IMG/VR virus record: IMGVR_UViG_3300042691_025071
Span: 124,001-188,000 of that record
From: a virus
Reading direction: 5' to 3' (one strand)
Length of the DNA: 64,000 nucleotides
Made by a program: the position numbers and the translations under genes
Notes under the pieces: model-generated
The model's input: only the letters and a program-made list of their open reading frames with translations
What the model was told of the DNA's origin: nothing
The model's database searches: none
Shown: one piece after another, positions 1 through 64,000 of the stretch
Layout of the letters: each line of letters begins with the position of its first letter
Numbering within the stretch: position 1 is the first letter of the stretch

Positions 1-186
1 AGTATCTTATACTACTTAAAACCCGAACCCGAAGATGAATACGGTAATGTTGCTATGAGATTAGAAAAAAAGTTAATACCAAATGAGTTAAAAGAAAAAT
101 TCAAGGAACAATTTGGTGAAAGATCAAGTTGTCTCACACTAACTGAATCTGAAATAGATCAATTTTTATCTGAAAATAGTAAATGA
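1..186 (+). CDS. C-terminal end of a hypothetical protein (5' truncated)
   Basis: Frame 1 is open from the window edge to a TGA at 184-186, giving the last 61 residues of a charged protein rich in Lys and Glu (ends SEIDQFLSENSK). Its stop overlaps the next start (ATGA), so the two are probably translationally coupled. No family is recognised in this fragment. Confidence 0.75.
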   Translation, partial: SILYYLKPEPEDEYGNVAMRLEKKLIPNELKEKFKEQFGERSSCLTLTESEIDQFLSENSK

Positions 187-689
187 ATATAGAAATTATA
201 TTATCAATAATCGGTGGATTATACGCCACGTTTAAATGGATCTATGAGTATAGTGAAAATTTAAAGTGGAATAGGAATAAATTTATGTTGGACGAAATTG
301 ATAAATTCAGATCAATTCAAACAACAAAATCTGTGGAAAAAATATTAGATTGGAATGGAATTAACGTCGAGGTTTATGGTACTGAGATTTACGTTAATGA
401 TGAGATATTATTTGAAGCACTACAGACACACGACGTTAAACAAAAATTCAGTAAAGACGAGGTTCTTCTAAGAAATCTATTTGATGAATATTTCGATAAT
501 TTAACAAAGTTGATATACATGTGCGAAACCAAAATGATTTCATCAAATAACTTTAAGTTATTCATGTCATATTGGTTAGATATATTATCAAGTAAGAATA
601 AAAACAAACCCAAAAAAGTACATGACCAAATATTAAGGTATTTGGAATACTACCGATTTTTTACGTTGAAAAACTACCTAATAAAATAG
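183..689 (+). CDS. Hypothetical protein with N-terminal membrane segment
   Basis: This 168-residue protein begins with one hydrophobic helix (about residues 3-20, IILSIIGGLYATFKWI) followed by a mostly helical, charged soluble part with no motif I recognise. It looks like a single-pass inner-membrane protein with a cytoplasmic domain. The start overlaps the preceding stop by 4 nt. Function unknown. Confidence 0.75.
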   Translation: MNIEIILSIIGGLYATFKWIYEYSENLKWNRNKFMLDEIDKFRSIQTTKSVEKILDWNGINVEVYGTEIYVNDEILFEALQTHDVKQKFSKDEVLLRNLFDEYFDNLTKLIYMCETKMISSNNFKLFMSYWLDILSSKNKNKPKKVHDQILRYLEYYRFFTLKNYLIK

Positions 690-702
690 TATAAACTTTA
701 TA

Positions 703-831
703 TTATCTACCTTGACCGACGTAATTTCTTGATTTACGATCGTGTTTGTTGTATGATTTTCTTGCTTTACCTTTTTTTCTTTTACCGAAAGAGATTTTTC
801 TACTTTCTGATCCACCTTTTCCTTTAGCCAT
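703..831 (-). CDS. Small very basic protein (42 aa)
   Basis: The minus-strand ORF encodes 42 residues beginning MAKGKGGSESRKISFGKRKK, dominated by Lys, Arg and Gly and with almost no hydrophobic residues. Such composition suits a nucleic-acid-binding or capsid-internal peptide; this is inferred from composition only. The late-type motif TATTTATA lies about 12 nt upstream of its start. It is the only minus-strand gene among + strand neighbours in the first 16 kb. Confidence 0.7.
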   Translation of the reverse strand: MAKGKGGSESRKISFGKRKKGKARKSYNKHDRKSRNYVGQGR

Positions 832-842
832 AATTTTTTTTC

Positions 843-850
843 TATAAATA
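843..850 (-). promoter_or_regulatory. Late-promoter-like TATTTATA motif
   Basis: TATTTATA on the minus strand a short distance upstream of the 42-aa basic gene. The same octamer or a one-base variant precedes seven or eight other genes of this window. Confidence 0.5.
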
Positions 851-859
851 CGCGAAATA

Positions 860-880
860 TTGGATTTTTTACTACATTTG
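860..880 (+). promoter_or_regulatory. Bacteroidota-type promoter for the PcfJ-like gene
   Basis: TACATTTG at 873-880 fits the TAnnTTTG -7 box, and a TTGG-type element lies upstream. The downstream gene starts 20 nt later. Confidence 0.55.
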
Positions 881-899
881 TAAAAAGATATTTTTTTAT

Positions 900-2855
900 A
901 TGGAAAGACAGATATTACATCAAAGATTTGAATTCGCGGAAATTCAGGCTTTTAAAAATTACTCAAAATTAACTAAAAAACGAAATCCGTTTAGTTTCGA
1001 TATAGATGAGGTTATTGAATCACCTGACGAGGATGAATTTCATAGAACAATATCATCAATACCAAACGAGGTTCAAAGATCAATTTATCAAGATAATGGT
1101 TTTTATACTCTCAGGTTGGATGAGAATGATTCAATAAGAAAAAATAATAAAACAAAATATTTTTATTCTGGTGAAAATGGTGTTGGGGTAATCACACAAA
1201 TTGAACCATTCTTTAAAAAAGATAATACTTTTTTTACCACAAATGATAGACATATAAAAAACCACTATGCTAGACCTTTTTCATCTATTGGTACAAATGT
1301 CTTTGAAAGAACGATTTATATTAAAGATAATAAAATAACGATAAAGAAATCGATATTCACAAAATCAAGACATATTAATTGTAAGTACTTCAAAAAAAAT
1401 TGGTTTAGATTTGGTATAACCATCGATTTAAAAACCGGTAACATAACATCATACCACACAAACAAATCAGGTGCAAATAAAGTTAGAAGAAATTCTTTTA
1501 GGGAAATACATACCAGTTTATTGTCCACGGAAATCATGAGTTTTGGTGTTAGAGTTCTTAGAAAATTTTATGGTGATAGAAAAAGTAGTGAAATTTTACG
1601 AAATGAATGTTTAGATATAATAAACGATTATGAGTTTATAAAAGAATTAAAGAACACATTTTCAAGTATAGAAGGATTTAGTTGTCCCGATGTGGATTTA
1701 AGAGAACCTAAAGATTGGTTTATGGAAACATTAATTCGTCTATTTGTTCACTTGAAAAAAATAAAAGTACCGAATAATAATTATGAATCTTTGATTTTTC
1801 ATTGGTACCCAACCAAAAAGTATCTTATAAAAAATGATAATAAATTAATTGCATCAATACTTGATAGATTTGGTGTTAAGTCTAAAAAAACAATTAAGAT
1901 TTTACATGAAAATCCGGGACTTCCATTAAATTATTTTACTGAATTAAAAGAAATATTCGGTGAAAGGGATTTCCATAAATACATCGGGAATATTGATCCT
2001 AATTTATTCGGTGTTTCATCATCCGATAACAATTTAGGGATAGATTACAATAGTATCTATCAATATCCCGATAGAAGATTAAGACACATGCCCGATCATG
2101 TAGATTTAACAAATGATGAAAAATCAAATTTATTTAAATTTTTAAATGATAATCTATCAAAATCAATGAGTGACAGAGTTGACCATGTTAAACATAGACA
2201 ACACAATAAAAAAATTATTGATGATACTTTTAGAGAAATAAGAGACCATATAAGAATGTTGGGTAAGGTTAAGATATATTTTCCTGATACCAAAATAAGA
2301 GCAACTAATCAAATGTCTTTCCATCAAGAACATTTAGAGTTTGCTAGATTGGAAAGAATTATTGGTAGAGGATATAATGTTGAATTTGTTTTTGATGAAA
2401 GAATGGTTGAATATATTGAAGAACCAATCATAAATGGTGACGGGATATTCCATCCGGTAATATTAAAAAAGGATTGTGACTATACCGATGAAGGTACACA
2501 TATGCACCATTGTGTTGGTGGATATGCGGAAAATGAAAATTCTTTAATTGTTTCATTAAGAATGAATGATAGAATCGGTAAAGAAAGGATCACTTGTGAG
2601 TTTAGTACATTTGATAAAAATTGTGTACAGGCCAGACATTTCTGTAACGCAACTCCACCCGATCATTTTAATTCCGCATTGTTAACACTCAAAGAAAAAA
2701 TAAAAAATTACAATTATCCTATAAAATCAAAAGAGAAAATCAGAACACCATTGTTGTTAAAAGATGGTCAGGTATTTCAACCAGAAAGAACTACCACAGA
2801 ACAATTATTTCATTTAATAAATAACATGGGTAATCAACAACTCGATTTATTTTAA
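900..2855 (+). CDS. PcfJ-like protein
   Basis: The C-terminal third of this 651-residue protein has the PcfJ-domain signature: DEGTHMHHCVGGY (about residues 533-545), then LIVSLR, then a strand ending in a CEF motif, and a QARHFCN segment. PcfJ proteins occur on conjugative plasmids and phages; their biochemical role is not settled. The N-terminal 400 residues are helical and charged without a recognised domain. The following gene is a shorter, more diverged paralogue, so this locus arose by tandem duplication. The start is set by the first in-frame ATG after a good promoter. Confidence 0.85.
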   Translation: MERQILHQRFEFAEIQAFKNYSKLTKKRNPFSFDIDEVIESPDEDEFHRTISSIPNEVQRSIYQDNGFYTLRLDENDSIRKNNKTKYFYSGENGVGVITQIEPFFKKDNTFFTTNDRHIKNHYARPFSSIGTNVFERTIYIKDNKITIKKSIFTKSRHINCKYFKKNWFRFGITIDLKTGNITSYHTNKSGANKVRRNSFREIHTSLLSTEIMSFGVRVLRKFYGDRKSSEILRNECLDIINDYEFIKELKNTFSSIEGFSCPDVDLREPKDWFMETLIRLFVHLKKIKVPNNNYESLIFHWYPTKKYLIKNDNKLIASILDRFGVKSKKTIKILHENPGLPLNYFTELKEIFGERDFHKYIGNIDPNLFGVSSSDNNLGIDYNSIYQYPDRRLRHMPDHVDLTNDEKSNLFKFLNDNLSKSMSDRVDHVKHRQHNKKIIDDTFREIRDHIRMLGKVKIYFPDTKIRATNQMSFHQEHLEFARLERIIGRGYNVEFVFDERMVEYIEEPIINGDGIFHPVILKKDCDYTDEGTHMHHCVGGYAENENSLIVSLRMNDRIGKERITCEFSTFDKNCVQARHFCNATPPDHFNSALLTLKEKIKNYNYPIKSKEKIRTPLLLKDGQVFQPERTTTEQLFHLINNMGNQQLDLF

Positions 2856-2892
2856 ACTACAAATTTTCAACAAATCCATTTATTTTATATAG

Positions 2893-4290
2893 ATGGATTT
2901 GTTGTTTACATATAAACAAGATAAAAAAGATCGTTCCGACTTATTATCCACTTGTGATTTAAACTTGGAATTAAATAATGATATATTGATATATAGATCG
3001 TCTTTTTATAGTGAGTACATGAGACATGGGAACAAAAGAACTTTGTTTTTTCAACATCAATTACATTTGAATCTTTTAAATGGTGAATTCTCAACTTCAT
3101 ATAAATTAGTTAATAATGGTAATCTGTTTAAGCCATTATTAAAAAATAAAATAAAAAATAAATCCAATGATTTTATATCACTGGAGGAGTTACTCACTAA
3201 CGGACTTTTTAGAGGTGAAAAGAAAATACATTTTTGGGGTGTAAAATATTCTAGAGCAATAGACAAAATATATCAAATTGTATTTGATATATTGAAATCA
3301 AGATTCAAAAGTGATTTTTTGAAAACAAAAGAATATGAAGAAAAAAATGTTAATGATAAATTGTATGAATTAATCGTAGATTTTTATTTAGATTGTAAAA
3401 ATATAAAGGGTCACGATAACATATATTTTGACATAAAATATAATTTTCCAAAAAAGAAATACCTAAAGAGAAATGGTAATAAATTCTTACCAGCGGTATT
3501 GGATGAATATAATATAAAATCAAAATACCTAATAGGTGAACTAAATGGAGAATATAATCCACCTATACATTTAAAATCTTTGAAATATCTATGTAACTTG
3601 TTCGGTGAAAATTATATTGAATATTTGAAAAAAATTCCATGGAAATCAAATCTTTACAGAGAACCCATTAATAAAAAAAAACATACATTAAAAGACGAAT
3701 TTGAAAAGAAAAACTTAGTCAGACTATTCAATAAGTGGGAAGACGTGGACTCACTTCATGGTAATATTGTATCATCAATAAATAAATTATTAACACTAAG
3801 AGAGTATTTAGAAAAATTAAATTTTGATTTAAAGTTCAAAGTAAGAAATAACACCGATTTAAATAATTATTATGAAATTTGGAGTAGTCATAAAAAACAT
3901 TTTAATAGAGGTTATAGATTGAGATACGTGATAGATCCTGAGTTTATAAAATTTATTGAGGAGGATATTAACATCGGTGATGAAATTTTTAAACCAAAAC
4001 TTCTATTAAACGAGGAAGATTTTATGATTGAGGGTACCTTAATGAAAAACTGTATGTCAAAACAATTTTCTCATGGAACCGTTTATCTTTTTGTTTCATT
4101 AAAAAATAAAAACAAAAAAGTTAATATACAATATAAAAAAGGTATTTTAATACAATCATATGGAAAAGCAAATACTCCGGTTCCCGAAAACTTTAACAAT
4201 CCTATTTATATATTAACGGAGAGATTTAAAAAAATGTCAGATATTACATGGAAAAAAGAAAAATATGACTTTGTAGAAAAAATTAAATAA
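2893..4290 (+). CDS. PcfJ-like paralogue, diverged
   Basis: This 465-residue protein aligns by eye with the C-terminal part of its upstream neighbour. Both have a KRNGNKFLPAVLDEY-type segment versus KNDNKLIASILDRF, a RGYRLRYVIDPEF segment versus RGYNVEFVFDERM, and a Cys-containing core (EGTLMKNCMSK versus EGTHMHHCVGG). The paired His residues of the upstream copy are absent, so activity may be altered. It lacks about 190 N-terminal residues relative to its paralogue and is extremely rich in Lys and Asn. It is 37 nt downstream of its paralogue and probably co-transcribed. Confidence 0.75.
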   Translation: MDLLFTYKQDKKDRSDLLSTCDLNLELNNDILIYRSSFYSEYMRHGNKRTLFFQHQLHLNLLNGEFSTSYKLVNNGNLFKPLLKNKIKNKSNDFISLEELLTNGLFRGEKKIHFWGVKYSRAIDKIYQIVFDILKSRFKSDFLKTKEYEEKNVNDKLYELIVDFYLDCKNIKGHDNIYFDIKYNFPKKKYLKRNGNKFLPAVLDEYNIKSKYLIGELNGEYNPPIHLKSLKYLCNLFGENYIEYLKKIPWKSNLYREPINKKKHTLKDEFEKKNLVRLFNKWEDVDSLHGNIVSSINKLLTLREYLEKLNFDLKFKVRNNTDLNNYYEIWSSHKKHFNRGYRLRYVIDPEFIKFIEEDINIGDEIFKPKLLLNEEDFMIEGTLMKNCMSKQFSHGTVYLFVSLKNKNKKVNIQYKKGILIQSYGKANTPVPENFNNPIYILTERFKKMSDITWKKEKYDFVEKIK

Positions 4291-4296
4291 AAATAT

Positions 4297-4560
4297 ATGA
4301 AAAGCAACAAATTTTATTTGGTGGTTACTATTTTGTTTTCCTTAATTATGGTTTACAAATATTTTAGTTTATTAAACATAAATAAGAAATTAAATTACCA
4401 AATAAAAGAAGAGAAACTAGTATCAGACTCTTTGAGAAATGTATTATTTCCTGTAGAAATAGAGTTAAATAGATACCAAATGACACTTGATAAGATGAGA
4501 GAACAAGACTCAACTTGTTCTTTGTTATTTGAAGTTATAATGGAATCAGAAACAGAATAA
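4297..4560 (+). CDS. Small membrane-anchored coiled-coil protein
   Basis: The 87-residue product has one N-terminal membrane helix (residues 5-25) followed by a Lys/Glu-rich segment with heptad spacing (KKLNYQIKEEKLVSDSLRNV). The topology suggests a short envelope-anchored rod, as in Rz- or FtsB-like proteins, though no family is recognised. It starts 6 nt after the PcfJ-like paralogue. Confidence 0.7.
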   Translation: MKSNKFYLVVTILFSLIMVYKYFSLLNINKKLNYQIKEEKLVSDSLRNVLFPVEIELNRYQMTLDKMREQDSTCSLLFEVIMESETE

Positions 4561-4562
4561 AT

Positions 4563-4877
4563 ATGGAAAATAATAAAAAATATAACGATCAAATTAATGT
4601 TGGTGGATCGGGTTATTTCGATATAAAAACATCAACAGTCGTTAAATTAAATGAGTATTTGTCGGTAACAACTGAAGATGGAATAATTGACCTAAAGATA
4701 GATATTACCGCCGATTTTAATGAAATACCTGAAAAGTATCATGAGATATTTTTGAATGTATTAACTTCAAAATATCTAAATAAAGTTAATTTTGGCCAAA
4801 ATCCATTTTCAGAATGTAAACCAATTGTTAAAAGAAAGTGGTGGCAATTTTGGAAAAACAAGTATTTTATGTCTTAA
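4563..4877 (+). CDS. Hypothetical protein, Trp/Lys-rich C-terminus
   Basis: A 104-residue soluble protein ending in a strongly aromatic basic motif (KRKWWQFWKNKYF), which could contact membrane or nucleic acid. The body is strand-rich (YLSVTTEDGIIDLKIDI). No family is recognised. It starts 2 nt after the preceding stop. Confidence 0.7.
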   Translation: MENNKKYNDQINVGGSGYFDIKTSTVVKLNEYLSVTTEDGIIDLKIDITADFNEIPEKYHEIFLNVLTSKYLNKVNFGQNPFSECKPIVKRKWWQFWKNKYFMS

Positions 4878-4886
4878 TTTCAAATT

Positions 4887-5570
4887 ATGAAAATAAAAAA
4901 TTTATTAGTTGAGGGTGAAGTAAAAGAACTTTACCCAAAAATTTTTGGTGTCTCAATTAAAAATAATTACGATAGAGCCATGCTCTTTTGTAGATATCAG
5001 GAGTTTTATGAGTCGCCCTTTAAAGAGATAAGAGGTAAGAACTTCTCATTTGAAAAATTCATGTGGTTATATAAAACTAAAAATAATAAACCAACATTTA
5101 CATATCCTGAAGATTGGGTTGGATACAATATTCCATCTGATGTTTTATGGAAAGCGTACGAAACTTTCTTTAATTACAAAAATAATTATGATGAGATAAT
5201 GACTAAAATAATTTATTATTGTGAAAATTATCCATTAAAATACGGTAAATCAAGAACAAAGTGGTATTTGATCGGTGCCGATGACTTTAAATCTGACACA
5301 ATGAACCATGAAATTGCACATGGTTTATATTACACAAACAAGAAATATAAGACCACATGTGACGAGTTAATTTCAGAAATAAAGAAAGTAGATTATAACA
5401 AAATTAAAAAGGAATTGATTAAAATTGGGTATGTTAACGACAAAAAGATAATAGATGACGAAATTCAGGCCTTTATGTCCACGGGTTTATATAAGACATT
5501 CTCAACAAAAACTTTTAAAAAGTACACCAAACCATTTATTGAAAATTTTAATAATTACACCAAAAAATAA
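4887..5570 (+). CDS. Putative zinc metallopeptidase (HEIAH), possible virion protein
   Basis: The 227-residue protein contains NHEIAHGLYY at about residues 139-148, an HExxH zincin core. A candidate third zinc ligand is uncertain (Glu or Asp in the DEIQAF region at about residue 192). The short amphipathic start MKIKNLLVEGEVKELYPK resembles the N-termini of the next genes, which I propose are virion proteins. It could act on host envelope protein or on virion proteins. The HExxH motif is seen; substrate and virion location are inferred. Confidence 0.65.
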   Translation: MKIKNLLVEGEVKELYPKIFGVSIKNNYDRAMLFCRYQEFYESPFKEIRGKNFSFEKFMWLYKTKNNKPTFTYPEDWVGYNIPSDVLWKAYETFFNYKNNYDEIMTKIIYYCENYPLKYGKSRTKWYLIGADDFKSDTMNHEIAHGLYYTNKKYKTTCDELISEIKKVDYNKIKKELIKIGYVNDKKIIDDEIQAFMSTGLYKTFSTKTFKKYTKPFIENFNNYTKK

Positions 5571-5583
5571 CGATTTTTTCGGA

Positions 5584-5591
5584 TATTTATA
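5584..5591 (+). promoter_or_regulatory. Late-promoter-like TATTTATA motif
   Basis: TATTTATACTATT immediately precedes the ATG of the lysin gene. The octamer recurs at the same distance before several other candidate virion genes. Confidence 0.5.
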
Positions 5592-5596
5592 CTATT

Positions 5597-7207
5597 ATGA
5601 AGAAATCATTAATCGAAGAACTTGAAAGAATACATACTCTAACATATGGTAAAGAGTTGTTATCAGAACAAAGCCTACTTGATAAGATATTGGGTAAAAT
5701 AACAGGTAAAGGTGCTGATGATAAAGAGGGGAAAAAAATTGACGACCCCAAAAAGGCGGATTTGGTTTCTTCCGATGTTCAACAATTCTTTGATACGTTG
5801 AAAAAAGCTGCAGATGGTGGAGGAATTTCACAACAAGAGATGGGATCGATGAACTTCCAAAAGGAAGTTGAATCTATGCAAATAGGGTTAATGATATTAG
5901 GGTATCAGTTACCTAGATTTGGTGTGGATGGTTTATATGGTAGAGAAACGGCAGCGGCAGTTGAGAAATTTAAATCCGATAATGATGTTAAAGATGGTGC
6001 CGAAACATTGGGTGAAGCGATGACCCAATTAAAAACAATATCATATCCTAATTTAAAAATTGATTTTGATGGTACTCAGAATGACTTTGTTAATCAGGGA
6101 TTACTTGATGATTTAAATAAAGCCGCAGGTGCAGCAGGATTGGTTGCAACAATAACAACCGCAAAAACAGGACACGGGTATTTTACAAAAAGTAAAAATA
6201 AGAGTCGTCACATGGATGGTACGGGTGTCGATATTGCTATATTAGATGGTGTTGGTGCTGGTGGAGCAACTAGCTCAACAAACGGTAATGCAAAATTTAG
6301 AGAATTAGGTAATAGATTAGCTTCCGCATTAGAATCTTTAGGTTATAGACGTAATGTTGAAAGTGGAAATGATAAGGCTGTTTTGTGGCAGACAAATACG
6401 GGAGGAAATCACTTTAACCATTTACACGTATCAAATAAAGTCGGGGCATCCGAATTACCTGCTAGTGTTTCAGATTCAGGTAGTGTAAGTAATAGTAAAG
6501 CAACACCTGAAATGTTAAATAAGTTAATTGAACTACTTAAAACAAAGGGAGTAAAATCCGAAGATCTTAAAAAATATATCGATACTACATTTATATCTGG
6601 TGGGGGTGTTGATTCCAATTGGATGACTATAACCCAAAAAGTAATTGATACATTCGAAGGTGGGTATTGGAACTATTGGGAATGTAAAAATCACCCATAT
6701 GATTCCATTTATAATAAATCCGGTGAAACTTTGTTTGGTTTAGATAGAAAGGCTGGAAAAATTGAAAACATTTCAGCAGAAGGTAGAGAATTTTTCAAAA
6801 TTATTGATGAAGAGAAACAAAGGTTAGGTATGGATAAATTTTGTCAAGTATGGAAATATAACTATAGGGGAGGTCCACTTGAAGGAAGATTAAAAGAGTT
6901 GGCCGCTAAAGTCATGAAAAGACTATACGATCAAAATATGAGTAACTATGTAAAAAATAGTGAAGTTAAAAAAAGAATAGAGGGTAATCCTGGTTTACTT
7001 TTACATATGTCATATGCTTGTTGGAACGGACCAGGATTCTTCCAAAAATTTGCAAATAAATTAGAAGAGGGAGTTAATAATGGGTTATCTGACGAAGAAT
7101 TGATACAATTAGTTACTAAACAAAGGGAAGAATTAATTGCAGGAGGTTGGACTAAAGCAACCACTAGAGTTAATAATACCATTAGACAGTTATCAAACGT
7201 TTCCTAA
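5597..7207 (+). CDS. Three-domain peptidoglycan hydrolase, probably virion-associated
   Basis: This 536-residue protein has three modules. Residues about 92-130 form a PG_binding_1 repeat (MQIGLMILGYQLPRFGVDGL). Residues about 165-280 form an M15-type D,D-carboxypeptidase/endopeptidase with the zinc motifs SRHMDGTGVDI and HFNHLHV. Residues about 345-536 resemble GH108-like muramidase modules (VIDTFEGGYWN with a candidate catalytic Glu, then GETLFGLDRKAG). The N-terminal 35 residues are amphipathic (MKKSLIEELERIHTLTYGKE) and resemble a capsid-targeting prosequence rather than a Sec signal. No holin is adjacent, and it sits with other proposed virion genes, so a role at DNA entry is more likely than lysis from within. 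Confidence 0.82.
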   Translation: MKKSLIEELERIHTLTYGKELLSEQSLLDKILGKITGKGADDKEGKKIDDPKKADLVSSDVQQFFDTLKKAADGGGISQQEMGSMNFQKEVESMQIGLMILGYQLPRFGVDGLYGRETAAAVEKFKSDNDVKDGAETLGEAMTQLKTISYPNLKIDFDGTQNDFVNQGLLDDLNKAAGAAGLVATITTAKTGHGYFTKSKNKSRHMDGTGVDIAILDGVGAGGATSSTNGNAKFRELGNRLASALESLGYRRNVESGNDKAVLWQTNTGGNHFNHLHVSNKVGASELPASVSDSGSVSNSKATPEMLNKLIELLKTKGVKSEDLKKYIDTTFISGGGVDSNWMTITQKVIDTFEGGYWNYWECKNHPYDSIYNKSGETLFGLDRKAGKIENISAEGREFFKIIDEEKQRLGMDKFCQVWKYNYRGGPLEGRLKELAAKVMKRLYDQNMSNYVKNSEVKKRIEGNPGLLLHMSYACWNGPGFFQKFANKLEEGVNNGLSDEELIQLVTKQREELIAGGWTKATTRVNNTIRQLSNVS

Positions 7208-7226
7208 ATTTAAAATAAATCAAAAC

Positions 7227-7234
7227 TATTTATA
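7227..7234 (+). promoter_or_regulatory. Late-promoter-like TATTTATA motif
   Basis: TATTTATAAATA ends 10 nt before the next ATG and matches the motif ahead of the lysin gene. Confidence 0.45.
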
Positions 7235-7244
7235 AATAAAAACA

Positions 7245-8474
7245 ATGGAATTTTCAAAAAAGAGTTTAGTTAAAATAATGGAAGAAGTCGACTCAATGGA
7301 TGTTGAGGAGATGGCACTTAGAAAAAGTGGGAAACAAGATATAAGAAGGAATCCTAAAACAAATGAAATAATATATCCAAAATTTGTTGCAGGTTGGCAC
7401 CCAGATAATCCAACAAAAATTGGTGAAGATGGGATTCCCGATTATTGGGTTGTTAATCCAACACAAACCGAAGGTAGTGAAATATTGGCGGTTCCGTTAG
7501 ATTGTGAAGAGTTAAATGAGTTCATGGAAAAACATAAGGATTGGCTTGAACAACTTAGGTTAGAACATAAGTTAGAACCACAGATAATTGCATGTACAAG
7601 AGGAAAATATCATAGACCTGTTGAAAAAGCATTGGCCGGCGGTTACAAACCAAGTGGTGAACAATATGATGAAAAAGAAAGTATTTTAAGAAAATTAAAT
7701 CCAATTATTGATCGTTATTTTATTGATAATTCGGAAATGGAAAAAATTCTTGAAACTAGAAGTATACCAACAATTAGTAGGGATAGAAAACATTTAGATG
7801 CATATGGTGAAATAAGTAATAATAAAATTGAGTGGGGAACACATTCTTATAATTCATATAAAACTTCCTCCGATTTTAAAAAGGCGATTTCAGATAGAAT
7901 TAAATATGCAACCGGTAGATCAGAGGATCTACCTGATAATTTTAAATCACAATATTTGGCCAGACAATTTAATTTAATTTATCAAAATTGGGAAAGTACT
8001 AAAAAATACAAACAAGAATATAAAGGTAAAACATCCAGATATGTTTTGGATAGATTTGGATTGGAGACAGATAATTTAGATGTTGCTGTTAGATTAGATT
8101 TCAGAATTAATGGTAAATTAAATGCGGATCAAAAAACATATAAATGGGATGTCAGTATGAATATTAAATTTGGTAAAAAATTAAGTGAAGAATTTCGTAT
8201 TAGTGGATTAAAAGAAACACAAGTTATTACCTCAAGTAAAGAAGTTGATATCGATTTAAGTGATCCATATACTACATTTGATAACAAATATACTGTATTG
8301 GATAACCCATCTATATTACAAGGTTTAATTGAGGCGTTTGATGATTTGAAAAATCAAATACAATCATTGAAACCTAACTATATGTTAGGAGTGGCAACAG
8401 CCACACGTTTAGATTTACCGGAAAGTAAAATGGACGTTTTGATAAATAAAATCGTACAAGAAATTAAAAAATAA
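7245..8474 (+). CDS. Hypothetical, candidate virion protein
   Basis: A 409-residue soluble protein starting MEFSKKSLVKIMEEVDSMDV, which matches the amphipathic N-termini of neighbouring proteins. The central region has several YxDRFGLE and GKTSRYVLDR-type motifs but no domain I can name. It lies between a late-type motif and a strong terminator, so it is probably the last gene of the lysin unit. Confidence 0.7.
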   Translation: MEFSKKSLVKIMEEVDSMDVEEMALRKSGKQDIRRNPKTNEIIYPKFVAGWHPDNPTKIGEDGIPDYWVVNPTQTEGSEILAVPLDCEELNEFMEKHKDWLEQLRLEHKLEPQIIACTRGKYHRPVEKALAGGYKPSGEQYDEKESILRKLNPIIDRYFIDNSEMEKILETRSIPTISRDRKHLDAYGEISNNKIEWGTHSYNSYKTSSDFKKAISDRIKYATGRSEDLPDNFKSQYLARQFNLIYQNWESTKKYKQEYKGKTSRYVLDRFGLETDNLDVAVRLDFRINGKLNADQKTYKWDVSMNIKFGKKLSEEFRISGLKETQVITSSKEVDIDLSDPYTTFDNKYTVLDNPSILQGLIEAFDDLKNQIQSLKPNYMLGVATATRLDLPESKMDVLINKIVQEIKK

Positions 8475-8480
8475 TAAAAA

Positions 8481-8509
8481 CCCCCGAAAAAAAATCGGGG
8501 GTTTTTTTT
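8481..8509 (+). terminator. Intrinsic terminator
   Basis: CCCCCGA paired with TCGGGGG around a short A-rich loop, followed by eight T residues. Confidence 0.9.
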
Positions 8510-8538
8510 GTTATTAAAAATAAAATTTTATATCTTTG
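8507..8538 (+). promoter_or_regulatory. Bacteroidota-type promoter
   Basis: TTTG at 8507-8510 and TATCTTTG at 8531-8538, 20 nt apart. The gene ATG follows only 4 nt later, so the transcript is nearly leaderless. Confidence 0.75.
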
Positions 8539-8542
8539 TCTT

Positions 8543-9199
8543 ATGTTGAAAATAGATAAAGATAGGAAAGTTTGGATCACATCTGACACCCATTACGATC
8601 ATAAAAATATATGTAGAGGAGTAACAAATTGGCGTATGCCCGACGGTTCTATACCCATTGAACAAACAAGAAATTTTGATACATTGGAAAAGATGAACGC
8701 AAATATTATTTACAATATAAATGATACTGTGGGTCAAGATGATGTTTTAATTCATTTGGGTGATTGGTCGTTCGGTGGTTTTGAGAATATAGAAATATTC
8801 AGAAAAAGAATTATATGTGAAGAAATACATTTGGTTTTAGGTAACCACGATCACCACATAGATTTAAATAGGGGTAATTGTAGGAGTTTATTTACCAGTG
8901 TTCAATGGTTTTTACAGGTAAATTACATGGGTGAAACACTTGAATGTATGCACTATCCTATAACATCGTGGAATAGTCTTAGAAAGGGTAGAATACATCT
9001 ACACGGACACTGTCATCTACAAACAGATAAAAGAATAAGTGGAGGTAGAAGAATGGATATTGGTATGGACGGACATCCCGAATTCAGACCTTACGATTTA
9101 TTAAGAGAGGTTATGAACCCAATGAAGAAAGTACAAATAGGTTCAGAACTTGGATCTTTAGATCATCATACCGATGATATGAAAAATGTTGTCGGTTAA
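8543..9199 (+). CDS. Calcineurin-like metallophosphoesterase
   Basis: The 218-residue protein has the full metallophosphoesterase motif set in order: SDTHYDH (residues 14-20), HLGDWSFGG, GNHDHH and LHGHCH near the C-terminus. These residues bind two metal ions. In phages such enzymes are proposed to act on nucleic acid ends or cyclic nucleotides; the substrate here is unknown. It has its own promoter directly after a terminator. Confidence 0.92.
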   Translation: MLKIDKDRKVWITSDTHYDHKNICRGVTNWRMPDGSIPIEQTRNFDTLEKMNANIIYNINDTVGQDDVLIHLGDWSFGGFENIEIFRKRIICEEIHLVLGNHDHHIDLNRGNCRSLFTSVQWFLQVNYMGETLECMHYPITSWNSLRKGRIHLHGHCHLQTDKRISGGRRMDIGMDGHPEFRPYDLLREVMNPMKKVQIGSELGSLDHHTDDMKNVVG

Positions 9200-9239
9200 T
9201 TTTTTTATTTGAAACAATTTATTTACTTTTATAAAAAAC

Positions 9240-9680
9240 ATGGATATGAATATCAAACAAGCGTTAAAGAAAAAAAACAAATTAGTTGGACTTATTAAAG
9301 AAGAGTTCACAAAGGCACAAGTATATAATGTGGTTGAAGAAGGGAATAGTAGACCGTATTCGGCAACAGAATCACTTAAAAAGTGGTTTGAATTAACTGA
9401 GGAATTGACTCAATTGAAAACCAAAATTCACAAGGCCAATTTACCTATGTATGGTAAAATCTTTGAACTTGCGGAATTAAAAAACCAAGTTAAACTATTA
9501 AGAGGTTTGGATTGCACAAATGGTAAAGTTAATGCAAGTAGATGGGACGATAAAATAGTTGTTAAACAATCCGAAATTAATATTATTGAAAGAGATACAA
9601 TGGTTAAAAATTTGGAACTTAAAATAGAAATGATCCAAGACGAATTGGATGTTTGGAACCATAACACATTAATTGATTAA
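9240..9680 (+). CDS. Coiled-coil protein, DIP1984/DUF6847-like
   Basis: A 146-residue almost entirely helical protein. The order of segments (IKQALKKKNKLVGLI, then ELTQLKTKIHKANLP, then LKNQVKLLRGLD) resembles the DIP1984/septicolysin family of helical-hairpin proteins of unknown role. Assignment is by pattern only. It probably belongs to the phosphoesterase transcription unit. Confidence 0.6.
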   Translation: MDMNIKQALKKKNKLVGLIKEEFTKAQVYNVVEEGNSRPYSATESLKKWFELTEELTQLKTKIHKANLPMYGKIFELAELKNQVKLLRGLDCTNGKVNASRWDDKIVVKQSEINIIERDTMVKNLELKIEMIQDELDVWNHNTLID

Positions 9681-9891
9681 TAAACTCTTAGTTGGGGGAT
9701 AAGTGATAACTAATAAATAATACAAGACGGTTGGTCTCCGTTACCAATTCTAGCATTATATTGATTAAAAGATGATGTTAATGTATTCAAAACTTAACAC
9801 ACAAATAGTCAAAATTAGAAAAGTCATTACTTAAAACTCTTTTTATATTTATTTTGTTTGATCTTTGAACCCAACTTTTTAAATTAAAATT
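9681..9891. other. Intergenic region without a gene
   Basis: About 210 nt with no ORF longer than 25 codons. It has a few overlapping short palindromes (ACGG/CCGT and TTGGT/ACCAA at 9727-9747) that cannot all form at once. A weak promoter-like GATCTTTG at 9860-9867 lies ahead of the next gene. No strong terminator is seen. Confidence 0.6.
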
Positions 9892-10083
9892 ATGTCAGAA
9901 AAAAATACTTCAAGTGGTGGTGTCGGTTTTTTTGGTTTAATGTTTTTAATATTCATGACCTTAAAATTAACCAACGTAATCGATTGGTCTTGGTGGTGGG
10001 TAACGGCCCCATTATGGGGCGGATTCGCAATTTTATTAATTGTTTTAGTTGTGGCATTAACGATTAAGTCATTTTTTGATTAA
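9892..10083 (+). CDS. Small two-helix membrane protein, 'Fragile-X-F'-like
   Basis: The 63-residue product has two membrane helices separated by a WSWWWVTAPLW segment. The pattern GLMFLIFMTLKLTNVIDWSW is typical of small phage and bacterial proteins annotated as transmembrane Fragile-X-F proteins, whose function is unknown. A role such as holin is possible but not supported by sequence. Confidence 0.75.
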   Translation: MSEKNTSSGGVGFFGLMFLIFMTLKLTNVIDWSWWWVTAPLWGGFAILLIVLVVALTIKSFFD

Positions 10084-10089
10084 TTGGGA

Positions 10090-10097
10090 TATTTATT
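10090..10097 (+). promoter_or_regulatory. Late-promoter-like TATTTATT motif
   Basis: ATATTTATTGATAAAACTATT precedes the ATG of the next gene and shares both the octamer and the following ACTATT with the motif before the lysin gene. Confidence 0.45.
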
Positions 10098-10109
10098 GAT
10101 AAAACTATT

Positions 10110-10400
10110 ATGTCAAAAGTTATAAAATTAAAACAATCTGATATTGAAAAAATCGTAAATAACATTCTTAAAGAAAGTAATGGTGAATTTGACGATTTCG
10201 ATACAAAAATACAACCGGAAGAATTATCTGTCGATCAAATGGATTTACCAAGTAGTCTTGAAAAATTCGGGATAGATCCTTCTGAATTAGATTTTGATGG
10301 AAAGTACGATACTCCAGACTTGTTAATTGGTAAAGATCAAAATGGTAATATTGTTGTTACCGATACAAATACTGGTAAAACAATGAAAGCACCAAATTAA
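10110..10400 (+). CDS. Small acidic protein with CTS-like N-terminus
   Basis: A 96-residue protein: a basic amphipathic start (MSKVIKLKQSDIEKIVNNIL, then KES) followed by a strongly acidic region. The first 25 residues resemble those of the lysin and of the 62.1-kb protein, suggesting a shared targeting or propeptide segment. Otherwise unrecognised. A terminator follows. Confidence 0.7.
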   Translation: MSKVIKLKQSDIEKIVNNILKESNGEFDDFDTKIQPEELSVDQMDLPSSLEKFGIDPSELDFDGKYDTPDLLIGKDQNGNIVVTDTNTGKTMKAPN

Positions 10401-10420
10401 TTTAAAGTTAATTATATAAA

Positions 10421-10450
10421 ATAACCCCGAAAATTTCGGGGTTATTTTTT
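10421..10450 (+). terminator. Intrinsic terminator
   Basis: ATAACCCCGAAA pairs with TTTCGGGGTTAT and is followed by a T-run. Confidence 0.9.
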
Positions 10451-10452
10451 TT

Positions 10453-10478
10453 ATTGTGAATTGTTTTTCATATATTTG
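10453..10478 (+). promoter_or_regulatory. Bacteroidota-type promoter
   Basis: TATATTTG at 10471-10478 with a TTG-containing -33 region upstream; it lies directly after the terminator. Confidence 0.65.
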
Positions 10479-10495
10479 TGTTATAAAACAATCCC

Positions 10496-11167
10496 ATGAT
10501 TTATTGTTCAATTGACATAGAAACCTCTGGTTTAGATCCGGAGAAACACAAAGTTCTTTCAATAGGTGCAATCATTGAAGATACAACCAAAAAATTACCA
10601 TTTAACGAGATACCTAAATTCAATGCAATTGTTCTCCAAAATGAAATTGTCGGTTCACCAAGAGCACTGACAATGAATAAAGATATCATATCAATGATCG
10701 GTGAGTATCTTGAGGGTGACGATGAACTAAGATTCAATATGAATACACATACCGATTATCTTTTTTTGGAGAAAGAAGATGTTGTCAAACAATTATATTG
10801 GTTCTTAGAAGAAAATGGTTTAGGTCATGGTCTTATTAATAATAGTGGTGGTTATGTTGAACATGTTAATGGTAAACATAGACCCATGATAAACAACGGG
10901 ACTAAACCAATAACGATTAATGTTGCGGGTAAAAACTTTGGTACATTTGACAAGTTGTTCTTACAACAACTTCCTTGGTGGCAAAAATTAATCAGAACAA
11001 GACAACGAGTATTAGATCCTGCGATATTATGTGTTGATTGGATCAATGATGATTCATTACCTTCACTAACAAAATGTAAAGAAAGAAAGGGAATCGAAGG
11101 AATTGTTACACATAATGCTTTAGAAGATGCTTGGGACGTGGTTCAAGTTTTAAGAAAATTTTATTAA
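10496..11167 (+). CDS. DEDD-family 3'-5' exonuclease (DnaQ/RNase T-like)
   Basis: The 223-residue protein carries the three exonuclease motifs: SIDIETSG (residues 5-12), NVAGKNFGTFDKLFL and HNALEDAWDVVQVL near the end. It thus has the D-E, D and H-x4-D catalytic residues of the DEDDh subfamily. Likely roles are nucleic-acid turnover, oligoribonucleotide degradation or proofreading in trans. It heads an operon that continues to about 16.1 kb. Confidence 0.88.
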   Translation: MIYCSIDIETSGLDPEKHKVLSIGAIIEDTTKKLPFNEIPKFNAIVLQNEIVGSPRALTMNKDIISMIGEYLEGDDELRFNMNTHTDYLFLEKEDVVKQLYWFLEENGLGHGLINNSGGYVEHVNGKHRPMINNGTKPITINVAGKNFGTFDKLFLQQLPWWQKLIRTRQRVLDPAILCVDWINDDSLPSLTKCKERKGIEGIVTHNALEDAWDVVQVLRKFY

Positions 11168-11343
11168 TGAAAAGATTTTTTGCCTTTATATTTTATACAA
11201 TTGGGGTTTATATACTTGGAGTGTATAGTACCAGACAATACATTTACAATGAAACTATGGGTTGGTGGGACTGGTTTTTATTATCATATTTTACTTCATA
11301 TTTTATGGTTTATCTTTTAGTTAACAGAAATAAAAACAATTAA
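11167..11343 (+). CDS. Small two-helix membrane protein
   Basis: The start at 11167 overlaps the exonuclease stop (TAATG). The 58 residues (MKRFFAFIFYTIGVYILG...) form two membrane helices joined by a short loop with GWWDW. A longer reading starting at 11131 would overlap the exonuclease by 37 nt and is less likely. Function unknown. Confidence 0.7.
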   Translation: MKRFFAFIFYTIGVYILGVYSTRQYIYNETMGWWDWFLLSYFTSYFMVYLLVNRNKNN

Positions 11344-11345
11344 TT

Positions 11346-11624
11346 ATGTTTGATATTCAAAAACATGAAGAAATTAGGCAGACACAACAATGGGGATCAT
11401 TCGGTAAAAATGGTGATGAACCATTAAAATATAGATTAATAAAAGATCTGTCAGATGATCACCTAAATAACATTATTAGTTTCATCGAGGAATTTTCCGT
11501 AAGATGTAATGAGACGTATGGTGAAACATATCCAATGATGTGTAATGAAAAAGAATATCGAAAAATAAAAAACATATCAGTTCCTGATTATATTGATTTG
11601 AAAAATTTTAAATTCGGTAGATGA
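11346..11624 (+). CDS. Hypothetical protein (92 aa)
   Basis: A small soluble acidic protein (MFDIQKHEEIRQTQQWGSFG) with no recognised domain. Its stop overlaps the next start by 4 nt, so it is coupled to the primase-like gene. Confidence 0.65.
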   Translation: MFDIQKHEEIRQTQQWGSFGKNGDEPLKYRLIKDLSDDHLNNIISFIEEFSVRCNETYGETYPMMCNEKEYRKIKNISVPDYIDLKNFKFGR

Positions 11625-12235
11625 TGTCGGTAGATAATAGTGCAAAAATCGGAACAATGTTATCTTTTGATAAGGATGATTTTTATTTTTTACAGATCCT
11701 TAAAAGAAGAAAGGACAATCCTGAAATGGATAGAGATATGGTAGTTATTAAAAACTACTATGTCGAATCAATTGACCACTATATAAAAATTATTCCGAGG
11801 ATAATGTCTTTATGTGATTATGAAAATGCTAGAGCGTATTTTCGTTTAAACAAAAGAAACTATAAAAAGAATGGTCTTCAAATGATTAAGAGAGTTGCCG
11901 ATCACATTTCAAGTGGAAACAATTCAGCAATTAAAAATGCGTTTGACTCGGTCTGTGGTGAGTTCCATTCAGATAAAGATAAAAAATGGATAGTTGATGT
12001 AGATTTCAAAGACTTTGAAAACAGAATGGATGTTTTAGTTCGTATACATAATTACGTTGAAAATTTACAAACAGAAACAGGTAAAGAACCCATGTTGGAA
12101 GTTCTACCAACAAAAAATGGTTATCATATGATTACAAGACCATTTAATCTGTCTAAATTTAAACTTTTGATAAACGATTTAGATGTTAGACTTGATGTTC
12201 ATAAAGATAATCCAACAATATTGTATTGTCCCTAA
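11621..12235 (+). CDS. Putative archaeo-eukaryotic primase-like protein
   Basis: The 204-residue protein has a hydrophobic-D-hydrophobic-D strand (KWIVDVDFKDF, about residue 125) followed about 35 residues later by TKNGYHMITRPF. This resembles the DhD and sxH motifs of the archaeo-eukaryotic primase fold. The segment ARAYFRLNKRNYKKNG before it is also primase-like. The third catalytic Asp could be in LDVRLDVHKDN. The assignment rests on motif order only. The start could equally be the second ATG at 11624. Confidence 0.5.
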   Translation: MMSVDNSAKIGTMLSFDKDDFYFLQILKRRKDNPEMDRDMVVIKNYYVESIDHYIKIIPRIMSLCDYENARAYFRLNKRNYKKNGLQMIKRVADHISSGNNSAIKNAFDSVCGEFHSDKDKKWIVDVDFKDFENRMDVLVRIHNYVENLQTETGKEPMLEVLPTKNGYHMITRPFNLSKFKLLINDLDVRLDVHKDNPTILYCP

Positions 12236-12244
12236 AAATTAAAA

Positions 12245-12700
12245 ATGGCAAAAGAAATTGAAAGAAAGTTTTTAATTGAAACTTCGATATCACCAGATCT
12301 CGGACCAAAAAAACTTATAAAACAAGGTTATATTTTTCACGACAAAGGAAAACAAGTTAGAGTACGAGTAATAGACCATCAAAGTTTCTTGTGTATAAAA
12401 TATACAAAAGATAAAATTCGTGATGAATACGAATATGAGATACCACTATTGGATGGTTTGGAAATGTTGGGTAAATGTAAGCACAGACTTGAAAAAATAA
12501 GGACAACATTGTCCCCACACGGTGGTGAATATGTTGTTGATATCGATACATATCCGAATGGTTTAGTAGTTGCCGAAGTTGAATTTAAAACACAAGAAGA
12601 TTGTGACAAATTCAAACCGATAGACTGGTTTGGTAGAGAAATAACAGGAGAAAAAGAATTTTCAAATATAACATTATCAAAACAAAAATTAAAATTTTAA
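12245..12700 (+). CDS. CYTH domain protein
   Basis: The 151-residue protein begins with the diagnostic EIERKFLI motif (residues 4-11) and continues with RVRVI, CIKYT and the EYEYEIP strand, forming the CYTH triphosphate tunnel (adenylate cyclase class IV/thiamine triphosphatase superfamily). Family members hydrolyse triphosphates or inorganic triphosphate. A role in triphosphate metabolism during infection is plausible; the substrate is unknown. Confidence 0.92.
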   Translation: MAKEIERKFLIETSISPDLGPKKLIKQGYIFHDKGKQVRVRVIDHQSFLCIKYTKDKIRDEYEYEIPLLDGLEMLGKCKHRLEKIRTTLSPHGGEYVVDIDTYPNGLVVAEVEFKTQEDCDKFKPIDWFGREITGEKEFSNITLSKQKLKF

Positions 12701-12703
12701 ATT

Positions 12704-12841
12704 ATGATTGGATCAACAATTTTTTTAGTACTTTTGCTTTCATTAGTAACAAAAATGGTTATTGATGTTCAAAAATTCAAAAAGAGAAGAACACAAGAAG
12801 AAAATGAATTACTAAACGAAATCGAAGAAGAAACAATATAA
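12704..12841 (+). CDS. Tiny single-pass membrane protein (45 aa)
   Basis: An ATG 4 nt after the CYTH stop opens a 45-codon frame: one membrane helix (IGSTIFLVLLLSLVT) and a charged tail (KKRRTQEENELLNEIEEE). It fills the gap between two genes exactly, which supports it being real. Function unknown. Confidence 0.65.
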   Translation: MIGSTIFLVLLLSLVTKMVIDVQKFKKRRTQEENELLNEIEEETI

Positions 12842-12850
12842 AACTATACT

Positions 12851-13885
12851 ATGTCAAGAATTAAAAATTTAAGAAACGAATTTGAAAACTGTATTAATCT
12901 TGTTGATCTTTTTTCATTAATTTGTCCCGAAGATAAATCAAAATATATTGAGTTGGGTCTGAGATTAATGAAAAGAACGAAAAGAATTGATGAATATGGT
13001 GAAGAAGTAAAAAAAATATTGGAGACAAAATTTGGAATTGATTGTGAAAAATTAAATAAATTTACCTCAATACAAATTTTATTATTTTACAAAATATTTG
13101 ATGATTATTTTAGTGTTGGGGATGTGGTTAGATTTAAAAAATTCTGTGAATTAAATGAGAGAGGTTTGGTTGAAAAAAATGATTTATCATCATATGATAA
13201 CTTTCAAGAAATAATAGATCAATTGACAATTGCTGAAATGAAGTCAGTTGAAAAAGAAATGGAAAAACAAATATTGAAATTACATGATGATGGTGAATGG
13301 ATAGTTGTTAGACCATTAACATATGAGGCATCAAAAAGATACGGATCAAATACAAAATGGTGTACAACCATGGAGGATAAATCGTACTTTAGAAAATATG
13401 CAGGAAGAGGTATTCTTATATATGTCATAAATAAAAAAACAGGTCTAAAGGTAGCGTCTTTCAGATCGATCAAAGATATTGAATTTAGTTTTTGGAATCA
13501 AATTGATGAAAGAATAGATTCTATGCAAAGTTGTTTACCTAAAAATATTTTAGATATAATTTTAAATGAAACCGAAAACAATTTTGTGTCAAACTTATCA
13601 TTAATTGGTGAAAAATATGAAGAAGAAAATTTTCGATCCTATCCTATGATAGATGAACCCATTGCTTTGGCACCAATCAGAGAATTGGATTCAGAGGATG
13701 AAATAGAGGAAGATTTACCTGACGAAATTAATTGGGATGAACCGATGGTCGAACCAAATATACTTGCTAGTGAATATGATAATAGTAGAGTTAGAAGAAT
13801 CGTCAGTGAATTAATTAATGAAAATGTGGATCGAGTATACGTACAACAAGAAATACCTTTTCCCGAAACAAATAACAGAGCATAA
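12851..13885 (+). CDS. Phage protein with GSNTKWC motif
   Basis: This 344-residue protein contains YEASKRYGSNTKWCTT (about residues 158-173) followed by a beta region (GRGILIYVINKKTGLKVASF). This arrangement occurs in many large-phage hypothetical proteins. It recalls the Cys-centred cores of the PcfJ-like genes and of the minus-strand gene ending at 16956. The last 80 residues are acidic and end in a helical segment (VRRIVSELINENVD). Function unknown. The stop overlaps the next start. Confidence 0.7.
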   Translation: MSRIKNLRNEFENCINLVDLFSLICPEDKSKYIELGLRLMKRTKRIDEYGEEVKKILETKFGIDCEKLNKFTSIQILLFYKIFDDYFSVGDVVRFKKFCELNERGLVEKNDLSSYDNFQEIIDQLTIAEMKSVEKEMEKQILKLHDDGEWIVVRPLTYEASKRYGSNTKWCTTMEDKSYFRKYAGRGILIYVINKKTGLKVASFRSIKDIEFSFWNQIDERIDSMQSCLPKNILDIILNETENNFVSNLSLIGEKYEEENFRSYPMIDEPIALAPIRELDSEDEIEEDLPDEINWDEPMVEPNILASEYDNSRVRRIVSELINENVDRVYVQQEIPFPETNNRA

Positions 13886-14433
13886 TGAAAACATTAATAG
13901 TACATCCAAAAGACGATACAACATCATTTTTAGATATTGTATACACACCAATACCGAATAAAACAGTTATAACTGGTGGTATTAGTAAAGAAGATTTAAG
14001 AGAATTAATTGAACAACATGATAGGGTCATGATGATGGGTCATGGATCACCAGGTGGTTTGTTCTCCGTAGGTCAATTTAAAGACACACATGGATTTATA
14101 ATTGATCACACAATGGTTCCATTGTTAGAGAAAAAAGACAATAGTGTTTTCATTTGGTGTAATGCCGATATGTTTGTTGATAGGTATGATCTAAAAGGGT
14201 TTTATTCTGGAATGTTTATATCTGAAGTTGGAGAAGCAAATTATTGTGGTCTACCTGGAATGGGACAAGATGTTGTTGATGAATCTAATTACGGATTTTG
14301 TCATATATTAGCGGAATGTATAAATGAAAGTAATGAAACCATATACGAAAAAGTAAAAAACGAATACGGTTTAATTGCTGAAAATAATCCTGTTGCTTAT
14401 TACAATAATAACAGACTATATCTTAATTCTTAA
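13885..14433 (+). CDS. Caspase/CHAT-like putative cysteine peptidase, copy 1
   Basis: The 182-residue protein shows the clan CD pattern. A hydrophobic strand ends in His-Gly (RVMMMGHGSPGGLFS, His at about residue 53), and about 40 residues later a second strand ends in a Cys (NSVFIWCNAD). This is the His/Cys dyad arrangement of caspase and CHAT proteases, followed by a GFYSGMFISEVGEA helix. A close paralogue lies on the minus strand at 51.9-52.5 kb, and both conserve the His, the Cys and the surrounding Gly residues. Catalytic activity is inferred. It is coupled to the preceding gene by a 1-nt overlap. Confidence 0.6.
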   Translation: MKTLIVHPKDDTTSFLDIVYTPIPNKTVITGGISKEDLRELIEQHDRVMMMGHGSPGGLFSVGQFKDTHGFIIDHTMVPLLEKKDNSVFIWCNADMFVDRYDLKGFYSGMFISEVGEANYCGLPGMGQDVVDESNYGFCHILAECINESNETIYEKVKNEYGLIAENNPVAYYNNNRLYLNS

Positions 14434-14450
14434 TCCCCAAATATAATAAA

Positions 14451-14789
14451 ATGTATCAAAAAAAACCGAAAAACAATCTCACAGATGAACAAATGATTTC
14501 TTTAATCAATAAAGTATCGGATTACTTTCAGATTGAACCAAATGAAGTTGTTAGTAAATCAAGAAAAGATGAACTCGTCAAAGTTAGAATGTTTATATGT
14601 GTTCTTTTAAAGAACAAACATAAAATGACATTGAAAAAGATTGGCGAACAATTATCGGGAAGAGATCATTCATCAATTTTATATATGTTATCGCAATATA
14701 AAAATCTATCTCATTCTAAATTACATTTTCTTAAAGAAGAAACAAATAAAACATACCAAGAGTTAGAAAAAATAACAAATGAATTATAA
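14451..14789 (+). CDS. DnaA domain IV-like DNA-binding protein
   Basis: The 112 residues match the C-terminal DNA-binding domain of DnaA: VSDYFQIEPNEVVSKSRK, a helix with VRMFICVLL, then LKKIGEQLSGRDHSSILYM, the signature helix-turn-helix with GRDHSS. The AAA+ ATPase part is absent. A stand-alone DnaA-IV protein could bind DnaA boxes to recruit or block host replication initiation, or act as a repressor. The domain is clear; the role is inferred. Confidence 0.88.
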   Translation: MYQKKPKNNLTDEQMISLINKVSDYFQIEPNEVVSKSRKDELVKVRMFICVLLKNKHKMTLKKIGEQLSGRDHSSILYMLSQYKNLSHSKLHFLKEETNKTYQELEKITNEL

Positions 14790-15120
14790 AATAATACTTG
14801 GTGTATTTTACGGGATACTCGGGCAAGTTGCAACATTTTTACAGTTACAATGTTCCTACAAATATGATTGGAATAAAAAGTATTTTTGGTTAGTCCTGTT
14901 GTCAAGTATCCCGATAGGTTGGTTTTTTATAAAATCAACCAATTATCTCATTGATGGTTATGATGGACAAATATGGCCATCTAGACTTATTGGTTTTGGT
15001 ATTGGTGTGATAGTTTTCACATGGTTAAGTGTTTTAATATTTAACGAACCTCTAACATTAAAAAGTTATATATGTTTATTCTTGGGTCTGTTAATAATTT
15101 TAACTCAAATATTTTTATAA
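14779..15120 (+). CDS. Four-helix membrane protein, DMT/EmrE-like half transporter
   Basis: The 113-residue product has four membrane helices and ends FNEPLTLKSYICLFLGLLII, resembling the last repeat of drug/metabolite transporter family proteins. It would insert in the inner membrane and could act as a dimer. Its start overlaps the DnaA-like gene by 11 nt. Substrate unknown. Confidence 0.65.
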   Translation: MNYKIILGVFYGILGQVATFLQLQCSYKYDWNKKYFWLVLLSSIPIGWFFIKSTNYLIDGYDGQIWPSRLIGFGIGVIVFTWLSVLIFNEPLTLKSYICLFLGLLIILTQIFL

Positions 15121-15121
15121 A

Positions 15122-15409
15122 ATGAAAAAGAATTTATTTACTTACATTGTTATTATTTGGTTTATCGCAGTTTTAATATTCGCAATATTATTTGTTGGAT
15201 GTGTTGATCCACCAAAAATTGAAGAGGGTGACCGTGTGGAGAATTGTATTATAGATACGTTTTATAGATTACCACAAGTATCTGTAATGGACATCGAACC
15301 AAAATATGTGTATATCACAGATTGTGATTTCAAGTTTACAACAACAAGAAGAGATATTTATAAAATTGGTGACACAATAAAACTTGTTTATAAAAAAGCA
15401 AAAATATGA
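15122..15409 (+). CDS. Putative lipoprotein
   Basis: A 95-residue protein with an N-terminal hydrophobic segment ending in a lipobox-like LFVGC (Cys about residue 27), then a small acidic periplasmic domain. It is probably a lipoprotein or a single-pass membrane protein. It is packed between coupled genes. Function unknown. Confidence 0.65.
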   Translation: MKKNLFTYIVIIWFIAVLIFAILFVGCVDPPKIEEGDRVENCIIDTFYRLPQVSVMDIEPKYVYITDCDFKFTTTRRDIYKIGDTIKLVYKKAKI

Positions 15410-15684
15410 CAATACAAGAGGTGTTTTCCTATTTACCCGAAGACATATTTAAACCTAATTTAGATAACATTCAAACTTATCAGGAATTAAGTAAAGATAG
15501 TTTAGATATTACGGGTGATAATGAAATTGGATACTATAAAGAAATAAACGAAAATTACCATATTTTAAGTAATGATAGGGTTGATAATATGATTTACATT
15601 GTTGATCAACCTGAGATATATGCCATATCAATAACTCATTATCATAGAAGAGGTCAAATGTATGCGGTAAAAATATATAAATAA
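15406..15684 (+). CDS. Hypothetical protein (92 aa)
   Basis: A soluble acidic protein (MTIQEVFSYLPEDIF) with a Tyr- and Ile-rich middle. Nothing recognisable. The start overlaps the preceding stop by 4 nt. Confidence 0.65.
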   Translation: MTIQEVFSYLPEDIFKPNLDNIQTYQELSKDSLDITGDNEIGYYKEINENYHILSNDRVDNMIYIVDQPEIYAISITHYHRRGQMYAVKIYK

Positions 15685-15685
15685 T

Positions 15686-16135
15686 ATGGTCGGTTTGTTA
15701 ATTAAAAAAGATCAAAATTGGTTTGTAAAATACGAATCAATTAAAGACAAAACAAAAAATGAAATACAACTTCATCCAGAAGATGAACTTTATTGTTTAG
15801 AATCAGATATAGGTTCCAATGTTATTTTCGACATCATTAAAATTTATTTAAGTGATCAAACTTTATACAGGGCGAAAATATTACAAAGAATTGGTATGTT
15901 AGAATTACTTGAGAGAGATATGTCTATTTTTATGGATTCTTTGGAAAATCCGGAAGACCCAAATTCAAATCTTAGAGAATCATATGAAAATATGATATCA
16001 AATGAAAAATGGGATGAAATTTATGAGGAATATTCTAATGAAAATTACCCACCATTCGGTGGCCCATTTACAGACGCAATTCCATTGATTGAATGGTTAA
16101 GAAGAAACTTTAATCCACCGAAAAGAAAAAATTAA
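15686..16135 (+). CDS. Hypothetical protein (149 aa)
   Basis: An acidic soluble protein, last in the operon that begins with the exonuclease. The end has a NYPPFGGPFTDAIPLIEWL segment. Its stop overlaps by 4 nt the stop of a convergent minus-strand gene, leaving no room for a separate terminator. No domain recognised. Confidence 0.65.
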   Translation: MVGLLIKKDQNWFVKYESIKDKTKNEIQLHPEDELYCLESDIGSNVIFDIIKIYLSDQTLYRAKILQRIGMLELLERDMSIFMDSLENPEDPNSNLRESYENMISNEKWDEIYEEYSNENYPPFGGPFTDAIPLIEWLRRNFNPPKRKN

Positions 16136-16956
16136 AATTTATTAAATTCAATTCTTAATTTTTGAACTTCAGATCTAAAGTTTTTTGTTAAGTCATCTAA
16201 TTTAAAAATTAGTTCGTTGTTGGTCGGATCATTTTGTAACTGAGATTCGATTTCTCTTTTATCTTTTTCGTAATTTCTTTTTAAATTCATTAATTCGGTG
16301 TCGAAGTTTTTTGGTTTAACCTCAACAAGATAATTTTTTATCTCACCAATCCAAGGATATTTTTTAACCATATCCTCTAAATTATAATATTCTTCTTCCT
16401 GTCTATTTGTGGCGTCGGTTACTGTGTATTTGTTTTTATAAACAATAATAACCATTACATGTCTCGGATCACCAAAATTACTTTGATCATCCATTTCTTT
16501 TGGTAAATTATCGTTGAAAATGAAATATATCGTACCTCCTTTATGTACCCTATATTCATGATATTGATTCTTTAAACCTCTTGATGATATACAAAATCTA
16601 TAACCCGCACCATATTTTACACATGATTCTAATGTATTTGACTTATATAATCTAATACCATTATTATTGTAGATTAAATTTGGGTCATCTGATGTTAAAT
16701 CAATTTTACCTGTTTTTATTTTTCTTTTTTGGTTACTATCGACCACTTTTTCCAATTCATTCCAAGAATACCTTGTTATGTCCTTTTCTCCAATATTTGG
16801 GGAATCCTTAAGTTCTTTAAATCTTTTTATATAAAATCTAGCAATTTCACTTGATAAATCGGGTTTTTCCTCTGTAAATTTATTTACAAGACCCCCAATT
16901 AATTTTTCACTATATTCTAATAATAATATATCGTATACCGTTTTTAATAGTTTCAT
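16132..16956 (-). CDS. Candidate virion protein with Cys-centred motif
   Basis: A 274-residue protein on the opposite strand to its neighbours. It begins MKLLKTVYDILLLEYSEKLI, an amphipathic start like other proposed virion genes, and has a TATTTATT motif just upstream. The centre reads KYGAGYRFCISSRG followed by GGTIYFIFN, the same layout as the GSNTKWC gene at 12.9 kb. The C-terminus is a coiled coil. Function unknown. Confidence 0.7.
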   Translation of the reverse strand: MKLLKTVYDILLLEYSEKLIGGLVNKFTEEKPDLSSEIARFYIKRFKELKDSPNIGEKDITRYSWNELEKVVDSNQKRKIKTGKIDLTSDDPNLIYNNNGIRLYKSNTLESCVKYGAGYRFCISSRGLKNQYHEYRVHKGGTIYFIFNDNLPKEMDDQSNFGDPRHVMVIIVYKNKYTVTDATNRQEEEYYNLEDMVKKYPWIGEIKNYLVEVKPKNFDTELMNLKRNYEKDKREIESQLQNDPTNNELIFKLDDLTKNFRSEVQKLRIEFNKF

Positions 16957-16963
16957 ATCTAAA

Positions 16964-16971
16964 TAAATATT
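16964..16971 (-). promoter_or_regulatory. Late-promoter-like TATTTATT motif
   Basis: ATATTTATTTAGAT on the minus strand directly before the start of the gene ending at 16956, as in other genes of the proposed late set. Confidence 0.45.
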
Positions 16972-17017
16972 TTTTTTTATTGAAAATATTTATTAACTTC
17001 GGATTAAAATTATTTTT

Positions 17018-17182
17018 ATGTTAAAAAGTCTTGTCATTTTTTTCATTTTATGTGTAATTTCATTCATTTTTTTATTTGGTTTGATTGTTGGTGAGGTATA
17101 TGTTGCTAACAATGAAGACACGAAATTTGGTAGGTGGTGGAGAAAGTATATTTGTGCACCCGATCCTTACGAAAATGAATAA
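17018..17182 (+). CDS. Small single-pass membrane protein (54 aa)
   Basis: The ORF encodes MLKSLVIFFILCVISFIFLF followed by a short polar tail with RWWRKYICAPDPYENE. One membrane helix, possibly also a signal anchor. It lies 32 nt upstream of the secreted-protein gene on the same strand. Confidence 0.65.
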   Translation: MLKSLVIFFILCVISFIFLFGLIVGEVYVANNEDTKFGRWWRKYICAPDPYENE

Positions 17183-17213
17183 TTAAGATATATATATAGT
17201 ATATACCTTTAAT

Positions 17214-17846
17214 ATGAAAACACATTTAATTACATTTTTATTACTATTAATATCAAATTTTTCTTTCTCCCAAAACGGAGGTCAGTTTTTTGAAAATAAT
17301 GTAATTAGAATAAACTATTTAGGATATTCTAATGAACAACACACTTTTATAGTGTGTAACAAACAAGATTGTGAAGCAAGAATTAGAACAAAAGCTGATC
17401 AAGATTCTGCTATTGATATAATAGTTAGAGCATTAGAATGTGAAACAGTATATGTTGCACGACCAACTAATATAAACATATTATTTAGAGCTAAAGCCGA
17501 AACAGCTTGTATAACTAGACCAGATATGGGTTGGTTAGAAATTAACACGAGTTTAGTTGTCCTATCTCTTAATGAAACTAATGTGATAAAACCAATTAGA
17601 TCATCAAGTACATACAAAGTATCGTTTGTCGGTGGTATACTAAAAAGTGATTTTGGTAATTTATCTGATAATCAAATAACAATCATTTATGATGGTGTCG
17701 GTAGAATATTGTTTAAACACAGATGTTGGGTTAAAAAACAATATGAAATTAATTTAAATGATTTCTTAGTAAGGGGAATGAATTTTATTTCTGTATATAT
17801 AGAAAATAAAACATACGATTATCATTTATTTAAGATTATTAAATAA
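17214..17846 (+). CDS. Secreted protein with type IX-like C-terminal tail
   Basis: The 210 residues start with a clean signal peptide (THLITFLLLLISNFSFSQ, cleavage near residue 20). The C-terminal ~55 residues (IIYDGVGRILFKH... ending HLFKIIK) follow the pattern of Bacteroidota type IX secretion sorting domains (a GR turn, a strand, G-x-N-F-I-x-V, final KIIK). The middle is beta-rich with paired Cys. If correct, it would be exported to or anchored on the cell surface by host machinery. The tail match is by eye and could instead be a generic beta sandwich. Confidence 0.6.
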   Translation: MKTHLITFLLLLISNFSFSQNGGQFFENNVIRINYLGYSNEQHTFIVCNKQDCEARIRTKADQDSAIDIIVRALECETVYVARPTNINILFRAKAETACITRPDMGWLEINTSLVVLSLNETNVIKPIRSSSTYKVSFVGGILKSDFGNLSDNQITIIYDGVGRILFKHRCWVKKQYEINLNDFLVRGMNFISVYIENKTYDYHLFKIIK

Positions 17847-17854
17847 AATAACCT

Positions 17855-17862
17855 TATCTTTG
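17855..17862 (+). promoter_or_regulatory. Bacteroidota-type promoter -7 box
   Basis: TATCTTTG 19 nt before the next start; the -33 element is weak. Confidence 0.55.
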
Positions 17863-17881
17863 TTGAAATAAATAAGAAATT

Positions 17882-18064
17882 ATGGCAAATCATTATGAAG
17901 TTACTTACTATTTAGTTTATGCGAACAATAGTAAATTATCACAAGGAACAACATTAATTATGGAATCTGATTCAAGTTCCGAAGCGGAAAGAAAAATCAG
18001 GGCAACAGGTAATATTGGATCCAACGTGAAAGAGATCCAAATTATAAAAATTAGTAAAAAATGA
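17882..18064 (+). CDS. Hypothetical small protein (60 aa)
   Basis: MANHYEVTYYLVYANNSKLS... with an alternating beta pattern and an EAERKIRATGNIG helix. It resembles small phage proteins of unknown function. The stop overlaps the next ATG. Confidence 0.65.
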   Translation: MANHYEVTYYLVYANNSKLSQGTTLIMESDSSSEAERKIRATGNIGSNVKEIQIIKISKK

Positions 18065-18183
18065 AAAAAATATTATTAACCCTTCTCATAACCACATTAT
18101 TAATTTCTTGTGGTAGGAATCTTACACCATATCAAGCATCACAGAAAGGTGGAATGAAATGTGGTAAGAATCGTTTAAGATAA
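18061..18183 (+). CDS. Tiny lipoprotein (40 aa)
   Basis: MKKILLTLLITTLLISCGRN: a signal peptide with lipobox LISC (Cys17), leaving a mature lipopeptide of about 24 residues containing a second Cys. The start overlaps the preceding stop (ATGA). One of about nine tiny lipoproteins in the window. Confidence 0.75.
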   Translation: MKKILLTLLITTLLISCGRNLTPYQASQKGGMKCGKNRLR

Positions 18184-18193
18184 AATAATTTAC

Positions 18194-18907
18194 ATGGTAT
18201 TTCCGGTAAAACCAAAATACACCATCGGTCCCGATATTGTTAAGTACGATGGTGAAGTTTTTAGTCCCGTTATTAGTGAAAGTTATATTAGAGAAAAAGA
18301 AAAAGAATTATTTAGACTTGAAAAGTATCTATGTAAACAAGAAGACGAAAGTGTTGTTCGTATTCTTGGTGACTATTGTGGTGTTAACTCATTTAATATA
18401 AAAGATATTGGACTTAGGTTAGAGGAAGATGTTGCGGTTATGAAGGATGGTAAATTATCTGCAATATGTTTTTGTTTTCCAAGTGGGTTCTCACCTGATG
18501 AAATTGTCGGTAAATCCTTTTATCAAATTCATGAACCAGTACCCGAATCTGAAAGATTAAGAAAGTCTAGTGATAATATAACGACAGCAATGTCAAGGGA
18601 GGGATCAAAATATAGGAGATATGTTTGGACACTTTCATCCTTATCTTCATTAAGTCAACACCCAAGATACGAAAGACCCATACCGGAAAGTATTGATGAT
18701 ATATACTTTAGAACAGAAGTTCAAACCACAGTTGGTATGGGTAATAACATTAGTTTATTTTTTGTTAGAGTTGAAATGACACCATTGAATCAGATATGGG
18801 TGGAACATAAAGAAATAATAAGAGAAAGTATTAATTCAATGTCCGATTCGATTTTAGAATACAAGGGTCTTAAAAAAATAAAGGAAATTATATCAAATGT
18901 TGATTAA
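18194..18907 (+). CDS. DUF3445 family, heme-dependent oxidative N-demethylase-like
   Basis: The 237-residue protein follows the DUF3445 pattern in order: FCFPSGFSPDEIVGKSFYQI, then HEPVP, then RRYVWTLSS, then FRTEVQTTVGM (the conserved RxExQT), then SLFFVRVEMTPL and a final EYKGLK. DUF3445 includes the catalytic alpha subunit of a heme-dependent oxidative N-demethylase and fungal relatives. The catalytic Trp/Ser usual in PSxWxP is changed to SGFSP. A small-molecule oxidation role, for example on a modified nucleotide or a host amine, is inference. I know of no common phage context for this family. Confidence 0.78.
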   Translation: MVFPVKPKYTIGPDIVKYDGEVFSPVISESYIREKEKELFRLEKYLCKQEDESVVRILGDYCGVNSFNIKDIGLRLEEDVAVMKDGKLSAICFCFPSGFSPDEIVGKSFYQIHEPVPESERLRKSSDNITTAMSREGSKYRRYVWTLSSLSSLSQHPRYERPIPESIDDIYFRTEVQTTVGMGNNISLFFVRVEMTPLNQIWVEHKEIIRESINSMSDSILEYKGLKKIKEIISNVD

Positions 18908-18956
18908 AATTTGTTTAATTAGAAATTTTTCATTATTTTAAAACAAAACATTTAAT

Positions 18957-19484
18957 ATGAATATTTCAAAATCTTATCGTTGGTTAGTACAGGAACCTGC
19001 ACCAAGACATTTATTAAAGGCAGTTGAATTGTATGGTGTAACAGAAATTGTTGGTCCTAAACACAATCCGGTCATCATGGGATGGGCAAAAGAAGTTGGA
19101 TTAGATAACGTCTATAAATCAGATGAAATTCCATGGTGTGGATTATATGTTGCAATTGTTATCCACAGGGCCGCTAGACCTGTTGTCGAAGGTCCACTAT
19201 GGGCTTTAAATTGGAATAAGTTTGGTGTTAGAGTACAAACACCTATGTTAGGGGACATCTTAACATTCACAAGAAAAAGTGGTGGTCATGTTGGTTTCTA
19301 CGTTGGAGAAGATGAAACTGCATATCATGTTCTTGGTGGTAATCAAGGAAACAAAGTTTGTGTTTCAAGAATTGCAAAATCTAGATTATCACAAGCAAGA
19401 AGACCAGAATACAAACTACAACCAACAAATATTCGTAGAATAATGTTAGCAAGTAATGGTATAATTTCAACTAATGAAGCATAA
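18957..19484 (+). CDS. TIGR02594-type NlpC/P60-like hydrolase
   Basis: The 175 residues match the TIGR02594 family: GPKHNPVIMGWAKEVG, then DEIPWCGLYVA (candidate nucleophile Cys), then GDILTFTRKSGGHVGFYVGE (catalytic His) and HVLGGNQGNKV. These CHAP/NlpC-like proteins cleave peptidoglycan peptides. It has no signal peptide, which suits an endolysin or a virion tail enzyme. The second cell-wall hydrolase in the window. Confidence 0.9.
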   Translation: MNISKSYRWLVQEPAPRHLLKAVELYGVTEIVGPKHNPVIMGWAKEVGLDNVYKSDEIPWCGLYVAIVIHRAARPVVEGPLWALNWNKFGVRVQTPMLGDILTFTRKSGGHVGFYVGEDETAYHVLGGNQGNKVCVSRIAKSRLSQARRPEYKLQPTNIRRIMLASNGIISTNEA

Positions 19485-19495
19485 AAATAAAATAA

Positions 19496-20464
19496 ATGAA
19501 GAAAGCACTAATAACCGGAATAAATGGGCAAGACGGATCTTATTTATCGGAATTTTTAATTCAAAAAAAATATAAAGTTTATGGGATATTAAAAAGAAAT
19601 TCTGTTGCTGAAAATCAAACGTATAGATTAGATAACATTTACGATAAGATTACGTTATTCTATGCGGACATGACCGATTTATCATCTTTGATTTATGTGA
19701 TTCAAAAAATACAACCAGATGAAATATATAATTTGGCGGCACAATCACATGTCAGAATATCTTTTGATCAACCAATATATACATCACAAGTCACGGGTTT
19801 AGGAACGTTAAATCTACTTGAAGCGGTTAGGTTAATTAAACCTGACACAAAAATATACCAAGCCTCTTCTTCGGAGATGTTCGGCAATAGTATTGATTCC
19901 GATGGTTTTCAAAGAGAAACAACACCAATGAATCCCGTTTCACCATATGGATGTGCAAAAGTTTTTTCTTATAATATTTCAAGGAATTATAGGAACTCAT
20001 ATAACATGTTCATATCAAATGGGATTTTATTTAATCACGAATCACCAAGAAGGGGAACCAATTTTGTAACAAACAAAGTTTGTAAAGAAGCGGTTAAAAT
20101 AAAACTTGGATTATCTAATAAATTAAAATTAGGTAATTTAGAGGCAACAAGAGATTGGGGCCACGCTAAAGATTATGTTAAAGCAATGTGGATGATTTTA
20201 CAATTAGATAAATCAGATGATTTTGTTTGCTCAACAGGTATATCACATTCAGTTAGGGATCTATGTGAATATGTATTTTCAAAATTAGGTTTAGATTGGA
20301 AGAAATATGTGGAACAAGATCAGAAATATTTTAGACCAGAAGAATTAGAGGACCTTAAAGGAGATTCAACAAAACTTAGAGATATAACTAAATGGGATAA
20401 TGAATACACTTTTGAAACAATGCTCGACGAGATGATAGACTATTGGTTAAATTATTATAAATGA
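19496..20464 (+). CDS. gmd: GDP-mannose 4,6-dehydratase
   Basis: The 322-residue SDR enzyme converts GDP-D-mannose to GDP-4-keto-6-deoxymannose. Seen: the Rossmann motif TGINGQDGSYLSEFL, NLAAQSHVRISFDQP, the Ser/Tyr/Lys region (SSSEMFGN, then SPYGCAK) and ESPRRGTNFVT. Length is slightly short of the family norm. Its stop overlaps the start of the fucose synthase gene, so the two form a GDP-L-fucose operon. Confidence 0.95.
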   Translation: MKKALITGINGQDGSYLSEFLIQKKYKVYGILKRNSVAENQTYRLDNIYDKITLFYADMTDLSSLIYVIQKIQPDEIYNLAAQSHVRISFDQPIYTSQVTGLGTLNLLEAVRLIKPDTKIYQASSSEMFGNSIDSDGFQRETTPMNPVSPYGCAKVFSYNISRNYRNSYNMFISNGILFNHESPRRGTNFVTNKVCKEAVKIKLGLSNKLKLGNLEATRDWGHAKDYVKAMWMILQLDKSDDFVCSTGISHSVRDLCEYVFSKLGLDWKKYVEQDQKYFRPEELEDLKGDSTKLRDITKWDNEYTFETMLDEMIDYWLNYYK

Positions 20465-21360
20465 AAAAATTAATAACAGGAAATGGTTTGATTGCCAGTG
20501 AATTCAAAGAAGGAACAAAAATAAGTAGAAAAGAATTCGATCTTACCGATTCTAACCAAGTGAAATTAATGTACGAAAAACATACACCAGATTATGTTAT
20601 TCATACTGCGGCTAAAGTCGGAGGAGTTCTTTCTAATATGAGACATAAAGGCGATTTTTTCTATCAAAATATAATAATGAATACAAATGTTATTCATTAC
20701 GCAAAAGAATTTAACGTTAAAAAGTTAATTGCTTTTTTGTCAACTTGTGTTTTCCCCGATGATATTGAATATCCATTGATTGAGGAAAAAATACATTTTG
20801 GTCCACCACATCATTCAAATGACGCATATGCGTATTCAAAAAGAATGTCAGATATTCAAATAAAGTCATATAATCAACAATATGGTACAAAATATTTTTG
20901 TGTAATCCCAACAAATGTTTATGGACCAAAAGACAATTATAATTTAGAAAATGGTCATGTTTTACCTGCAATAATTCATAAATGTTATTTATCTATAAAA
21001 TACGATACAATTTTAGAATTATGGGGAGACGGTAAATCTTTAAGAGAGTTCATATTTTCTAGAGATGTATCCAATATATGTGATAGGTTATTAAACGAAT
21101 ATAATAAAACAGAACCGATAATATTATCTAACTCTGAAGAAATATCAATAAAAGAAGTTGCAAATTTGGTGACAAAGATAATGGGATATAAAAAAGAAAT
21201 AAGATGGGATAAAACAAAACCTAGCGGTCAGTTTAGAAAACCATCTGATAACACAAAACTAAAAAAAATATTAAAAGATTTTAAGTTCACTAATATAGAA
21301 GATGGATTGAACGAAACAATAGATTTTTTTGTTAAAAATTATGAAAATATAAAAAAATAA
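20461..21360 (+). CDS. fcl: GDP-L-fucose synthase
   Basis: The 299-residue SDR completes GDP-L-fucose synthesis (3,5-epimerase/4-reductase). Seen: HTAAKVGGVLSNM, the Ser/Tyr/Lys triad (FLSTCVFP, then AYAYSKRM), TNVYGPKDNY, LWGDGKSLREFIFSRDV and PSGQFRKPSD. The N-terminal glycine motif is reduced to TGNGLIAS. It overlaps gmd by 4 nt. GDP-fucose could feed decoration of virion, DNA or host surface, but no fucosyltransferase is recognisable in the window. Confidence 0.94.
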   Translation: MKKLITGNGLIASEFKEGTKISRKEFDLTDSNQVKLMYEKHTPDYVIHTAAKVGGVLSNMRHKGDFFYQNIIMNTNVIHYAKEFNVKKLIAFLSTCVFPDDIEYPLIEEKIHFGPPHHSNDAYAYSKRMSDIQIKSYNQQYGTKYFCVIPTNVYGPKDNYNLENGHVLPAIIHKCYLSIKYDTILELWGDGKSLREFIFSRDVSNICDRLLNEYNKTEPIILSNSEEISIKEVANLVTKIMGYKKEIRWDKTKPSGQFRKPSDNTKLKKILKDFKFTNIEDGLNETIDFFVKNYENIKK

Positions 21361-21389
21361 AAGAAAAATCAGAAGGCAAAAAATAAACC

Positions 21390-21953
21390 ATGGCAACATT
21401 AACTGTAACCAACGAACAATTACAACTCATACAAAAAGCGCTTGATTTTTATTCAAGAGTTGGTATCGGACAAATGTGGGCAATCAAAGAACATCCCACA
21501 TACGAAAGAATATTGGCCGACAAACTCAGACCAAAAAAGAAATTAGAAGTCGGTGATAGAACAGAAAGAGGTGATGTTGTTGAAATTGGTGATGGGTATA
21601 TTAAAACAAAGGGAAGTTGGGGAAATGGAGAAGAGATTAGAGAATGGACTGATGTTGAGAATATTAAATTATCTATTGATTATGGTTTATATCACGATAT
21701 AAGAGACAAGGCAGAAAGAATTCTTAATCAAGGAAGAAATGTGCTTCTCCAAGAAGAAATCCCCAATAACGGAAGTTACGGCATATATAGTCCAGATGTA
21801 GATGAAAGTTGTAGGGTCGCCTATGATATTCATCAGGTAATAAGACATGAATTTTGGAAATCGGATCCCGACAGAAGTTCAATTACTGTTGATTCGTCTG
21901 TACATTTAAGAAGTAAAGATTGTAATAAAATAAAAGTTAAATTAGATAAATGA
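21390..21953 (+). CDS. Conserved phage protein of unknown function
   Basis: The 187 residues begin TLTVTNEQLQLIQKALDFYS and include RVGIGQMWAIKEHP, a pattern I associate with a widespread phage hypothetical family. No catalytic motif is evident. It lies 29 nt after fcl. Confidence 0.75.
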   Translation: MATLTVTNEQLQLIQKALDFYSRVGIGQMWAIKEHPTYERILADKLRPKKKLEVGDRTERGDVVEIGDGYIKTKGSWGNGEEIREWTDVENIKLSIDYGLYHDIRDKAERILNQGRNVLLQEEIPNNGSYGIYSPDVDESCRVAYDIHQVIRHEFWKSDPDRSSITVDSSVHLRSKDCNKIKVKLDK

Positions 21954-21975
21954 TTTTATATTAAATTCATATACT

Positions 21976-22182
21976 ATGATATTTGAACTTACCGATAAAC
22001 AAATTAAAAAGTATAATAAGTGGAAAAAGAATTTACCTAAAGTAGATGAGGGTAAGTTCGGTGCGGCGGGTGGTGGTTATTGGTTTAAGTTTATTCCAAC
22101 TGGAATAGGAGATATTGTATTGGCAGGTAGAGATGATGTACCTGAATTAGATATTAATTTAACAGACTACGAAAGTTGGTGA
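21976..22182 (+). CDS. Conserved small phage protein (68 aa)
   Basis: MIFELTDKQIKKYNKWKKN..., followed by FGAAGGGYWFKFIPTGIGDI. The layout recurs in many phage hypothetical proteins; function unknown. Confidence 0.7.
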   Translation: MIFELTDKQIKKYNKWKKNLPKVDEGKFGAAGGGYWFKFIPTGIGDIVLAGRDDVPELDINLTDYESW

Positions 22183-22228
22183 TTTTTTTTATAAAAATAT
22201 GTAAAGTAAAACTTTTAAAAAGTGTAAA

Positions 22229-22804
22229 ATGAAAATACAAGATCTACTAGATAAGATGAATAAGTTGCAGGATGAACTTCATGAAGTTAGAGGACAGATT
22301 AGAGAATATTCTGACGGATTTGTATATTTGACTAAACTTAGGTGCTATGGTTCTATAAATTGGGATATACACTACAATTGTTTTTCCGTTCAGGAACTTT
22401 GTGACGAATATTATGGGGATAATGGAATTGTTGATGTTTATACAAACAACCCAAATCATTCAATAACAAGTTATGGTGAAGTTGTTGTAATGACTACGGA
22501 AGAACTTAAAAATTTGAAAAAAGAAAATGTTTCTATGTCTGAAGCAATTGTAAATAGAATGATTGATAGTGTCATTCCAAGAAAAGTTGAAGTATTTGAT
22601 AAGACAATATGTAGTGTGTGTGGATCCAAACTTAAAAGAGAAGGTAGTTCACTCCATGCATGGGATAGGGAATATGAGTGTGGTCATCATATGTATGGTT
22701 CGATAGATTCAGACGAAACTCTTGTAAATAAAGAATGTCCACAGTTAAATAATATTAAAGAGAAATATAATTTAAATAATGTTATAAATGGAAACAACAA
22801 ATGA
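22229..22804 (+). CDS. Putative zinc-finger protein
   Basis: A 191-residue protein with an N-terminal coiled coil and a C-terminal candidate zinc site: CSVCGSKL, a 20-residue insert, then ECGHH (about residues 130-155). This suits a treble-clef or zinc-ribbon fold. It overlaps the next gene by 17 nt. Confidence 0.65.
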   Translation: MKIQDLLDKMNKLQDELHEVRGQIREYSDGFVYLTKLRCYGSINWDIHYNCFSVQELCDEYYGDNGIVDVYTNNPNHSITSYGEVVVMTTEELKNLKKENVSMSEAIVNRMIDSVIPRKVEVFDKTICSVCGSKLKREGSSLHAWDREYECGHHMYGSIDSDETLVNKECPQLNNIKEKYNLNNVINGNNK

Positions 22805-22976
22805 AATAAAATCAGAAGATAAAGTTTGTTATAACTGTAAGTATATTGCTTGGTTGGTTGGTGTAGGGCAAGGTTTAAAATGTTGTAATCCAAAAAAAGA
22901 AATTAAACTGGAATCAATACCAAGTAAAAATCACACTTGTGATTTATTTGAATCCAAAACTAATTTTAATAAATGA
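22788..22976 (+). CDS. Small Cys-rich protein (62 aa)
   Basis: Cys residues in the order CYNCKY, KCCNPK and HTCDLF suggest one metal site. Overlaps both neighbours and is therefore operonic. Function unknown. Confidence 0.65.
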   Translation: METTNEIKSEDKVCYNCKYIAWLVGVGQGLKCCNPKKEIKLESIPSKNHTCDLFESKTNFNK

Positions 22977-23494
22977 AGATTCTATTCTTGGATCACGATG
23001 GTGTAATTTGTCTATCAAATAATTTTGGTTCTCGTTATAAGAAACAAAAGAAGTGGGGTAGAATGAAAATGTCTATGACATTAAGAGAAGTTCCGATTGA
23101 ATTTAGATTTGATAATTTTGATAAGAAGGCAGTTAAAGTTTTAAATGAAGTTTTAACTGAAACCGATGCTGAGATAGTTGTTAGTTCAGATTGGAAACTT
23201 CACGGATCATTAGAAGATATTGGTAAGTATTATGAACTTATGGGTGTAATAAAAAAACCAATAGACTTCACACCCATAATCAATCAATCAGGTACATTAG
23301 AACTTCTTAGATCATTAGAAATAAAAAAATGGTTGGAAGATAAAAATGATATCACAAGTTGGGTTAGTGTTGATGATTTAGATATGAGTTTATTTCTTGG
23401 TGACAATTTTGTTTTAACACCCAAAGAAAGTGAAGGTATTAAACAAAGTGGAATTAAAGAAAAATTAATAAAAATTTTAAAAAATGAAGACTAA
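22973..23494 (+). CDS. HAD-like hydrolase
   Basis: The 173 residues begin ILFLDHDGVICL, the HAD DxD motif I, and have VVSSDWKL (motif II Ser) and a late VDDLDMSLFLGDNFV (motif IV acids). It resembles the HAD subfamily found with swiss-army-knife RNA repair systems. Phosphatase activity on a nucleotide or RNA 5' end is plausible. It overlaps both neighbours by 1-4 nt. Confidence 0.8.
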   Translation: MKILFLDHDGVICLSNNFGSRYKKQKKWGRMKMSMTLREVPIEFRFDNFDKKAVKVLNEVLTETDAEIVVSSDWKLHGSLEDIGKYYELMGVIKKPIDFTPIINQSGTLELLRSLEIKKWLEDKNDITSWVSVDDLDMSLFLGDNFVLTPKESEGIKQSGIKEKLIKILKNED

Positions 23495-23757
23495 TGAATT
23501 TAAGTGTAATTGTTGAGACTGAAATTTTAGATGGTAAATCAAATGTTTTTATTAAGTTACCACCAACTCAACCAAAATTAAGTTTTAGTGAAATGTCTCA
23601 TATACTTGTATCGGGAATATCTTTATTGGTTAAACTTTCTGAAAAAGATGACGGTAAACCCGATCATGAATTAATGAAAGAAATTATTGAACATCTTCAT
23701 TCCGAATTCGTTTCAATAGAATCATTTTCAGATGCGAAAACGTATCCCAAACAATAA
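23494..23757 (+). CDS. Hypothetical protein (87 aa)
   Basis: A soluble acidic protein (MNLSVIVETEILDGKSNVFI). No recognised domain; coupled to the HAD gene by a 1-nt overlap. Confidence 0.6.
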   Translation: MNLSVIVETEILDGKSNVFIKLPPTQPKLSFSEMSHILVSGISLLVKLSEKDDGKPDHELMKEIIEHLHSEFVSIESFSDAKTYPKQ

Positions 23758-23797
23758 TTTATACTAAAAGGTATAATACCATAAAGTAAAAATAAAA

Positions 23798-23953
23798 ATG
23801 ATAATCGTAGGTGACATTGTGTTTCACACACTTTCAAAATTATATTTCATTTGTGAAAACAATAAACAGGAAAGATGGATGAACATCAATTCATATTATG
23901 TTAAATCTAACGATGTTAAATTACCTTTAACATATTTTAAGAAACAAATATAA
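23798..23953 (+). CDS. Hypothetical small protein (51 aa)
   Basis: MIIVGDIVFHTLSKLYFICE... ending in DVKLPLTYFKKQI. It fits between two genes in the same direction and has an SH3-like strand pattern. Low complexity is absent, which supports coding. Confidence 0.55.
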   Translation: MIIVGDIVFHTLSKLYFICENNKQERWMNINSYYVKSNDVKLPLTYFKKQI

Positions 23954-23960
23954 AAATTTT

Positions 23961-24197
23961 ATGTCACAGGAAACAGCAGTAGATTGGTTAGTTGAAAGAA
24001 TTAATCATGCTAAAATAGAGAAAATATTAACAACCCAAAGGTTATATGAATTGAAAAAAATAGCCAAACAAATTGAGAAGGATCAGATAATTGAGGCATA
24101 CAAAAGAGAATCACCATATATGAAACATGCCGGATGTACTGACGAAATGATCGATAAAAGTTCAATAAAATACTATAACAAAACATATGGAAAATGA
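23961..24197 (+). CDS. TAVEWL-family protein 1
   Basis: MSQETAVDWLVERI... with AKQIEKDQIIEAY and a terminal YNKTYGK. Three more members follow at 27.0-28.0 kb. All share an N-terminal TAV[ED]W[LI] helix and an internal K-Q-M/I-E/F-K helix. This is a common Bacteroidota-phage family of unknown function. The stop overlaps the next ATG. Confidence 0.75.
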   Translation: MSQETAVDWLVERINHAKIEKILTTQRLYELKKIAKQIEKDQIIEAYKRESPYMKHAGCTDEMIDKSSIKYYNKTYGK

Positions 24198-24340
24198 GAA
24201 AGTTATTAGTATTTTTTATTATATTTGTTATGTTTATAACATCCTGTTCACCTGGACTACATTTGAATGGAATGTTTATGAGAAAGTTTAATATGTCACA
24301 GAACAAGTATTCACCAAAGAAACCTTATATAAAAAAATAA
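24194..24340 (+). CDS. Tiny lipoprotein (48 aa)
   Basis: A signal peptide with lipobox ITSC (Cys18) in MRKLLVFFIIFVMFITSCS, then a short basic tail ending KKPYIKK. Coupled to the preceding gene (ATGA). Confidence 0.72.
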   Translation: MRKLLVFFIIFVMFITSCSPGLHLNGMFMRKFNMSQNKYSPKKPYIKK

Positions 24341-24346
24341 ACTCAA

Positions 24347-24595
24347 ATGTTTCAAATAAAAAGAGAAGACGGGACAACATATTTTACAACTGAAAACCCA
24401 AATAAAAACTTATTTATGAGTATCAAAGATTGGATTAAAGATAAATGGTATTGGTTAAAAACATTTAATAAACCTCCCACTGTAACAATTAATCAAGATA
24501 TTGTTGCATATGAAGGAGAGGGACCAGCGGTATTCAGTGACGGTAGGGTGATATTAAGTGTAAATGGTAACATAACATTAAAGAAGAGAGTATGA
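24347..24595 (+). CDS. Hypothetical protein (82 aa)
   Basis: MFQIKREDGTTYFTTENPNK followed by an amphipathic WIKDKWYWLKTF segment and a beta-rich end. No family recognised. Overlaps the next gene by 4 nt. Confidence 0.65.
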   Translation: MFQIKREDGTTYFTTENPNKNLFMSIKDWIKDKWYWLKTFNKPPTVTINQDIVAYEGEGPAVFSDGRVILSVNGNITLKKRV

Positions 24596-24816
24596 AAATG
24601 ATAGTTGGGAAAAGTGAGATAAACAAATCCATGCACTATTTCTTTTGTGAAAAATACTTTTACGCCTCACATAAAGATCCATATTTGAGACCGAAAAATT
24701 TGGAACATGCAAAGAAATTTAATAATGAGAAAGAAGCCATTGAGTTTCTTAACCCATGGAAAAAAAGGTTAAATGAAACTAGACCTGACATTAAATGGTT
24801 TGTAGTAGACTACTAA
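24592..24816 (+). CDS. Hypothetical protein (74 aa)
   Basis: A basic soluble protein (MKMIVGKSEINKSMHYFFCE) with many aromatic residues. Not recognised. Confidence 0.6.
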   Translation: MKMIVGKSEINKSMHYFFCEKYFYASHKDPYLRPKNLEHAKKFNNEKEAIEFLNPWKKRLNETRPDIKWFVVDY

Positions 24817-24828
24817 AAATTAAAAAAT

Positions 24829-24984
24829 ATGCCAGCATACAAATTTATTATTACGATTATTGGTGGTACTTGGAATGGTCAAACTATCACCAGATTTAGT
24901 GAGCAAGAAAAGGATAGTTTTGTGTCTTTAATTAAAGAAAATTATGGGTTGGATTGTTCAGTTGAAAAAATAAAATTATATTAA
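24829..24984 (+). CDS. Hypothetical small protein (51 aa)
   Basis: MPAYKFIITIIGGTWNGQTI... with a C-terminal LDCSVEKIKLY. It starts 12 nt after the previous stop and ends 8 nt before the tRNA-like RNA. Function unknown. Confidence 0.55.
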   Translation: MPAYKFIITIIGGTWNGQTITRFSEQEKDSFVSLIKENYGLDCSVEKIKLY

Positions 24985-24991
24985 CTAAAAT

Positions 24992-25135
24992 AGTCAGGTG
25001 GCGGAATTGGTACGCCATTGTAATATAAAAGAGAACAGTTTAGGGACTACTCAAACCACGCTACAGAAATGTAGGTTAGAAATAACTGTCGTGAGACCCT
25101 TTATTACAAAACAGGTTCGAATCCTGTCCTGACCA
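24992..25135 (+). ncRNA. tRNA-like structured RNA with insertion replacing the anticodon arm
   Basis: The ends look like a Leu-type tRNA. The acceptor is GTCAGG/CCTGAC (24993-24998 with 25128-25133). The D arm has GCG/CGC and GAATTGGTA. A perfect T arm spans 25111-25127 with loop TTCGAAT. In place of a normal anticodon arm is an 8-bp helix (TTGTAATA/TATTACAA, 25018-25025 with 25102-25109) enclosing 76 nt. Inside are CTACA-GAAA-TGTAG, ACAGTT/AACTGT, and a crossing AGGG...CTCA/TGAG...CCCT pairing, so a pseudoknot is possible. It may be a tRNA with an unusual intron, or a tRNA mimic like the tRNA domain of tmRNA. No anticodon can be assigned. Confidence 0.65.
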
Positions 25136-25138
25136 CAA

Positions 25139-25195
25139 CCCGTCGGAAGCTCATGTTGGTCCGAGTGAGATGAAAACGCGGATATCGGACCTTTA
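25139..25195 (+). ncRNA. Structured RNA segment next to the tRNA-like RNA
   Basis: A perfect 7-bp helix GGTCCGA/TCGGACC (25158-25164 with 25185-25191) and a crossing CTCA/TGAG pairing (25050-type motif repeated here at 25150-25153 with 25166-25169) make a possible pseudoknot. It may be part of the tRNA-like RNA or act as its terminator, as T-rich sequence follows. Confidence 0.45.
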
Positions 25196-25207
25196 ATAAA
25201 TATTTTT

Positions 25208-25237
25208 TTTGTTTTAAAATTATTTCTCTTATATTTG
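25208..25237 (+). promoter_or_regulatory. Bacteroidota-type promoter
   Basis: TTTG at 25208-25211 and TATATTTG at 25230-25237, 18 nt apart: the cleanest + strand promoter in the window. It drives the operon starting at 25252. Confidence 0.8.
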
Positions 25238-25251
25238 TTGAAAATATTGAT

Positions 25252-25500
25252 ATGGATTTATCACATTATACAATTGATGAGGACATTCTAAAAGCCGATG
25301 GGTTTGATGACGCAATAATTGGTATTGAGGAATCGACCTATCGTCTTATATATTCTGTCACCAAATGTATTGATATATTGGTTAAGGAGGGAATGACGGA
25401 AGATGATGCGATAGAATACTTTTGGTATAATGTTGCTGGTAGTTACGTTGGAGAGAAAACACCGATATGGTGTAATGATACATTTATAAACAACAATTAA
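25252..25500 (+). CDS. Hypothetical protein (82 aa)
   Basis: An acidic helical protein (MDLSHYTIDEDILKADGFDD), first in an operon running to 29.2 kb. The centre has VKEGMTEDDAIEYFWYNV, a motif frequent in small phage proteins. Function unknown. Confidence 0.72.
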   Translation: MDLSHYTIDEDILKADGFDDAIIGIEESTYRLIYSVTKCIDILVKEGMTEDDAIEYFWYNVAGSYVGEKTPIWCNDTFINNN

Positions 25501-25505
25501 TAGTT

Positions 25506-26486
25506 ATGTCACAATTTATTCCAAGATCAAATAGGTTTGAATGGAGACCTGAGTTCGGTAAATTTTATTCTATTGAATCTTTTTATGGGAAGGAATTTGT
25601 TGATAAAATGGATTTAACAACGAGTTTCGCGGAGGAGATATCTATGTCAATGTTTAAACATTTACATCCAACTGAAGGGGTACACAAAAACAGGGGAGAT
25701 TTTCTTCTATATGATCCGGTTATGTATTTTGACCAAAAGACATGTGAGGTTGAAAAATATTTGGATGGAATGAATGGTATCTTTTATCATGTGAAGTACA
25801 GTAATGTTCTATCTAAAATCTTTGTTCAATTGATACTCAGGGAGATTGATAATATTATTTATGATATTAAAGAATATGGGTATTGGAACGAAGATAAACA
25901 TTCGAGATTAATGTATATGAGATATAAGACGGAAATCACTTTTGAGGATATGTGTTTTATCAATGAGGTGGTTCTCACCAGTGAACGTAATTTAAAATCT
26001 TTCTGTGGTAAGAACAAAATGTCTTTTATACATTTTGCAAATTATCTATGTACACATAATGTTAGAAAGTTCGCCAATCTTCTTATCTTTCACGAACCGG
26101 TGAACTATGAACAAATGATAAAATGGAATATTGAAAAGATTGGTGATACTCAAATAAATTATACTACCTATAATAAACATAAGAAGTATATTGTCACACC
26201 GATCAATGTTTTAACATCTAACTTTTTTATAGATTACATTGGATTTGGTGGGTTTAAGTGTTATGTACAAGAATCTGAAAAACTTTATGGTAATCCACCT
26301 GATACAATTCAACATCTTTTAGATGAAATAGATTATTGTTTTTCTTTAATGATTGGGTGTAATGAGTTTAAGGAGGTTCATAAAAAATTACCATGGAATT
26401 GTCATTATACGGTTCCAAATTGGAGTGAATCCTATTGTGTTAATCCAAATAAATTATTAAAAGAACATGAGAGTGATTTGTATTGA
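25506..26486 (+). CDS. Hypothetical protein (326 aa)
   Basis: A soluble protein (MSQFIPRSNRFEWRPEFGKF) rich in aromatic residues and Cys. I recognise no domain and no catalytic motif. It overlaps the next start by 20 nt. Confidence 0.7.
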   Translation: MSQFIPRSNRFEWRPEFGKFYSIESFYGKEFVDKMDLTTSFAEEISMSMFKHLHPTEGVHKNRGDFLLYDPVMYFDQKTCEVEKYLDGMNGIFYHVKYSNVLSKIFVQLILREIDNIIYDIKEYGYWNEDKHSRLMYMRYKTEITFEDMCFINEVVLTSERNLKSFCGKNKMSFIHFANYLCTHNVRKFANLLIFHEPVNYEQMIKWNIEKIGDTQINYTTYNKHKKYIVTPINVLTSNFFIDYIGFGGFKCYVQESEKLYGNPPDTIQHLLDEIDYCFSLMIGCNEFKEVHKKLPWNCHYTVPNWSESYCVNPNKLLKEHESDLY

Positions 26487-26736
26487 GAATTCGTTATGTG
26501 TTGATGAGGGTGAAGACAAGGGTAAAGTCTATACCCATAAAGGATCGATATATCATGTTATTGATGTGATCAGTGGTGAGGAAATGAGGGAGGAAACGGG
26601 TATTAACTTTGCACCCGGTCCTTGGTATGAATTCTTGGAGGTGGAAGGTAAACATCATCATATTAGGTTCCTTGAGATACCCGATCAAACCGAGGAGATT
26701 ATGGAGTATAATAAAGAAAAAGTCGAATTGATATGA
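26467..26736 (+). CDS. Conserved small phage protein (89 aa)
   Basis: The order YHVIDVISGEE, GPWYEFLEVEGKHHHIRFLEI is typical of small SH3-like phage proteins of unknown role. Overlaps neighbours on both sides. Confidence 0.7.
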   Translation: MRVICIENSLCVDEGEDKGKVYTHKGSIYHVIDVISGEEMREETGINFAPGPWYEFLEVEGKHHHIRFLEIPDQTEEIMEYNKEKVELI

Positions 26737-26993
26737 AAACAACAGAAGATATACATAATCCATATTGTCCTATATGTGATGGATGTGGTGAAGAGGGGTG
26801 TTGTAGTCCATTAAGATGTGAACAAAGTTCCGAGGGTTCTTATTGTCAAACTTATTTGAAAGATTTAAAATTCGGGTATAAGATGAACAATATTTTAATG
26901 GAAAAGATTTACCAGGATAAGGAAAAGTATAAAGAACTGATCGAGTTCTACGATCAAATGTACGATATCAATTACGATAAAATATATAAATAA
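26733..26993 (+). CDS. Cys-rich small protein (86 aa)
   Basis: The N-terminal half has CPICDGCGEEGCCSPLRC and a later YCQTY, which suits a metal-binding knuckle; the C-terminal half is a charged helix. A frequent phage hypothetical type. The stop overlaps the next ATG by one base. Confidence 0.7.
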   Translation: MKTTEDIHNPYCPICDGCGEEGCCSPLRCEQSSEGSYCQTYLKDLKFGYKMNNILMEKIYQDKEKYKELIEFYDQMYDINYDKIYK

Positions 26994-27202
26994 TGTCACA
27001 ACAAACGGCGGTAGAGTGGATTATAAATCAATTACGTCAACTTGCACATGATCCAACCACACATATAGGAATGGGTGATGTGAGAGTTACACAAGGTATG
27101 ATTGATGAACTTGAAGAACAATCCAAACAAATGGAGAAGAAACAACTAAATATTGCAAGATTAGATGGTATAAACTTAGTAAATAAAGGATATGGAAAAT
27201 AA
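26993..27202 (+). CDS. TAVEWL-family protein 2
   Basis: MSQQTAVEWIINQLRQL..., then EEQSKQMEKKQLNIA, ending KGYGK. Paralogous to the genes at 23961, 27207 and 27728. Confidence 0.75.
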   Translation: MSQQTAVEWIINQLRQLAHDPTTHIGMGDVRVTQGMIDELEEQSKQMEKKQLNIARLDGINLVNKGYGK

Positions 27203-27206
27203 AAAC

Positions 27207-27725
27207 ATGACAGCAGTAGAATGGTTAATAAACCAAGTACAAGATAACATGGGAGATATTCCATTAGATATACAAGAACAGGTTAAACAAATGTTTAAGG
27301 ATCAGATAAAAGAATCTTGGAATGATGGTAATCTTCTCGGAAGGAATGGTCATGTGTTATTAGAATATAGTACGGGGGAAGGATACTATAAAGAAACTTA
27401 TGGGAAAGGTTTACCTGAATTAAGATATAAGGATGGTAGACCAATGAGGATATATAATTCTCCTAAATTACAAGCAATAGAAATGGAAAATGAACTTGAA
27501 GAAGCTGCTGAAAAGTATAGCTTAGAATTGTTGGAAGCAAAAACAATAGATCCTCATGAAAAAACTTGGATAAAATCAATGTTTATTCACATTGTTAAAT
27601 GGCAACAAGAAAGAATGTTAAAATTTATTCTTGATGAAGATAACCACACAGAAGGAGAATTAGGAAATTCTTGTATAGATGTACAAACATTAGTGCATTT
27701 TATTGAACAATTTAAAAAGAAATAA
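27207..27725 (+). CDS. TAVEWL-family protein 3, extended
   Basis: The ATG at 27207 gives the family start MTAVEWLINQVQDNMG; an in-frame ATG at 27192 would add five residues. After the family domain (EQVKQMFKDQIKESW, YYKETYGK) about 100 extra residues form a mostly helical extension (HIVKWQQERMLKFIL). This looks like the family unit fused to another domain. Function unknown. Confidence 0.72.
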   Translation: MTAVEWLINQVQDNMGDIPLDIQEQVKQMFKDQIKESWNDGNLLGRNGHVLLEYSTGEGYYKETYGKGLPELRYKDGRPMRIYNSPKLQAIEMENELEEAAEKYSLELLEAKTIDPHEKTWIKSMFIHIVKWQQERMLKFILDEDNHTEGELGNSCIDVQTLVHFIEQFKKK

Positions 27726-27727
27726 CT

Positions 27728-27988
27728 ATGACAGCAGTAGAATGGTTGGTTGAACAATTAAAAGAATACGATTTTGCCGATATAAAAGATAATGAAAACT
27801 ATATTATCAAAATACCTGCTTGGGTTTTAGCTGAAAAGGAAGAACAAGCCAAACAAATGGAGAAGGATCAAACAGAAATATCAGATGAGGAGATATTAAA
27901 AGAATCAAATAGAATTCATGGAGTATCTTCAATAGCATTCGAAGAAGGAGCCAAATGGTATAGGGAACAAATAAAATCAAAACAATAG
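27728..27988 (+). CDS. TAVEWL-family protein 4
   Basis: MTAVEWLVEQLKEYDF..., EEQAKQMEKDQ and a C-terminal FEEGAKWYREQI, the full family layout. It starts 2 nt after copy 3. Its 3' end carries the GAAGTTTATGAATAA junction sequence repeated twice downstream. Confidence 0.78.
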   Translation: MTAVEWLVEQLKEYDFADIKDNENYIIKIPAWVLAEKEEQAKQMEKDQTEISDEEILKESNRIHGVSSIAFEEGAKWYREQIKSKQ

Positions 27989-27994
27989 AAGTTT

Positions 27995-28444
27995 ATGAAT
28001 AAAGAACAGATCATTGATGAGGCTTATGAGAATTACCAAAACTATCCATTAGCAACAATACACGACCATCGTACAAATCTTCTTTATCAAAATATAGGTA
28101 AAGGTTGGTGTATGTTGAATGGTCGTTCTATGGTATCTCCACATCCAACTCGTCATTTAACCAAAGAAGAATTCATCAACAAAATCAAAACCGACACAGA
28201 GTTCTCTGAAAAGTGGAGATTAAAGATTGAAGAAAGAGAGTTGAGTTTGGAAGAAAAAGAATGGCAATTGGAAAAAACTAATTGTATAAATGATATTGAG
28301 AATGATAGGATAATTTATGGACATGAATGGGAAAAGTATATTCAAGAACAATACGAAGGCATTCAGTCAAATCAAGGTATAAACATCCCAACTCAACTAA
28401 TTACAGTAACATACAAAGATAAAACAATAGAAGTTTATGAATAA
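27995..28444 (+). CDS. Hypothetical protein (149 aa)
   Basis: MNKEQIIDEAYENYQNYPLA..., then a long charged helix (EERELSLEEKEWQLEK). The start region has WCMLNGRSMVSPHPTRHLTKEEF. No family assigned. The end overlaps the following gene. Confidence 0.68.
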   Translation: MNKEQIIDEAYENYQNYPLATIHDHRTNLLYQNIGKGWCMLNGRSMVSPHPTRHLTKEEFINKIKTDTEFSEKWRLKIEERELSLEEKEWQLEKTNCINDIENDRIIYGHEWEKYIQEQYEGIQSNQGINIPTQLITVTYKDKTIEVYE

Positions 28445-28613
28445 CGAACAAAAATACATTGGATTATTTAAAAATGAATTTGATGACTACTATAAAATGG
28501 GTTATAGAGAAACATCCAACTTAGAAAAACTTAAAGAATGGAAAAAAGAAATGTTGGAATGTGTAAATGTGAAAGATTGTAAAATACTTAAAATCGAAGA
28601 AGTTTATGAATAA
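28437..28613 (+). CDS. Hypothetical small protein (58 aa)
   Basis: Starts MNNEQKYIGLFKNEFDDYYK and overlaps the preceding stop by 8 nt and the next start by 8 nt. Start and end lie in copies of the same repeat (GAAGTTTATGAATAA). Helical and charged; function unknown. Confidence 0.65.
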   Translation: MNNEQKYIGLFKNEFDDYYKMGYRETSNLEKLKEWKKEMLECVNVKDCKILKIEEVYE

Positions 28614-28809
28614 AATAGACGGAAATCAGTTATTGAAACACTTAACATTTTGGCATAATAAAACAGATGATGAGTGTATTGAAATGGCCACAAGTGAAAC
28701 AGGTGTTGATGCAGAACAAGCACTAAAGAATATACTTGAACGAGATTTCTGTACAGAGATGAATAATAATATAATTGAAGAATTAAAACAATGGAACGAC
28801 CAGAAGTAG
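28606..28809 (+). CDS. Hypothetical small protein (67 aa)
   Basis: MNKIDGNQLLKHLTFWHNKT..., acidic and helical, ending ELKQWNDQK. Overlaps neighbours at both ends by 8 and 19 nt. Confidence 0.65.
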   Translation: MNKIDGNQLLKHLTFWHNKTDDECIEMATSETGVDAEQALKNILERDFCTEMNNNIIEELKQWNDQK

Positions 28810-29189
28810 ATCTGAACCTCTCCATACTATTTCCTCTACTCGGACACAGTAAGAAAGTTCATACACAGGAAAAGTATGTAGAGAAGATAGAAGAGTTTGA
28901 AAGGAAATGTGAGAAGAGTCTAATGGAAACATTGGGTAAATTAGATATACAAGGAACGGTTAAGACGGACCCTTATTCACTCCCTCACACAGATGAGGTG
29001 GTCGTCACATTAAAGGGGGAGTCTTATCTAAGTGGTCCATATGAGTTCCACAGAGTTGCTCGTCAGATCGTAAAGAAGTTACTGGAAGAGAATGTCTATA
29101 AGGTAAGGTTCTATATGTTCATTAATGTTCTACCCATGGGACTCTTGGGGAAGGTTGAGTATAAGTTTAGGTATTATATACATAACTAA
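28791..29189 (+). CDS. Hypothetical protein (132 aa), higher GC
   Basis: The last gene of the + strand operon. Codon use is visibly less AT-rich than upstream genes (many CTC, GTC, AAG). The end has VYKVRFYMFINVLPMGLLGK. No domain recognised; the composition shift suggests different ancestry. Confidence 0.65.
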   Translation: MERPEVDLNLSILFPLLGHSKKVHTQEKYVEKIEEFERKCEKSLMETLGKLDIQGTVKTDPYSLPHTDEVVVTLKGESYLSGPYEFHRVARQIVKKLLEENVYKVRFYMFINVLPMGLLGKVEYKFRYYIHN

Positions 29190-29559
29190 TTGGGTACCAG
29201 TAAACGAGGTCACCCACTTTATGGGGGACCGAGTGTATTACAAATTTCTATTAAAATAACCTATAAAAACCAGACATTTTGTCACCTTTTTTGTCGTACC
29301 TATTTTTTCCCTTCTACAGATACCTGTAACCCACATTTTTTTGGTTCTATGTATGACAGAGTGGAAAAGTGGGGAAAAGTGTAACTTTGTGGGAGATAGT
29401 GTAGGATTGTCCCTTGTCCGAATCACGACCCACTTTCTGAAAAATTTATAAACGTCATACATTTATACGTCTTCAGTATACGTTTTATATATGTATATGT
29501 GGAATAGATTATCGTCCTCCCTCGTTTCACGATGGTCGGACTTCAGGGGGAACGGTCAC
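29190..29559. other. Convergent intergenic region, no supported gene
   Basis: About 370 nt between the end of a + strand operon and a minus-strand terminator. It holds an imperfect hairpin (TGGGT/ACCCA at 29190-29215) near the + operon end, several TCATAC-type motifs, and no convincing coding frame; a 64-codon + frame lacks a start context and family-like features. Confidence 0.6.
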
Positions 29560-29593
29560 AAAAAAACCCATATATATTTGTCATACATATGGG
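29560..29593 (-). terminator. Intrinsic terminator (minus strand)
   Basis: CCCATAT/ATATGGG stem (29567-29573 with 29587-29593) followed on the minus strand by seven T residues. Confidence 0.8.
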
Positions 29594-29613
29594 TCACTAT
29601 ATTCGGGGATGAA

Positions 29614-29634
29614 GGGCCGACCGAAGGGAGGCCC
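29614..29634. repeat. Hairpin repeat GGRCC, copy A
   Basis: GGGCC, loop GACCGAAGGGA, GGCCC, then GTAAT. The same loop and flanks recur at 30535-30555 with stem GGACC/GGTCC, a compensatory change. Confidence 0.75.
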
Positions 29635-29638
29635 GTAA

Positions 29639-30463
29639 TTAATTAAACTCTACATTGTCTATACCGAACTTTTTAAGTCTATTCTCGATGTGATTTTTTA
29701 CTTTATCATATTCGTCGGTATCCTCATAAAAATATTTACTTAGGTTTATCTTTAACATACTTTTGAAAACCGGGTGAATATAGTTTTCCGATTCCCTGTA
29801 TAGTTTACGATCCAACTGAATAAACATATGTACGTGTGAATTATTTATGTCATACGTGGTATCATCAACCTTACCTTTAAGAAGGTGTTTTGTTGCGGTT
29901 AATATCTTTTTATATTCAATATCGTTCCATTTTTTTAGGTCCACATCTACCTTTGGTAACGGTCCAACATCTTTAAGTAGGTCACCTGAATATAAATCTT
30001 TAAAAGAATATTCCTGACGGTATACGATATTGTTAAGAGAAGTGGATAGGTAATCGGTTAGATCAAACTTAAGAAAATTAAAACTAAGTGCACCTAAGTC
30101 AATACTATATTTATAATCTGGATTTGGTACGATAACATGAAAACCGATAACTCTAAATTTACGGTCACCAAAATCTTCACTTGTGTACCCGCTACCTTTT
30201 AACTTTTCAACTAGTTTGTTCAGGGCGGTGTTGAATATATTTGGATCAATTGTATTTGATTTTATATTCAATGGTACGTTTTCAAAAGTGACATGGACCT
30301 TATCACCATCGGACATTGATTTATACATCATTACAATGGGTTCATAAGTTCGGTCTTGGTCTTCATAACTTAATTCATATTTTATATACTTATCAAGTTT
30401 ATTTTCTATCTCTTCCCTTTTTTCTGATTCTCTCAGTATGTCATACATCTTAAGTCTTGTCAT
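29639..30463 (-). CDS. Hypothetical, candidate virion protein
   Basis: A 274-residue protein from the ATG at 30463 (MTRLKMYDILRESEKREEIE); an ATG six bases upstream overlaps the TATTTATG motif and is less likely. The short amphipathic start resembles the proposed capsid-targeting segments. The body has HVTFENVPLNIKSN and SHVHMFIQLDRKLY but no named domain. It is flanked by the two copies of the GGRCC hairpin. Confidence 0.68.
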   Translation of the reverse strand: MTRLKMYDILRESEKREEIENKLDKYIKYELSYEDQDRTYEPIVMMYKSMSDGDKVHVTFENVPLNIKSNTIDPNIFNTALNKLVEKLKGSGYTSEDFGDRKFRVIGFHVIVPNPDYKYSIDLGALSFNFLKFDLTDYLSTSLNNIVYRQEYSFKDLYSGDLLKDVGPLPKVDVDLKKWNDIEYKKILTATKHLLKGKVDDTTYDINNSHVHMFIQLDRKLYRESENYIHPVFKSMLKINLSKYFYEDTDEYDKVKNHIENRLKKFGIDNVEFN

Positions 30464-30466
30464 ACA

Positions 30467-30474
30467 CATAAATA
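30467..30474 (-). promoter_or_regulatory. Late-promoter-like TATTTATG motif
   Basis: ATATATTTATG on the minus strand just before the gene start, the same variant as before the two + strand genes at 62.1 and 63.6 kb. Confidence 0.45.
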
Positions 30475-30502
30475 TATTTGGTTAATTAATGAGCATAGTT
30501 AT

Positions 30503-30515
30503 GCCACGGAAAATC
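30503..30515. repeat. Solitary right arm of the intergenic inverted repeat
   Basis: GCCACGGAAAATC, one arm of the repeat family that dominates 36.8-61 kb, here without its partner. Confidence 0.6.
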
Positions 30516-30534
30516 TGATGTTCATTTTCCTGAA

Positions 30535-30555
30535 GGACCGACCGAAGGGAGGTCC
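30535..30555. repeat. Hairpin repeat GGRCC, copy B
   Basis: GGACC, loop GACCGAAGGGA, GGTCC, then GTAAT; pairs with copy A about 920 nt away. Confidence 0.75.
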
Positions 30556-30562
30556 GTAATGT

Positions 30563-30580
30563 AAAAAGACCCCGTGGGTC
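30563..30580 (-). terminator. Intrinsic terminator (minus strand)
   Basis: GACCC/GGGTC stem with a 3-nt loop followed on the minus strand by TTTTT. Confidence 0.7.
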
Positions 30581-30652
30581 CCATACACCTGTATAGGATT
30601 TATCCACGAAGGTCTTACTGAGATTGTTTACCTGTGTGAGGTTGTGTCCGAA

Positions 30653-30865
30653 TTAAGCGGACAACAACTGGTTGCGGTAAGCAATAGCATTCTTCTTCGA
30701 AGTGAAGTTCTTGCTGTACTTGATACCGTCAACACTTACACGTACACGGTAACTAGTACCGTCATGGTAAACATTGTTCGTTACCGCAACATAAGTGGTG
30801 CGGCGGGTCTTGTTGGCTGTCTTGGAACCTGTTCCACGAGTAGCCTTGGTTGTTGTTTTCTTCAT
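30653..30865 (-). CDS. Small basic AP2-like DNA-binding protein
   Basis: From the ATG at 30865 the 70 residues are a Lys/Thr-rich tail (MKKTTTKATRGTGSK) and a compact beta domain: NVYHDGTSYRVRVSVDGIKY, then a KKNAIAYRNQLL helix. This three-strand-plus-helix layout is typical of AP2/integrase-N-like DNA-binding domains in phages. Probably a DNA-binding accessory protein; targets unknown. Confidence 0.72.
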   Translation of the reverse strand: MKKTTTKATRGTGSKTANKTRRTTYVAVTNNVYHDGTSYRVRVSVDGIKYSKNFTSKKNAIAYRNQLLSA

Positions 30866-30989
30866 ATCATAAACATACAAAATGAATGGTAGAAAACAAA
30901 ATCTTGCCGTAACTTTTTTTAACAAAACTTTATCCCAGTAAGGATTTCAAAGAACTTATTGTCGGGGCATACCTCTCCCATATGGATTT

Positions 30990-31002
30990 GCCACAGAAAA
31001 TC
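30990..31002. repeat. Solitary right arm of the intergenic inverted repeat
   Basis: GCCACAGAAAATC preceded by GGATTT, matching the right arm of the repeat family at 36.8-61 kb; no left arm is present. Confidence 0.6.
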
Positions 31003-31015
31003 GAGGGGTCATATC

Positions 31016-31150
31016 TCACCTGTCGATTCGTATTCTGTATTTGTCCCCGTACTTGTTGATCATATTACGATGGTACCTGTTGATCTTTCTCTCATTGTAC
31101 AGGAAGTACAAGATGTAGTAATCAAAGAACCAAGCAATCTTACTTATCAT
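31016..31150 (-). CDS. Small basic protein (44 aa)
   Basis: MISKIAWFFDYYILYFLYNE followed by a basic tail (RKINRYHRNMINKYGDKYRI). It starts 3 nt after the stop of the bPH2 gene. A peripheral or single-pass membrane peptide with an Arg/Lys-rich tail. Function unknown. Confidence 0.62.
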   Translation of the reverse strand: MISKIAWFFDYYILYFLYNERKINRYHRNMINKYGDKYRIRIDR

Positions 31151-31153
31151 AAA

Positions 31154-31582
31154 TTATAGGTTATATAGGTCAAATTCTTTAACTCCTTCGAGCTTTCTCC
31201 ACTGATCGGTGTTAGATCTAATGTACTCACGGAGGTAATGTCCGTCGGATACAGCGTATAAAACCAATTCAGGATGATATTGATCGGAGGTGATTATGGA
31301 TACTTTGGACAGTCCGAAGATTCTCATCCACAGTGGTTCGTCGATTCTGATGGATTTAATCCTGTAGAAGTGAACCTCCTTCCTTGTCACGGATAATATT
31401 CCCCTTCTTTCAATGATGGTCCTCTCCCTGAATTCATATCTCCAAAAATATACATCCAACATCTTGATGACAGCAAGAAGGGGAACAAAGATAGTTTGGA
31501 TCAAAGCAATACCAAGAACGATATAGATTAAATTAATCCACTGAGATGGTCTGATGATTCTGATCAAGTTATCTGAGTACAT
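31154..31582 (-). CDS. bPH2 (DUF304/YdbS-like) membrane protein
   Basis: The 142-residue protein has a hydrophobic segment (about residues 18-40) followed by a bacterial PH-like domain: YEFRERTIIERRGILSVTRKEV, then YRIKSIRIDEPLWMRIFGLS and VSIIT. This is the bPH2 pattern of YdbS/YdbT proteins, which sit at the inner membrane with unknown biochemical role. Rare among phage genes I recognise. The first half of the usual tandem membrane hairpin is shortened. Confidence 0.8.
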   Translation of the reverse strand: MYSDNLIRIIRPSQWINLIYIVLGIALIQTIFVPLLAVIKMLDVYFWRYEFRERTIIERRGILSVTRKEVHFYRIKSIRIDEPLWMRIFGLSKVSIITSDQYHPELVLYAVSDGHYLREYIRSNTDQWRKLEGVKEFDLYNL

Positions 31583-31620
31583 AATATTAGATTTATATTT
31601 TTATAATAGGGTTTAAATGA

Positions 31621-31644
31621 AAATGGTGGTCATTTGACCACCAA
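31621..31644 (-). terminator. Hairpin terminator (minus strand)
   Basis: TGGTGGTC/GACCACCA stem a few bases after the stop at 31649, followed by TTTTC. Confidence 0.7.
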
Positions 31645-31648
31645 GTTC

Positions 31649-32221
31649 TTAAACTAATTCTTTCTTCCTGTAATCGAAGTCGATGTACTTACCCTCCTCA
31701 ACTCCAAAGTCAATGGCGAAGGCCACGATCTTGTTTCGTTTCTTAACAACATACAATTGATAAGCTCCATCTCCGAATCCTGAACTGGAAACAATCCCAC
31801 TGTCATACACTCCCCAAGATTGATCACTCAATGTGTGTTTACACATATGACGATACCACAGGTCACCACCCTCATTATTACTAAGGTAATCATTACCGAA
31901 GTCATATGGTTCGAAATCGAACTTAACTTCGTCATTCCTGTAGGATTCAAAAGAAAAGATCCCACATTGACCCGAGTCAACTCCGATGGATGCTGGGTGT
32001 TCTTCCCATTTCCCGTGTAACAGGTGATCAAAGTTAACATACTCCTCGTGGATTGCAAAGACCATTGAACAACGATTTCCCCAATCACCAGCGTCGTGTT
32101 TCCTGACTGTCGTGTGATACACGCCGGGTTTTACATTTTCGATTACAGCTTGACACCAAGTTGGGATGGTGTAACAAGGGTCGGATACGACCACTTTTTT
32201 TCCGAGATTGATAGTGTGCAT
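31649..32221 (-). CDS. DUF4241-like conserved protein
   Basis: I choose the ATG at 32221 (MHTINLGKKVVVSDPCY) because the longer frame would overlap the upstream gene by 56 nt. The 190 residues show VVSDPCYTIPTWC, DSGQCGIFSF, and WGVYDSGIVSSSGFGDGAYQLYV, the layout of DUF4241-type phage and bacterial proteins. Function unknown. Confidence 0.75.
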   Translation of the reverse strand: MHTINLGKKVVVSDPCYTIPTWCQAVIENVKPGVYHTTVRKHDAGDWGNRCSMVFAIHEEYVNFDHLLHGKWEEHPASIGVDSGQCGIFSFESYRNDEVKFDFEPYDFGNDYLSNNEGGDLWYRHMCKHTLSDQSWGVYDSGIVSSSGFGDGAYQLYVVKKRNKIVAFAIDFGVEEGKYIDFDYRKKELV

Positions 32222-32246
32222 ATACTTGAGTTTTGAGTTACGAAAT

Positions 32247-32594
32247 TTAAATGTGAGAATGTAATCCTCGTCCACCAGCGGGATCGATAAAGTCGTCTTC
32301 ATCTACCGTGTAGTCCCCACTCTCGAGAACATCCATTATGTATGCGATCTCGTAGATACTACAGTTCTCGATCTTTATTTCTTCATCATAAGCTCCGATG
32401 GAACCATCAGCATACAATGACCTCGCCACAATTGGAACCATAACATAATCATCAAATGATGGTTCTTCAACAAAGATCCTGAGTGGGGTTTTTAATTCCA
32501 CCATATTTAAATCATTCTCATCCATAAAGGAAAGAACCTTATTGATCAGTTGTTTCTGTAGATCCTGAACTAACATTCTATTGCTATTTGTCAT
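32247..32594 (-). CDS. Hypothetical protein (115 aa)
   Basis: An acidic protein (MTNSNRMLVQDLQKQLINKV) ending DPAGGRGLHSHI. First gene of a unit with a good promoter. No recognised domain. Confidence 0.7.
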   Translation of the reverse strand: MTNSNRMLVQDLQKQLINKVLSFMDENDLNMVELKTPLRIFVEEPSFDDYVMVPIVARSLYADGSIGAYDEEIKIENCSIYEIAYIMDVLESGDYTVDEDDFIDPAGGRGLHSHI

Positions 32595-32612
32595 ACACTT
32601 GGATTTAGATTA

Positions 32613-32643
32613 CAAATATAATATGTGAAATGTTTTCCACAAA
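32613..32643 (-). promoter_or_regulatory. Bacteroidota-type promoter
   Basis: TATATTTG (CAAATATA on +) with TTTG about 20 nt upstream; drives the gene starting at 32594. Confidence 0.75.
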
Positions 32644-32645
32644 AT

Positions 32646-33563
32646 TTATTTTTTAAGACCTTTTAATAGGTGAACAAATACATTGACGGTGAACCCATTA
32701 CCGATGGCGTGCCACCTCTTACCTTCAGCAACACCAGGAACTTTGGTATAGTTCTTCGGGAGATTTTGAAGTTGTTCAGCTTCCTCGATGGTGATTTGTC
32801 TAATGGTTCCGTCCTTTAATTCCACTTTGGAACAGTTACCCTTTCTTGTTGTTAAACAGTTGGCCTTACCATCTTTTCTTGTTGTAGCGTTCTTACGCCA
32901 AACTTTTTTACCTTCAGGAGTTTTCTTACCTGTATCAATGTTTCTAACACCGTGTCCACCGATCGCATCAGGAATAATACTTGAAAGATGAATTCCTTTA
33001 TCTTTTGGAATTATAGCACCAGGAATATTTGTCCAATAGTATCTCTCACGATGTTGAGCGGAAACCAATTTTGAATCTATTAAGATGGGACTAACACCGA
33101 AAGATGTTGATATGATGTACATCCACTTTGGATCCATTTTAACATTCTCAAAAATGAAATACTTCGGTTTAACTTCTTTGAAGATCCTATATACTTCCCA
33201 AAAAATGTGTGATTGAGATCCTTCTCTAATCCATCCCTTTTTATCGGCTTCACGATACTTCTTGTATGTGTCGAGAACATTTCCGTGAATATCTGTTAAT
33301 CCATCTTCATTACCTGCTCTTGAGAATTGTTGACAAGGAAATCCCGCAACCATAATATCGATCTCAGGTAAATTTTTTCCTTTGATGTTACGGATATCAC
33401 CAAGTTGTTTTGTTTTCGGGAAATTCTTCATTGCTATACTCATAGCAGTTTCACTGATCTCACCTGAAAAATAATTCTTGTACTCAATTCCTGATTTTTT
33501 CAATGCGTATTGGAACATTGAGATACCGTCACATAATGATAATACATTGTTAATCTTTTTCAT
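32646..33563 (-). CDS. DNA (cytosine-5) methyltransferase
   Basis: The 305-residue enzyme shows C5-methyltransferase motifs: LCDGISMFQYAL (I, SAM binding), GFPCQQFS (IV, catalytic Cys), FIFENV (VI), SAQHRERYYW (VIII) and GNGFTV (X). The target-recognition region between VIII and IX is short and Lys/Thr-rich. No restriction enzyme is adjacent, so it is probably an orphan phage enzyme that protects DNA or marks regulatory sites. Recognition sequence cannot be read from the protein. Confidence 0.94.
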   Translation of the reverse strand: MKKINNVLSLCDGISMFQYALKKSGIEYKNYFSGEISETAMSIAMKNFPKTKQLGDIRNIKGKNLPEIDIMVAGFPCQQFSRAGNEDGLTDIHGNVLDTYKKYREADKKGWIREGSQSHIFWEVYRIFKEVKPKYFIFENVKMDPKWMYIISTSFGVSPILIDSKLVSAQHRERYYWTNIPGAIIPKDKGIHLSSIIPDAIGGHGVRNIDTGKKTPEGKKVWRKNATTRKDGKANCLTTRKGNCSKVELKDGTIRQITIEEAEQLQNLPKNYTKVPGVAEGKRWHAIGNGFTVNVFVHLLKGLKK

Positions 33564-33564
33564 A

Positions 33565-34044
33565 TTAATCTATTTTATTTACAGTTTCCAAATTTTGGTT
33601 AATAATCTCGTTCATAGCCTCAACCAATTTATTCTTGGCTTTGTCCATAAACTCTTTGTTGTCATACATCTTGTCCACTTCCACACCATTGAATTCAGTT
33701 AATCCAACGATGACACGGATGTCGTTTGATTCCTTATCGTTACGATGGAAAGGAATACGAGCGTAGATGTACTCACGGACAATGTTCAATTTGATCATAT
33801 CATTGGACAGGTTGTCCCGTGTACGGATCTGCATAATCACATCCTCAAGCTTTGCTAACTTCTCAAATATTGTTTTATTTGATGTTATTTCTTTCTTGTA
33901 TTGTGTGATTAATTTCTTAAGTTCCTGACTCGGTTTTTTTAAATCGTCCTGAACATTTAAGAATTTGTCATACGAAGGAATGATTGTTTGATTACCTACG
34001 ATACTGGTGAACACACCCTCTGTAAGTTTGTTAACTCTACCCAT
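33565..34044 (-). CDS. Hypothetical helical protein (159 aa)
   Basis: MGRVNKLTEGVFTSIVGNQT..., long helices (LKKLITQYKKEITSNKTIF). It ends 1 nt before the methyltransferase start, so the two are co-transcribed. Function unknown. Confidence 0.7.
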   Translation of the reverse strand: MGRVNKLTEGVFTSIVGNQTIIPSYDKFLNVQDDLKKPSQELKKLITQYKKEITSNKTIFEKLAKLEDVIMQIRTRDNLSNDMIKLNIVREYIYARIPFHRNDKESNDIRVIVGLTEFNGVEVDKMYDNKEFMDKAKNKLVEAMNEIINQNLETVNKID

Positions 34045-34089
34045 ACTTGTTTGATTTGTGCTGTATAAACAGCTGGTTAAAAATAAAAA

Positions 34090-34686
34090 CTATGATTCAT
34101 TATATAATTTCTCAATCTCTTTTTTGTCTTCTTCATTCACATAACCATAATCCAATATGAAGTTTTCCAAAGATACATCATCTTCTTTTGCAAACTCTAT
34201 ATTATTTATAATTTCATTCCAAAAACCTTCTTTATCAAAGACATATTTCCCATGTACAAAATCATAATCCTCCTCCGTCAACGTACCATCTTCAGTGATT
34301 ATAGTTTTACCACAGAAGTCGGAACCTGGTTCCTCATAGTACATCTCCACCTTTACCCCATAGTTCCTTGCCAAACTTTGAGCAAATCCAATTGGTGGTG
34401 ACCAAGCTGTATCAGGTGACATGGTTATTTCAGTATCCTCAAAAGAGAAATAAGATTCATTATATGCCACATCCCATTTGGTCCCCCAATTATCTATGTT
34501 GGTTCCATACCACTTCTGTTCATATTCATACAGATTCATGTCAGGAGGAATTCCGACGAGAGTCATGAAAACATTCGCTTCCTGTCGTTTTTCAGTGGGG
34601 ATACCATTCTCAATTACATTCTTTAAGAATTTAATTTTTTCCTCATCACCTGTTATGGTGATTGAGTTTGAACACCAATTTGGCAT
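34090..34686 (-). CDS. YubB/Api92-like ferredoxin-fold protein
   Basis: The start MPNWCSNSITITGDEEKIKF is diagnostic of the YubB ferredoxin-like domain seen in phage Api92-type proteins and plasmid YubB. The central NWGTKWDVAYN and PDTAWSPPIGFAQSLA segments also fit. The C-terminal part is acidic. Role unknown; these proteins often accompany plasmid or phage early genes. Confidence 0.87.
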   Translation of the reverse strand: MPNWCSNSITITGDEEKIKFLKNVIENGIPTEKRQEANVFMTLVGIPPDMNLYEYEQKWYGTNIDNWGTKWDVAYNESYFSFEDTEITMSPDTAWSPPIGFAQSLARNYGVKVEMYYEEPGSDFCGKTIITEDGTLTEEDYDFVHGKYVFDKEGFWNEIINNIEFAKEDDVSLENFILDYGYVNEEDKKEIEKLYNES

Positions 34687-34690
34687 AGTT

Positions 34691-35089
34691 TTAATTTTTA
34701 GTTATGAATAATTTATAATCCACTGTTCCAATTTCATTTACTGTTACTCCATCCATACACATTAGATAACCATCATCTTTCACCCAATATGGTAATCTTC
34801 TTGGATTGTATGTTAATCGATCCAGATCCATCGTGTCATACGCCTTAAATTTATCGAACTTCACATCGATATCCTCACAGAGTACCCAAGCACAAACGAC
34901 TTTGTGTGATTGATTTTTATAAATCTTCTCAGCGGCATTCCTGTTGTTCTTAAGCTGACAGTTCTTCATTACGAGTTGTACATTGATAGGATAATGATAC
35001 TCTACCTCACCTGATGGATATTCGATTTTCCATTTTAGATAGTTCTTACCTCTACCGAGATTGAACCTAACTTTAATTCGTTTTTTCAT
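34691..35089 (-). CDS. Conserved phage hypothetical (132 aa)
   Basis: MKKRIKVRFNLGRGKNYLKW, then KVVCAWVLCEDIDVKF and RRLPYWVKDDGYLMC. I recall similar phage proteins without function. It starts 6 nt after the upstream stop. Confidence 0.7.
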   Translation of the reverse strand: MKKRIKVRFNLGRGKNYLKWKIEYPSGEVEYHYPINVQLVMKNCQLKNNRNAAEKIYKNQSHKVVCAWVLCEDIDVKFDKFKAYDTMDLDRLTYNPRRLPYWVKDDGYLMCMDGVTVNEIGTVDYKLFITKN

Positions 35090-35095
35090 ATAGAT

Positions 35096-35311
35096 TTATT
35101 TTAAAATGATTTCATGTAAATAAACCTGAGCTTCTGAACCCCCATATTGAATTAGAATTGGATAACCCATTGGGTCTTCATCATCATCAATTTCATCTAG
35201 TGGTTCAATGTATGTGATTGTATAATCAGTACCTTTGATTGGGTCAGGGTCATTCCATACTAATGGAACACCGTTTGTTATTGCTGTTTTTAATTCTAAA
35301 AAACTTCTCAT
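35096..35311 (-). CDS. Hypothetical protein (71 aa)
   Basis: An acidic beta-rich protein (MRSFLELKTAITNGVPLVWN). In an operon with the YubB-like gene. Function unknown. Confidence 0.65.
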   Translation of the reverse strand: MRSFLELKTAITNGVPLVWNDPDPIKGTDYTITYIEPLDEIDDDEDPMGYPILIQYGGSEAQVYLHEIILK

Positions 35312-35322
35312 ATAGATTTATT

Positions 35323-35559
35323 TTAAAGTGTAGGTAATACACCATCTTTACCATAGAATAAAACACCACCATCATTACCCTCGTCGTCCATAGAGAGAAT
35401 ACAGGATGTTCCGTTGTCGAGGAAGAACACGACAGGTCGTTTATACCAACCCATCATTTCCATTTCTTTATCATTAAGATAACGGACTGATATAATAGTT
35501 CGTCCCTCTAATACTTCTTTCGCTTTGGTTGTCCAAGTTTGTAACAATTCTTTTGTCAT
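35323..35559 (-). CDS. Hypothetical protein (78 aa)
   Basis: The ATG at 35559 (MTKELLQTWTTKAKEVLEGR) is preferred because a promoter -7 box at 35583-35590 lies inside the longer frame. Contains YKRPVVFFLDNGTSCILSM. Function unknown. Confidence 0.7.
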   Translation of the reverse strand: MTKELLQTWTTKAKEVLEGRTIISVRYLNDKEMEMMGWYKRPVVFFLDNGTSCILSMDDEGNDGGVLFYGKDGVLPTL

Positions 35560-35582
35560 AAGATTTATTTTAAAATGTGATA

Positions 35583-35590
35583 CAAAGATA
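35583..35590 (-). promoter_or_regulatory. Promoter -7 box
   Basis: TATCTTTG on the minus strand, 24 nt before the start at 35559; fixes that start. Confidence 0.6.
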
Positions 35591-35633
35591 TAAAGGGGAT
35601 ATCGTTTTACCAAACAATATCCCCAATATTTTT

Positions 35634-36176
35634 TTACCAAGACGAGTCGTAATAAAATTCACCGTCACTGTCTAATAGTGGTTCGATCGCGTTAATAGTA
35701 TTTTCAATATCCTGAAGATACCATTTATCGAACTCATATGAACCAAAGAAGAAACCTGGACTCGGTGGTAACAATTCCTCCGCGACTTCCGTGTCGGTGT
35801 AAACTTCGATATTGTCATACATCTTCTCACCATTAGCCCAACCAACCTCAGCTTGAACCAATTTGATTTCGGACTTCAATAAACTGTCACGAACTTTCTT
35901 ACAGGTGTCAACAAGTTCTTTCAGTTTTTCTTTCTCCACATAATGTTCCCGACAATTATCTTCACCATCCTGAACATTCTGTACAAACCAATTATGAATT
36001 TGATTTGCTTTTCTCCAATACATTACTTCCTCAACAATGTAGGAGATTTTTTCAGGGTTAATGTCGGTTCTTTTCTTACCACCCTTCTTAACGGTGACAG
36101 TGTGTTTTTGTTCCTTAGTGTGGAAGCTCCAATTTTTAACATAAGTTTTCTTGGAGAGATACTGGTCTAATCCCAT
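35634..36176 (-). CDS. MGLDQYL-family conserved phage protein
   Basis: The 180 residues begin MGLDQYLSKKTYVKNW and contain EEVMYWRKANQIHNWFV and QAEVGWANGEKMYDNI, a very common phage family (sometimes mis-annotated as phosphoglycerate kinase). Function unknown. It has its own promoter. Confidence 0.85.
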   Translation of the reverse strand: MGLDQYLSKKTYVKNWSFHTKEQKHTVTVKKGGKKRTDINPEKISYIVEEVMYWRKANQIHNWFVQNVQDGEDNCREHYVEKEKLKELVDTCKKVRDSLLKSEIKLVQAEVGWANGEKMYDNIEVYTDTEVAEELLPPSPGFFFGSYEFDKWYLQDIENTINAIEPLLDSDGEFYYDSSW

Positions 36177-36209
36177 AAAATAAAATTTAAATTGTTAGAT
36201 AATGTGATA

Positions 36210-36241
36210 CAAATATACGGAGTTTTAAATTATAATACAAA
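36210..36241 (-). promoter_or_regulatory. Bacteroidota-type promoter
   Basis: TATATTTG with TTTTG about 20 nt upstream; drives the gene starting at 36176. Confidence 0.75.
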
Positions 36242-36249
36242 AATATTTT

Positions 36250-36705
36250 TTATACTTTTTCTTTTTCTTTGTATTTTTTAACAAAATCTTTAGGGTTTCC
36301 CTCGAATATCCATTTACGGTCATACACATCATAACAACGGAGTAAGATTTCTTTCGGGTTGTCTTCATCTACAATAACCTCATATCGATACTGTTCCCAA
36401 CAGTTGGTAATTCCTCCCCTGTGTAAATAAATTCCTCCAGAATTGGTTTTGAAATGTCCGATTACCTGTGCGGACAAACAACCCATTCCATTAAAGTAAA
36501 GTGTCTTGTCTTCACCTGTAATTACACCTATCGGCAAACCATTAACAACAGTACCACCAGCCAAAAAATCTGCGAGGTCAAGTCCGTGTCCTTCGGGGTA
36601 ACCGTCCATTTGACGATACATTGTTACAATCTTAACTTGTTTCTTTTTACCTGTCTTTTCATCGTTCCATCTTTCAATGAATGTTGTGAGAGATCTAGTT
36701 CCCAT
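36250..36705 (-). CDS. MGTRSLT-family conserved phage protein
   Basis: The 151 residues start MGTRSLTTFIERWNDE and include VTMYRQMDGYPEGHGLDLADF and SAQVIGHFK, a widespread phage family of unknown function. The first unit of the terminator/inverted-repeat/promoter array lies just upstream. Confidence 0.85.
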   Translation of the reverse strand: MGTRSLTTFIERWNDEKTGKKKQVKIVTMYRQMDGYPEGHGLDLADFLAGGTVVNGLPIGVITGEDKTLYFNGMGCLSAQVIGHFKTNSGGIYLHRGGITNCWEQYRYEVIVDEDNPKEILLRCYDVYDRKWIFEGNPKDFVKKYKEKEKV

Positions 36706-36742
36706 GTTAATAAAATTTAGAGTTTAATAATTAATGACATCA

Positions 36743-36774
36743 CAAATATACAACGGATAAAGTTATAATCCAAA
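36743..36774 (-). promoter_or_regulatory. Bacteroidota-type promoter
   Basis: TATATTTG with TTTGG upstream; drives the gene starting at 36705. Confidence 0.78.
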
Positions 36775-36836
36775 TATATTTTGTTAAAATTTTGCAAAAA
36801 TATTTTTGATCACGACCCCAGCCCGGCACGGTAAAA

Positions 36837-36875
36837 ATATTCTGTGGCGTAATACAAATGTCTGCCACAGAAAAT
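36837..36875. repeat. Intergenic inverted repeat, copy 1
   Basis: Arms TTCTGTGGC and GCCACAGAA around a 15-nt loop. A solitary extra right arm follows at 36972-36982. Confidence 0.85.
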
Positions 36876-37024
36876 CCATAGCTCTGAATCTGGCAACTTG
36901 CTCTGGTGTTGCTGCAACTTTTGCAACTTTTGCTATTTTCATAACTCATTGATAATCAATAAAACTATTCTGCCACAGAAATTCCACTGTGCTTTGCGCT
37001 GCGATCTGCTCTGGTAACAGCAAT

Positions 37025-37050
37025 AAAAAACCCACCATTTTACTGGTGGG
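37025..37050 (-). terminator. Intrinsic terminator
   Basis: CCCACCA/TGGTGGG stem followed on the minus strand by six T. Confidence 0.88.
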
Positions 37051-37072
37051 TTCTCTATCAAAACAAAAACTA

Positions 37073-37837
37073 CTAAACAACGAACTTGTAATCATCCTTT
37101 AACTTGTTTCTAACACTTTTATATTTCAAACCTACAATAACATTTTTTTCATCGTAGTATCTCATATCGTATTCATCCCCGTCAATAACTTTACGACCCC
37201 AGAAAGTTTCGGGTAATTCTTTTCTAAATACGACCGCCACTCTAACATCATTATTCAACATACTAATACAATCGGGAAAGTTATATCCACTAAATGAAAA
37301 TGTTAAATCGTAGTTATTGTACTTCTTTAACAATTCAATTCGTTTCGGAACTTTCGTGTAATCGTAAAATTTAACATCGGGGAAAATCTGTAATACATTT
37401 CTCACTTCTCCTTTATATGTCACATAAAAACTTTCGGGGGTTATATCTGATGTATTGTTTAAACGAACACTGAACTTGTGACCGAGTTTATCTGCCTTTT
37501 TCTTTGCGGTGTATATTTCATCTATCATCCAATTAACAAAAAATTCCCTGTGTTCAAAGAATAATTTCGTTTTTTTAATTCTAGATTCATTAATAACATC
37601 ACCCTTTACCTTCTGTGTCATTTTATTCATTCCCGATTCGTTCAAACATAGCAATGTACATTCTTCACTTCTCATAGGACAAACCTCATAACCACTTGAC
37701 TTTGCGGGTGCGAGGTATAAACTATAAGTAAGTTCATTGTACTTGTACGCCTTCTGATGTTTGGTAGTTAAGTTAACCGACCCCAGGTAACCGATACCCG
37801 TTAATTTTTTTGCTTGAGCTTTAGTTGTGTAAATCAT
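37073..37837 (-). CDS. GP88-family phage protein
   Basis: The ATG at 37837 is chosen since the promoter lies inside the longer frame. The 254 residues show the GP88 layout: YSLYLAPAKSSGYEVCPMRS, ECTLLCLNESG, a helix with RIKKTKLFFEHREFFVNWM, then FSVRLNNTSDITPESF. The spaced Cys residues suggest a metal or Fe-S site. Function unknown; common in large phages. Confidence 0.88.
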   Translation of the reverse strand: MIYTTKAQAKKLTGIGYLGSVNLTTKHQKAYKYNELTYSLYLAPAKSSGYEVCPMRSEECTLLCLNESGMNKMTQKVKGDVINESRIKKTKLFFEHREFFVNWMIDEIYTAKKKADKLGHKFSVRLNNTSDITPESFYVTYKGEVRNVLQIFPDVKFYDYTKVPKRIELLKKYNNYDLTFSFSGYNFPDCISMLNNDVRVAVVFRKELPETFWGRKVIDGDEYDMRYYDEKNVIVGLKYKSVRNKLKDDYKFVV

Positions 37838-37851
37838 AATTTTAATTTTTA

Positions 37852-37883
37852 CAAATATACAACTTATATATTTTGATTCCAAA
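37852..37883 (-). promoter_or_regulatory. Bacteroidota-type promoter
   Basis: TATATTTG with TTTGGAA upstream; drives the GP88-family gene. Confidence 0.8.
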
Positions 37884-37945
37884 TTTATTTTCGTTAAAGT
37901 TTAGTTAAGATATTATATCTAAAAATTTCAGGATCTGAACCAAGA

Positions 37946-37984
37946 ATTTTCTGTGGCGAGTATAGTTGATCCGCCACAGAAAAT
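37946..37984. repeat. Intergenic inverted repeat, copy 2
   Basis: Perfect 13-bp arms ATTTTCTGTGGCG and CGCCACAGAAAAT; loop has TTGATC next to the right arm. Confidence 0.9.
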
Positions 37985-38023
37985 CTCACCTGTTAATATG
38001 CAGATCGAGTGCACAAAAAGTGC

Positions 38024-38052
38024 ATAAAAAAAGGGGTACTAATTGTACCCCC
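38024..38052 (-). terminator. Intrinsic terminator
   Basis: GGGGTAC/GTACCCC stem followed on the minus strand by a run of T. Confidence 0.85.
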
Positions 38053-38071
38053 TTTCATTTGTCAAAAACTA

Positions 38072-38743
38072 CTAACTCTCAGCGACCAACAGATTTTTGT
38101 ACTCACTTTCCGTTAAGTGTCTTGTACTTTCCGACTTTACTTTCTTCCCTATCGGTTTAATCAACACACAATCTCCCTGTCTTACAATCTTCTCAATACA
38201 ACCTTCGGGAATGTCCGTTTGAATAGTCCAAGCAATTGCCTGAATTGCATTGACCTTTTTAATATCCCAATTCCAACCCTGACCATTTGTGTTTGCCACA
38301 CTTTTCATATCAACCCAAATGAAATACTCTCTGTCGGTACTTGTGTCCTTACACTTTACATAGTAACAATCATCAGGTTTTGACCAAGAATTACGAGCCT
38401 TACCGAAAACTTCCCCATTAACTTTGTAAAGTTCATAAGTGTCATTGAATTTTTTGGTAACAAGTTGTCCGTCTTGACTAACCCAAGTTGTTGTTTTCTT
38501 CAATGTTTTCTTATCAATCAATTCGGGTTTAATCTCTTTGACCAATCTATCTAACCCATAGTTCAACATAGCCACACGGCGTTGTTCCAAGTTCTCTAAT
38601 TGGGCTATCTCTTTGAAAGTAATCGGGGTAATATCTTCCCAAATATCTTCCAACTGACTGAAAGGACAATCTTTGTGTTTCACTTTCAAAATACGACAAC
38701 CAATGTCATACGGAAATTGTAAATTATTGATAACGATTTGCAT
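38072..38743 (-). CDS. Hypothetical protein (223 aa)
   Basis: MQIVINNLQFPYDIGCRILK..., with REYFIWVDMKSVANTNG and a C-terminal RHLTESEYKNLL. No domain recognised. Last gene of a four-gene unit. Confidence 0.7.
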   Translation of the reverse strand: MQIVINNLQFPYDIGCRILKVKHKDCPFSQLEDIWEDITPITFKEIAQLENLEQRRVAMLNYGLDRLVKEIKPELIDKKTLKKTTTWVSQDGQLVTKKFNDTYELYKVNGEVFGKARNSWSKPDDCYYVKCKDTSTDREYFIWVDMKSVANTNGQGWNWDIKKVNAIQAIAWTIQTDIPEGCIEKIVRQGDCVLIKPIGKKVKSESTRHLTESEYKNLLVAES

Positions 38744-38771
38744 AACTGATTTAATTTAATTTGTTAATAAT

Positions 38772-39452
38772 TTAATCTTCTTTGTAAATGATAAACGAAG
38801 TTCCAACAGATACCAACAACTTATCATCTTTGATAGTTAATTCTTCTCTATCATCTCCGTCATTTGTTGTGAAAGTATAGTAATCTTCTTTCTCCCCTTC
38901 ATCATAGGAAGGCTCAAAGTCTGCGGTTTCTTGTAATACAATTTCTTCCAATTCTCCCACCAACTTTTCTTGTTCGTCAGACATTATGAAATCTTTTTTG
39001 AAATTGATAGTACAATTCCCTTCTTCTCCGTTAATGTTACTAACATACTCCGAAACAAATTTAGACATCTTCTTTGATAATTTGATTTCCATTGTTTCTT
39101 CAATTCTCTCCGACCACTCACTTTTGGCACTTTTTGAATAAATGAAAGTATGTTCTTCTTCATCTTCATCACTATCATCTAATTCAATATAAACATTTCC
39201 GTGCTCCCCAATGTAGTGTCCGTCAGAGTTTACATAAAACTCAACTTCATCAAACACTTCTTTGTCAAAGTAACTTTCCAATTCGGGACTATTAACCTCA
39301 ATTTCTTCGGGGACATTCTTTTTCTTACTATCGTTTTTCTTGTAGAAAGTAAAGTGGTAGTCATTCATACTATCTCCACCACAACTGAACTCCATATTTG
39401 CGTGTGTAATACCTAACTCCTTCCAGAGTTTTACTGCTTCATTAGTTTGCAT
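38772..39452 (-). CDS. Conserved acidic phage protein (226 aa)
   Basis: HANMEFSCGGDSMNDYHFTF near the start and YVNSDGHYIGEHGNVYIEL are typical of a phage/plasmid family of unknown role (DUF6878-like layout). Very acidic in the middle (DDSDEDEEE). Overlaps the upstream gene by 11 nt. Confidence 0.7.
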   Translation of the reverse strand: MQTNEAVKLWKELGITHANMEFSCGGDSMNDYHFTFYKKNDSKKKNVPEEIEVNSPELESYFDKEVFDEVEFYVNSDGHYIGEHGNVYIELDDSDEDEEEHTFIYSKSAKSEWSERIEETMEIKLSKKMSKFVSEYVSNINGEEGNCTINFKKDFIMSDEQEKLVGELEEIVLQETADFEPSYDEGEKEDYYTFTTNDGDDREELTIKDDKLLVSVGTSFIIYKED

Positions 39453-39846
39453 AATCGTGTAATTTTTGATTTAAGTTTTTAACAATTTCGTACGCTTCGG
39501 GATTATCAACGGGCTTAACTCCATTATTCATCCAGGGTTGGACTTCTAAATGTTTAAGATAGTCCTGTGGTGTCGGTACAAACTTCATTCGGAAATCTTC
39601 TGCAATATGTAACATCGCAATATCTACAACATCAACGGACTTTCCGTCAGAATTAACAATGTTGTAACCAAAGATTTTCGGAACAATGTGGTATGCGAAC
39701 CAGGTATTGTGAGTAAGTAACCTCGCACTATTATTATTCATAGTCATTTTTGGACTATCAATAAGTTCGTGAATAGGTAAATAATCTTCTACCTTTCCAC
39801 CCCAGCGTTTAACACTGGATTTAGAATGAATTAACGGATTTGCCAT
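39442..39846 (-). CDS. Conserved phage protein (DUF6915-like)
   Basis: Start chosen at MANPLIHSKSSVKRWGG, giving 134 residues; a longer frame would overlap the upstream gene. The segments KVEDYLPIHELIDSPKM and LLTHNTWFAYHIVPKIFG are characteristic of a conserved phage family of unknown function. Confidence 0.78.
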   Translation of the reverse strand: MANPLIHSKSSVKRWGGKVEDYLPIHELIDSPKMTMNNNSARLLTHNTWFAYHIVPKIFGYNIVNSDGKSVDVVDIAMLHIAEDFRMKFVPTPQDYLKHLEVQPWMNNGVKPVDNPEAYEIVKNLNQKLHDYAN

Positions 39847-39872
39847 TTGAGTTGATTTAGTGTGTGAATAAA

Positions 39873-40142
39873 TTAGTCCCAAACTTGACTTACTGAACGA
39901 GAAAACGGATTGTACTCAACTTGTTTTCCCATAACCCAATTACCTTTGTCAATCTTTAAGGCTTGATGTTCGTTTGAGAAACTTCCGTCAGGTTGTTCGT
40001 GTTTTAATACACTATCCTTTGTTACTTCCAATGTTGCAAAGGACTTTTCTTCATCAATCTTAAACTCTCCGTAAAGAGTGTGTTGGTTTGCTCCCTCTCC
40101 TTTGAGTAGGGTGTGTTTTTGTTTTTTTACTTTACTTTTCAT
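39873..40142 (-). CDS. Hypothetical protein (89 aa)
   Basis: MKSKVKKQKHTLLKGEGANQ..., ending GKQVEYNPFSRSVSQVWD. First gene of the unit that also contains the three downstream genes. Function unknown. Confidence 0.7.
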   Translation of the reverse strand: MKSKVKKQKHTLLKGEGANQHTLYGEFKIDEEKSFATLEVTKDSVLKHEQPDGSFSNEHQALKIDKGNWVMGKQVEYNPFSRSVSQVWD

Positions 40143-40178
40143 TTGAAAAAGTTTTGAGTTAATAATTAAATGACATTA

Positions 40179-40211
40179 CAAATATACAACTTATTTCTTT
40201 GTATTTCCAAA
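40179..40211 (-). promoter_or_regulatory. Bacteroidota-type promoter
   Basis: TATATTTG with TTTGGAA upstream; drives the four-gene unit starting at 40142. Confidence 0.8.
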
Positions 40212-40285
40212 TTTATTTTGTTAAAATTTTCTTAACAGATATAAATAGTTTTACCCTGAAACTGTCCTGACCCCGGTCATCTGAA

Positions 40286-40323
40286 ATTTCTGTGGCGAGT
40301 GTGTTTAGTCTGCCACAGAATAT
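40286..40323. repeat. Intergenic inverted repeat, copy 3
   Basis: Nine-base arms TTCTGTGGC and GCCACAGAA, loop of 15 nt. Confidence 0.85.
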
Positions 40324-40361
40324 CTCACCTGTTGCGCACAGGACCAGCAAAGTTCAAGCAA

Positions 40362-40389
40362 CAAAAAACCCCAACATTATGTCGGGGTT
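40362..40389 (-). terminator. Intrinsic terminator
   Basis: CCCCaAC/GTcGGGG stem followed on the minus strand by six T. Confidence 0.85.
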
Positions 40390-40416
40390 AAAAAGGTACA
40401 GATTAGGTTTCTCATA

Positions 40417-40752
40417 TTATCTCTTTCTAAATTGAGAAAATGTTTGATACGCACCAAACTGACGCCACCTATTTAATTCATTGTTCTTTTGAATACAAAG
40501 GTCTTTCGCCCAAGTATAAACCAATTCAGTTTCTTCAAAGGTTTCAAAGTTCCTTTTAATATGTTCCTCTAATAAGGAACACGCCCTCATCCACTTATAG
40601 TATTGTTTATCATCAATCCTTGTATTAACCCATTCATCTGATACTCTACCACAATCCTCTCTTTTAATGTGTTTCCACTTATCAATGATGGCGTCGAAAT
40701 CTACTTTATCGAATTGACTTTGAACAACTTTTGCTATGTGGTGTGCGGTCAT
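40417..40752 (-). CDS. Hypothetical protein (111 aa)
   Basis: Helical basic protein (MTAHHIAKVVQSQFDKVDFD). Last gene of an eight-gene unit; overlaps the upstream stop by 4 nt. Unrecognised. Confidence 0.68.
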   Translation of the reverse strand: MTAHHIAKVVQSQFDKVDFDAIIDKWKHIKREDCGRVSDEWVNTRIDDKQYYKWMRACSLLEEHIKRNFETFEETELVYTWAKDLCIQKNNELNRWRQFGAYQTFSQFRKR

Positions 40753-40979
40753 ATAACTTCGTTTAATAATTCTTGATACTGACTTTGTATTTTATCAAAG
40801 TTATCGGTGTAATGTTTCAACAACATTTTACTTTGTTCTTCTAACAAACCATTAACAATCTTTGGGGTTTTTACTTTAAGAATTGTTTTGTTAAATGATT
40901 TGATTTCTACTCCACCCTCTAAATCAAAGATAACTTTTACAAAGTTCTCACTCCATTCTCTAAATGTTAAAATTTCCAT
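40749..40979 (-). CDS. Hypothetical protein (76 aa)
   Basis: MEILTFREWSENFVKVIFDL..., one beta-alpha unit and a long helix. Overlaps the next gene by 4 nt. Function unknown. Confidence 0.66.
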   Translation of the reverse strand: MEILTFREWSENFVKVIFDLEGGVEIKSFNKTILKVKTPKIVNGLLEEQSKMLLKHYTDNFDKIQSQYQELLNEVI

Positions 40980-40980
40980 A

Positions 40981-41265
40981 TTACAAAGATGATATTAATT
41001 TTTTTCTTTTTTCAATATAAGTTCCTAATCTTTTGATAAAGTTCTCTGCCGCTTTCTTTGTACTGAAATATGCAAAGAATTGACAATATTCACTATCCTC
41101 ACTAGTTTTACTTGAAAGGACATTATTATCTTTTAATCTTTCAACCACATCATAATTACTTTCGCAGTTCTCAAAGGTTTCAAGTCCACGAAGATCTGCG
41201 GTTACCGTCCATTTATCATCCCATTCGTATTTGACTGGAATTATTTTATCTATTGTGTATGACAT
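40981..41265 (-). CDS. Hypothetical protein (94 aa)
   Basis: MSYTIDKIIPVKYEWDDKWT..., C-terminal KKAAENFIKRLGTYIEKRKK helix. Tight spacing on both sides. Unrecognised. Confidence 0.66.
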   Translation of the reverse strand: MSYTIDKIIPVKYEWDDKWTVTADLRGLETFENCESNYDVVERLKDNNVLSSKTSEDSEYCQFFAYFSTKKAAENFIKRLGTYIEKRKKLISSL

Positions 41266-41507
41266 TATTTTGAGTTTTTTAATACTTCACCAATAGCGGT
41301 CTGTAAATCTTTAAGGTCTTCCCTTGTCATAACGGGAACCATTATCCTATTAAAATTCATATCCCTTCTATCTGCTCGACTATCACCTTCGGGATAAAGG
41401 TTATTATCTTCAATAGATATATAACCAATATCACCAGTCAATCCAACACAAATTTGATGTCCGTTTGAATAGGTTTGTCTTTGTGCTAATTTTGATACTC
41501 TTGCCAT
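41265..41507 (-). CDS. Hypothetical protein (80 aa)
   Basis: MARVSKLAQRQTYSNGHQIC..., with SRADRRDMNFNRIMVPVM. Small soluble protein; unrecognised. Overlaps the downstream start by one base. Confidence 0.66.
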   Translation of the reverse strand: MARVSKLAQRQTYSNGHQICVGLTGDIGYISIEDNNLYPEGDSRADRRDMNFNRIMVPVMTREDLKDLQTAIGEVLKNSK

Positions 41508-41509
41508 AA

Positions 41510-41773
41510 TTAAAATTCTAATTTTGTACCTGAATGTAAATCTGTAATTCTCTGTTCCACTTCACGAACTTCATCACTTGTTAAACCTTCGGCGTAAAAT
41601 CTACCATAACCGAATTTCGCTTTAATCTGTGTAAATCTAAAACCGGGTTTCTTAACAAAGTCCTCAAACTTTTTATCTAACCATTCTACAAATTCTCCAG
41701 CACCTATGGCTAAACCATAGTGTCCTTCCTCCAAGTAATCTTTGTACTTCTCGTTGAATTGTTGTGTTGTCAT
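41510..41773 (-). CDS. Hypothetical protein (87 aa)
   Basis: Start at the ATG of MTTQQFNEKYKDYLEEGHYG, a short way after a TATCTTTA box. Contains GEFVEWLDKKFEDFVKKPGF and KAKFGYGRFYAEGL, a layout I have seen in phage hypotheticals. Function unknown. Confidence 0.68.
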   Translation of the reverse strand: MTTQQFNEKYKDYLEEGHYGLAIGAGEFVEWLDKKFEDFVKKPGFRFTQIKAKFGYGRFYAEGLTSDEVREVEQRITDLHSGTKLEF

Positions 41774-41810
41774 ACAATTTTTTTTATTTGTAAAGATAAT
41801 ATAATAATCG

Positions 41811-42008
41811 TTAATCAAAAGTTAAAAGGTTAACTGGAATTAAATCAAATTCTTCTTTTGTTTCGGGTTCTGCATCCCTATCGTAGTTATGGTTCTTCAA
41901 CCACTTCTTAAAATCTTTTTCATCTTTTAATACCACCTCTATTTTCTTCTGGTCTCCGTTACCATATCGGTCATTGTACATTACAATAAAAACTTGTTGT
42001 GATTTCAT
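41811..42008 (-). CDS. Hypothetical protein (65 aa)
   Basis: MKSQQVFIVMYNDRYGNGDQ..., then KEFKKWLKNHNYDR-like helix region and an acidic end. Unrecognised. Confidence 0.65.
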   Translation of the reverse strand: MKSQQVFIVMYNDRYGNGDQKKIEVVLKDEKDFKKWLKNHNYDRDAEPETKEEFDLIPVNLLTFD

Positions 42009-42009
42009 T

Positions 42010-42168
42010 TTATTTTATTAATGATTGAATAAATTGTCCGATAATGTTGAGTTTAATTCTCATTTCGATTGATTTTTCTTCTTCGCCATTGTTTTCAAGT
42101 TCATCGGCGATGTCATATAAACTTATCAATTCAGTGAAAACTTTGTCTGTTTGTTCTCTTGTTGGCAT
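42010..42168 (-). CDS. Hypothetical small protein (52 aa)
   Basis: MPTREQTDKVFTELISLYDI..., an acidic two-helix peptide filling the gap between two genes exactly (1-6 nt spacing). Function unknown. Confidence 0.65.
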   Translation of the reverse strand: MPTREQTDKVFTELISLYDIADELENNGEEEKSIEMRIKLNIIGQFIQSLIK

Positions 42169-42174
42169 ATTATT

Positions 42175-42405
42175 TTATGGGTTATAGTTTGTGTTGTATT
42201 GTTTATTATATCTCTCCACAAGTCCTTTCCAATAACCACTTTCGGAGGCGTATCTTTGAGCGACTTCAAGTTCGGGAAAAACAGACATTAACTTCTTTCT
42301 GTTCTCCGTATCTCCTTTGAAAAAGGTTTCGTAAAGTGATTGTTTGAACGAACCGGCTAAACCGATTTTATAGTCCATAAATTTTTCTTCGTGTAAAGTT
42401 ACCAT
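42175..42405 (-). CDS. Hypothetical protein (76 aa)
   Basis: MVTLHEEKFMDYKIGLAGSF... with YFGK-free helices and SESGYWKGLVERYNKQYN-type end. First gene of an eight-gene unit. Unrecognised. Confidence 0.66.
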   Translation of the reverse strand: MVTLHEEKFMDYKIGLAGSFKQSLYETFFKGDTENRKKLMSVFPELEVAQRYASESGYWKGLVERYNKQYNTNYNP

Positions 42406-42419
42406 AATTTTAATTTTTA

Positions 42420-42452
42420 CAAATATACAACTTAAAACATTATACCTCCAAA
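42420..42452 (-). promoter_or_regulatory. Bacteroidota-type promoter
   Basis: TATATTTG with TTTGGAG upstream; drives the eight-gene unit starting at 42405. Confidence 0.8.
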
Positions 42453-42461
42453 TAATTTATG

Positions 42462-42872
42462 TTAAACATTTGTTAAAGTCTCTCTATCACTCCAAGTATA
42501 TCCAACTCCCTTAATTGTTCTAATTGGAATTGTTGGAAATTTATTTCTAATTCTCCTGATGTGAACATCAATAGTTCTGTTTATTACAATCACATCATCT
42601 TCCCAAATTTTATTTAGTATCTTATCTCTATTCAATACCTTGTTTTTATTTTCCATAAGGTAATGAATAATCAAAAATTCTTTTTTTGGTAGGTTGTGTT
42701 TTTTATCGTCAATAGTTATTTGTCTGGTTTCCATATCGGCAACAAACCCACAACTTTCAACTCTATGAGTTTCTTCTTTTTTATTATACTTCTCAATGAC
42801 TTCAATAATTTCTTCTATTGAGTAGGTTTCTTTTCCTCTCCACTTCAATTCCGATTTAATCATTTCAATCAT
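42462..42872 (-). CDS. OmpR/PhoB-type winged-helix protein without receiver domain
   Basis: The ATG at 42872 is fixed by a promoter just upstream. The 136 residues have a short N-terminal helical part, then a full Trans_reg_C domain: PKKEFLIIHYLMENKNKVL, then RDKILNKIW, RTIDVHIRRIRNKF (recognition helix) and IRTIKGVGYTW (wing). No phosphoacceptor receiver is present. It is a likely transcription regulator of phage or host genes and the only clear helix-turn-helix regulator in the cassette array. Confidence 0.9.
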   Translation of the reverse strand: MIEMIKSELKWRGKETYSIEEIIEVIEKYNKKEETHRVESCGFVADMETRQITIDDKKHNLPKKEFLIIHYLMENKNKVLNRDKILNKIWEDDVIVINRTIDVHIRRIRNKFPTIPIRTIKGVGYTWSDRETLTNV

Positions 42873-42884
42873 AATGTTTTTTTT

Positions 42885-42917
42885 CAAATATACAATATAA
42901 TACTTTCTATTTCCAAA
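42885..42917 (-). promoter_or_regulatory. Bacteroidota-type promoter
   Basis: TATATTTG with TTTGGAA upstream; drives the winged-helix gene. Confidence 0.8.
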
Positions 42918-42954
42918 TTTATTTTCATAATGTTTTGTTAAAGAGTTTGATCCT

Positions 42955-42968
42955 GCCACAGAAAATTT
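42955..42968. repeat. Intergenic inverted repeat, copy 4 (right arm only)
   Basis: GCCACAGAAAATTT preceded by TGATCCT; the left arm is missing although a terminator and a promoter flank it as usual. Confidence 0.75.
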
Positions 42969-43007
42969 CCCCGTCGTCTTCAGGACCGCAGATTCTGAGT
43001 TCGTAAC

Positions 43008-43034
43008 AAAAAAAACCACCCCTTTCGGAGTGGT
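43008..43034 (-). terminator. Intrinsic terminator
   Basis: ACCACcCC/GGaGTGGT stem around TTTC, with a T-run on the minus strand. Nearly identical to the one at 58195-58220. Confidence 0.85.
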
Positions 43035-43058
43035 CTTTGTTCACACTTACTATCTAAC

Positions 43059-43802
43059 TCAAAACCTTAAATTCACTTTATCCTTTCTCATGTAGTTGTA
43101 GATACCCTCAATCATTTCCACATATTGTTCCACCGTTCCACACGGAACTAACTTCATTGGTCTCAACTTTACTTTGTGTAAAAACTCTTCAAAAACAAAG
43201 TCTTTCTTATTTGACATAATCTTCACCATCGCCCTCACAAAGATTGACTTGTTGTAATACTTCTCAAAGTAAGGTTTGAGTTCAAGAATGTTGTTAGCCC
43301 ACTCACGAGCTTTCTTCTCGTTCTTTACAACATATTCACCACTTTCAAAAGTATCTCTCTTCACACTTGACATTGAGTTGTTGAGAAACATCGCGACTTC
43401 GGTGTACTTATACATTGGATAGTCGGTAATGAAATTATTGAATACAACATAATTCTTATTACCCTTCACAACGAACTTGTGTAAGTGGTCAAACGGAGAC
43501 CAATTCTTTTGTAGTGTATTCATTTCCGTCATTTCATCACTTCCTGCTCCTTTCACTACTTTGTAACGAATCGGACAACCAACACTCATCGCTGCGGTCA
43601 CACGATTTTGTCCATCAATAATATCACCACTTCCATTAATAGTGACAACTGATGTTGGTAACCAACCACGTTCAGACATTCTCTTCGCTAACTTCTTAAC
43701 ATGGTTTGGAATGATTGGACGATTGTCCTCTCTGAATTTGAAAATTGAATAATCTTTTGTCTCAAAGATTTCTCCTACTTTTTTTCCATGAAACTTATTC
43801 AT
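43059..43802 (-). CDS. ParB/Srx-fold N-terminal domain protein
   Basis: The 247 residues carry a ParB-like nucleotide-binding core near the N-terminus: FREDNRPIIPNHVKKLAKRM, WLPTSVVTINGSGDIIDGQN and RVTAAMSVG. The C-terminal part is helical. Such phage proteins may bind DNA or act as CTP/ATP-dependent enzymes; the usual ParB helix-turn-helix is not obvious. Single-gene unit with own promoter and terminator. Confidence 0.82.
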   Translation of the reverse strand: MNKFHGKKVGEIFETKDYSIFKFREDNRPIIPNHVKKLAKRMSERGWLPTSVVTINGSGDIIDGQNRVTAAMSVGCPIRYKVVKGAGSDEMTEMNTLQKNWSPFDHLHKFVVKGNKNYVVFNNFITDYPMYKYTEVAMFLNNSMSSVKRDTFESGEYVVKNEKKAREWANNILELKPYFEKYYNKSIFVRAMVKIMSNKKDFVFEEFLHKVKLRPMKLVPCGTVEQYVEMIEGIYNYMRKDKVNLRF

Positions 43803-43852
43803 AAGATAATTTGTTCAGAACTCCTGTCCCCGAGTTAGATTAGTAATGAGTA

Positions 43853-43885
43853 ACAAAGATATAACTATTATATTAGTTTTCCAAA
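43853..43885 (-). promoter_or_regulatory. Bacteroidota-type promoter
   Basis: TATCTTTG with TTTGGAA upstream; drives the ParB-like gene. Confidence 0.8.
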
Positions 43886-43905
43886 TTTATTTTCTTAAAG
43901 TTTTG

Positions 43906-44454
43906 TTAACATGCTGCAATTCCGAAGAAAACATACTTACCCTCTTTTTCTTTTCCATCGGTTTTATATTCGATCTCCGCAACCCTTGTGTTACCATTAA
44001 CAAGTTTCTTCCTCATTTCTATTGATACTCTTCCTTTACTCTTCTCAACCAAATCACGACCATGTTTAACCGCATCGTTCTTACTATTGAATGACTTAAC
44101 ACTATCTCCACGAACAATCACATCATAAACCAACTCCCATTTCTTCGTTCCCTTACTTACAATGTTTGTAACCTTAGATTTTATCTTAGATTTATTTTGT
44201 GTCGGTTCTTCAATACATACTCCCCAAGCCGAACCCCACTTCTGACAACTATCAATATGTTTGTTAATAAATTCATCAATAGAAAGTTTTGATGACTTAA
44301 ACATTGAGGTCTTATCAATAACCCCACGAGTTGTGGATATTGTTCCGTTGTAACCATCGTTTCCATATTCGTCTCTCGCATATTCAACTGCGGTGTCATA
44401 CGCTTCGGACATTGACCAACCTCTTTTTGTTGTTCTGAAATCTGTTGCTCCCAT
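43906..44454 (-). CDS. MGATDF-family conserved phage protein
   Basis: MGATDFRTTKRGWSMSEAYD followed by YARDEYGNDGYNGTISTTRG is the hallmark of a common phage family of unknown function. 182 residues; C-terminus is basic and beta-rich. Confidence 0.82.
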   Translation of the reverse strand: MGATDFRTTKRGWSMSEAYDTAVEYARDEYGNDGYNGTISTTRGVIDKTSMFKSSKLSIDEFINKHIDSCQKWGSAWGVCIEEPTQNKSKIKSKVTNIVSKGTKKWELVYDVIVRGDSVKSFNSKNDAVKHGRDLVEKSKGRVSIEMRKKLVNGNTRVAEIEYKTDGKEKEGKYVFFGIAAC

Positions 44455-44456
44455 TG

Positions 44457-44588
44457 TTATTGTTTTAATTGATTAACATTATTGATTACTATATTACAAA
44501 CGATGTCTAAATCTTCTTGTGAGATTAATTCCTCCAAGTGTGAGATTAAATCTTCTTGTAGTTGTTCTTTTAATTCTTGTAGTGTCAT
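44457..44588 (-). CDS. Small acidic helical peptide (43 aa)
   Basis: MTLQELKEQLQEDLISHLEE..., one or two amphipathic helices. It lies between the promoter and the MGATDF gene with 2-nt spacing. Possibly a leader-like or partner peptide; unknown. Confidence 0.62.
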   Translation of the reverse strand: MTLQELKEQLQEDLISHLEELISQEDLDIVCNIVINNVNQLKQ

Positions 44589-44600
44589 ACGATTTTTTTA

Positions 44601-44633
44601 CAAATATACAATGTAATACTTTCTATTTCCAAA
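44601..44633 (-). promoter_or_regulatory. Bacteroidota-type promoter
   Basis: TATATTTG with TTTGGAA upstream; drives the two genes starting at 44588. Confidence 0.8.
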
Positions 44634-44649
44634 TAATTTTTGTTAAAAT

Positions 44650-44862
44650 TTAGTTAATGATCCTTTCAATAACTTCCAATTCTTCCTTTGTTAATTCATC
44701 ACTTGTTTCAGTTTCCATATAGTATTTACGGAAAGGAACATCGGAAAGTAATTTAACAATATTGTTTTCAAGGTCTATCGGTTTAACACCATCAACCCTG
44801 ATACTTTCACTCATAGTTCGTGAACTATCTCTATCAATGATATGAATTGTTATTGTTCTCAT
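44650..44862 (-). CDS. Hypothetical protein (70 aa)
   Basis: MRTITIHIIDRDSSRTMSES..., small acidic beta-alpha protein. Overlaps the upstream stop by 4 nt. Unrecognised. Confidence 0.66.
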   Translation of the reverse strand: MRTITIHIIDRDSSRTMSESIRVDGVKPIDLENNIVKLLSDVPFRKYYMETETSDELTKEELEVIERIIN

Positions 44863-45185
44863 TTTCCTTGTTGTATTGTTTCGGGTAAATAATTTATTAA
44901 GTTGATAACTGGAACCGTTCTTAATAGTTCGTCAATTGCGGTAAAATCCTCACTTACATTGATGTCGTGTTTAATTTGTTCAATGACTTCATCAATCAAT
45001 TTATCAAAATCACAAATTTCATTTGATAATTTAATAAGGTCTTCATCAGTTTCAATATGGACACCACCATCATCATCCATTTCTGGAATATGCCACTTAA
45101 ACCCTTTGATATTTGAAGGAACAACATCAACCTTGTGTTGTATTTTTATTAGGACAATAGCCCCTGTTAAATTTGTTACTCTCAT
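44859..45185 (-). CDS. Hypothetical protein (108 aa)
   Basis: MRVTNLTGAIVLIKIQHKVD..., acidic, ending LINYLPETIQQGK. Unrecognised member of a three-gene unit. Confidence 0.66.
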   Translation of the reverse strand: MRVTNLTGAIVLIKIQHKVDVVPSNIKGFKWHIPEMDDDGGVHIETDEDLIKLSNEICDFDKLIDEVIEQIKHDINVSEDFTAIDELLRTVPVINLINYLPETIQQGK

Positions 45186-45199
45186 TTGAAATAGTTTTA

Positions 45200-45421
45200 T
45201 TAACGATATAAAGTTACGAATTTTCCAAAATGTTTGTCAAAAACTTTTATCAAGTTTTCATAATCACCTTTCATCATTTCGGATTGTATTTTACTTTTAT
45301 CCAAACCTAATTGTTTTGATAAGTTACCCGCGATACCGATAAGAACGAAGGCGTTACCATCTGGACCAGTTAAGTCAATTTCAAGTTTTGATTTCTTTGA
45401 GTTTTTACTTTTGATAGCCAT
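45200..45421 (-). CDS. Conserved small phage protein (73 aa)
   Basis: The ATG at 45421 (MAIKSKNSKKSKLEIDLTGP) is chosen because the longer frame starts inside the promoter. DGNAFVLIGIAGNLSKQLG then a DYENLIKVFDKHFG-type helix: a layout common in phage small proteins. Function unknown. Confidence 0.75.
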   Translation of the reverse strand: MAIKSKNSKKSKLEIDLTGPDGNAFVLIGIAGNLSKQLGLDKSKIQSEMMKGDYENLIKVFDKHFGKFVTLYR

Positions 45422-45442
45422 TGTGATTTGTTTTTGTTTAGA

Positions 45443-45475
45443 CAAATATACAACTATTATAGTTCTATTTCCAAA
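45443..45475 (-). promoter_or_regulatory. Bacteroidota-type promoter
   Basis: TATATTTG with TTTGGAA upstream; drives the three-gene unit starting at 45421. It shares a 40-nt near-identical block with the promoters at 46762 and 48228. Confidence 0.82.
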
Positions 45476-45536
45476 TAATTTGTGCTAATCTTTTGTTAAA
45501 GGATTTCTGAAGAAAAAGATGTCCGGGATCAGGAAA

Positions 45537-45575
45537 ATATTCTGTGGCAAGTGTGTCGATCCTGCCACAGAAAAT
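45537..45575. repeat. Intergenic inverted repeat, copy 5
   Basis: Arms TTCTGTGGCA and TGCCACAGAA; CGATC in the loop next to the right arm. Confidence 0.88.
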
Positions 45576-45614
45576 CCGAGCTGCGTTTGCGCTGCGATCA
45601 GCTGGTGAAAAGCA

Positions 45615-45640
45615 ACAAAAAACCCAGATTTCTCTGGGTT
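45615..45640 (-). terminator. Intrinsic terminator
   Basis: AACCCAGA/TCTGGGTT stem, T-run on the minus strand; it overlaps the stop of the 33-aa gene. Confidence 0.85.
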
Positions 45641-45740
45641 ACTTTTTCTTTTTAACTTTTGTCGGTTTAATCTTTATACACTTAACGGCTCCTTTAACTT
45701 TAACCTTTCGTGTATGACCTCGCCTGTTGTGTGTACTCAT
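45639..45740 (-). CDS. Very basic peptide (33 aa)
   Basis: MSTHNRRGHTRKVKVKGAVK then KCIKIKPTKVKKKK: two-thirds Lys, Arg and Val. It overlaps the upstream gene by 41 nt and ends in the terminator. Could bind nucleic acid, or be host-directed. Coding status is supported by its composition and position but not proven. Confidence 0.5.
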   Translation of the reverse strand: MSTHNRRGHTRKVKVKGAVKCIKIKPTKVKKKK

Positions 45741-45900
45741 AATTTAATAGTTCTAACTTGTATAAAATTTCATTCATCGTTTTATTAATCTTAACTGCCG
45801 CTTCGTGTCTACTACCTTTACCAAAACATTCCGATAGTTCCGATAGTACACTATATTGTGCCTTCAACTGAATTTCTTTTACTTGTTGTTCTGGTGTCAT
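45700..45900 (-). CDS. Hypothetical protein (66 aa)
   Basis: Helical protein (MTPEQQVKEIQLKAQYSVLS) with FGKGSRHEAAVKINKTMNEI. Starts 5 nt after the SprT-like gene. Function unknown. Confidence 0.68.
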   Translation of the reverse strand: MTPEQQVKEIQLKAQYSVLSELSECFGKGSRHEAAVKINKTMNEILYKLELLNYEYTQQARSYTKG

Positions 45901-45905
45901 ACGAA

Positions 45906-46367
45906 TTAATATCTTGTTTGAAATTCTAATAAAACTCTATTGTTCCAATCCTTACCACTTTGACATAAACACGACCTACGAACATGCTTTAGTTTTAATC
46001 TTGCCTTTTCGTGTTTTCTACCACAAGCACCACATACCGCGTAATACTTCATTTCGGGTGTGTTTGTGTCGTCACTATCATAACATCTTTCGGGTTTTGC
46101 ACCAATCTGAACACAAATATCTTTCCACTTTTGCCCGTGTCCTACACCAGGTCCCGCAAGTGCGTGTGCAATTTCGTGCAGTATTGTGTCCTTAACTTGT
46201 TCCACATTATTTACCTCAACCAATTTCCTTGACAACCCAATATACTTTCTACCTTGACTACAACAACCGAACCTCCTCAATGAATTATCCCACTTAAAAC
46301 TCCAACCACGTAAATTGTGTTTGTGCATCAAAGATAGTGTGAGTTTCTCAGCTTTGTCTAAATTCAT
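45906..46367 (-). CDS. SprT-like zinc metallopeptidase
   Basis: The 153 residues have a SprT domain: LRGWSFKWDNSLRRFGCC, DTILHEIAHALAGPGVGHG (HExxH plus third His) and a C-terminal zinc ribbon (CGACGRKHEKARLK with a later SCLC). SprT/Spartan proteases cut DNA-protein crosslinks; phage versions may clear proteins from DNA. Coupled to neighbours on both sides. Confidence 0.93.
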   Translation of the reverse strand: MNLDKAEKLTLSLMHKHNLRGWSFKWDNSLRRFGCCSQGRKYIGLSRKLVEVNNVEQVKDTILHEIAHALAGPGVGHGQKWKDICVQIGAKPERCYDSDDTNTPEMKYYAVCGACGRKHEKARLKLKHVRRSCLCQSGKDWNNRVLLEFQTRY

Positions 46368-46558
46368 AGTTTAACAATTTTAATGTAGTTGTGTAATTCG
46401 TTCAAAGGTATTCTACCATAGTTTACCGAACTATAATATCCTTGTCTTTCGTAATTCTTCTTCCACTTCTCAAAAGCTTTTTTTGCTTCTTTCTTATTAC
46501 TATAAGTGTCGGAAAAATGAATTGAAAAACCATCGGGGGAAATTACATCAAACTTCAT
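46364..46558 (-). CDS. Hypothetical protein (64 aa)
   Basis: MKFDVISPDGFSIHFSDTYS... with KKEAKKAFEKWKKNYE. A small beta-alpha fold common in phages. Overlaps the SprT start by 4 nt. Confidence 0.68.
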   Translation of the reverse strand: MKFDVISPDGFSIHFSDTYSNKKEAKKAFEKWKKNYERQGYYSSVNYGRIPLNELHNYIKIVKL

Positions 46559-46559
46559 A

Positions 46560-46745
46560 TTATTTCTTTTTAATTGTTAATGTATCGGTTTCAACTTTTC
46601 TTGTGTAAGTGTCGGTTATTTTATACCGAACACCACCTCTCTTAAAGGTATAACTTTTTTCCGAATTGTAACTTGTTGTTTGATATTGTGTTGAACAACT
46701 TGTCAATAAGACAACAACTGATAATAGTGTGATTACTTTTTTCAT
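46560..46745 (-). CDS. Small lipoprotein (61 aa)
   Basis: Signal peptide with lipobox LTSC (MKKVITLLSVVVLLTSCSTQ), mature part Thr/Tyr/Lys-rich. First gene of the unit that includes the SprT-like gene. Candidate surface or exclusion factor by analogy only. Confidence 0.78.
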   Translation of the reverse strand: MKKVITLLSVVVLLTSCSTQYQTTSYNSEKSYTFKRGGVRYKITDTYTRKVETDTLTIKKK

Positions 46746-46761
46746 AATGTTTTAATTTATA

Positions 46762-46794
46762 CAAATATACAACTATTATAGTTCTATTTCCAAA
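46762..46794 (-). promoter_or_regulatory. Bacteroidota-type promoter
   Basis: TATATTTG with TTTGGAA upstream; drives the five-gene unit starting at 46745. Confidence 0.82.
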
Positions 46795-46865
46795 TAATTT
46801 GTGCTAATCTTTTGTTAATGTGTTTTATGATCTGGGCTACGAACTTTTTAGCCCGGCGTCATCTG

Positions 46866-46915
46866 AAATTTCTGTGGCGAGTCGTTTCCCCTGTAATTTT
46901 CTTGCCACAGAAAAT
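46866..46915. repeat. Intergenic inverted repeat, copy 6
   Basis: Arms TTTCTGTGGC and GCCACAGAAA, loop 25 nt. Confidence 0.88.
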
Positions 46916-46955
46916 CCCACCTGTTGCGCTGTTGCGATCGGCTGGTGAAAAGCAA

Positions 46956-46983
46956 CAAAAAACCCCAGCTTTTTGCTGGGGTT
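46956..46983 (-). terminator. Intrinsic terminator
   Basis: AACCCCAGC/GCTGGGGTT stem, T-run on the minus strand. Confidence 0.9.
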
Positions 46984-47004
46984 ATACACGATTCACTTAT
47001 AGGG

Positions 47005-47838
47005 TTATACCAATTCAACCAAGTCGTTAAAGATTTTCCTTTCACGATTTCCGTACACACCAAACATTTTCTTTTCGGTATTGTCTTCCTTACTCATTGA
47101 GTGAGTTGTGTATTTAGTTACTCCACTAAACAACCCCCAAAGATTATCTCCCTTCTCCTTCATTTCTCCGTTCAAATCAACATAGAAACGAGATATTTTA
47201 TTTTGAGTTACGGTTGATATCGCCTCAATATCTTTGAGATTAACACTTTTATCAATGTTGAATAATGTCCGTAATACATCATCAACATTTTTTGTTCCGA
47301 CACGAGTTTCCGACAACTTCACAATGTTATCAAACATTTTCTTTTCTTCCTCAACTACACCCATTAAACTTCTACAAATGTCGTCAATACGAACAACCAT
47401 ATTTTTTGTATGACGAACCTTTGTGTTAAGACCACGAAACGCGGCGAAGAACGAGTTGGTACAACTGATAGTAACATTACTGGGTCCGAATGCGAGTGAT
47501 GTTGAACCATCAAAGGAATTGATACCTGTCAAATATCCTTCAACCCTATCATTACCGAGTTTAAGGTCGTTTGACTTCAACTGAATAAACACCTTCTCTC
47601 CGTCCCCGAATAACCCCGATTTTTTAATTTCCATACCGGTTTGGTTTGATACCCTTTCAAGTAGTTCAACCAATTCGTGATTTTGATACGGTTGATAACC
47701 ATCAGCCATAATTGACAAAGGAACATTCGTATCGTTACGAACTATCGCAAGTTGTCCAGGAATTACGATACCACTTTCGGTTTGAACAGGCTCCTGACGA
47801 ACTGTCCAATTAAGATTGTCGGTTGACGCGAATTTCAT
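47005..47838 (-). CDS. DUF932 phage/plasmid-like protein
   Basis: The 277 residues match the DUF932 (TIGR03299) family: SIMADGYQPYQNHELVELLE, GDGEKVFIQLKSND, VEGYLTGINSFDGSTSLAFG and VTISCTNSF, then RHTKNM and the C-terminal WGLFSGVTKYTTHSM. This is a very common mobile-element protein of unknown molecular function. Single-gene unit. Confidence 0.93.
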   Translation of the reverse strand: MKFASTDNLNWTVRQEPVQTESGIVIPGQLAIVRNDTNVPLSIMADGYQPYQNHELVELLERVSNQTGMEIKKSGLFGDGEKVFIQLKSNDLKLGNDRVEGYLTGINSFDGSTSLAFGPSNVTISCTNSFFAAFRGLNTKVRHTKNMVVRIDDICRSLMGVVEEEKKMFDNIVKLSETRVGTKNVDDVLRTLFNIDKSVNLKDIEAISTVTQNKISRFYVDLNGEMKEKGDNLWGLFSGVTKYTTHSMSKEDNTEKKMFGVYGNRERKIFNDLVELV

Positions 47839-47864
47839 AATTATAAATTTTAATGATTAAAGAA

Positions 47865-47896
47865 CAAAGATAAAACTATTTTAATTAAAAACCAAA
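47865..47896 (-). promoter_or_regulatory. Bacteroidota-type promoter
   Basis: TATCTTTG with TTTGG upstream; drives the DUF932 gene. A CCCCTATT/AATAGGGG hairpin at 47908-47933 overlaps the stop of the preceding gene. Confidence 0.75.
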
Positions 47897-47913
47897 TTTA
47901 TTTTTATCCCCTA

Positions 47914-48204
47914 TTAATTAAAATCAATAGGGGTTGTGGTAATTGTGTGGTCATCAAATTCATCCCAATCGGGTTCGTTGAATGTTCTAAATTCAATAGT
48001 CATTACATCATCAATGATAGTAATAGTTCCCGATGTTCTGTGTTCTGATAAGAAAAACCCTTCAACATTATCCTCCAACTTCTTAATGTAGTTGGTAATA
48101 TCTTCAAAATCATAATCGTAGGTTTTATCTTCATCGTTAAGGAATAGTGTATAATCTTCACACTCCCCTGAATAGTCCATTGAAAATTCTAAATAAAGGT
48201 TCAT
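47914..48204 (-). CDS. Hypothetical acidic protein (96 aa)
   Basis: Start at MNLYLEFSMDYSGECEDYTL; the longer frame begins in the promoter. Immunity-protein-like acidic composition (many Asp/Glu/Tyr) but no family recognised. Ends in a hairpin before the next promoter. Confidence 0.7.
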   Translation of the reverse strand: MNLYLEFSMDYSGECEDYTLFLNDEDKTYDYDFEDITNYIKKLEDNVEGFFLSEHRTSGTITIIDDVMTIEFRTFNEPDWDEFDDHTITTTPIDFN

Positions 48205-48227
48205 AATATTTGTTTTTAATTGTTTCA

Positions 48228-48260
48228 CAAATATACAACTATTATAGTTTTATTTCCAAA
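48228..48260 (-). promoter_or_regulatory. Bacteroidota-type promoter
   Basis: TATATTTG with TTTGGAA upstream; drives the gene starting at 48204. Confidence 0.82.
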
Positions 48261-48320
48261 TAATTTACGTTAATCTTTTGTTAAAGGATCGGATCACGAC
48301 CCCAGCCCAAATACTGTAAA

Positions 48321-48369
48321 ATATTATGTGGCAAGTCACTTTGTGTCATACGATTTTGCCACAGAAAAT
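48321..48369. repeat. Intergenic inverted repeat, copy 7
   Basis: Arms ATTATGTGGCAA and TTGCCACAGAAAAT with one mismatch; the loop contains GTCATACGA. Confidence 0.85.
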
Positions 48370-48411
48370 CACGAGCTGTTGCGCGCTGCGATCGAGCTAT
48401 GATGACAGCAA

Positions 48412-48438
48412 CAAAAAAGGGTATCATTTCTGATACCC
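48412..48438 (-). terminator. Intrinsic terminator
   Basis: GGGTATCA/TGATACCC stem, T-run on the minus strand. Confidence 0.9.
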
Positions 48439-48459
48439 CTTAAATGTAATACGATAATG

Positions 48460-49152
48460 TTAAGATACTCTACGAACTATAACCAACATCATTGGTGATC
48501 TTTTTTTATCATCCCCATCATCCCTATACGAATACCTTTCAACAATTTGATAATTCATACCACACACACGATTGAGAAAAGTCATAACGGCTGGTTCTGT
48601 TCTGTTCTCACCCTCTTTCTTATCAAAATTCGGGTTAAGTCGTTCCATTTCTTCAATGAATTTCATATTAGTATCTCCCGAAATTCTTTTATTGAATGTC
48701 ATAGATATTGTTCCACCGACACACACAATATTATTTTTAATTGCGTGTTCAATTTCTTTATGGTATGTTCCGATTTGACCACAATAGTCAAGTATTAAAT
48801 CAGTATAATCATTCTCCCGACTTCTGTAAATTTCATCACCGATTGAACCAGAAAGGATTGAATGTGGGATTCTAGTTTTACTAGTAACGATATTCATTAA
48901 CAATTTTTTATACACTTGTTCATTGTTTTCACATAAAACAAATTTAATCAGTTTAGATACATTCGTAAAAAGTTGTTTTTCAATAATACAATTATCAGCC
49001 GGTAAAGATAGTATTCTTCTATTTTTTAAGTTACTCTCCTTAATTGTATTAACTATCTTCATTCTAGCCCTATTCTTATACATTCCATCGTGGTTTGAAT
49101 AAGTTGATTTTCTTTTACTTTTTGTCTGGATTTTAATTGTTTTTGTTTTCAT
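48460..49152 (-). CDS. Putative methyltransferase-like (Rossmann) protein
   Basis: A 230-residue protein with a basic N-terminus, then RRILSLPADNCIIEKQLF, KFVLCENNEQVYKKLL, TDLILDYCGQIGTYHKEIEH and VGGTISMTFNKR. This order resembles the SAM-binding, acidic-strand and post-catalytic strands of class I methyltransferases. A canonical GxGxG and a catalytic motif are not evident. Alternatives are possible. Confidence 0.5.
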   Translation of the reverse strand: MKTKTIKIQTKSKRKSTYSNHDGMYKNRARMKIVNTIKESNLKNRRILSLPADNCIIEKQLFTNVSKLIKFVLCENNEQVYKKLLMNIVTSKTRIPHSILSGSIGDEIYRSRENDYTDLILDYCGQIGTYHKEIEHAIKNNIVCVGGTISMTFNKRISGDTNMKFIEEMERLNPNFDKKEGENRTEPAVMTFLNRVCGMNYQIVERYSYRDDGDDKKRSPMMLVIVRRVS

Positions 49153-49186
49153 TTTTTTTGAGTTTAATAGTTAGTGAGATAGTACA

Positions 49187-49219
49187 CAAATATAAATCTA
49201 TTTTGTTTATATTTCCAAA
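49187..49219 (-). promoter_or_regulatory. Bacteroidota-type promoter
   Basis: TATATTTG with TTTGGAA upstream; drives the gene starting at 49152. Confidence 0.8.
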
Positions 49220-49282
49220 TAATTTATGTTAAAGTTTTCTTAATGAATTTACTGAAGGAGGAGGTGATCCGGATCAGGAAAA

Positions 49283-49322
49283 TATTTTGTGGCAACAATA
49301 GTACGGATTTGCCACAGAAAAT
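49283..49322. repeat. Intergenic inverted repeat, copy 8
   Basis: Arms TTTTGTGGC and GCCACAGAA (one wobble); a perfect TGATCCGGATCA palindrome lies just outside the left arm. Confidence 0.83.
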
Positions 49323-49371
49323 CAACCTGATCGCACTGGACCAGACTGTAATCTATTTACAGTCATAAAAC

Positions 49372-49399
49372 AAAAAACCCCGATGTAGAAACATCAGGG
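49372..49399 (-). terminator. Intrinsic terminator
   Basis: CCCCGATGT/ACATCAGGG stem, T-run on the minus strand. A second hairpin GACTGTAA/TTTACAGTC lies at 49344-49364. Confidence 0.85.
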
Positions 49400-49428
49400 A
49401 ATTTTCACTTGATTGCTTGTCTTAATCT

Positions 49429-49668
49429 TTAATATATTACTTTAATGTTTGGATATTCTTCTTTTAATGTTTCCAAACTATCAATGTGGTCAATGGTCTT
49501 ATATTGAGTAATCCAAAAGAATTTGTATGTTTGATAAATGACATAACCCGCGAAAGGTTTACCCTCGTACTGATAGATAATACCTTTCGCAACCAATCCA
49601 GTATCATTAACAAAACAATTATTAATTGTCTTTTTCAGTTTTTCTTTGAGTATTGTAATCATATACAT
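49429..49668 (-). CDS. Hypothetical protein (79 aa)
   Basis: MYMITILKEKLKKTINNCFV..., beta-rich with FAGYVIYQTYKFFW. It overlaps the upstream lipoprotein gene by 47 nt. Function unknown. Confidence 0.62.
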   Translation of the reverse strand: MYMITILKEKLKKTINNCFVNDTGLVAKGIIYQYEGKPFAGYVIYQTYKFFWITQYKTIDHIDSLETLKEEYPNIKVIY

Positions 49669-49858
49669 TGTAATGATTATTTTGATATGTTTGAGTAATT
49701 GATTTAGTTGGATAATAATATCTCCAATCGGAATACTTCATACTTTCTTTTAATTGTCTTTTTGATACCTTATTCTTATATCCACACCTACTAACTGAAC
49801 AACCGATAGTAGTAAAGATAACAAAACTAAATAACAAATAAGTAAGATTTTTTTTCAT
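49622..49858 (-). CDS. Lipoprotein (78 aa)
   Basis: Signal peptide with lipobox TIGC in MKKNLTYLLFSFVIFTTIGC, then a basic Tyr-rich chain (SDWRYYYPTKSIT). Coupled to the preceding gene (ATGA overlap). Confidence 0.75.
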   Translation of the reverse strand: MKKNLTYLLFSFVIFTTIGCSVSRCGYKNKVSKRQLKESMKYSDWRYYYPTKSITQTYQNNHYNVYDYNTQRKTEKDN

Positions 49859-50013
49859 CGTTTACGAAATTTTAATGATATTGATTTTTGAATAGGTTTA
49901 CCTTTTACACTTGTTTTATATGGTTCTTGAAAAACAAATACATTTTTCGCATCTTCATCCGTAAAATACTTCGGTTCACTTTTTTTCTTTTCTTTTTTAA
50001 TTGTTTGTTCCAT
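49855..50013 (-). CDS. Small basic protein (52 aa)
   Basis: MEQTIKKEKKKSEPKYFTDE..., ending SISLKFRKR. First gene of a three-gene unit; fills the space between promoter and lipoprotein gene. Confidence 0.64.
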   Translation of the reverse strand: MEQTIKKEKKKSEPKYFTDEDAKNVFVFQEPYKTSVKGKPIQKSISLKFRKR

Positions 50014-50028
50014 ACAATTTAATTTATA

Positions 50029-50060
50029 CAAATATACAACTAATATAGTTTTATTCCAAA
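50029..50060 (-). promoter_or_regulatory. Bacteroidota-type promoter
   Basis: TATATTTG with TTTGGAA upstream; drives the three-gene unit starting at 50013. Confidence 0.8.
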
Positions 50061-50120
50061 TTTAATTTGTTAAAATTTGTTAATGTTTTTCTGAAGGAAA
50101 ATGCTGACTCAGGATGGTAA

Positions 50121-50159
50121 TTTTTTTGTGGCATGTAATACGGATCTGCCACGGAAAAT
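50121..50159. repeat. Intergenic inverted repeat, copy 9
   Basis: Arms TTTTTTTGTGGCA and TGCCACGGAAAAT; loop TGTAATACGGATC. Confidence 0.82.
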
Positions 50160-50206
50160 CACGAGCTGTTGCGCACTGGTTCGAGCTTAAGCGCAAATTC
50201 GGGCAA

Positions 50207-50233
50207 TAAAAAAAGGTATCATTTCTGATACCC
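50207..50233 (-). terminator. Intrinsic terminator
   Basis: GGTATCA/TGATACC stem, T-run on the minus strand. Confidence 0.88.
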
Positions 50234-50259
50234 TTTTCCCTTTAACAACTAAAACTAAA

Positions 50260-50862
50260 CTATGAACAAACACTCTTTTCTTCTTCCTTAATGTAATACT
50301 CCAATATCCTTTTACCTTCCGCCTCCACACTTTCCTCTCCATAATAACCCCAACAACTATCTACTTCTTCATCGTGTTCACAACCCTTATCACACACTTC
50401 AATCTTTGATACTCTATACCCGTAAACATCACCCGTAAGATATTGGTCGTATGTTTCCACTTCACCTTTCAACACATTGGTAACTTTCTCAATAATATCT
50501 TTGGTAATTCTTTTTACTCCGTATTCACTTTTCACTTTTTCCTTTGATACTACTATCCAACCAACCTGACCACTATCCCAACCACAACTGAAACCTGTTG
50601 TGTTCATTGTTATCCCACTATGGTCGTAAAGATACAAGGGTAAGATAACACACACATTCTCTTGTTTAGAAATTTCTTTTTTCTGTTCTTCCCAACCCGA
50701 ATAATCTCTATGATTATAGTCGTGTTTATCCCCTAAATTGTATCTTCCGTGAAAACAAATCATTGTTCCCAAATTATCCCAACTTCTTGGACTTTCGGGA
50801 CTATCCTCTTGAAAAATTTCTAATTTGTAGTTTCCTTTGGTAATTGTGTTAATCGCTTCCAT
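50260..50862 (-). CDS. Conserved hypothetical protein (200 aa)
   Basis: GNYKLEIFQEDSPESPRSWD then NLGTMICFHGRYNLGD near the start, VCVILPLYLYDHSGITMNT in the middle and CDKGCEHDEEVDSCWGYYG near the end. The layout is that of a conserved phage family I have seen without assigned function. Single-gene unit. Confidence 0.75.
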   Translation of the reverse strand: MEAINTITKGNYKLEIFQEDSPESPRSWDNLGTMICFHGRYNLGDKHDYNHRDYSGWEEQKKEISKQENVCVILPLYLYDHSGITMNTTGFSCGWDSGQVGWIVVSKEKVKSEYGVKRITKDIIEKVTNVLKGEVETYDQYLTGDVYGYRVSKIEVCDKGCEHDEEVDSCWGYYGEESVEAEGKRILEYYIKEEEKSVCS

Positions 50863-50891
50863 TGTGTTTTGTTTTAATTGTTAATGTTACA

Positions 50892-50923
50892 CAAATATAC
50901 AACAATAAATTTTATATTCCAAA
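50892..50923 (-). promoter_or_regulatory. Bacteroidota-type promoter
   Basis: TATATTTG with TTTGGAA upstream; drives the gene starting at 50862. Confidence 0.8.
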
Positions 50924-50943
50924 TTTATTTTGTTAATGTTTTC

Positions 50944-51231
50944 TTAAAACCCCCACTCACGAGGACAAGGAGGTAAAGTTTTGAACTCATTAAAAACTAC
51001 AACACTATCACCAACCTTAAAATCAACTATTCCACGATGACGATACCAAACATTATTAGTACCCCTAACAAAATTTCCGAGATATGTATAAACAATTCTT
51101 TCTACTTTTATATTAACACTATCTTTTAAGTCAATATCTAAATTTGAAAGGTTAAATTTCACATTACACTCTTTTTGAACTGAACAACTGAAAAGAAAAA
51201 CAACAAATGATATTACAAATAACTTTTTCAT
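50944..51231 (-). CDS. Lipoprotein (95 aa)
   Basis: Signal peptide with lipobox LFSC (MKKLFVISFVVFLFSCSVQK), then a beta-rich domain (YLGNFVRGTNNVWYRHRG) ending PPCPREWGF. Single-gene unit. Confidence 0.76.
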   Translation of the reverse strand: MKKLFVISFVVFLFSCSVQKECNVKFNLSNLDIDLKDSVNIKVERIVYTYLGNFVRGTNNVWYRHRGIVDFKVGDSVVVFNEFKTLPPCPREWGF

Positions 51232-51259
51232 AATTGTAAATTTAATTGTTAATGATAAT

Positions 51260-51291
51260 CAAATATACAAATTATACAAACACAATCCAAA
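51260..51291 (-). promoter_or_regulatory. Bacteroidota-type promoter
   Basis: TATATTTG with TTTGG upstream; drives the lipoprotein gene starting at 51231. Confidence 0.8.
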
Positions 51292-51317
51292 TTTATTTTC
51301 TTAAAATTTTGTTAAAA

Positions 51318-51342
51318 CAAAAACCCCCGAAATATCGGGGGT
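51318..51342 (-). terminator. Intrinsic terminator
   Basis: CCCCCGA/TCGGGGG stem, T-run on the minus strand. No inverted repeat separates it from the next promoter, an exception in the array. Confidence 0.9.
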
Positions 51343-51357
51343 TAAGTTACTTTTTGA

Positions 51358-51576
51358 TTAAAATGTTTCGGGTTTAATTTCTTTCTTTTTCTTTAAGAAA
51401 ATACGATACACCAAATACATTCCCCCGAAGAAATAAAGGTAAAATAACACATAACCAAAAGTCGGTAGGTTAAGATTATCGGGAGTTTGAAATGTACTTA
51501 AAAACACCGATACAATGAATAAACCAATAAAGTAAGTAACTACTGCGAGTACAATGTTCTTAATTTTTGTTTTCAT
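51358..51576 (-). CDS. Two-helix membrane protein (72 aa)
   Basis: Two membrane helices (IVLAVVTYFIGLFIVSVFLS and FGYVLFYLYFFGGMYLVYRI) and a Lys-rich tail. Inner-membrane peptide of unknown role. Confidence 0.73.
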   Translation of the reverse strand: MKTKIKNIVLAVVTYFIGLFIVSVFLSTFQTPDNLNLPTFGYVLFYLYFFGGMYLVYRIFLKKKKEIKPETF

Positions 51577-51606
51577 AAAAATAATTTTTAATTGTTATTG
51601 ATAGAA

Positions 51607-51639
51607 CAAATATACGAAATAAAATCTTATATTTCCAAA
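51607..51639 (-). promoter_or_regulatory. Bacteroidota-type promoter
   Basis: TATATTTG with TTTGGAA upstream; drives the membrane protein gene starting at 51576. Confidence 0.8.
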
Positions 51640-51664
51640 TATTTATTGTTAAACCTTTGTTAAA

Positions 51665-51762
51665 ACAAAAAACCCCTCAATGTAGAAACATAAGGGGGTT
51701 ATTAATCCAATATCCTGTGAAAAACCAAAACAAAGGTAATACATTTTTTTTAATTAGTCAAG
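51665..51762 (-). ncRNA. Candidate short transcription unit without ORF
   Basis: On the minus strand, a TACCTTTG -7 box (51731-51738) preceded by a TTGAC-type element is followed about 60 nt later by a strong terminator (CCCCT.AATGT/ACAT.AGGGG, 51665-51700). No ATG-initiated frame lies between. It could be a small RNA of roughly 60-70 nt or a cassette that lost its gene. Confidence 0.5.
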
Positions 51763-51795
51763 TTTTTCCTGAAGACTGGTGCTCTGGTCTTCCAC

Positions 51796-51835
51796 TTTTT
51801 TTATGGCGAGTGTAATACGATCAGCCACAGAAATT
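51796..51835. repeat. Intergenic inverted repeat, copy 10
   Basis: Arms TTTATGGC and GCCACAGAAA (wobble and one mismatch); loop TGTAATACGATCA. Confidence 0.78.
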
Positions 51836-51884
51836 CCCTGATCTGCTCACCGTCCCAACACATCTTGTTGTAATACCCCAAAAA

Positions 51885-51916
51885 CAAAAACCCCCAATGT
51901 AGAAACATCGGGGGTT
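51885..51916 (-). terminator. Intrinsic terminator
   Basis: CCCCCAATGT/ACATCGGGGG stem, T-run on the minus strand. Confidence 0.9.
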
Positions 51917-51936
51917 ATTTTATTTATGACAAAAAA

Positions 51937-52482
51937 CTATTGTGTAAGGTACAACCTATTATTATTGTAATACCCTATCGGGTTAGTTTCGGAAAATTTA
52001 CCATATTCCTTTGTAACTTTTTTGTGAATTACCGAAACATTGTCATTGATATACTTTGAGAGAATGTTTGAGAATGTATCATTACTTTCCGTTACAATAT
52101 CTTGTGGAGAGGGTACACCACAATACTCACTTTCTCCGACTTCGGAAATAAACATACCACTGAAAAACCCTTTGAGGTTATGTTTACGAACAAACTTGTC
52201 CGCGTTACACCATATAAAGATATTTTCAGTTTTCTCACTCAACACATCAACAAAGGTTTCGTCAATGATAAACCCCCAACTACTTTTGAATTGACCTACG
52301 GACATCAACCCATTGGGAGTTCCGTGTCCACACATAATAACCCTATCAAAGTCCTTTATCATTTCCCTAACTTCATCTTTTGAGTACCCACCACTAATAA
52401 CAACCTTATCGGGTATGTTTTGGTAAAATACACTTAAAAAATCAGTCGTTCTGTCTTTCGGGTGAATAATTAAAGTTTTCAT
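51937..52482 (-). CDS. Caspase/CHAT-like putative cysteine peptidase, copy 2
   Basis: The 181-residue paralogue of the gene at 13885. Identical landmarks: MKTLIIHPKDRTTDFLS, VIMCGHGTPNGLMSVGQF (His), NIFIWCNADKFV (Cys), LKGFFSGMFISEVGESEYCG and a final YYNNNRLYLTQ. By eye about half the residues agree. The two genes are about 38 kb apart on opposite strands and in different promoter classes, so they may act at different stages. Protease activity is inferred from fold motifs. Confidence 0.62.
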   Translation of the reverse strand: MKTLIIHPKDRTTDFLSVFYQNIPDKVVISGGYSKDEVREMIKDFDRVIMCGHGTPNGLMSVGQFKSSWGFIIDETFVDVLSEKTENIFIWCNADKFVRKHNLKGFFSGMFISEVGESEYCGVPSPQDIVTESNDTFSNILSKYINDNVSVIHKKVTKEYGKFSETNPIGYYNNNRLYLTQ

Positions 52483-52484
52483 AA

Positions 52485-52562
52485 TTAATGTTTGAAGAAT
52501 GTTTTAATTAAAACATACATAACCAATATAATCGGAAATATGTAAGGTTTTAGTTTCTTCAT
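52485..52562 (-). CDS. Membrane micropeptide (25 aa)
   Basis: MKKLKPYIFPIILVMYVLIK plus FFKH: a single hydrophobic helix between the promoter and the CHAT-like gene, 2 nt from its start. It could be a real micropeptide or a coupling leader for the next gene. Confidence 0.5.
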   Translation of the reverse strand: MKKLKPYIFPIILVMYVLIKTFFKH

Positions 52563-52566
52563 AACA

Positions 52567-52598
52567 CAAATATACAACTTATACACCCCTATTCCAAA
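52567..52598 (-). promoter_or_regulatory. Bacteroidota-type promoter
   Basis: TATATTTG with TTTGGAA upstream; drives the micropeptide and CHAT-like genes. Confidence 0.8.
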
Positions 52599-52658
52599 TT
52601 TATTTTGTTAAAAACTATTAACAAATTTTATTTTCTGAAGGAGCATCCTTCCATCCAG

Positions 52659-52699
52659 AAATTTCCGTGGCGTCCATAAACCGATCCGCCAGATAAATT
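52659..52699. repeat. Intergenic inverted repeat, copy 11
   Basis: Arms AATTTCCGTGGC and GCCAGATAAATT, imperfect; loop has CGATCC. Confidence 0.75.
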
Positions 52700-52737
52700 C
52701 CCCGATGGAGCTGTCTGTGAAGGTGAGTTCGGGGAAA

Positions 52738-52767
52738 CAAAAACCCCCAATGTAAAAACATCGGGGG
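52738..52767 (-). terminator. Intrinsic terminator
   Basis: CCCCCAATGT/ACATCGGGGG stem, same as at 51885. Confidence 0.9.
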
Positions 52768-52791
52768 TAAATATGAAACGATAATCCAAAA

Positions 52792-53133
52792 TTAATTCAA
52801 TGATGATACTCTTTCCATTTCATCGTGTTTCTTAACATTAATTCTCATATCCTTTAAGAATTTAGTATAACTATACTTTGTCTGTTCCATTCTTTCAAGG
52901 AGTTCCAATTTTTCCTCACGAGTTTCCCCTTGTTCCCAACCCATAATGTCAAGGACAATTCCGTTTCTTTTGTTACTCAAAGAGTTACACATAATATCCT
53001 CAATCGGTTCAAGACCATCTTCTTTCTTTTTCATAAAAAGAGTAGTCATAAGGGTATCAACCATTAATAATGCTTTTTCTTTTTCGTTGAGTTCATCAAC
53101 ATTTTTTCCGTAGTGTGTGATTACAAAGTTCAT
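52792..53133 (-). CDS. Hypothetical protein (113 aa)
   Basis: MNFVITHYGKNVDELNEKEK..., helical, with KLELLERMEQTKYSYTKFLK. Unrecognised single-gene unit. Confidence 0.7.
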   Translation of the reverse strand: MNFVITHYGKNVDELNEKEKALLMVDTLMTTLFMKKKEDGLEPIEDIMCNSLSNKRNGIVLDIMGWEQGETREEKLELLERMEQTKYSYTKFLKDMRINVKKHDEMERVSSLN

Positions 53134-53164
53134 TTGTTTTTAATTTTAATTGTTTAACAATACA

Positions 53165-53196
53165 CAAATATACACGATATAAACTTTCATTCCAAA
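53165..53196 (-). promoter_or_regulatory. Bacteroidota-type promoter
   Basis: TATATTTG with TTTGGAA upstream; drives the gene starting at 53133. Confidence 0.8.
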
Positions 53197-53216
53197 TTTA
53201 TTTTGTTAAAGATTAG

Positions 53217-53441
53217 TTAATCATCATCAATCATATCGTATTTGAAGTCAACTTTTTCAAATATACTTATCATATCATCATACACACTTGGTTTGTCAAC
53301 CTCTTTGAAATCTTCGTCAAATACAATAATTGAGGAAGGTTCACAAGTAACCTTATTATCATCTTTTTGAATAAGGACATTGTAGTTAGTATCATTAATT
53401 GTAACTGAATACCAATTACCAATTCTTTGTAAGTTTGTCAT
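53217..53441 (-). CDS. Hypothetical acidic protein (74 aa)
   Basis: MTNLQRIGNWYSVTINDTNY..., strongly acidic C-terminus (DYDMIDDD-type). Possibly a DNA-mimic or inhibitor-like small protein by composition; no family match. Confidence 0.68.
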   Translation of the reverse strand: MTNLQRIGNWYSVTINDTNYNVLIQKDDNKVTCEPSSIIVFDEDFKEVDKPSVYDDMISIFEKVDFKYDMIDDD

Positions 53442-53470
53442 ACGTTTAGTTTTAATTGTTTAACAATACA

Positions 53471-53502
53471 CGAATATACAACATATACAATTCCACTCCA
53501 AA
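53471..53502 (-). promoter_or_regulatory. Bacteroidota-type promoter (variant)
   Basis: TATATTCG instead of TATATTTG, with TTTGGA upstream; drives the gene starting at 53441. Confidence 0.68.
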
Positions 53503-53563
53503 TTTATTTTTGTTAAAAAGTGTTAAAATAAAAATCAGAATCATACCTGTCGTCCTGAAGTGG

Positions 53564-53610
53564 AATTTTTGTGGCTTCTGTAATACGAATACCGATCTGC
53601 CACGTAAAAT
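53564..53610. repeat. Intergenic inverted repeat, copy 12
   Basis: Arms ATTTTTGTGGC and GCCACGTAAAAT; loop TGTAATACGAATACCGATCT. Followed at 53619-53644 by a 26-nt block repeated at 55394-55419. Confidence 0.82.
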
Positions 53611-53618
53611 CCCGGATG

Positions 53619-53644
53619 GAGCTGATCCGGATCACATCTTCTTG
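53619..53644. repeat. 26-nt spacer repeat with TGATCCGGATCA palindrome, copy 1
   Basis: GAGCTGATCCGGATCACATC plus TTCTTG is identical to the block at 55394-55419 and lies between terminator and inverted repeat in both places. Confidence 0.85.
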
Positions 53645-53654
53645 GGTTTTGGAC

Positions 53655-53682
53655 AAAAAAAATCCCCAACTTTCGTTGAGGA
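53655..53682 (-). terminator. Intrinsic terminator
   Basis: TCCCCAAC/GTTGAGGA stem, T-run on the minus strand; the same sequence ends units at 57592 and, with one extra base pair, 55865. Confidence 0.88.
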
Positions 53683-53704
53683 CTTTGTTATCAAAGGTAA
53701 GTGA

Positions 53705-53887
53705 TTACCCAATTTCAAAATGAACTATCCTTTTTCCATCCATACAACCAACTCTAAATTCGTTACACCACTTTTCAAAGTCAGTTTGATTGAACTCCCT
53801 TAAAGGATATTGTTTCTTTTCAAATTTCAACTCTCTGAATTTTTGTTGAGGTTTAATACCGAACAAGATAAAAAGTAATTGTTTCAT
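53705..53887 (-). CDS. Hypothetical protein (60 aa)
   Basis: Start at MKQLLFILFGIKPQQKFREL; the longer frame overlaps the upstream gene. Hydrophobic start and a basic body. Unrecognised. Confidence 0.65.
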   Translation of the reverse strand: MKQLLFILFGIKPQQKFRELKFEKKQYPLREFNQTDFEKWCNEFRVGCMDGKRIVHFEIG

Positions 53888-53927
53888 AAAAATTGATTTA
53901 AGGTTTAACGAAGATAAGAATTTTTTT

Positions 53928-54122
53928 TTAATGAACACCACTACGATACCTACCCGAATTTGGATTGTTTATCCAATTCATTCTTCTTTGATGACTTCTA
54001 TCCCTTTCAAATTTTTTGGGAAACCACACACCACAACCATTCCCACCACTTGTTCCGTAATAAGTTGTTCCACAACTTGAAAAGATGATAACCACAACGA
54101 TAAGACCGAGTAACTTTTTCAT
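53928..54122 (-). CDS. Lipoprotein with CGVWFP motif (64 aa)
   Basis: Signal peptide with lipobox SSC (MKKLLGLIVVVIIFSSCGTT), then GGNGCGVWFPKKFERDRSHQ and a basic Asn-rich tail. Paralogue of the gene at 55482 (GGGCGVWYPRKFEK). Confidence 0.78.
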   Translation of the reverse strand: MKKLLGLIVVVIIFSSCGTTYYGTSGGNGCGVWFPKKFERDRSHQRRMNWINNPNSGRYRSGVH

Positions 54123-54152
54123 AATGTATTGTTTTAATTGTTAATGATAGAA

Positions 54153-54184
54153 CAAATATACAACAAATAAATTTATATTCCAAA
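54153..54184 (-). promoter_or_regulatory. Bacteroidota-type promoter
   Basis: TATATTTG with TTTGGAA upstream; drives the lipoprotein gene starting at 54122. Confidence 0.8.
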
Positions 54185-54200
54185 TTTAATTTGTTAAAAT

Positions 54201-54422
54201 TTATACAACATTCCACCACTTAGGGTTATTCTCATACATTTCAACATACCTATCTATGTTCCCAATGTGGACATTCTCCCAATACTCTTTTGGTATCTCA
54301 ATAGTTTTGGTACTATCCCACCACGAACGATTTGTAAAGTTTAAGAAATTCCGAAGTGTCATAAAACCTTTGGGAAGTGAGTTACAATAACACACCACCA
54401 CTTTGATTGTTTCTTTGTTCAT
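54201..54422 (-). CDS. Hypothetical protein (73 aa)
   Basis: Start at MNKETIKVVVCYCNSLPKGF, downstream of the promoter. TIEIPKEYWENVHIGNIDRY and a Trp-rich end. Unrecognised. Confidence 0.68.
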   Translation of the reverse strand: MNKETIKVVVCYCNSLPKGFMTLRNFLNFTNRSWWDSTKTIEIPKEYWENVHIGNIDRYVEMYENNPKWWNVV

Positions 54423-54445
54423 AGTATATGTTTTTAATTGTTTAT

Positions 54446-54478
54446 CAAATATACTATGTAATACCTTATATCTCCAAA
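54446..54478 (-). promoter_or_regulatory. Bacteroidota-type promoter
   Basis: TATATTTG with TTTTGGA upstream; drives the gene starting at 54422. Confidence 0.76.
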
Positions 54479-54542
54479 AAATCTCTGTTAATGTTTTCAT
54501 AATGAATTTAACGATGACGAGGAGATGTCTACTGAGATGTTG

Positions 54543-54591
54543 AAATTTCCGTGGCTCCTGTAATACGAATACCGATCCGCCAGAGAAATTT
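54543..54591. repeat. Intergenic inverted repeat, copy 13
   Basis: Arms AAATTTCCGTGGC and GCCAGAGAAATTT with wobble and a mismatch; loop TGTAATACGAATACCGATCC. Confidence 0.78.
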
Positions 54592-54635
54592 TCGGACGCG
54601 TCTTCTGTCTACGACTCGTGGATAGGTATGGACAT

Positions 54636-54660
54636 AAAAAAAGGTAGTCAAATGACTACC
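54636..54660 (-). terminator. Intrinsic terminator
   Basis: GGTAGTCA/TGACTACC stem, T-run on the minus strand. Confidence 0.9.
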
Positions 54661-54683
54661 TTATATTTCGGTTGTGTAATACC

Positions 54684-55211
54684 TTATCTACCTACCACCA
54701 CATATTCCGTTCCGTTTAGTGTCATTTCCTCAATGGAAGATACCATAAACGATTGTGGTTTGTGTTTGTTCTCTTGTGGTTGTCTTGAACTCTCCGACCT
54801 CTTTACCTCATAACTACGGAACAACTCTCTCTCAATACTATCTCCCTCATAGGTAAATTCACTCTTGATGTTACTTGTAGGGAAGATGAAGTATTGAAGA
54901 TAGTACCTCTGTAAGTTCTCATTATACTGAACACACTTGGTAATATGTTCTCCGACTGAACATTCTTGACTTTCAAAATTAGGTTCAATACCCTCTTTCA
55001 CACAACGAGTGTTTACCATATCCTCATAACTACCACCGATGAAGTAGTTACCTTTTGAGTGTTTGGTAACTTTATCAAAATACGGATTACCACCTTTATT
55101 CATTCTCACTTTGGTTTTAGATACAATGTGAGTGAATGTAGGTTTGTCAATACTCATTAAGATAATTAACAACTCTCTTTCTGTTACAAATACTCTTTGT
55201 TTCTGTTTCAT
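54684..55211 (-). CDS. Paralogue of the 61.2-kb protein (175 aa)
   Basis: Shares with the + strand gene at 61224: ELLIILMSIDKPTFTHIVSK, then TKVRMNKGGNPYFDKV, a Cys/Tyr-rich centre, ESSRQPQE and SSIEEMTLNGTEYVV. The conserved TKVRMNK and SSRQPQE motifs suggest nucleic-acid contact; a widespread phage family of unknown function. Confidence 0.78.
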   Translation of the reverse strand: MKQKQRVFVTERELLIILMSIDKPTFTHIVSKTKVRMNKGGNPYFDKVTKHSKGNYFIGGSYEDMVNTRCVKEGIEPNFESQECSVGEHITKCVQYNENLQRYYLQYFIFPTSNIKSEFTYEGDSIERELFRSYEVKRSESSRQPQENKHKPQSFMVSSIEEMTLNGTEYVVVGR

Positions 55212-55234
55212 AAAATTTGTTTTAATTGTTTATA

Positions 55235-55267
55235 CAAATATACAACTTATTACTACCTATTTCCAAA
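55235..55267 (-). promoter_or_regulatory. Bacteroidota-type promoter
   Basis: TATATTTG with TTTGGAA upstream; drives the gene starting at 55211. Confidence 0.8.
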
Positions 55268-55344
55268 TTTTTATTGTTAAAATGTTGTTAAAGGATTTTG
55301 TGTTAAAGTTTTGTTAAAATTTCAGGGACGGGATCTGGATTATT

Positions 55345-55385
55345 AATTTTCTTTGGCTTGTAGGTTGACCTGAGCCAGAGAAAAT
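55345..55385. repeat. Intergenic inverted repeat, copy 14
   Basis: Arms ATTTTCTTTGGCT and AGCCAGAGAAAAT: both arms changed from the consensus yet still pair (one wobble). Confidence 0.85.
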
Positions 55386-55393
55386 CCACGGTC

Positions 55394-55419
55394 GAGCTGA
55401 TCCGGATCACATCTTCTTG
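55394..55419. repeat. 26-nt spacer repeat with TGATCCGGATCA palindrome, copy 2
   Basis: Identical to the block at 53619-53644. Confidence 0.85.
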
Positions 55420-55425
55420 TGTTTG

Positions 55426-55454
55426 AAAAAAAAATCCCCGACTATTGTCAGGGA
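55426..55454 (-). terminator. Intrinsic terminator
   Basis: TCCCCGAC/GTCAGGGA stem with a 4-nt loop, T-run on the minus strand. Confidence 0.9.
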
Positions 55455-55481
55455 TTTTTATTGATAGGTTTATTTAGAACA

Positions 55482-55649
55482 CTATCCTCCGAAGTGTCGA
55501 TACATTGGATGATTTCGAGTAGGGAACACCTTTGTTTTTTCAAATTTACGAGGATACCATACCCCACAACCTCCACCACCTCCGTTTACATAATGACTAC
55601 AAGAAGAAAATAAAACCACGATAACGATAAGACCAAGTAACTTTTTCAT
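55482..55649 (-). CDS. Lipoprotein with CGVWYP motif (55 aa)
   Basis: Signal peptide with lipobox SSC (MKKLLGLIVIVVLFSSCSHY), then GGGGGCGVWYPRKFEKTK. Clear paralogue of the gene at 53928; both units also share spacer sequence, so the whole cassette was probably duplicated. Confidence 0.76.
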   Translation of the reverse strand: MKKLLGLIVIVVLFSSCSHYVNGGGGGCGVWYPRKFEKTKVFPTRNHPMYRHFGG

Positions 55650-55678
55650 AATGTTTGTTTTAATTGTTAATGATATAA

Positions 55679-55710
55679 CAAATATACACCATATAAATTT
55701 TTATTCCAAA
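55679..55710 (-). promoter_or_regulatory. Bacteroidota-type promoter
   Basis: TATATTTG with TTTGGAA upstream; drives the lipoprotein gene starting at 55649. Confidence 0.8.
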
Positions 55711-55771
55711 AATAATTTGTTAAAAATTTGTGAAAGGATTTCCTGAAGGAAAACAGGTGATTCGGATTACC

Positions 55772-55822
55772 AAATTTCCGTGGCTTGTGAGGTTGACCTG
55801 AATACGATCAGCCACAAAAAAT
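55772..55822. repeat. Intergenic inverted repeat, copy 15
   Basis: Arms AAATTTCCGTGGC and GCCACAAAAAAT; loop ends ATACGATCA. Confidence 0.8.
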
Positions 55823-55864
55823 CCCTGAAGACACGGTGAACCACGACTCAAGTTCCTCCAAAAG

Positions 55865-55890
55865 AAAATCCCCCAACTTTCGTTGAGGGA
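55865..55890 (-). terminator. Intrinsic terminator
   Basis: TCCCCCAAC/GTTGAGGGA stem followed by a T-rich stretch on the minus strand. Confidence 0.82.
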
Positions 55891-55918
55891 TTTCTTCACA
55901 ATTAAAACCAAACCTAAA

Positions 55919-56047
55919 CTATGACGACAATATCATTATTAACTTGACAATCGTTCCAATCAACCAAATAGTGAAAACACTAAACACCAATATCATTGTA
56001 ATACGAAAACCAATTTCTTCAATTTTATTTAGTCTATCTCTGTTCAT
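55919..56047 (-). CDS. Membrane peptide (42 aa)
   Basis: MNRDRLNKIEEIGFRITMIL then a hydrophobic helix to the C-terminus. Overlaps the upstream stop by 4 nt. A second gene (58496) shares the N-INRIENIGF-like start. Function unknown. Confidence 0.64.
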   Translation of the reverse strand: MNRDRLNKIEEIGFRITMILVFSVFTIWLIGTIVKLIMILSS

Positions 56048-56253
56048 ACTATTTCCGATTTAATGTTTCTTTGATTGATTAACTCATTTATTGTTCCAAA
56101 ATCTTCATCAGACAAACTATGAAACCACTCTATATCAACATCGTCAATATGGACATTTTGATTTTTATCATATCCACCATTTAGTAACATTGGATATGTG
56201 AATAGTGTTTCTGTGTCAATAACACTTCCGACTGAATGTAATTCAAGTATCAT
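56044..56253 (-). CDS. Hypothetical acidic protein (69 aa)
   Basis: MILELHSVGSVIDTETLFTY..., with DIEWFHSLSDEDFGTINELI. Overlaps both neighbours by 4 nt. Unrecognised. Confidence 0.68.
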   Translation of the reverse strand: MILELHSVGSVIDTETLFTYPMLLNGGYDKNQNVHIDDVDIEWFHSLSDEDFGTINELINQRNIKSEIV

Positions 56254-56402
56254 ACATAATTGATTTTAAGTTTAACACGACATTTGTTTTTACTTTCTTT
56301 CTTCTTCTTATCTACCACCACACGACTACGGAAACGACCATCGTACATTCCTTGTTGTACTTGTTCCTTTCTTTTAATTGTACTTAAATAATTATTTTTC
56401 AT
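56250..56402 (-). CDS. Small basic protein (50 aa)
   Basis: MKNNYLSTIKRKEQVQQGMY, then DGRFRSRVVVDKKKKESKNK. Highly basic, possibly nucleic-acid-binding. Overlaps the downstream start (ATGA). Confidence 0.64.
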   Translation of the reverse strand: MKNNYLSTIKRKEQVQQGMYDGRFRSRVVVDKKKKESKNKCRVKLKINYV

Positions 56403-56412
56403 ATTTCGTTTT

Positions 56413-56523
56413 TTAGAAATGGAAAACTAATTGATATTTTATTTGAAAGTAAACAAAGGTGAATACCATCATCCAAAATAAAAGTAAAATTTTGTAAAAT
56501 CTATTTTCGTATTTCTGTTTCAT
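56413..56523 (-). CDS. Membrane peptide (36 aa)
   Basis: MKQKYENRFYKILLLFWMMV..., one membrane helix with a basic N-terminus, directly behind its own promoter. Function unknown. Confidence 0.6.
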   Translation of the reverse strand: MKQKYENRFYKILLLFWMMVFTFVYFQIKYQLVFHF

Positions 56524-56527
56524 AACA

Positions 56528-56559
56528 CAAATATAAGGTATTATTTATTATATTCCAAA
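56528..56559 (-). promoter_or_regulatory. Bacteroidota-type promoter
   Basis: TATATTTG with TTTGGAA upstream; drives the unit starting at 56523. Confidence 0.8.
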
Positions 56560-56565
56560 TTTATT

Positions 56566-56676
56566 TTAGATTTCACCCGTTAGATAATACTTTAAGGAGA
56601 TTACAATAACAAGTGTAATAAAACAGATTATTAATGTTAATCCTTGAATCCATTGGTCAGAATTGTCTTGTTTCAT
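56566..56676 (-). CDS. Membrane peptide (36 aa)
   Basis: MKQDNSDQWIQGLTLIICFI..., one membrane helix, ending KYYLTGEI. Located behind its own promoter and ending just before the next one. Confidence 0.6.
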   Translation of the reverse strand: MKQDNSDQWIQGLTLIICFITLVIVISLKYYLTGEI

Positions 56677-56699
56677 TGTAGTAGTTTTTAATTGTTTAA

Positions 56700-56731
56700 C
56701 AAATATACATCATTATACTTTATATTCCAAA
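56700..56731 (-). promoter_or_regulatory. Bacteroidota-type promoter
   Basis: TATATTTG with TTTGGAA upstream; drives the peptide gene starting at 56676. Confidence 0.8.
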
Positions 56732-56792
56732 TTTATTTTGTTAAAACTTTGTGAAGATAACCGACAGGCGATTTCCTGATCCGGGTCGTTGG

Positions 56793-56841
56793 AAATTTCT
56801 TTGGCGTCTAACTTCCTGTAATACGATCAGCCACAGAAAAT
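56793..56841. repeat. Intergenic inverted repeat, copy 16
   Basis: Arms ATTTCTTTGGC and GCCACAGAAAAT with one wobble; loop TGTAATACGATCA. The spacer at 56858-56878 carries part of the GGTGAACACGGAG block. Confidence 0.82.
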
Positions 56842-56884
56842 GACATACCGGGAGCATGGTGAACACGGAGTTCTGTGGAGAAAC

Positions 56885-56910
56885 AAAAAACCCCAACATT
56901 TCTGTTGAGG
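56885..56910 (-). terminator. Intrinsic terminator
   Basis: CCCCAAC/GTTGAGG stem, T-run on the minus strand; repeated at 60360. Confidence 0.87.
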
Positions 56911-56936
56911 TTTGTCTTTATGAGGGAACGAACGGA

Positions 56937-57140
56937 CTACTCTGTGTCAATAATGACGAATTGGTCTTCTTCGGGTATAACCGATAAACTTCTTCCGTTA
57001 TCCCATTTGACTTGATATTGATTTAACCCATCAACTCCGATAATTGTACCCATTGTGTTTGGTTCAATAGGTTGAGGGTCATCCATAAAAATCATCATAA
57101 TTCTTTTTCCGATTAGTTCAGTTCTTAATTGTAAATTCAT
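56937..57140 (-). CDS. DUF4314 family protein
   Basis: The 67 residues match DUF4314: LIGKRIMMIFMDDPQPIEPN, then TMGTIIGVDGLNQYQVKWDN and GRSLSVIPEEDQFVII. A small SH3-like beta-barrel protein widespread in phages; function unknown. Confidence 0.92.
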   Translation of the reverse strand: MNLQLRTELIGKRIMMIFMDDPQPIEPNTMGTIIGVDGLNQYQVKWDNGRSLSVIPEEDQFVIIDTE

Positions 57141-57160
57141 AGTGAGTGGGTTTAGTTAAA

Positions 57161-57192
57161 CAAATATACAACAATAAATATTATATTTCAAA
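57161..57192 (-). promoter_or_regulatory. Bacteroidota-type promoter
   Basis: TATATTTG with TTTG upstream; drives the DUF4314 gene. Confidence 0.78.
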
Positions 57193-57212
57193 TCTAAAAT
57201 GTTAAAAAAAAT

Positions 57213-57240
57213 AAAAAACCCGATGTAAAAACATCGGGTT
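57213..57240 (-). terminator. Intrinsic terminator
   Basis: CCCGATGT/ACATCGGG stem, T-run on the minus strand; no inverted repeat before the next promoter. Confidence 0.9.
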
Positions 57241-57256
57241 AAAACCAACCATACTA

Positions 57257-57394
57257 CTAATAAGGTTTGTTAATTCTTTTCATCAATCCACCCCAACTTT
57301 CTTTCCCCTTACAACCATACCCACTTGTTTTACAAGAGGACATTGTTAATGATACAAGAACGATAACTACGATAACTGAATAAATCTTTTTCAT
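57257..57394 (-). CDS. Tiny lipoprotein (45 aa)
   Basis: Signal peptide with lipobox SSC (MKKIYSVIVVIVLVSLTMSS, then C), mature part GYGCKGKESWGGLMKRINKP. The start context and cassette position match the other lipoprotein units. Confidence 0.73.
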   Translation of the reverse strand: MKKIYSVIVVIVLVSLTMSSCKTSGYGCKGKESWGGLMKRINKPY

Positions 57395-57417
57395 AATGTT
57401 TTTTTTAATTATTTATA

Positions 57418-57449
57418 CAAATATACAACATATACATACTTATTCCAAA
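57418..57449 (-). promoter_or_regulatory. Bacteroidota-type promoter
   Basis: TATATTTG with TTTGGAA upstream; drives the lipoprotein gene starting at 57394. Confidence 0.8.
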
Positions 57450-57500
57450 TTTTTTTTGTTAAAATTTTGTGAAGGTGAATTCGGATCACCTTCCATCCTG

Positions 57501-57549
57501 AAATTTCTATGGCTTGTCGGTTTCTCTAATAGGATCAGCCACAAAAAAT
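57501..57549. repeat. Intergenic inverted repeat, copy 17
   Basis: Arms AAATTTCTATGGC and GCCACAAAAAAT; loop ends GGATCA. Confidence 0.78.
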
Positions 57550-57552
57550 GTC

Positions 57553-57585
57553 CACCAGCGAATCTGGTGAACACGGAGGTCTGTG
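57553..57585. repeat. Spacer repeat CACCAGCGAATCTGGTG, copy 1
   Basis: A hairpin (CACCAG/CTGGTG) followed by AACACGGAG; near-identical blocks at 58926, 59713 and 60322, and a 3' fragment at 56858. Confidence 0.88.
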
Positions 57586-57591
57586 ACTTGA

Positions 57592-57620
57592 CAAAAAAAA
57601 TCCCCAACTTTCGTTGAGGA
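57592..57620 (-). terminator. Intrinsic terminator
   Basis: TCCCCAAC/GTTGAGGA stem, T-run on the minus strand. Confidence 0.88.
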
Positions 57621-57647
57621 CTTTTCGTTCACAATTAAAACCAAACA

Positions 57648-57989
57648 CTACTTAATTTTCAATTCGGTGTATCGGTAACCTTGACCAATCATACCCAAAG
57701 CGTCGTGATAAGCCAAAGACATTGCGTGGTGTCTTTCATCTGACGTTTTAGAATTTTTACAACCAAATTGTATCCCCCAAGTTAACATACATTCAATACC
57801 ATAATCAACATCAAAGTATTGTCGTGTTTTTTCGAGTGAGGGTTTGTGTACTACTTTCTTTTTCCAACTTTCAGGTAAATGTGTCAAATACACAAAATAC
57901 ATCATTAAGGCGTTTTGTGTGGGCTTACCATTCTTTGACCAAAAACCTTTCGGAAACATTTTTCCATTACATTCATTTTGTTCTTTCAT
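57648..57989 (-). CDS. Hypothetical protein (113 aa)
   Basis: Start at MKEQNECNGKMFPKGFWSKN, behind the promoter. TQNALMMYFVYLTHLPESWK and CMLTWGIQFGCKNSKTSDER. Four Cys suggest a metal site; unrecognised. Confidence 0.7.
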   Translation of the reverse strand: MKEQNECNGKMFPKGFWSKNGKPTQNALMMYFVYLTHLPESWKKKVVHKPSLEKTRQYFDVDYGIECMLTWGIQFGCKNSKTSDERHHAMSLAYHDALGMIGQGYRYTELKIK

Positions 57990-58020
57990 TTGATATAAAT
58001 TTAATTTGTTAGATAATACA

Positions 58021-58052
58021 CAAATATACAACTTATATTTTTTGATTCCAAA
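58021..58052 (-). promoter_or_regulatory. Bacteroidota-type promoter
   Basis: TATATTTG with TTTGGAA upstream; drives the gene starting at 57989. Confidence 0.8.
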
Positions 58053-58095
58053 TTTATTTTTCAAAACCATATTCATACCTGTCGTCCTGGTAAAC

Positions 58096-58143
58096 TTTTT
58101 TTATGGCGAGTGGGTTTCTGTAATACGGATCGCCACAGAAAAA
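58096..58143. repeat. Intergenic inverted repeat, copy 18
   Basis: Arms TTTTTTTATGGCG and CGCCACAGAAAAA; loop TGTAATACGGAT. Confidence 0.8.
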
Positions 58144-58194
58144 GGTGTAATCCCAGCTCGAACCGCGATTCAAGTTTTGTGTAATACCACAAAT

Positions 58195-58220
58195 AAAAAA
58201 ACCACCCCTTTCGGAGTGGT
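58195..58220 (-). terminator. Intrinsic terminator
   Basis: ACCACcCC/GGaGTGGT stem, same as at 43008. Confidence 0.87.
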
Positions 58221-58243
58221 TTCGTTCACAATTAAAACTACAA

Positions 58244-58438
58244 CTATCTTTTAGAAATTCGTTTGTCAAAGTAACATAAGACCACCGATAACACAACGGA
58301 TAAAGACATCATAACCAAGAAAATGTTGTTAATGATTGTTAGGTAGTTATCTTCCAAGTTGTTGAAGTAAAACATAACAACCAACCCAACCATAATTGTC
58401 AAGTGAAAACCGAGAATAGAACTGAAAAACTTTTTCAT
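58244..58438 (-). CDS. Two-helix membrane protein (64 aa)
   Basis: Start at MKKFFSSILGFHLTIMVGLV; two membrane helices and a basic tail (CYFDKRISKR). Unknown role. Confidence 0.7.
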   Translation of the reverse strand: MKKFFSSILGFHLTIMVGLVVMFYFNNLEDNYLTIINNIFLVMMSLSVVLSVVLCYFDKRISKR

Positions 58439-58462
58439 AATTTTTGTTTTTAATTGTTTATA

Positions 58463-58494
58463 CAAATATACAACTTATACCGAGTAAAACCAAA
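58463..58494 (-). promoter_or_regulatory. Bacteroidota-type promoter
   Basis: TATATTTG with TTTGG upstream; drives the gene starting at 58438. Confidence 0.8.
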
Positions 58495-58495
58495 T

Positions 58496-58750
58496 TTATT
58501 TTGTTAAACTTTTCTTAATGAATGACCTAACCACTATCAACCCAATCAAAGTAACAACTGACCAAACCCAAGTCCACATAACATACCAACCCGAATTTCC
58601 TTTATCCCAAAGGTGTTCATAATCGTACAACCCATCCTCATCCCAAGTAGTAGGTTCCGCCCCCAACATCATAAGTGTTAATAAACCGATAAAACAACCG
58701 AGAAGAAAACCAATGTTTTCAATTCTGTTAATTAGTTTGTTTTTGTCCAT
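58496..58750 (-). CDS. Two-helix membrane protein (84 aa)
   Basis: NKLINRIENIGFLLGCFIGL, a polar loop with EDGLYDYEHLWDKGNSGWYV, then a second helix and a Lys-rich end. Loop placement suggests periplasmic exposure. Unknown role. Confidence 0.72.
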   Translation of the reverse strand: MDKNKLINRIENIGFLLGCFIGLLTLMMLGAEPTTWDEDGLYDYEHLWDKGNSGWYVMWTWVWSVVTLIGLIVVRSFIKKSLTK

Positions 58751-58773
58751 TGTAGTATGTTTTAATTGTTTAA

Positions 58774-58805
58774 CAAATATACATCATTAAACCTTATATT
58801 CCAAA
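58774..58805 (-). promoter_or_regulatory. Bacteroidota-type promoter
   Basis: TATATTTG with TTTGGAA upstream; drives the gene starting at 58750. Confidence 0.8.
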
Positions 58806-58866
58806 TTTATTTTGTTAATCTATTGTTAAAGAGTTTCACTGGTGGAAACCTGGATCTGAACCAAAA

Positions 58867-58922
58867 AATTTATGTGGCGTGTAATACCACCTTTATCTGT
58901 AATACGATCCGCCACATAAATT
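58867..58922. repeat. Intergenic inverted repeat, copy 19
   Basis: Perfect 12-bp arms AATTTATGTGGC and GCCACATAAATT. Compared with consensus TTTCTGTGGC/GCCACAGAAA a C-G pair is replaced by A-T on both sides. Confidence 0.92.
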
Positions 58923-58925
58923 CAC

Positions 58926-58959
58926 CACCAGCGAATCTGGTGAACACGGAGTTCTGTGG
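58926..58959. repeat. Spacer repeat CACCAGCGAATCTGGTG, copy 2
   Basis: Same block as at 57553, ending GTTCTGTGG. Confidence 0.9.
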
Positions 58960-58964
58960 AAAAA

Positions 58965-58993
58965 CAAAAAACCCCCGACTTTTGTCGAGGGTT
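58965..58993 (-). terminator. Intrinsic terminator
   Basis: CCC.CCGAC/GTCGAGGG stem, T-run on the minus strand. Confidence 0.88.
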
Positions 58994-59013
58994 TCTGTAT
59001 TACGATTTCGTGA

Positions 59014-59352
59014 TTAGTGTTTGTAAATCGGTATTCGTTCGATTTTATCATCTATCCTTTCGGTGAGTTCGTCAAAATAGACCAAGTGTTGTTCATCTTT
59101 GACTTTACCATTGTTTGATACATAAAACACCGAGTAAGTGTCTGTAAAACCGAGTGTGATGATTACCCAACCTTTGTGGTGATGTCCTGATACTTTCAAA
59201 CATAACCCCTTATTAAACATATTAAGGAGTTTAGATACACCCCAAGACCAATATGTTGTTCTGTTGTGGGTTAATACTTGTAAGGTTTCTTGTGGGTTAA
59301 ATTCCCTTTCACCTTTTTCCGATACGAAGTTGTGTAGTTGTTCGTGTGTCAT
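59014..59352 (-). CDS. Hypothetical protein (112 aa)
   Basis: MTHEQLHNFVSEKGEREFNP..., with YWSWGVSKLLNMFNKGLCLK and HHHKGWVIITLGFTDTYSVF. A conserved phage-like layout; function unknown. Second gene of its unit. Confidence 0.72.
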   Translation of the reverse strand: MTHEQLHNFVSEKGEREFNPQETLQVLTHNRTTYWSWGVSKLLNMFNKGLCLKVSGHHHKGWVIITLGFTDTYSVFYVSNNGKVKDEQHLVYFDELTERIDDKIERIPIYKH

Positions 59353-59364
59353 AGTTGGTAGTTA

Positions 59365-59544
59365 TTAAATGTTTGAGAGAAAAATGTCCATCATAAAGAG
59401 AGTGAATGTCATCATTGTCAAACCGAATAAAACACGAAGAAAAATGTTTGAGATTTTGTCATTCCTCATATAGTGAGAGAATAACATTGTTAACCCCATT
59501 AGTCCGAGTGTAAGGAGAAGGAGTGTGAGAGTGATTTTGTCCAT
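59365..59544 (-). CDS. Two-helix membrane protein (59 aa)
   Basis: MDKITLTLLLLTLGLMGLTM, a short loop HYMRNDK and a second hydrophobic helix. Directly behind a promoter. Function unknown. Confidence 0.66.
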   Translation of the reverse strand: MDKITLTLLLLTLGLMGLTMLFSHYMRNDKISNIFLRVLFGLTMMTFTLFMMDIFLSNI

Positions 59545-59567
59545 TGTAGTAGTTTTTAATTGTTTAT

Positions 59568-59600
59568 CAAATATACGACATTATACCTTATATTTCCAAA
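59568..59600 (-). promoter_or_regulatory. Bacteroidota-type promoter
   Basis: TATATTTG with TTTGGAA upstream; drives the two genes starting at 59544. Confidence 0.8.
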
Positions 59601-59660
59601 TTTTTATTGTTAAAATGTTGTTAACGAATTTTCCCCGTGAACCGCTGTTGCGATCAGGAT

Positions 59661-59709
59661 AATTTTCCATGGCGAGTAGGTTAATCTGTACCTATCCGCC
59701 ACAAAAAAT
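59661..59709. repeat. Intergenic inverted repeat, copy 20
   Basis: Arms AATTTTCCATGGCG and CGCCACAAAAAAT, imperfect. Confidence 0.75.
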
Positions 59710-59712
59710 ATC

Positions 59713-59742
59713 TACCAGCGAATCTGGTGAACACGGAGTTCT
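59713..59742. repeat. Spacer repeat [C/T]ACCAGCGAATCTGGTG, copy 3
   Basis: Same block as at 58926, slightly shorter. Confidence 0.88.
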
Positions 59743-59744
59743 AA

Positions 59745-59771
59745 CAAAAAACCCCCGATACTATCGGAGGT
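59745..59771 (-). terminator. Intrinsic terminator
   Basis: CC.CCCGATA/TATCGGAGG stem, T-run on the minus strand. Confidence 0.85.
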
Positions 59772-59796
59772 TTAATGTTTTGAGTGGAGTGTGAAG

Positions 59797-60078
59797 TTAC
59801 TTAATCATTGAGTGTATTTGTTTCCAATACTTTGGGAGTTTCTGACCACATTTAGTGAGGTGTTTCTCGTTTAAGTGATTACCACCCTTTATCCATTTCG
59901 CACAATAGGAGAGATACCGACTATCCGATGAATTAAAACCAACCCCATTCTCTTTGATTGTTTCGTTTGTGATTTGTTCTTCGGTAGTTTGGAGGTTATG
60001 TAAGACAACCAACGCTCTTTCTATCCATTTAGGGTTTCTTGACAAGTTCATTTTGATTTCTTCTTTTGTGTAAGACAT
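59797..60078 (-). CDS. Hypothetical protein (93 aa)
   Basis: Start at MSYTKEEIKMNLSRNPKWIE; the longer frame begins in the promoter. RALVVLHNLQTTEEQITNET and GFNSSDSRYLSYCAKWIKGG form a layout common to phage proteins that I cannot name. Confidence 0.75.
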   Translation of the reverse strand: MSYTKEEIKMNLSRNPKWIERALVVLHNLQTTEEQITNETIKENGVGFNSSDSRYLSYCAKWIKGGNHLNEKHLTKCGQKLPKYWKQIHSMIK

Positions 60079-60099
60079 AACTTTGAAAGTTTGTTTCGT

Positions 60100-60132
60100 C
60101 AAAGTTAACCAATTTATACCCTTATATCCAAA
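60100..60132 (-). promoter_or_regulatory. Bacteroidota-type promoter (variant)
   Basis: TAACTTTG with TTTGGAT upstream; drives the gene starting at 60078. Confidence 0.72.
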
Positions 60133-60196
60133 TTTATTTTGTTAAAGTTTTGTGAATGTGTAATACGATGACACGACAGGTGATCCGGGATTATGG

Positions 60197-60258
60197 AATT
60201 TCCTTGGCGTGTAACCTCCTGTAATACCCCTATTATGTAAGACAACCGCCACAGAAAT
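60197..60258. repeat. Intergenic inverted repeat, copy 21
   Basis: Arms ATTTCCTTGGCG and CGCCACAGAAAT with a long loop of 37 nt containing TGTAATACC. Confidence 0.8.
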
Positions 60259-60321
60259 ATTTTCGCATGCGGTGTCCCCAACCACATCTTCTAACTGGTT
60301 CTACAAGCCAAAGAAATTTAC

Positions 60322-60355
60322 CACCAGCGAATCTGGTGAACACGGAGTTCTGTGG
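60322..60355. repeat. Spacer repeat CACCAGCGAATCTGGTG, copy 4
   Basis: Same block as at 58926. Confidence 0.9.
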
Positions 60356-60359
60356 GAAA

Positions 60360-60387
60360 TAAAAAACCCCAACATTTCTGTTGAGGT
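60360..60387 (-). terminator. Intrinsic terminator
   Basis: CCCCAAC/GTTGAGG stem, T-run on the minus strand. Confidence 0.87.
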
Positions 60388-60409
60388 TTCGTTTCAGTTT
60401 CCAACCCGA

Positions 60410-60784
60410 TTAACTTATCATTATCATTCGTTCAGGGTTATATCCATTTTCCACAAAGAATTTATTTCTTTCGTATTCATCTTGTCCAACTATCTTTTTC
60501 ACGATTTGATGAAATTCGTAGAAGGAGATTTCATCAAACATTTCAAACACCAACTTTTGAAGTTTGGAGTAGTCAGTCAGGACATTTGATTTACACCCCA
60601 TAAGGTAACGGAAGTTCATCTGTTGTTTGGTAAACGAACAAGGAGTTGTACCGATGAATTTGGAGAGTTCTTCTTCGGTTTTCAAATGAATGTACCGAGT
60701 ACCGAATTTGGTAACATAAAAGTTCAGGATTAAGTCATTGTCAGTCCAATGATGAAGTCCGAGTGTGAGAGTTCTTTTTAACAT
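60410..60784 (-). CDS. Hypothetical protein (124 aa)
   Basis: MLKRTLTLGLHHWTDNDLIL..., with EEELSKFIGTTPCSFTKQQM and NFRYLMGCKSN. No family assigned. Last minus-strand gene of the array, with own promoter and terminator. Confidence 0.7.
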   Translation of the reverse strand: MLKRTLTLGLHHWTDNDLILNFYVTKFGTRYIHLKTEEELSKFIGTTPCSFTKQQMNFRYLMGCKSNVLTDYSKLQKLVFEMFDEISFYEFHQIVKKIVGQDEYERNKFFVENGYNPERMIMIS

Positions 60785-60814
60785 AGTAGTAGAGTTTTAA
60801 CTTGTGAACGATAT

Positions 60815-60842
60815 ACAAATATACACCTTATACACCCCAAAA
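60815..60842 (-). promoter_or_regulatory. Bacteroidota-type promoter
   Basis: TATATTTG with TTTTGG upstream; drives the gene starting at 60784. Confidence 0.75.
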
Positions 60843-60909
60843 CAATCAACCCGAATGTTAATGTTATGTTAAAGAATTTTACGGGTAAACCCCGGATCAC
60901 CCGGAAAAC

Positions 60910-60996
60910 TTTTTCTCTGGCTCATAATAACTTTAACTTTTTATTAACAAATAATTTCGTACCTTTGTGGTTTTTTTCCTACACGCCACAGAAAAT
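60910..60996. repeat. Intergenic inverted repeat, copy 22, with promoter in its loop
   Basis: Arms TTTTTCTCTGGC and GCCACAGAAAATC enclose 63 nt that contain a complete + strand promoter (ending TACCTTTG at 60960-60967). The loops of other copies are 15-40 nt. Confidence 0.82.
60930..60968 (+). promoter_or_regulatory. Promoter repeat 1 (39 nt)
   Basis: ACTTTAACTTTTTATTAACA then AATAATTTCGTACCTTTGT; a second copy differing at two positions is at 61053-61091. No ORF follows directly. Confidence 0.7.
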
Positions 60997-61052
60997 CCAA
61001 ACCTTCACGGGTTCACCTCCAAATTTTTTTTCTTAAAATTTTGTTAACGAAA

Positions 61053-61091
61053 ACTTTAACTTTTTATTAACAAATAATTTTGTATCTTTGT
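61053..61091 (+). promoter_or_regulatory. Promoter repeat 2 (39 nt)
   Basis: Second copy with TATCTTTG as -7 box (61083-61090), followed by a solitary repeat arm CGCCACGAAAAA at 61099-61110. Confidence 0.72.
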
Positions 61092-61167
61092 AGGTTCTCG
61101 CCACGAAAAAAGTCACCCCGAACCTTCACCCCCGAAATGTTAAAGTTTTGTTAAAGGGAAAAAAAAA

Positions 61168-61200
61168 TTTGGAAATATACATTTTGAGGGTGTATATTTG
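61168..61200 (+). promoter_or_regulatory. Bacteroidota-type promoter
   Basis: TTTGGAAATA and TATATTTG, the same class as in the minus-strand array but pointing right; drives the gene at 61224. Confidence 0.85.
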
Positions 61201-61223
61201 TGAAACAATTAAAAATTAAAACT

Positions 61224-61745
61224 ATGAACAAAGAAACAAAAACAATCGGACAAACTGAATTATTGGAAATCTTAATGAATGTTGATAAATCAACCTTTGT
61301 TAATATCGTTTCCAAAACAAAAGTTCGTATGAACAAAACAAATAACCCTTATTATGATAAGGTGTTCAAAGTGAACAAATGTAACTACCTTATTGGAAAT
61401 GAGTACGAAACGAGAGTGAATACCAATGATAAAAAAGAGGGTGGAGAGGGTAATTTTGTGAGTGAGGAAAATAAGGTGGGTGTTCATATTTCAAAGTGTG
61501 TTTTGTTCAATGAGAAACACAATTCCCACTACTTACAAGTTGAAAGATTTGACGAAATCAAACCGAATGTAAGTTACATTTTTGAGGGTAACGAAGTTGA
61601 AAAGACATTGTTTGAAAGTTACCTTGTTAAAGTGAGTGAGAGTTCAAGACAACCACAAGAAAGGAGAGTGTTGGTACAATCATTTAAGTTGAGTTCTATT
61701 GAGGAAATTACTTTGGGTGGTGTTCACTACATTGTAGAAAGATAA
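61224..61745 (+). CDS. Paralogue of the 54.7-kb protein (173 aa)
   Basis: Start at MNKETKTIGQTELLEILMNV, behind the promoter. Shares TKVRMNKTNNPYYDKV, SESSRQPQERR and LSSIEEITLGGVHYIV with the minus-strand gene at 54684. Conserved phage family of unknown function. First + strand gene after the array, ending in a strong terminator. Confidence 0.8.
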   Translation: MNKETKTIGQTELLEILMNVDKSTFVNIVSKTKVRMNKTNNPYYDKVFKVNKCNYLIGNEYETRVNTNDKKEGGEGNFVSEENKVGVHISKCVLFNEKHNSHYLQVERFDEIKPNVSYIFEGNEVEKTLFESYLVKVSESSRQPQERRVLVQSFKLSSIEEITLGGVHYIVER

Positions 61746-61774
61746 GGTCTTAAATTGACTCTAATGAGTTCACA

Positions 61775-61803
61775 AAGGTATCGGAAACGATACCTTTTTT
61801 TTA
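61775..61803 (+). terminator. Intrinsic terminator
   Basis: AAAGGTATCG-GAAA-CGATACCTTT followed by T residues. Confidence 0.93.
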
Positions 61804-61804
61804 T

Positions 61805-61970
61805 ACCCCCTATCCAAGATACAGACCGACCACCCCCGTCCCGATTCAAAATTTCTCTGGCGACCCCCCTATCTCCCTACATACCCCTCCCCCCTATACC
61901 ACCCCCCTCCCGTATCCCCCCTTAAATAGGGGTTTTTAGGGGGGGTTAGAAAGGGGGGACAATGCCGTAA
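61805..61970. other. C-run/G-run region without a gene
   Basis: Eight or more runs of 3-6 C on the + strand are followed from 61929 by runs of 4, 7 and 6 G. This is highly unusual in a genome otherwise about 70% A+T. The two halves could form long G-C hairpins, and the minus strand of the first half has quadruplex potential. The segment lies inside the loop of a diverged repeat copy. Confidence 0.75.
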
Positions 61971-61980
61971 CAGAAATTTT
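61848..61980. repeat. Diverged inverted repeat, copy 24, C/G-rich loop
   Basis: Left arm AAAATTTCTCTGGCG and right arm CAGAAATTTT about 105 nt apart; the loop is the C-run/G-run region. Confidence 0.5.
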
Positions 61981-62016
61981 TCCGGAAAAAATCTGAAAAT
62001 CGGATCAATAGGGGTA

Positions 62017-62067
62017 AAACTGAAAAAAAAATTTCTGGAAATTTTTCAGAATATTTATGATAATATG
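62017..62067 (+). repeat. About 52-nt direct repeat with hairpin and TATTTATG, copy 1
   Basis: AAAACTGAAAAAAAAATTTC, GGAAATTTTTCAG, then AATATTTATGATAATATG. The CTGAAAAA/TTTTTCAG arms form a hairpin. A copy with one extra A lies at 63506-63558. The ATG of the next gene ends each copy. Confidence 0.88.
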
Positions 62068-63507
62068 AAAATTTTAATTAAAGAATCGCAACTTAAAAAT
62101 ATTATTAAAAATACGTTATCTAATTTTAATTTAATTAATGAATATATTTCACTTAACCTATCTAAACAAATTAGATCAAAACAATTAAAATCAGATTATG
62201 AAGAAAAATTAACAGAAATATTTGGTAAAAATGTCTATCGTTTATACTATGATCTACAAACTGGTGAACAAATTACACCAACCAAACATACACCAAAATT
62301 AAAAATAGACATTAAATTAGATGATAAATTAAAAAATCAAATATCATCAAGTTTAGAAGAATTAGGTTACTCAATTGTTGATTTTAATAAAAATACCGCA
62401 AAAAATAAAAGAAACGGACAAGAAATAAAAATAACCAAAGTATTAAATGATAATGACAATACACTTTTAAAAAATTATACTGATTTTTTAGGTGCACTAA
62501 CTAAAGAATATAAAGGTGAGGATAAATTATATGTTGTAATTTCAAGACACTCACATGATATTGCCGAAATGTCATCAAAACCGAAAATAACATCTTGTGA
62601 AAACTTAACACAATATACCAATATATTACAAACGGGAATACCATCAGCCGGATTTGGTGATGTCGGTGAAGGTTCTGGTCGAGTAATAATTAATACTGTC
62701 CAAAATGGACTATTAGTCTTTTATCTTATAAAAAGGGGAGACTGGAACATAAAAGACCCAATAAGTAGATTTTTAGAATCAAGTGTTTGTGAATTTGGAA
62801 ATGCTTATCATTTTTATGGTGAATTTAATAATGACTTTAAAAACTTTATTAGAGAATGGATGATAGAATATAGTAAAATAACAAATAAAGAAAATATTAG
62901 ATCAGATAAAAATATATTCAATAAACCATCTGATGAAATAATAGAATTAATAAAGACAAATTCAAATAATTTAGATGAAGTTAAATTCATAATAAGGGGA
63001 TCAGTAATAAATAAAAGATACGATGTATTAAAAAAATTCTTATCGGTATATGACCCCGATTTTTTAACTTCAATCTTAATCAGTACATTCGGAATAAATG
63101 TGTTTAAAAAATTACCTAAAGATATCATTGACCCAATGTATGATAACATACAAAAATTAATGGAAACAGAATTATCTAAAATGGATGTTATATATGGTAT
63201 AGTAACAAAACCAATAGAAAATAATGAAATCATTAAAAATATCAAAGACTTTATAAAAAGAAACAATAACTCAGTGGTTAGTATTATTATAAAAAATTAT
63301 GAAAAAGAAATAAATAACTATAAACATAATCCAAGTCAAATAACCTCTTCTATAGAATTTAAATCAGGTCTTGCAAGATTATCAAATCCAACACTCTATA
63401 CCAAAATAAATAACTTAAACCAAAAATTAGAAAAAATAGGTACAAAAAACATTAATGATAAACTTGATCAATTCTTAAAAATCCTAAAATTGGACTTTAA
63501 TCGATAA
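62065..63507 (+). CDS. Candidate virion protein (480 aa)
   Basis: Begins MKILIKESQLKNIIKNTLSN, the best example of the shared amphipathic N-terminus. The middle (KPKITSCENLTQYTNIL, then GRVIINTVQNGLLVFYLI) has a Cys-centred core like those of the 12.9- and 16.1-kb proteins, and the C-terminal 200 residues are helical and Lys/Asn-rich. No enzyme motif. Driven by the TATTTATG-type upstream repeat. Confidence 0.75.
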   Translation: MKILIKESQLKNIIKNTLSNFNLINEYISLNLSKQIRSKQLKSDYEEKLTEIFGKNVYRLYYDLQTGEQITPTKHTPKLKIDIKLDDKLKNQISSSLEELGYSIVDFNKNTAKNKRNGQEIKITKVLNDNDNTLLKNYTDFLGALTKEYKGEDKLYVVISRHSHDIAEMSSKPKITSCENLTQYTNILQTGIPSAGFGDVGEGSGRVIINTVQNGLLVFYLIKRGDWNIKDPISRFLESSVCEFGNAYHFYGEFNNDFKNFIREWMIEYSKITNKENIRSDKNIFNKPSDEIIELIKTNSNNLDEVKFIIRGSVINKRYDVLKKFLSVYDPDFLTSILISTFGINVFKKLPKDIIDPMYDNIQKLMETELSKMDVIYGIVTKPIENNEIIKNIKDFIKRNNNSVVSIIIKNYEKEINNYKHNPSQITSSIEFKSGLARLSNPTLYTKINNLNQKLEKIGTKNINDKLDQFLKILKLDFNR

Positions 63508-63558
63508 AACTGAAAAAAAAAATTTCTGGAAATTTTTCAGAATATTTATGATAATATG
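63506..63558 (+). repeat. About 52-nt direct repeat with hairpin and TATTTATG, copy 2
   Basis: Near-identical to 62017-62067, starting at the stop codon of the 480-aa gene and ending in the ATG of the next gene. Confidence 0.88.
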
Positions 63559-64000
63559 AAATTATTAGAAATATTATATGAAATTGAAAAAAAAATATGG
63601 ACTTTAAGTGATGTTAAAGATTACGTTTCTAAATTTTCGTCTATGGATGATTTTAGAAAAGATCCTAAATATTCAGGCATAAAAACATACATTTATAGAA
63701 ACTACGATTCAAATACATGGGGTGATATTACGAAATATTTGTTAAGAATCTCCCCTAAAAAAAAAGATGACGATGTGGTAACCCAAGAATTAATTAAACA
63801 ATTTCCTGAATTAGATTTTTCCAATGTAAAATATAGATTAATAAACGGTAGAAGATTTATTGATGGTATAAAATGTCATAAAACAGATGAAAATGGTGAG
63901 GAACATGGTATATCAAATAACATCAATGTAAAAGATTTAAAAATAAGGGGGAACGGTTGTAGAAAATGTGGTAAAGATAGAATTATATCTGCAGTAAAAA
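63556..64000 (+). CDS. Hypothetical zinc-binding protein, 3' truncated by window
   Basis: At least 148 residues, open to the window edge. The start MKLLEILYEIEKKIW fits the shared amphipathic N-terminus. The segment FPELDFSNVKYRLINGRRFI, then KCHK and GNGCRKCGKDRI resembles treble-clef repeats of DUF723-type proteins, which often accompany homing endonucleases. Only the first such repeat is visible. Confidence 0.68.
   Translation, partial: MKLLEILYEIEKKIWTLSDVKDYVSKFSSMDDFRKDPKYSGIKTYIYRNYDSNTWGDITKYLLRISPKKKDDDVVTQELIKQFPELDFSNVKYRLINGRRFIDGIKCHKTDENGEEHGISNNINVKDLKIRGNGCRKCGKDRIISAVK

Follow-up and report, generated by a model that had tools for sequence, protein, structure and literature searches.

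Introduction

In phage P1 the centromere parS has inverted boxes flanking an IHF bend and is recognized by a ParB-type protein, and in phage N15 the centromeres are dispersed. Gene cassettes of the PeSL type were reportedly described by Arbiol (2010) and Comeau (2014). In T4-like phages, PeSL cassettes are modules of promoter and terminator that are repeated between small genes and shuffle them (PMC4503421). Two further reports describe the KorB/OB operators of plasmid RK2, dispersed sites of a ParB-family protein that are either proximal (4-10 bp) or distal (45 to over 1,000 bp) (PMC11790492), and the stoperators of mycobacteriophage L5, single asymmetric 13-mers in more than 20 copies for which binding by a monomer is assumed (PMC9283540). 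Here we analyze an array of minus-strand transcription units within a stretch of 64,000 nucleotides (the window) from a viral record of 208,497 bases, IMGVR_UViG_3300042691_025071.

Results

Layout of the array

The initial annotation had described a repeated cassette of terminator, inverted repeat (IR) and promoter, and this array is real, with 32 near-identical promoters and 20 full IRs (Table 1). The promoters read TTTGG and, after 19-20 nt, TAnnTTTG or close to it, and occupy the minus strand between 60132 and 36774; 31 were found by pattern and a weaker one at 57191 was added by eye, and a promoter-like stretch near 60.85 kb was kept out of the count. Over the whole window the pattern gave 33 minus-strand matches, two of them outside the array. 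The IRs, from 60259 to 36837, have arms like ATTTTCTGTGGC/GCCACAGAAAAT, in which up to 5-6 of 24 bases can differ. Their spacers measure 15-17, 23-26, 32 or 39 nt, and the element at 60318/60259 is a three-arm variant. When up to 4 of the 24 arm bases may mismatch, the array holds 19 such places and 100 dinucleotide shuffles hold none; when up to 5 may, it holds 22, counted per left arm and including overlapping combinations, versus a shuffle mean of 0.09 and a maximum of 1. The palindromes thus pass the random-shuffle comparison by which they were to be judged. At the same thresholds the window outside the array contains none, and elsewhere in the record there is none that convinces, with a single 5-mismatch match.

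All 20 full IRs sit behind a terminator and upstream of a promoter, with a distance to the latter of 61-66 for 14 of them. Eight of the 32 promoters stand alone with neither terminator nor IR, and at four (57191, 51291, 50923 and 42917) a terminator-like hairpin precedes the promoter without a full IR. Both elements are indeed missing at all six junctions that had been named as lacking them. The proposed coupling of terminator and IR consequently holds for the 20 joint junctions and the eight with neither but breaks down at the other four, and while genes do behave as cargo between modules, the three elements are not inseparable. Note that the junction terminators were chosen by hand from the output of a terminator scan; an independent scan of 41.5-61.0 kb gave 34 terminator-like sites versus 8.9 expected and missed the weak terminator at 50949. 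In an avoided-word analysis the module flanks were seen to hold words that are rare elsewhere, CAGCTC or GAGCTG and GCGCAA or TTGCGC, and some flanks contain an E. coli Chi-like GCTGGTGG.

Table 1. Coordinates of the array, its inverted repeats (IRs) and the genes considered, in window positions.
Feature	Position	Strand	Basis
Array of transcription units, ~32 promoters	36740..61110	-	full IR found only here within record
IR, spacer 39, extra arm at 60318	60197..60259	-	arm search
IR, spacer 24	59662..59709	-	arm search
IR, spacer 32	58867..58922	-	arm search
IR, spacer 24	58096..58143	-	arm search
IR, spacer 24	57502..57549	-	arm search
IR, spacer 24	56794..56841	-	arm search
IR, spacer 26	55773..55822	-	arm search
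IR, spacer 16	55346..55385	-	arm search
IR, spacer 23	54544..54590	-	arm search
IR, spacer 23	53564..53610	-	arm search
IR, spacer 16	52660..52699	-	arm search
IR, spacer 16	51796..51835	-	arm search
IR, spacer 15	50121..50159	-	arm search
IR, spacer 17	49282..49322	-	arm search
IR, spacer 25	48321..48369	-	arm search
IR, spacer 25	46867..46915	-	arm search
IR, spacer 15	45537..45575	-	arm search
ParB/KorB/Noc-fold protein, 247 aa, putative half-site binder	43059..43802	-	fold and profile searches
Lone half-site (one arm), between terminator 43015 and promoter 42917	42955..42966	-	arm search
PhoB/OmpR-type DNA-binding domain, no receiver domain matched, rival candidate	42462..42878	-	PF00486, E 1.8e-20
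IR, spacer 15	40285..40323	-	arm search
Four-gene cassette with DUF6915 protein, IR-bounded in 6 phages checked	38072..40142	-	gene-order comparison
IR, spacer 15, perfect arms	37946..37984	-	arm search
IR, spacer 15, extra arm at 36983-36972	36837..36875	-	arm search
159-aa protein past array end, homologues in many phages with IRs	33565..34041	-	homologue search

Arms and spacers of the inverted repeats

The IR appears to be a pair of half-sites on duplex DNA, not a hairpin of RNA or single-stranded DNA. A stem-loop, be it in a read-through transcript, a small RNA or a processing site, or in extruded single-stranded DNA as in attC or REP, would fit the complementarity of the arms (about 10 of 12 pairs) and the strong folding of some window modules (z -5.3 at 59709 and -5.6 at 58922, for example), and in the window alone, after removal of three overlapping or duplicate elements, pairing with G.U counted was slightly above that of reshuffled arms (p 0.049). 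Across 131 elements from 16 phage loci plus locus L029, however, covariation of the arms is absent: they form 10.10 Watson-Crick pairs versus 10.06 when right arms are reshuffled per phage, and 32% of the shuffles reach 10.10. T.T (82) and A.A (74) make up the bulk of the 249 arm mismatches, which also include A.C (30), T.C (24) and G.T (22), and on this spectrum the arms therefore have no G.U bias. Compensatory base-pair changes, the mark of a structured RNA, were found neither in the window arms nor in the 131 elements, an Rfam search gave nothing at gathering score, and the mean fold z over 20 modules is -1.9, with -1.4 on the opposite strand. The IR is placed, moreover, behind a terminator and ahead of the next promoter, in an array where no plus-strand promoter was found by pattern, and hairpin loops are not expected to show helical periodicity. 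Arm independence and weak flank structure argue against a hairpin, which we consider highly improbable, and the small RNA offered earlier as one possible role is not supported.

The distance between the arms is periodic, as evidenced by a peak at 10.5 bp (Rayleigh Z 16.1, 61 non-redundant spacers) that none of 2,000 smoothed nulls reached, and spacing by whole helix turns points to a protein gripping both half-sites. Near-identical loci had been removed before this test, as before the arm test, the locus survey and the promoter-distance test below. Locus L147 was treated separately and did not enter the main tests of spacing and arms; its spacers advance in 10 bp steps, in another phase unless each arm is read 2 bases longer, and a few misfit. 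Spacers range from 3 to 49 nt over the IR family. Of 40 spacers with 31-39 nt, 12 contain an IHF-type motif (mean 0.17 and at most 2 after letter shuffling), and of 66 spacers with 10-30 nt none does, the test covering the range of 10-39 nt; an HU/IHF gene (PF00216) was not found in the record. Among the roles that the initial annotation had listed, that of a protein-binding site is supported and that of an insulator is possible.

Occurrence in other phages

IRs of the same type are present in 16 further distinct phage loci with differing arms (cores GTTTGGC, GGTTGGC, GAATGGC and GTGGGGC), and in four further large records they are clustered within one array, the clustered region measuring 16-26 kb in those records and the window. 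In the locus survey 79 of 96 loci lacked the IR (IR-), a mixed set from a DUF6915 search (36), a GP88 search (20) and pattern searches (23). The last are mostly chance matches, and one of them, L029, shares its contig with L028, a locus with the IR (IR+); L047, which fell under the automatic IR+ rule, was judged a chance match and counted as IR-. The same genes in relatives without the repeats had been named as an observation that would speak against the module; for the DUF6915 gene such relatives are common, the repeats being absent from 36 of 47 de-duplicated loci that bear it.

At 43 of the 73 promoters of L018, L117, L114 and L030 the -33 box is preceded, within 40 nt, by a single half-site core, always in one orientation; in the opposite orientation there are 0, with about 6 expected. 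These proximal half-sites are confined to one phage group (2 of 114 promoters in seven other phages, in a count that leaves out L147 and L028 and scores the window with its own core), and were seen by a core-motif scan and missed by a strict half-site matrix. The series of distances between IR and promoter in the window (43, 52, about 62, 73) suggested helical phasing to the promoter as well, but 100 distances over the family show no period (Z 4.5 at 10.5 bp, with a maximum of 7.0 at 9.5); for 36 of 145 elements no promoter was found, and 9 distances over 100 were dropped.

No close DNA relative of the array was found by megablast among phage records. A DUF6915 protein search of 84,980 species genomes gave one relative, on a 5.5 kb Bacteroidota contig in which a rough pattern detected no clear IR, and the large phage of this record probably infects Bacteroidota.

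Gene cassettes and recombination

The comparison of gene content between related phages that had been suggested revealed a four-gene block (39873-39442-38772-38072) whose neighbors vary by phage and whose borders are IRs in all six phages checked (window, L015, L016, L019, L033 and L036). More generally, gene order and content are reshuffled among relatives at promoter-terminator motifs. If the IR were mainly a recombination site, conserved for moving cassettes, one would understand why gene order differs between phages with cassette borders at modules, why several window modules are ~68-76% alike over 150-280 bp (among the 25 of 32 matches listed), and why all four L117/L018 indels considered, out of at least seven, end in module homology. 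As read by eye, however, three of the four end at promoter regions, and one at a terminator with left flank and half-site. A site-specific recombination site has a fixed crossover spacer between inverted arms, and IR spacers of 3-49 nt are ill-suited to a crossover core; nor was a PF00589 integrase found in the record, serine and HUH enzymes being outside that search. Neighbors are kept only somewhat more often within units than across IRs (32/53 vs 34/89, p 0.015, the pairs not being independent), and lone half-sites are also present at promoters. The palindrome as point of exchange, one of the possible roles listed initially, is thus not supported, and we consider it improbable that the IR is mainly a recombination site. 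Shuffling probably proceeds by homologous recombination via the repeated promoter, terminator and flank sequence, a route that does not require exchange at the IR itself.

A candidate binding protein

For the predicted model of the protein 43059-43802, the best 22 Foldseek matches are all ParB, KorB, Noc, Spo0J or PadC (top E 6.6e-4), with low TM-scores of 0.25-0.38 by query length and a single match with E below 0.001. The model aligns with KorB 8qa9 over 160 residues (residues 11-203, Z 10.4, rmsd 4.2) and with Noc 7nfu (residues 8-200, rmsd 5.2), and residues 11-104 have the ParB N-terminal fold (Z 11.5 over 89 residues to ParB 7bnr); fold families beyond those listed in these comparisons are also conceivable. 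A profile search matched ParB 4umk (E 8.9e-4). At curated family cut-offs there was no assignment (Pfam none at 0.001, NCBIfam none, PF02195 below cut-off or absent), and the copy in L018 reached TIGR00180 at E 0.005 only.

Among relatives of 10 kb or more, a close homologue (at least 35% identity) is present in 10 of 11 that are IR+ and 0 of 47 that are IR-, a set preferred over the 0/55 that includes non-relatives, and remote homologues occur in 5 of the 47. A DUF932 array gene shows the identical split (10/11 and 0/47), partly since it was used as search query, and gene 50260 nearly the same (10/11 and 4/47). The association between gene and IR is therefore not specific, and common descent may explain it. 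The protein was not detected in L147/G004 (168 kb, most divergent arms) or G010 (55 kb), both of which may be incomplete. Arm change does not follow protein divergence, the window protein being 84% identical to that of L015 with arms that differ.

There is a substantial possibility that the sites are dispersed operators of another regulator, such as the PhoB-type domain, an unrecognized phage protein or a host factor. The duplex-DNA evidence suits any dimeric regulator, the ParB-like protein is undetected in G004 and associated with the IR no more strongly than another array gene, and a lone half-site lies 37 nt before the PhoB-type gene's own promoter. We nevertheless rejected this gene as a general binder, its family occurring in just 2 of 20 phage records searched, both IR+, with a homologue in L015 too. 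A conserved small protein (L008:18196-18390) was not confirmed as ribbon-helix-helix in a PF01402 scan, and a fold search with the protein at the end of the array gave no informative match.

A phage centromere or nucleoid-organizing region, parS-like and serving partition or DNA packing instead of gene control, would account for the ParB-type fold of the predicted model, the many sites within one region of 16-26 kb and the IHF-type spacer motif, which resembles P1 parS. All 20 sites, however, lie at terminator/promoter junctions, single half-sites follow promoters in one phage group, and nothing points to a plasmid-like stage, so that we consider such a function improbable.

Discussion

Most likely, the array is a dispersed operator system. 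The best explanation, held with middling confidence, is that helically phased bipartite duplex sites provide common control and that the ParB/KorB/Noc-fold protein is the best candidate for their binder. In each IR a phage-specific half-site of 12-14 bp (here about ATTTTCTGTGGC) would be present twice in opposite orientations, the two being kept on one face of the helix by whole-turn spacers of about 4, 15, 25, 36 or 46 bp, some long ones with a motif for an IHF-type bend. Both halves are probably occupied by a protein dimer or higher oligomer that bends or loops the spacer. The position of the sites, immediately behind a terminator, mostly 40-100 bp ahead of a promoter and within one accessory-gene array, makes common transcriptional control of the following cassette the likely effect, by repression, insulation or timed release, with the candidate protein acting as in a KorB- or parS-type dispersed operator system.

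More speculatively, and with considerable doubt, a whole family of large phages may control a shuffled accessory island as a unit, a ParB/KorB-type protein acting as its switch or insulator on ~10-24 dispersed bipartite sites in helical phase. Genes captured between terminator and IR-promoter would then fall under common control, and site specificity would drift between phages. If true, this would join two established principles, promoter/terminator cassettes that shuffle genes and dispersed operators of the ParB family, and account for the way in which large phages hold quickly changing accessory genes under a common control. Half-turn changes of the spacer offer a simple test of the spacing rule, which also provides a route to similar arrays in other phages.

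In layout, the array resembles P1 parS and N15 in its candidate ParB-type protein, the inverted boxes around an IHF-type motif and the dispersed phage sites; it differs in having ~20 copies at gene junctions. With PeSL cassettes it shares a repeated promoter/terminator module between small genes as well as gene shuffling, and adds to them a bipartite IR with 12-14 bp half-sites and helical spacing between terminator and promoter, the promoter being of the type TTTG/TAnnTTTG. Dispersed, promoter-near sites are also found for KorB/OB, where the half-sites near the -33 box in the array phages would correspond to proximal operators and the IRs to distal ones; OB, however, is one 16 bp site, whereas the phage half-sites are set apart by 3-49 bp. 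The stoperators of L5, sites for a phage regulator, likewise number more than twenty, many of them intergenic (PMC9283540), but the sites of the array are inverted pairs between terminator and promoter.

Inverted repeats and module layout

Twenty inverted repeats (IRs), each consisting of two 12-base arms (half-sites) around a spacer, were located with coordinates in the gene-cassette array of the window. Allowing up to four mismatches in the 24 arm bases, the array contained 19 such places and 100 shuffles contained none, which rules out chance, named in the initial annotation as a refuting outcome, as the source of their number. The same search yielded no IR in the remainder of the window, and the remainder of the record held a single match with five mismatches. 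The proposal that terminator, IR and promoter form one module stood in part. Among 32 intervals upstream of promoters, with terminators chosen by hand, 20 carried a terminator and an IR and eight carried neither, as proposed, but four contained a terminator-like hairpin without a full IR. All 20 IRs fall within the 24 terminator-bearing intervals (hypergeometric p 5e-5). Note that one of the four exceptional terminators, at 50949, is weak and missing from a second terminator list, and that the interval at promoter 42917 has one lone half-site instead of a full IR.

Read as transcribed, a module opens with the terminator, continues through ~30-45 nt richer in GC to the left arm, the spacer and the right arm, and reaches the promoter by way of a further stretch and then an A/T-rich one, with 61-66 bases between the right-arm end and the -33 box in 14 of the 20 window modules. 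A helical IR-to-promoter distance, suggested by the window alone, was dismissed, as no such periodicity was found across the family. The 45-base module flanks have 44% GC, most fold unremarkably, and flanks of different modules have words in common. The GC-rich words CAGCTC, GCGCAA and CGGATC are over-represented in modules (36.8-60.3 kb of the window) and less common in other parts of the record, which as a whole contains few copies of GCGC and AGCT.

The full virus record comprises 208,497 bases, with the window at 124001-188000, and encodes a DNA polymerase, a DnaB-like helicase, a ribonucleotide reductase and an SbcC-like protein. Identity was 100% between the window and four further records (one 286,785 bases long) over the compared stretches, save ~160 bases at 30.5-30.7 kb absent from one of the four, and the array gave no megablast match among 50,697 phage records. 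The minus-strand promoters (TTTG at -33, TAnnTTTG at -7) belong to the type known from Bacteroidota, and a contig named Bacteroidota bacterium carries a single protein related to the conserved DUF6915 protein, which is encoded in a four-gene block of the array; together these make a Bacteroidota bacterium the probable host.

Features of the window and IR arrays of four further large phage records
Feature	Position	Observation
IR array, G002	219-235 kb	9/11 matches inside
IR array, G003	106-123 kb	10/11 matches inside
IR array, G004	91.7-114 kb	23/24 matches inside
IR array, G005	236-262 kb	13/13 matches inside
Gap in near-identical record L069	30525-30685	~160 bases absent
Two lone half-site-like sequences	30503-30514; 30990-31001	outside array; first close to the L069 gap
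Promoter-like stretch and terminator	51780-51672 (-)	flanked by IR 51835 and promoter 51639; may mark a short RNA or the remnant of a deletion
Paralogues ('MKTLI.HPKD')	13876-14433 (+); 51937-52482 (-)	first outside array, second inside
Apparent paralogues, by eye	61200-61742 (+); 54684-55211 (-)	first divergent from array head, own promoter at 61168
SprT-like metalloprotease gene	45906-46367 (-)	PF10263, E 1.3e-12
Gene for phage PhoB/OmpR-type DNA-binding domain	42462-42878 (-)	no receiver domain matched; adjoins lone half-site

Occurrence in other phages

Other loci were gathered by protein and pattern searches, and near-identical ones were removed before counting. The IR type is present in 17 of 96 loci, the window included, a number that excludes L047, which passed the automatic IR call but was judged a chance case; loci bearing the DUF6915 gene divide into 11 with the IR (IR+) and 36 without it (IR-). 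The arm core varies by phage, from CTGTGGC in the window to GTTTGGC, GATTGGC, GGTTGGC or GAATGGC in most others, and the arms of locus L147 read TTAGTGGGGCAA. When inverted 7- and 8-mers were searched for without prior assumptions, the same motifs ranked top in several phages. Four more large records contain one IR array apiece, three of them with one or two stray matches, and in the IR- records G011 and G012 the same finder yields 3 and 9 matches that are scattered or unlike. In locus L141, five promoters (6919, 8074, 9538, 9889, 10223) have a short palindrome, TTTGGAAAAGTG-AA-AACTTTTCCT or close to it, overlapping the region of their -33 box, an operator layout of another sort.

Arm pairing and spacer length

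If the IR formed a hairpin, paired arms should suit their own partner better than the arms of their neighbors. This reading was rejected, as own arms fit no better: the two arms formed 10.10 pairs versus 10.06 when reshuffled within each phage, with 32% of shuffles reaching the observed value (131 elements). A smaller set of 81 elements gave 9.95 versus 10.09, the window alone being slightly positive when G.U was counted (p 0.049). T.T and A.A predominate among the arm mismatches, the outcome to be expected when the two arms each follow a motif whose A/T positions are free; A.C mismatches are not rarer than G.T (30 vs 22). Judged from these comparisons of sequence, the IR would act as duplex DNA and not as a hairpin.

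Spacer lengths group around 4, 15, 25, 36 and 46. Across 131 spacers, the Rayleigh statistic reaches its maximum at 10.75 bp (Z 33.5, against 32.4 at 10.5), although the size of Z is not to be taken literally because the elements are not fully independent. The 61 spacers remaining once similar sequences were merged peak at 10.5 bp (Z 16.1), matched by none of 2,000 smoothed nulls over periods 6-16. L147 spacers also step by 10 bp, a few lying off the pattern, and their phase differs unless two more bases are assigned to each arm. Of 40 spacers 31-39 nt long, 12 contain the IHF consensus of E. coli, WATCAANNNNTTR, which the IHF-like proteins of the host may or may not read; letter shuffling gave a mean of 0.17 and a maximum of 2, and the observed count overstates independence because several spacers come from related phages. 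The consensus was absent from all 66 spacers of 10-30 nt and from every window spacer tested. GTATTAC is present in 35 of 106 spacers of 10-39 nt, with less than one expected; in the window, 28 of its 30 copies lie within 36.0-61.5 kb.

Half-sites at promoters

In four phage loci (L018, L117, L114 and L030, three of them related at the DNA level), 43 of 73 promoters have a lone half-site core at most 40 nt upstream of the -33 box, where ~6 were expected, and all these cores share one orientation. The half-site is therefore linked to promoters, beyond cassette borders alone. In seven other phages, including the window, a promoter-proximal core was found at 2 of 114 promoters.

Gene order and cassette movement

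The order of common genes differs between related phages. Neighbors were kept in 32 of 53 cases within one unit and in 34 of 89 across an IR (Fisher p 0.015, the cases not being independent); those kept within units mostly represent the four-gene block, which is IR-bounded in all six phages checked. Four of at least seven indels between L117 and L018 were examined, read by eye, and their ends have module sequence in common, three at promoter regions and the fourth where terminator, left flank and half-site lie. Modules thus serve as homology for gene gain and loss.

A candidate binding protein

At thresholds of 0.001 for Pfam and 0.1 for NCBIfam, no model matched the product of the array gene at 43059-43802 (-). 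A 13-sequence profile, three of its sequences being IR-, retrieved sulfiredoxin 6ky4 (E 8.2e-4) and ParB 4umk (E 8.9e-4) from the PDB. The predicted structure has a mean pLDDT of 86.6, and its best 22 Foldseek matches are all ParB, KorB, Noc, Spo0J or PadC, with TM-scores that are low over the whole chain (0.25-0.38 by query length). VIA-align gave Z 11.5 for ParB (89 residues, N-terminal domain) and Z 10.4 for KorB (160 residues).

When relatives of 10 kb or more are compared, 10 of 11 IR+ loci and 0 of 47 IR- loci carry a close homologue, and five of the IR- loci a remote one. This association is weakened by controls that split alike or similarly: the array DUF932 gene does so identically, gene 50260 is found in 10/11 IR+ and 4/47 IR-, and gene 46364 in 10/11 and 11/47. 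Whole records match the profile in 8 of 10 IR+ and, more weakly, 4 of 10 IR- cases, the IR+ records G004 and G010 being without a match. The protein is moreover 84% identical in the window and the related locus L015, though their arms differ. Because of the controls, the two exceptions and this identity, we consider it a candidate binder of the IR with low to moderate confidence.

Comparison with known systems

KorB, of the ParB family, is described as silencing RK2 plasmid promoters through operators placed either 4-10 bp or 45 to >1,000 bp upstream (PMC11790492), and a survey places the ParB-CTPase fold in bacteria, archaea, phages and eukaryotes (PMC12704722). By analogy with KorB on RK2, the protein could load on the paired half-sites at each cassette border and, once there, could repress, insulate or time the next promoter. 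A limited search of titles and abstract openings in the open-licence PMC literature returned no description of paired sites like these from cassette arrays of phages. The array resembles the PeSL cassettes of T4-like phages, whose modules are likewise described as homology for gain and loss (PMC4503421). Its parts resemble known kinds, and their combination appears to be new.
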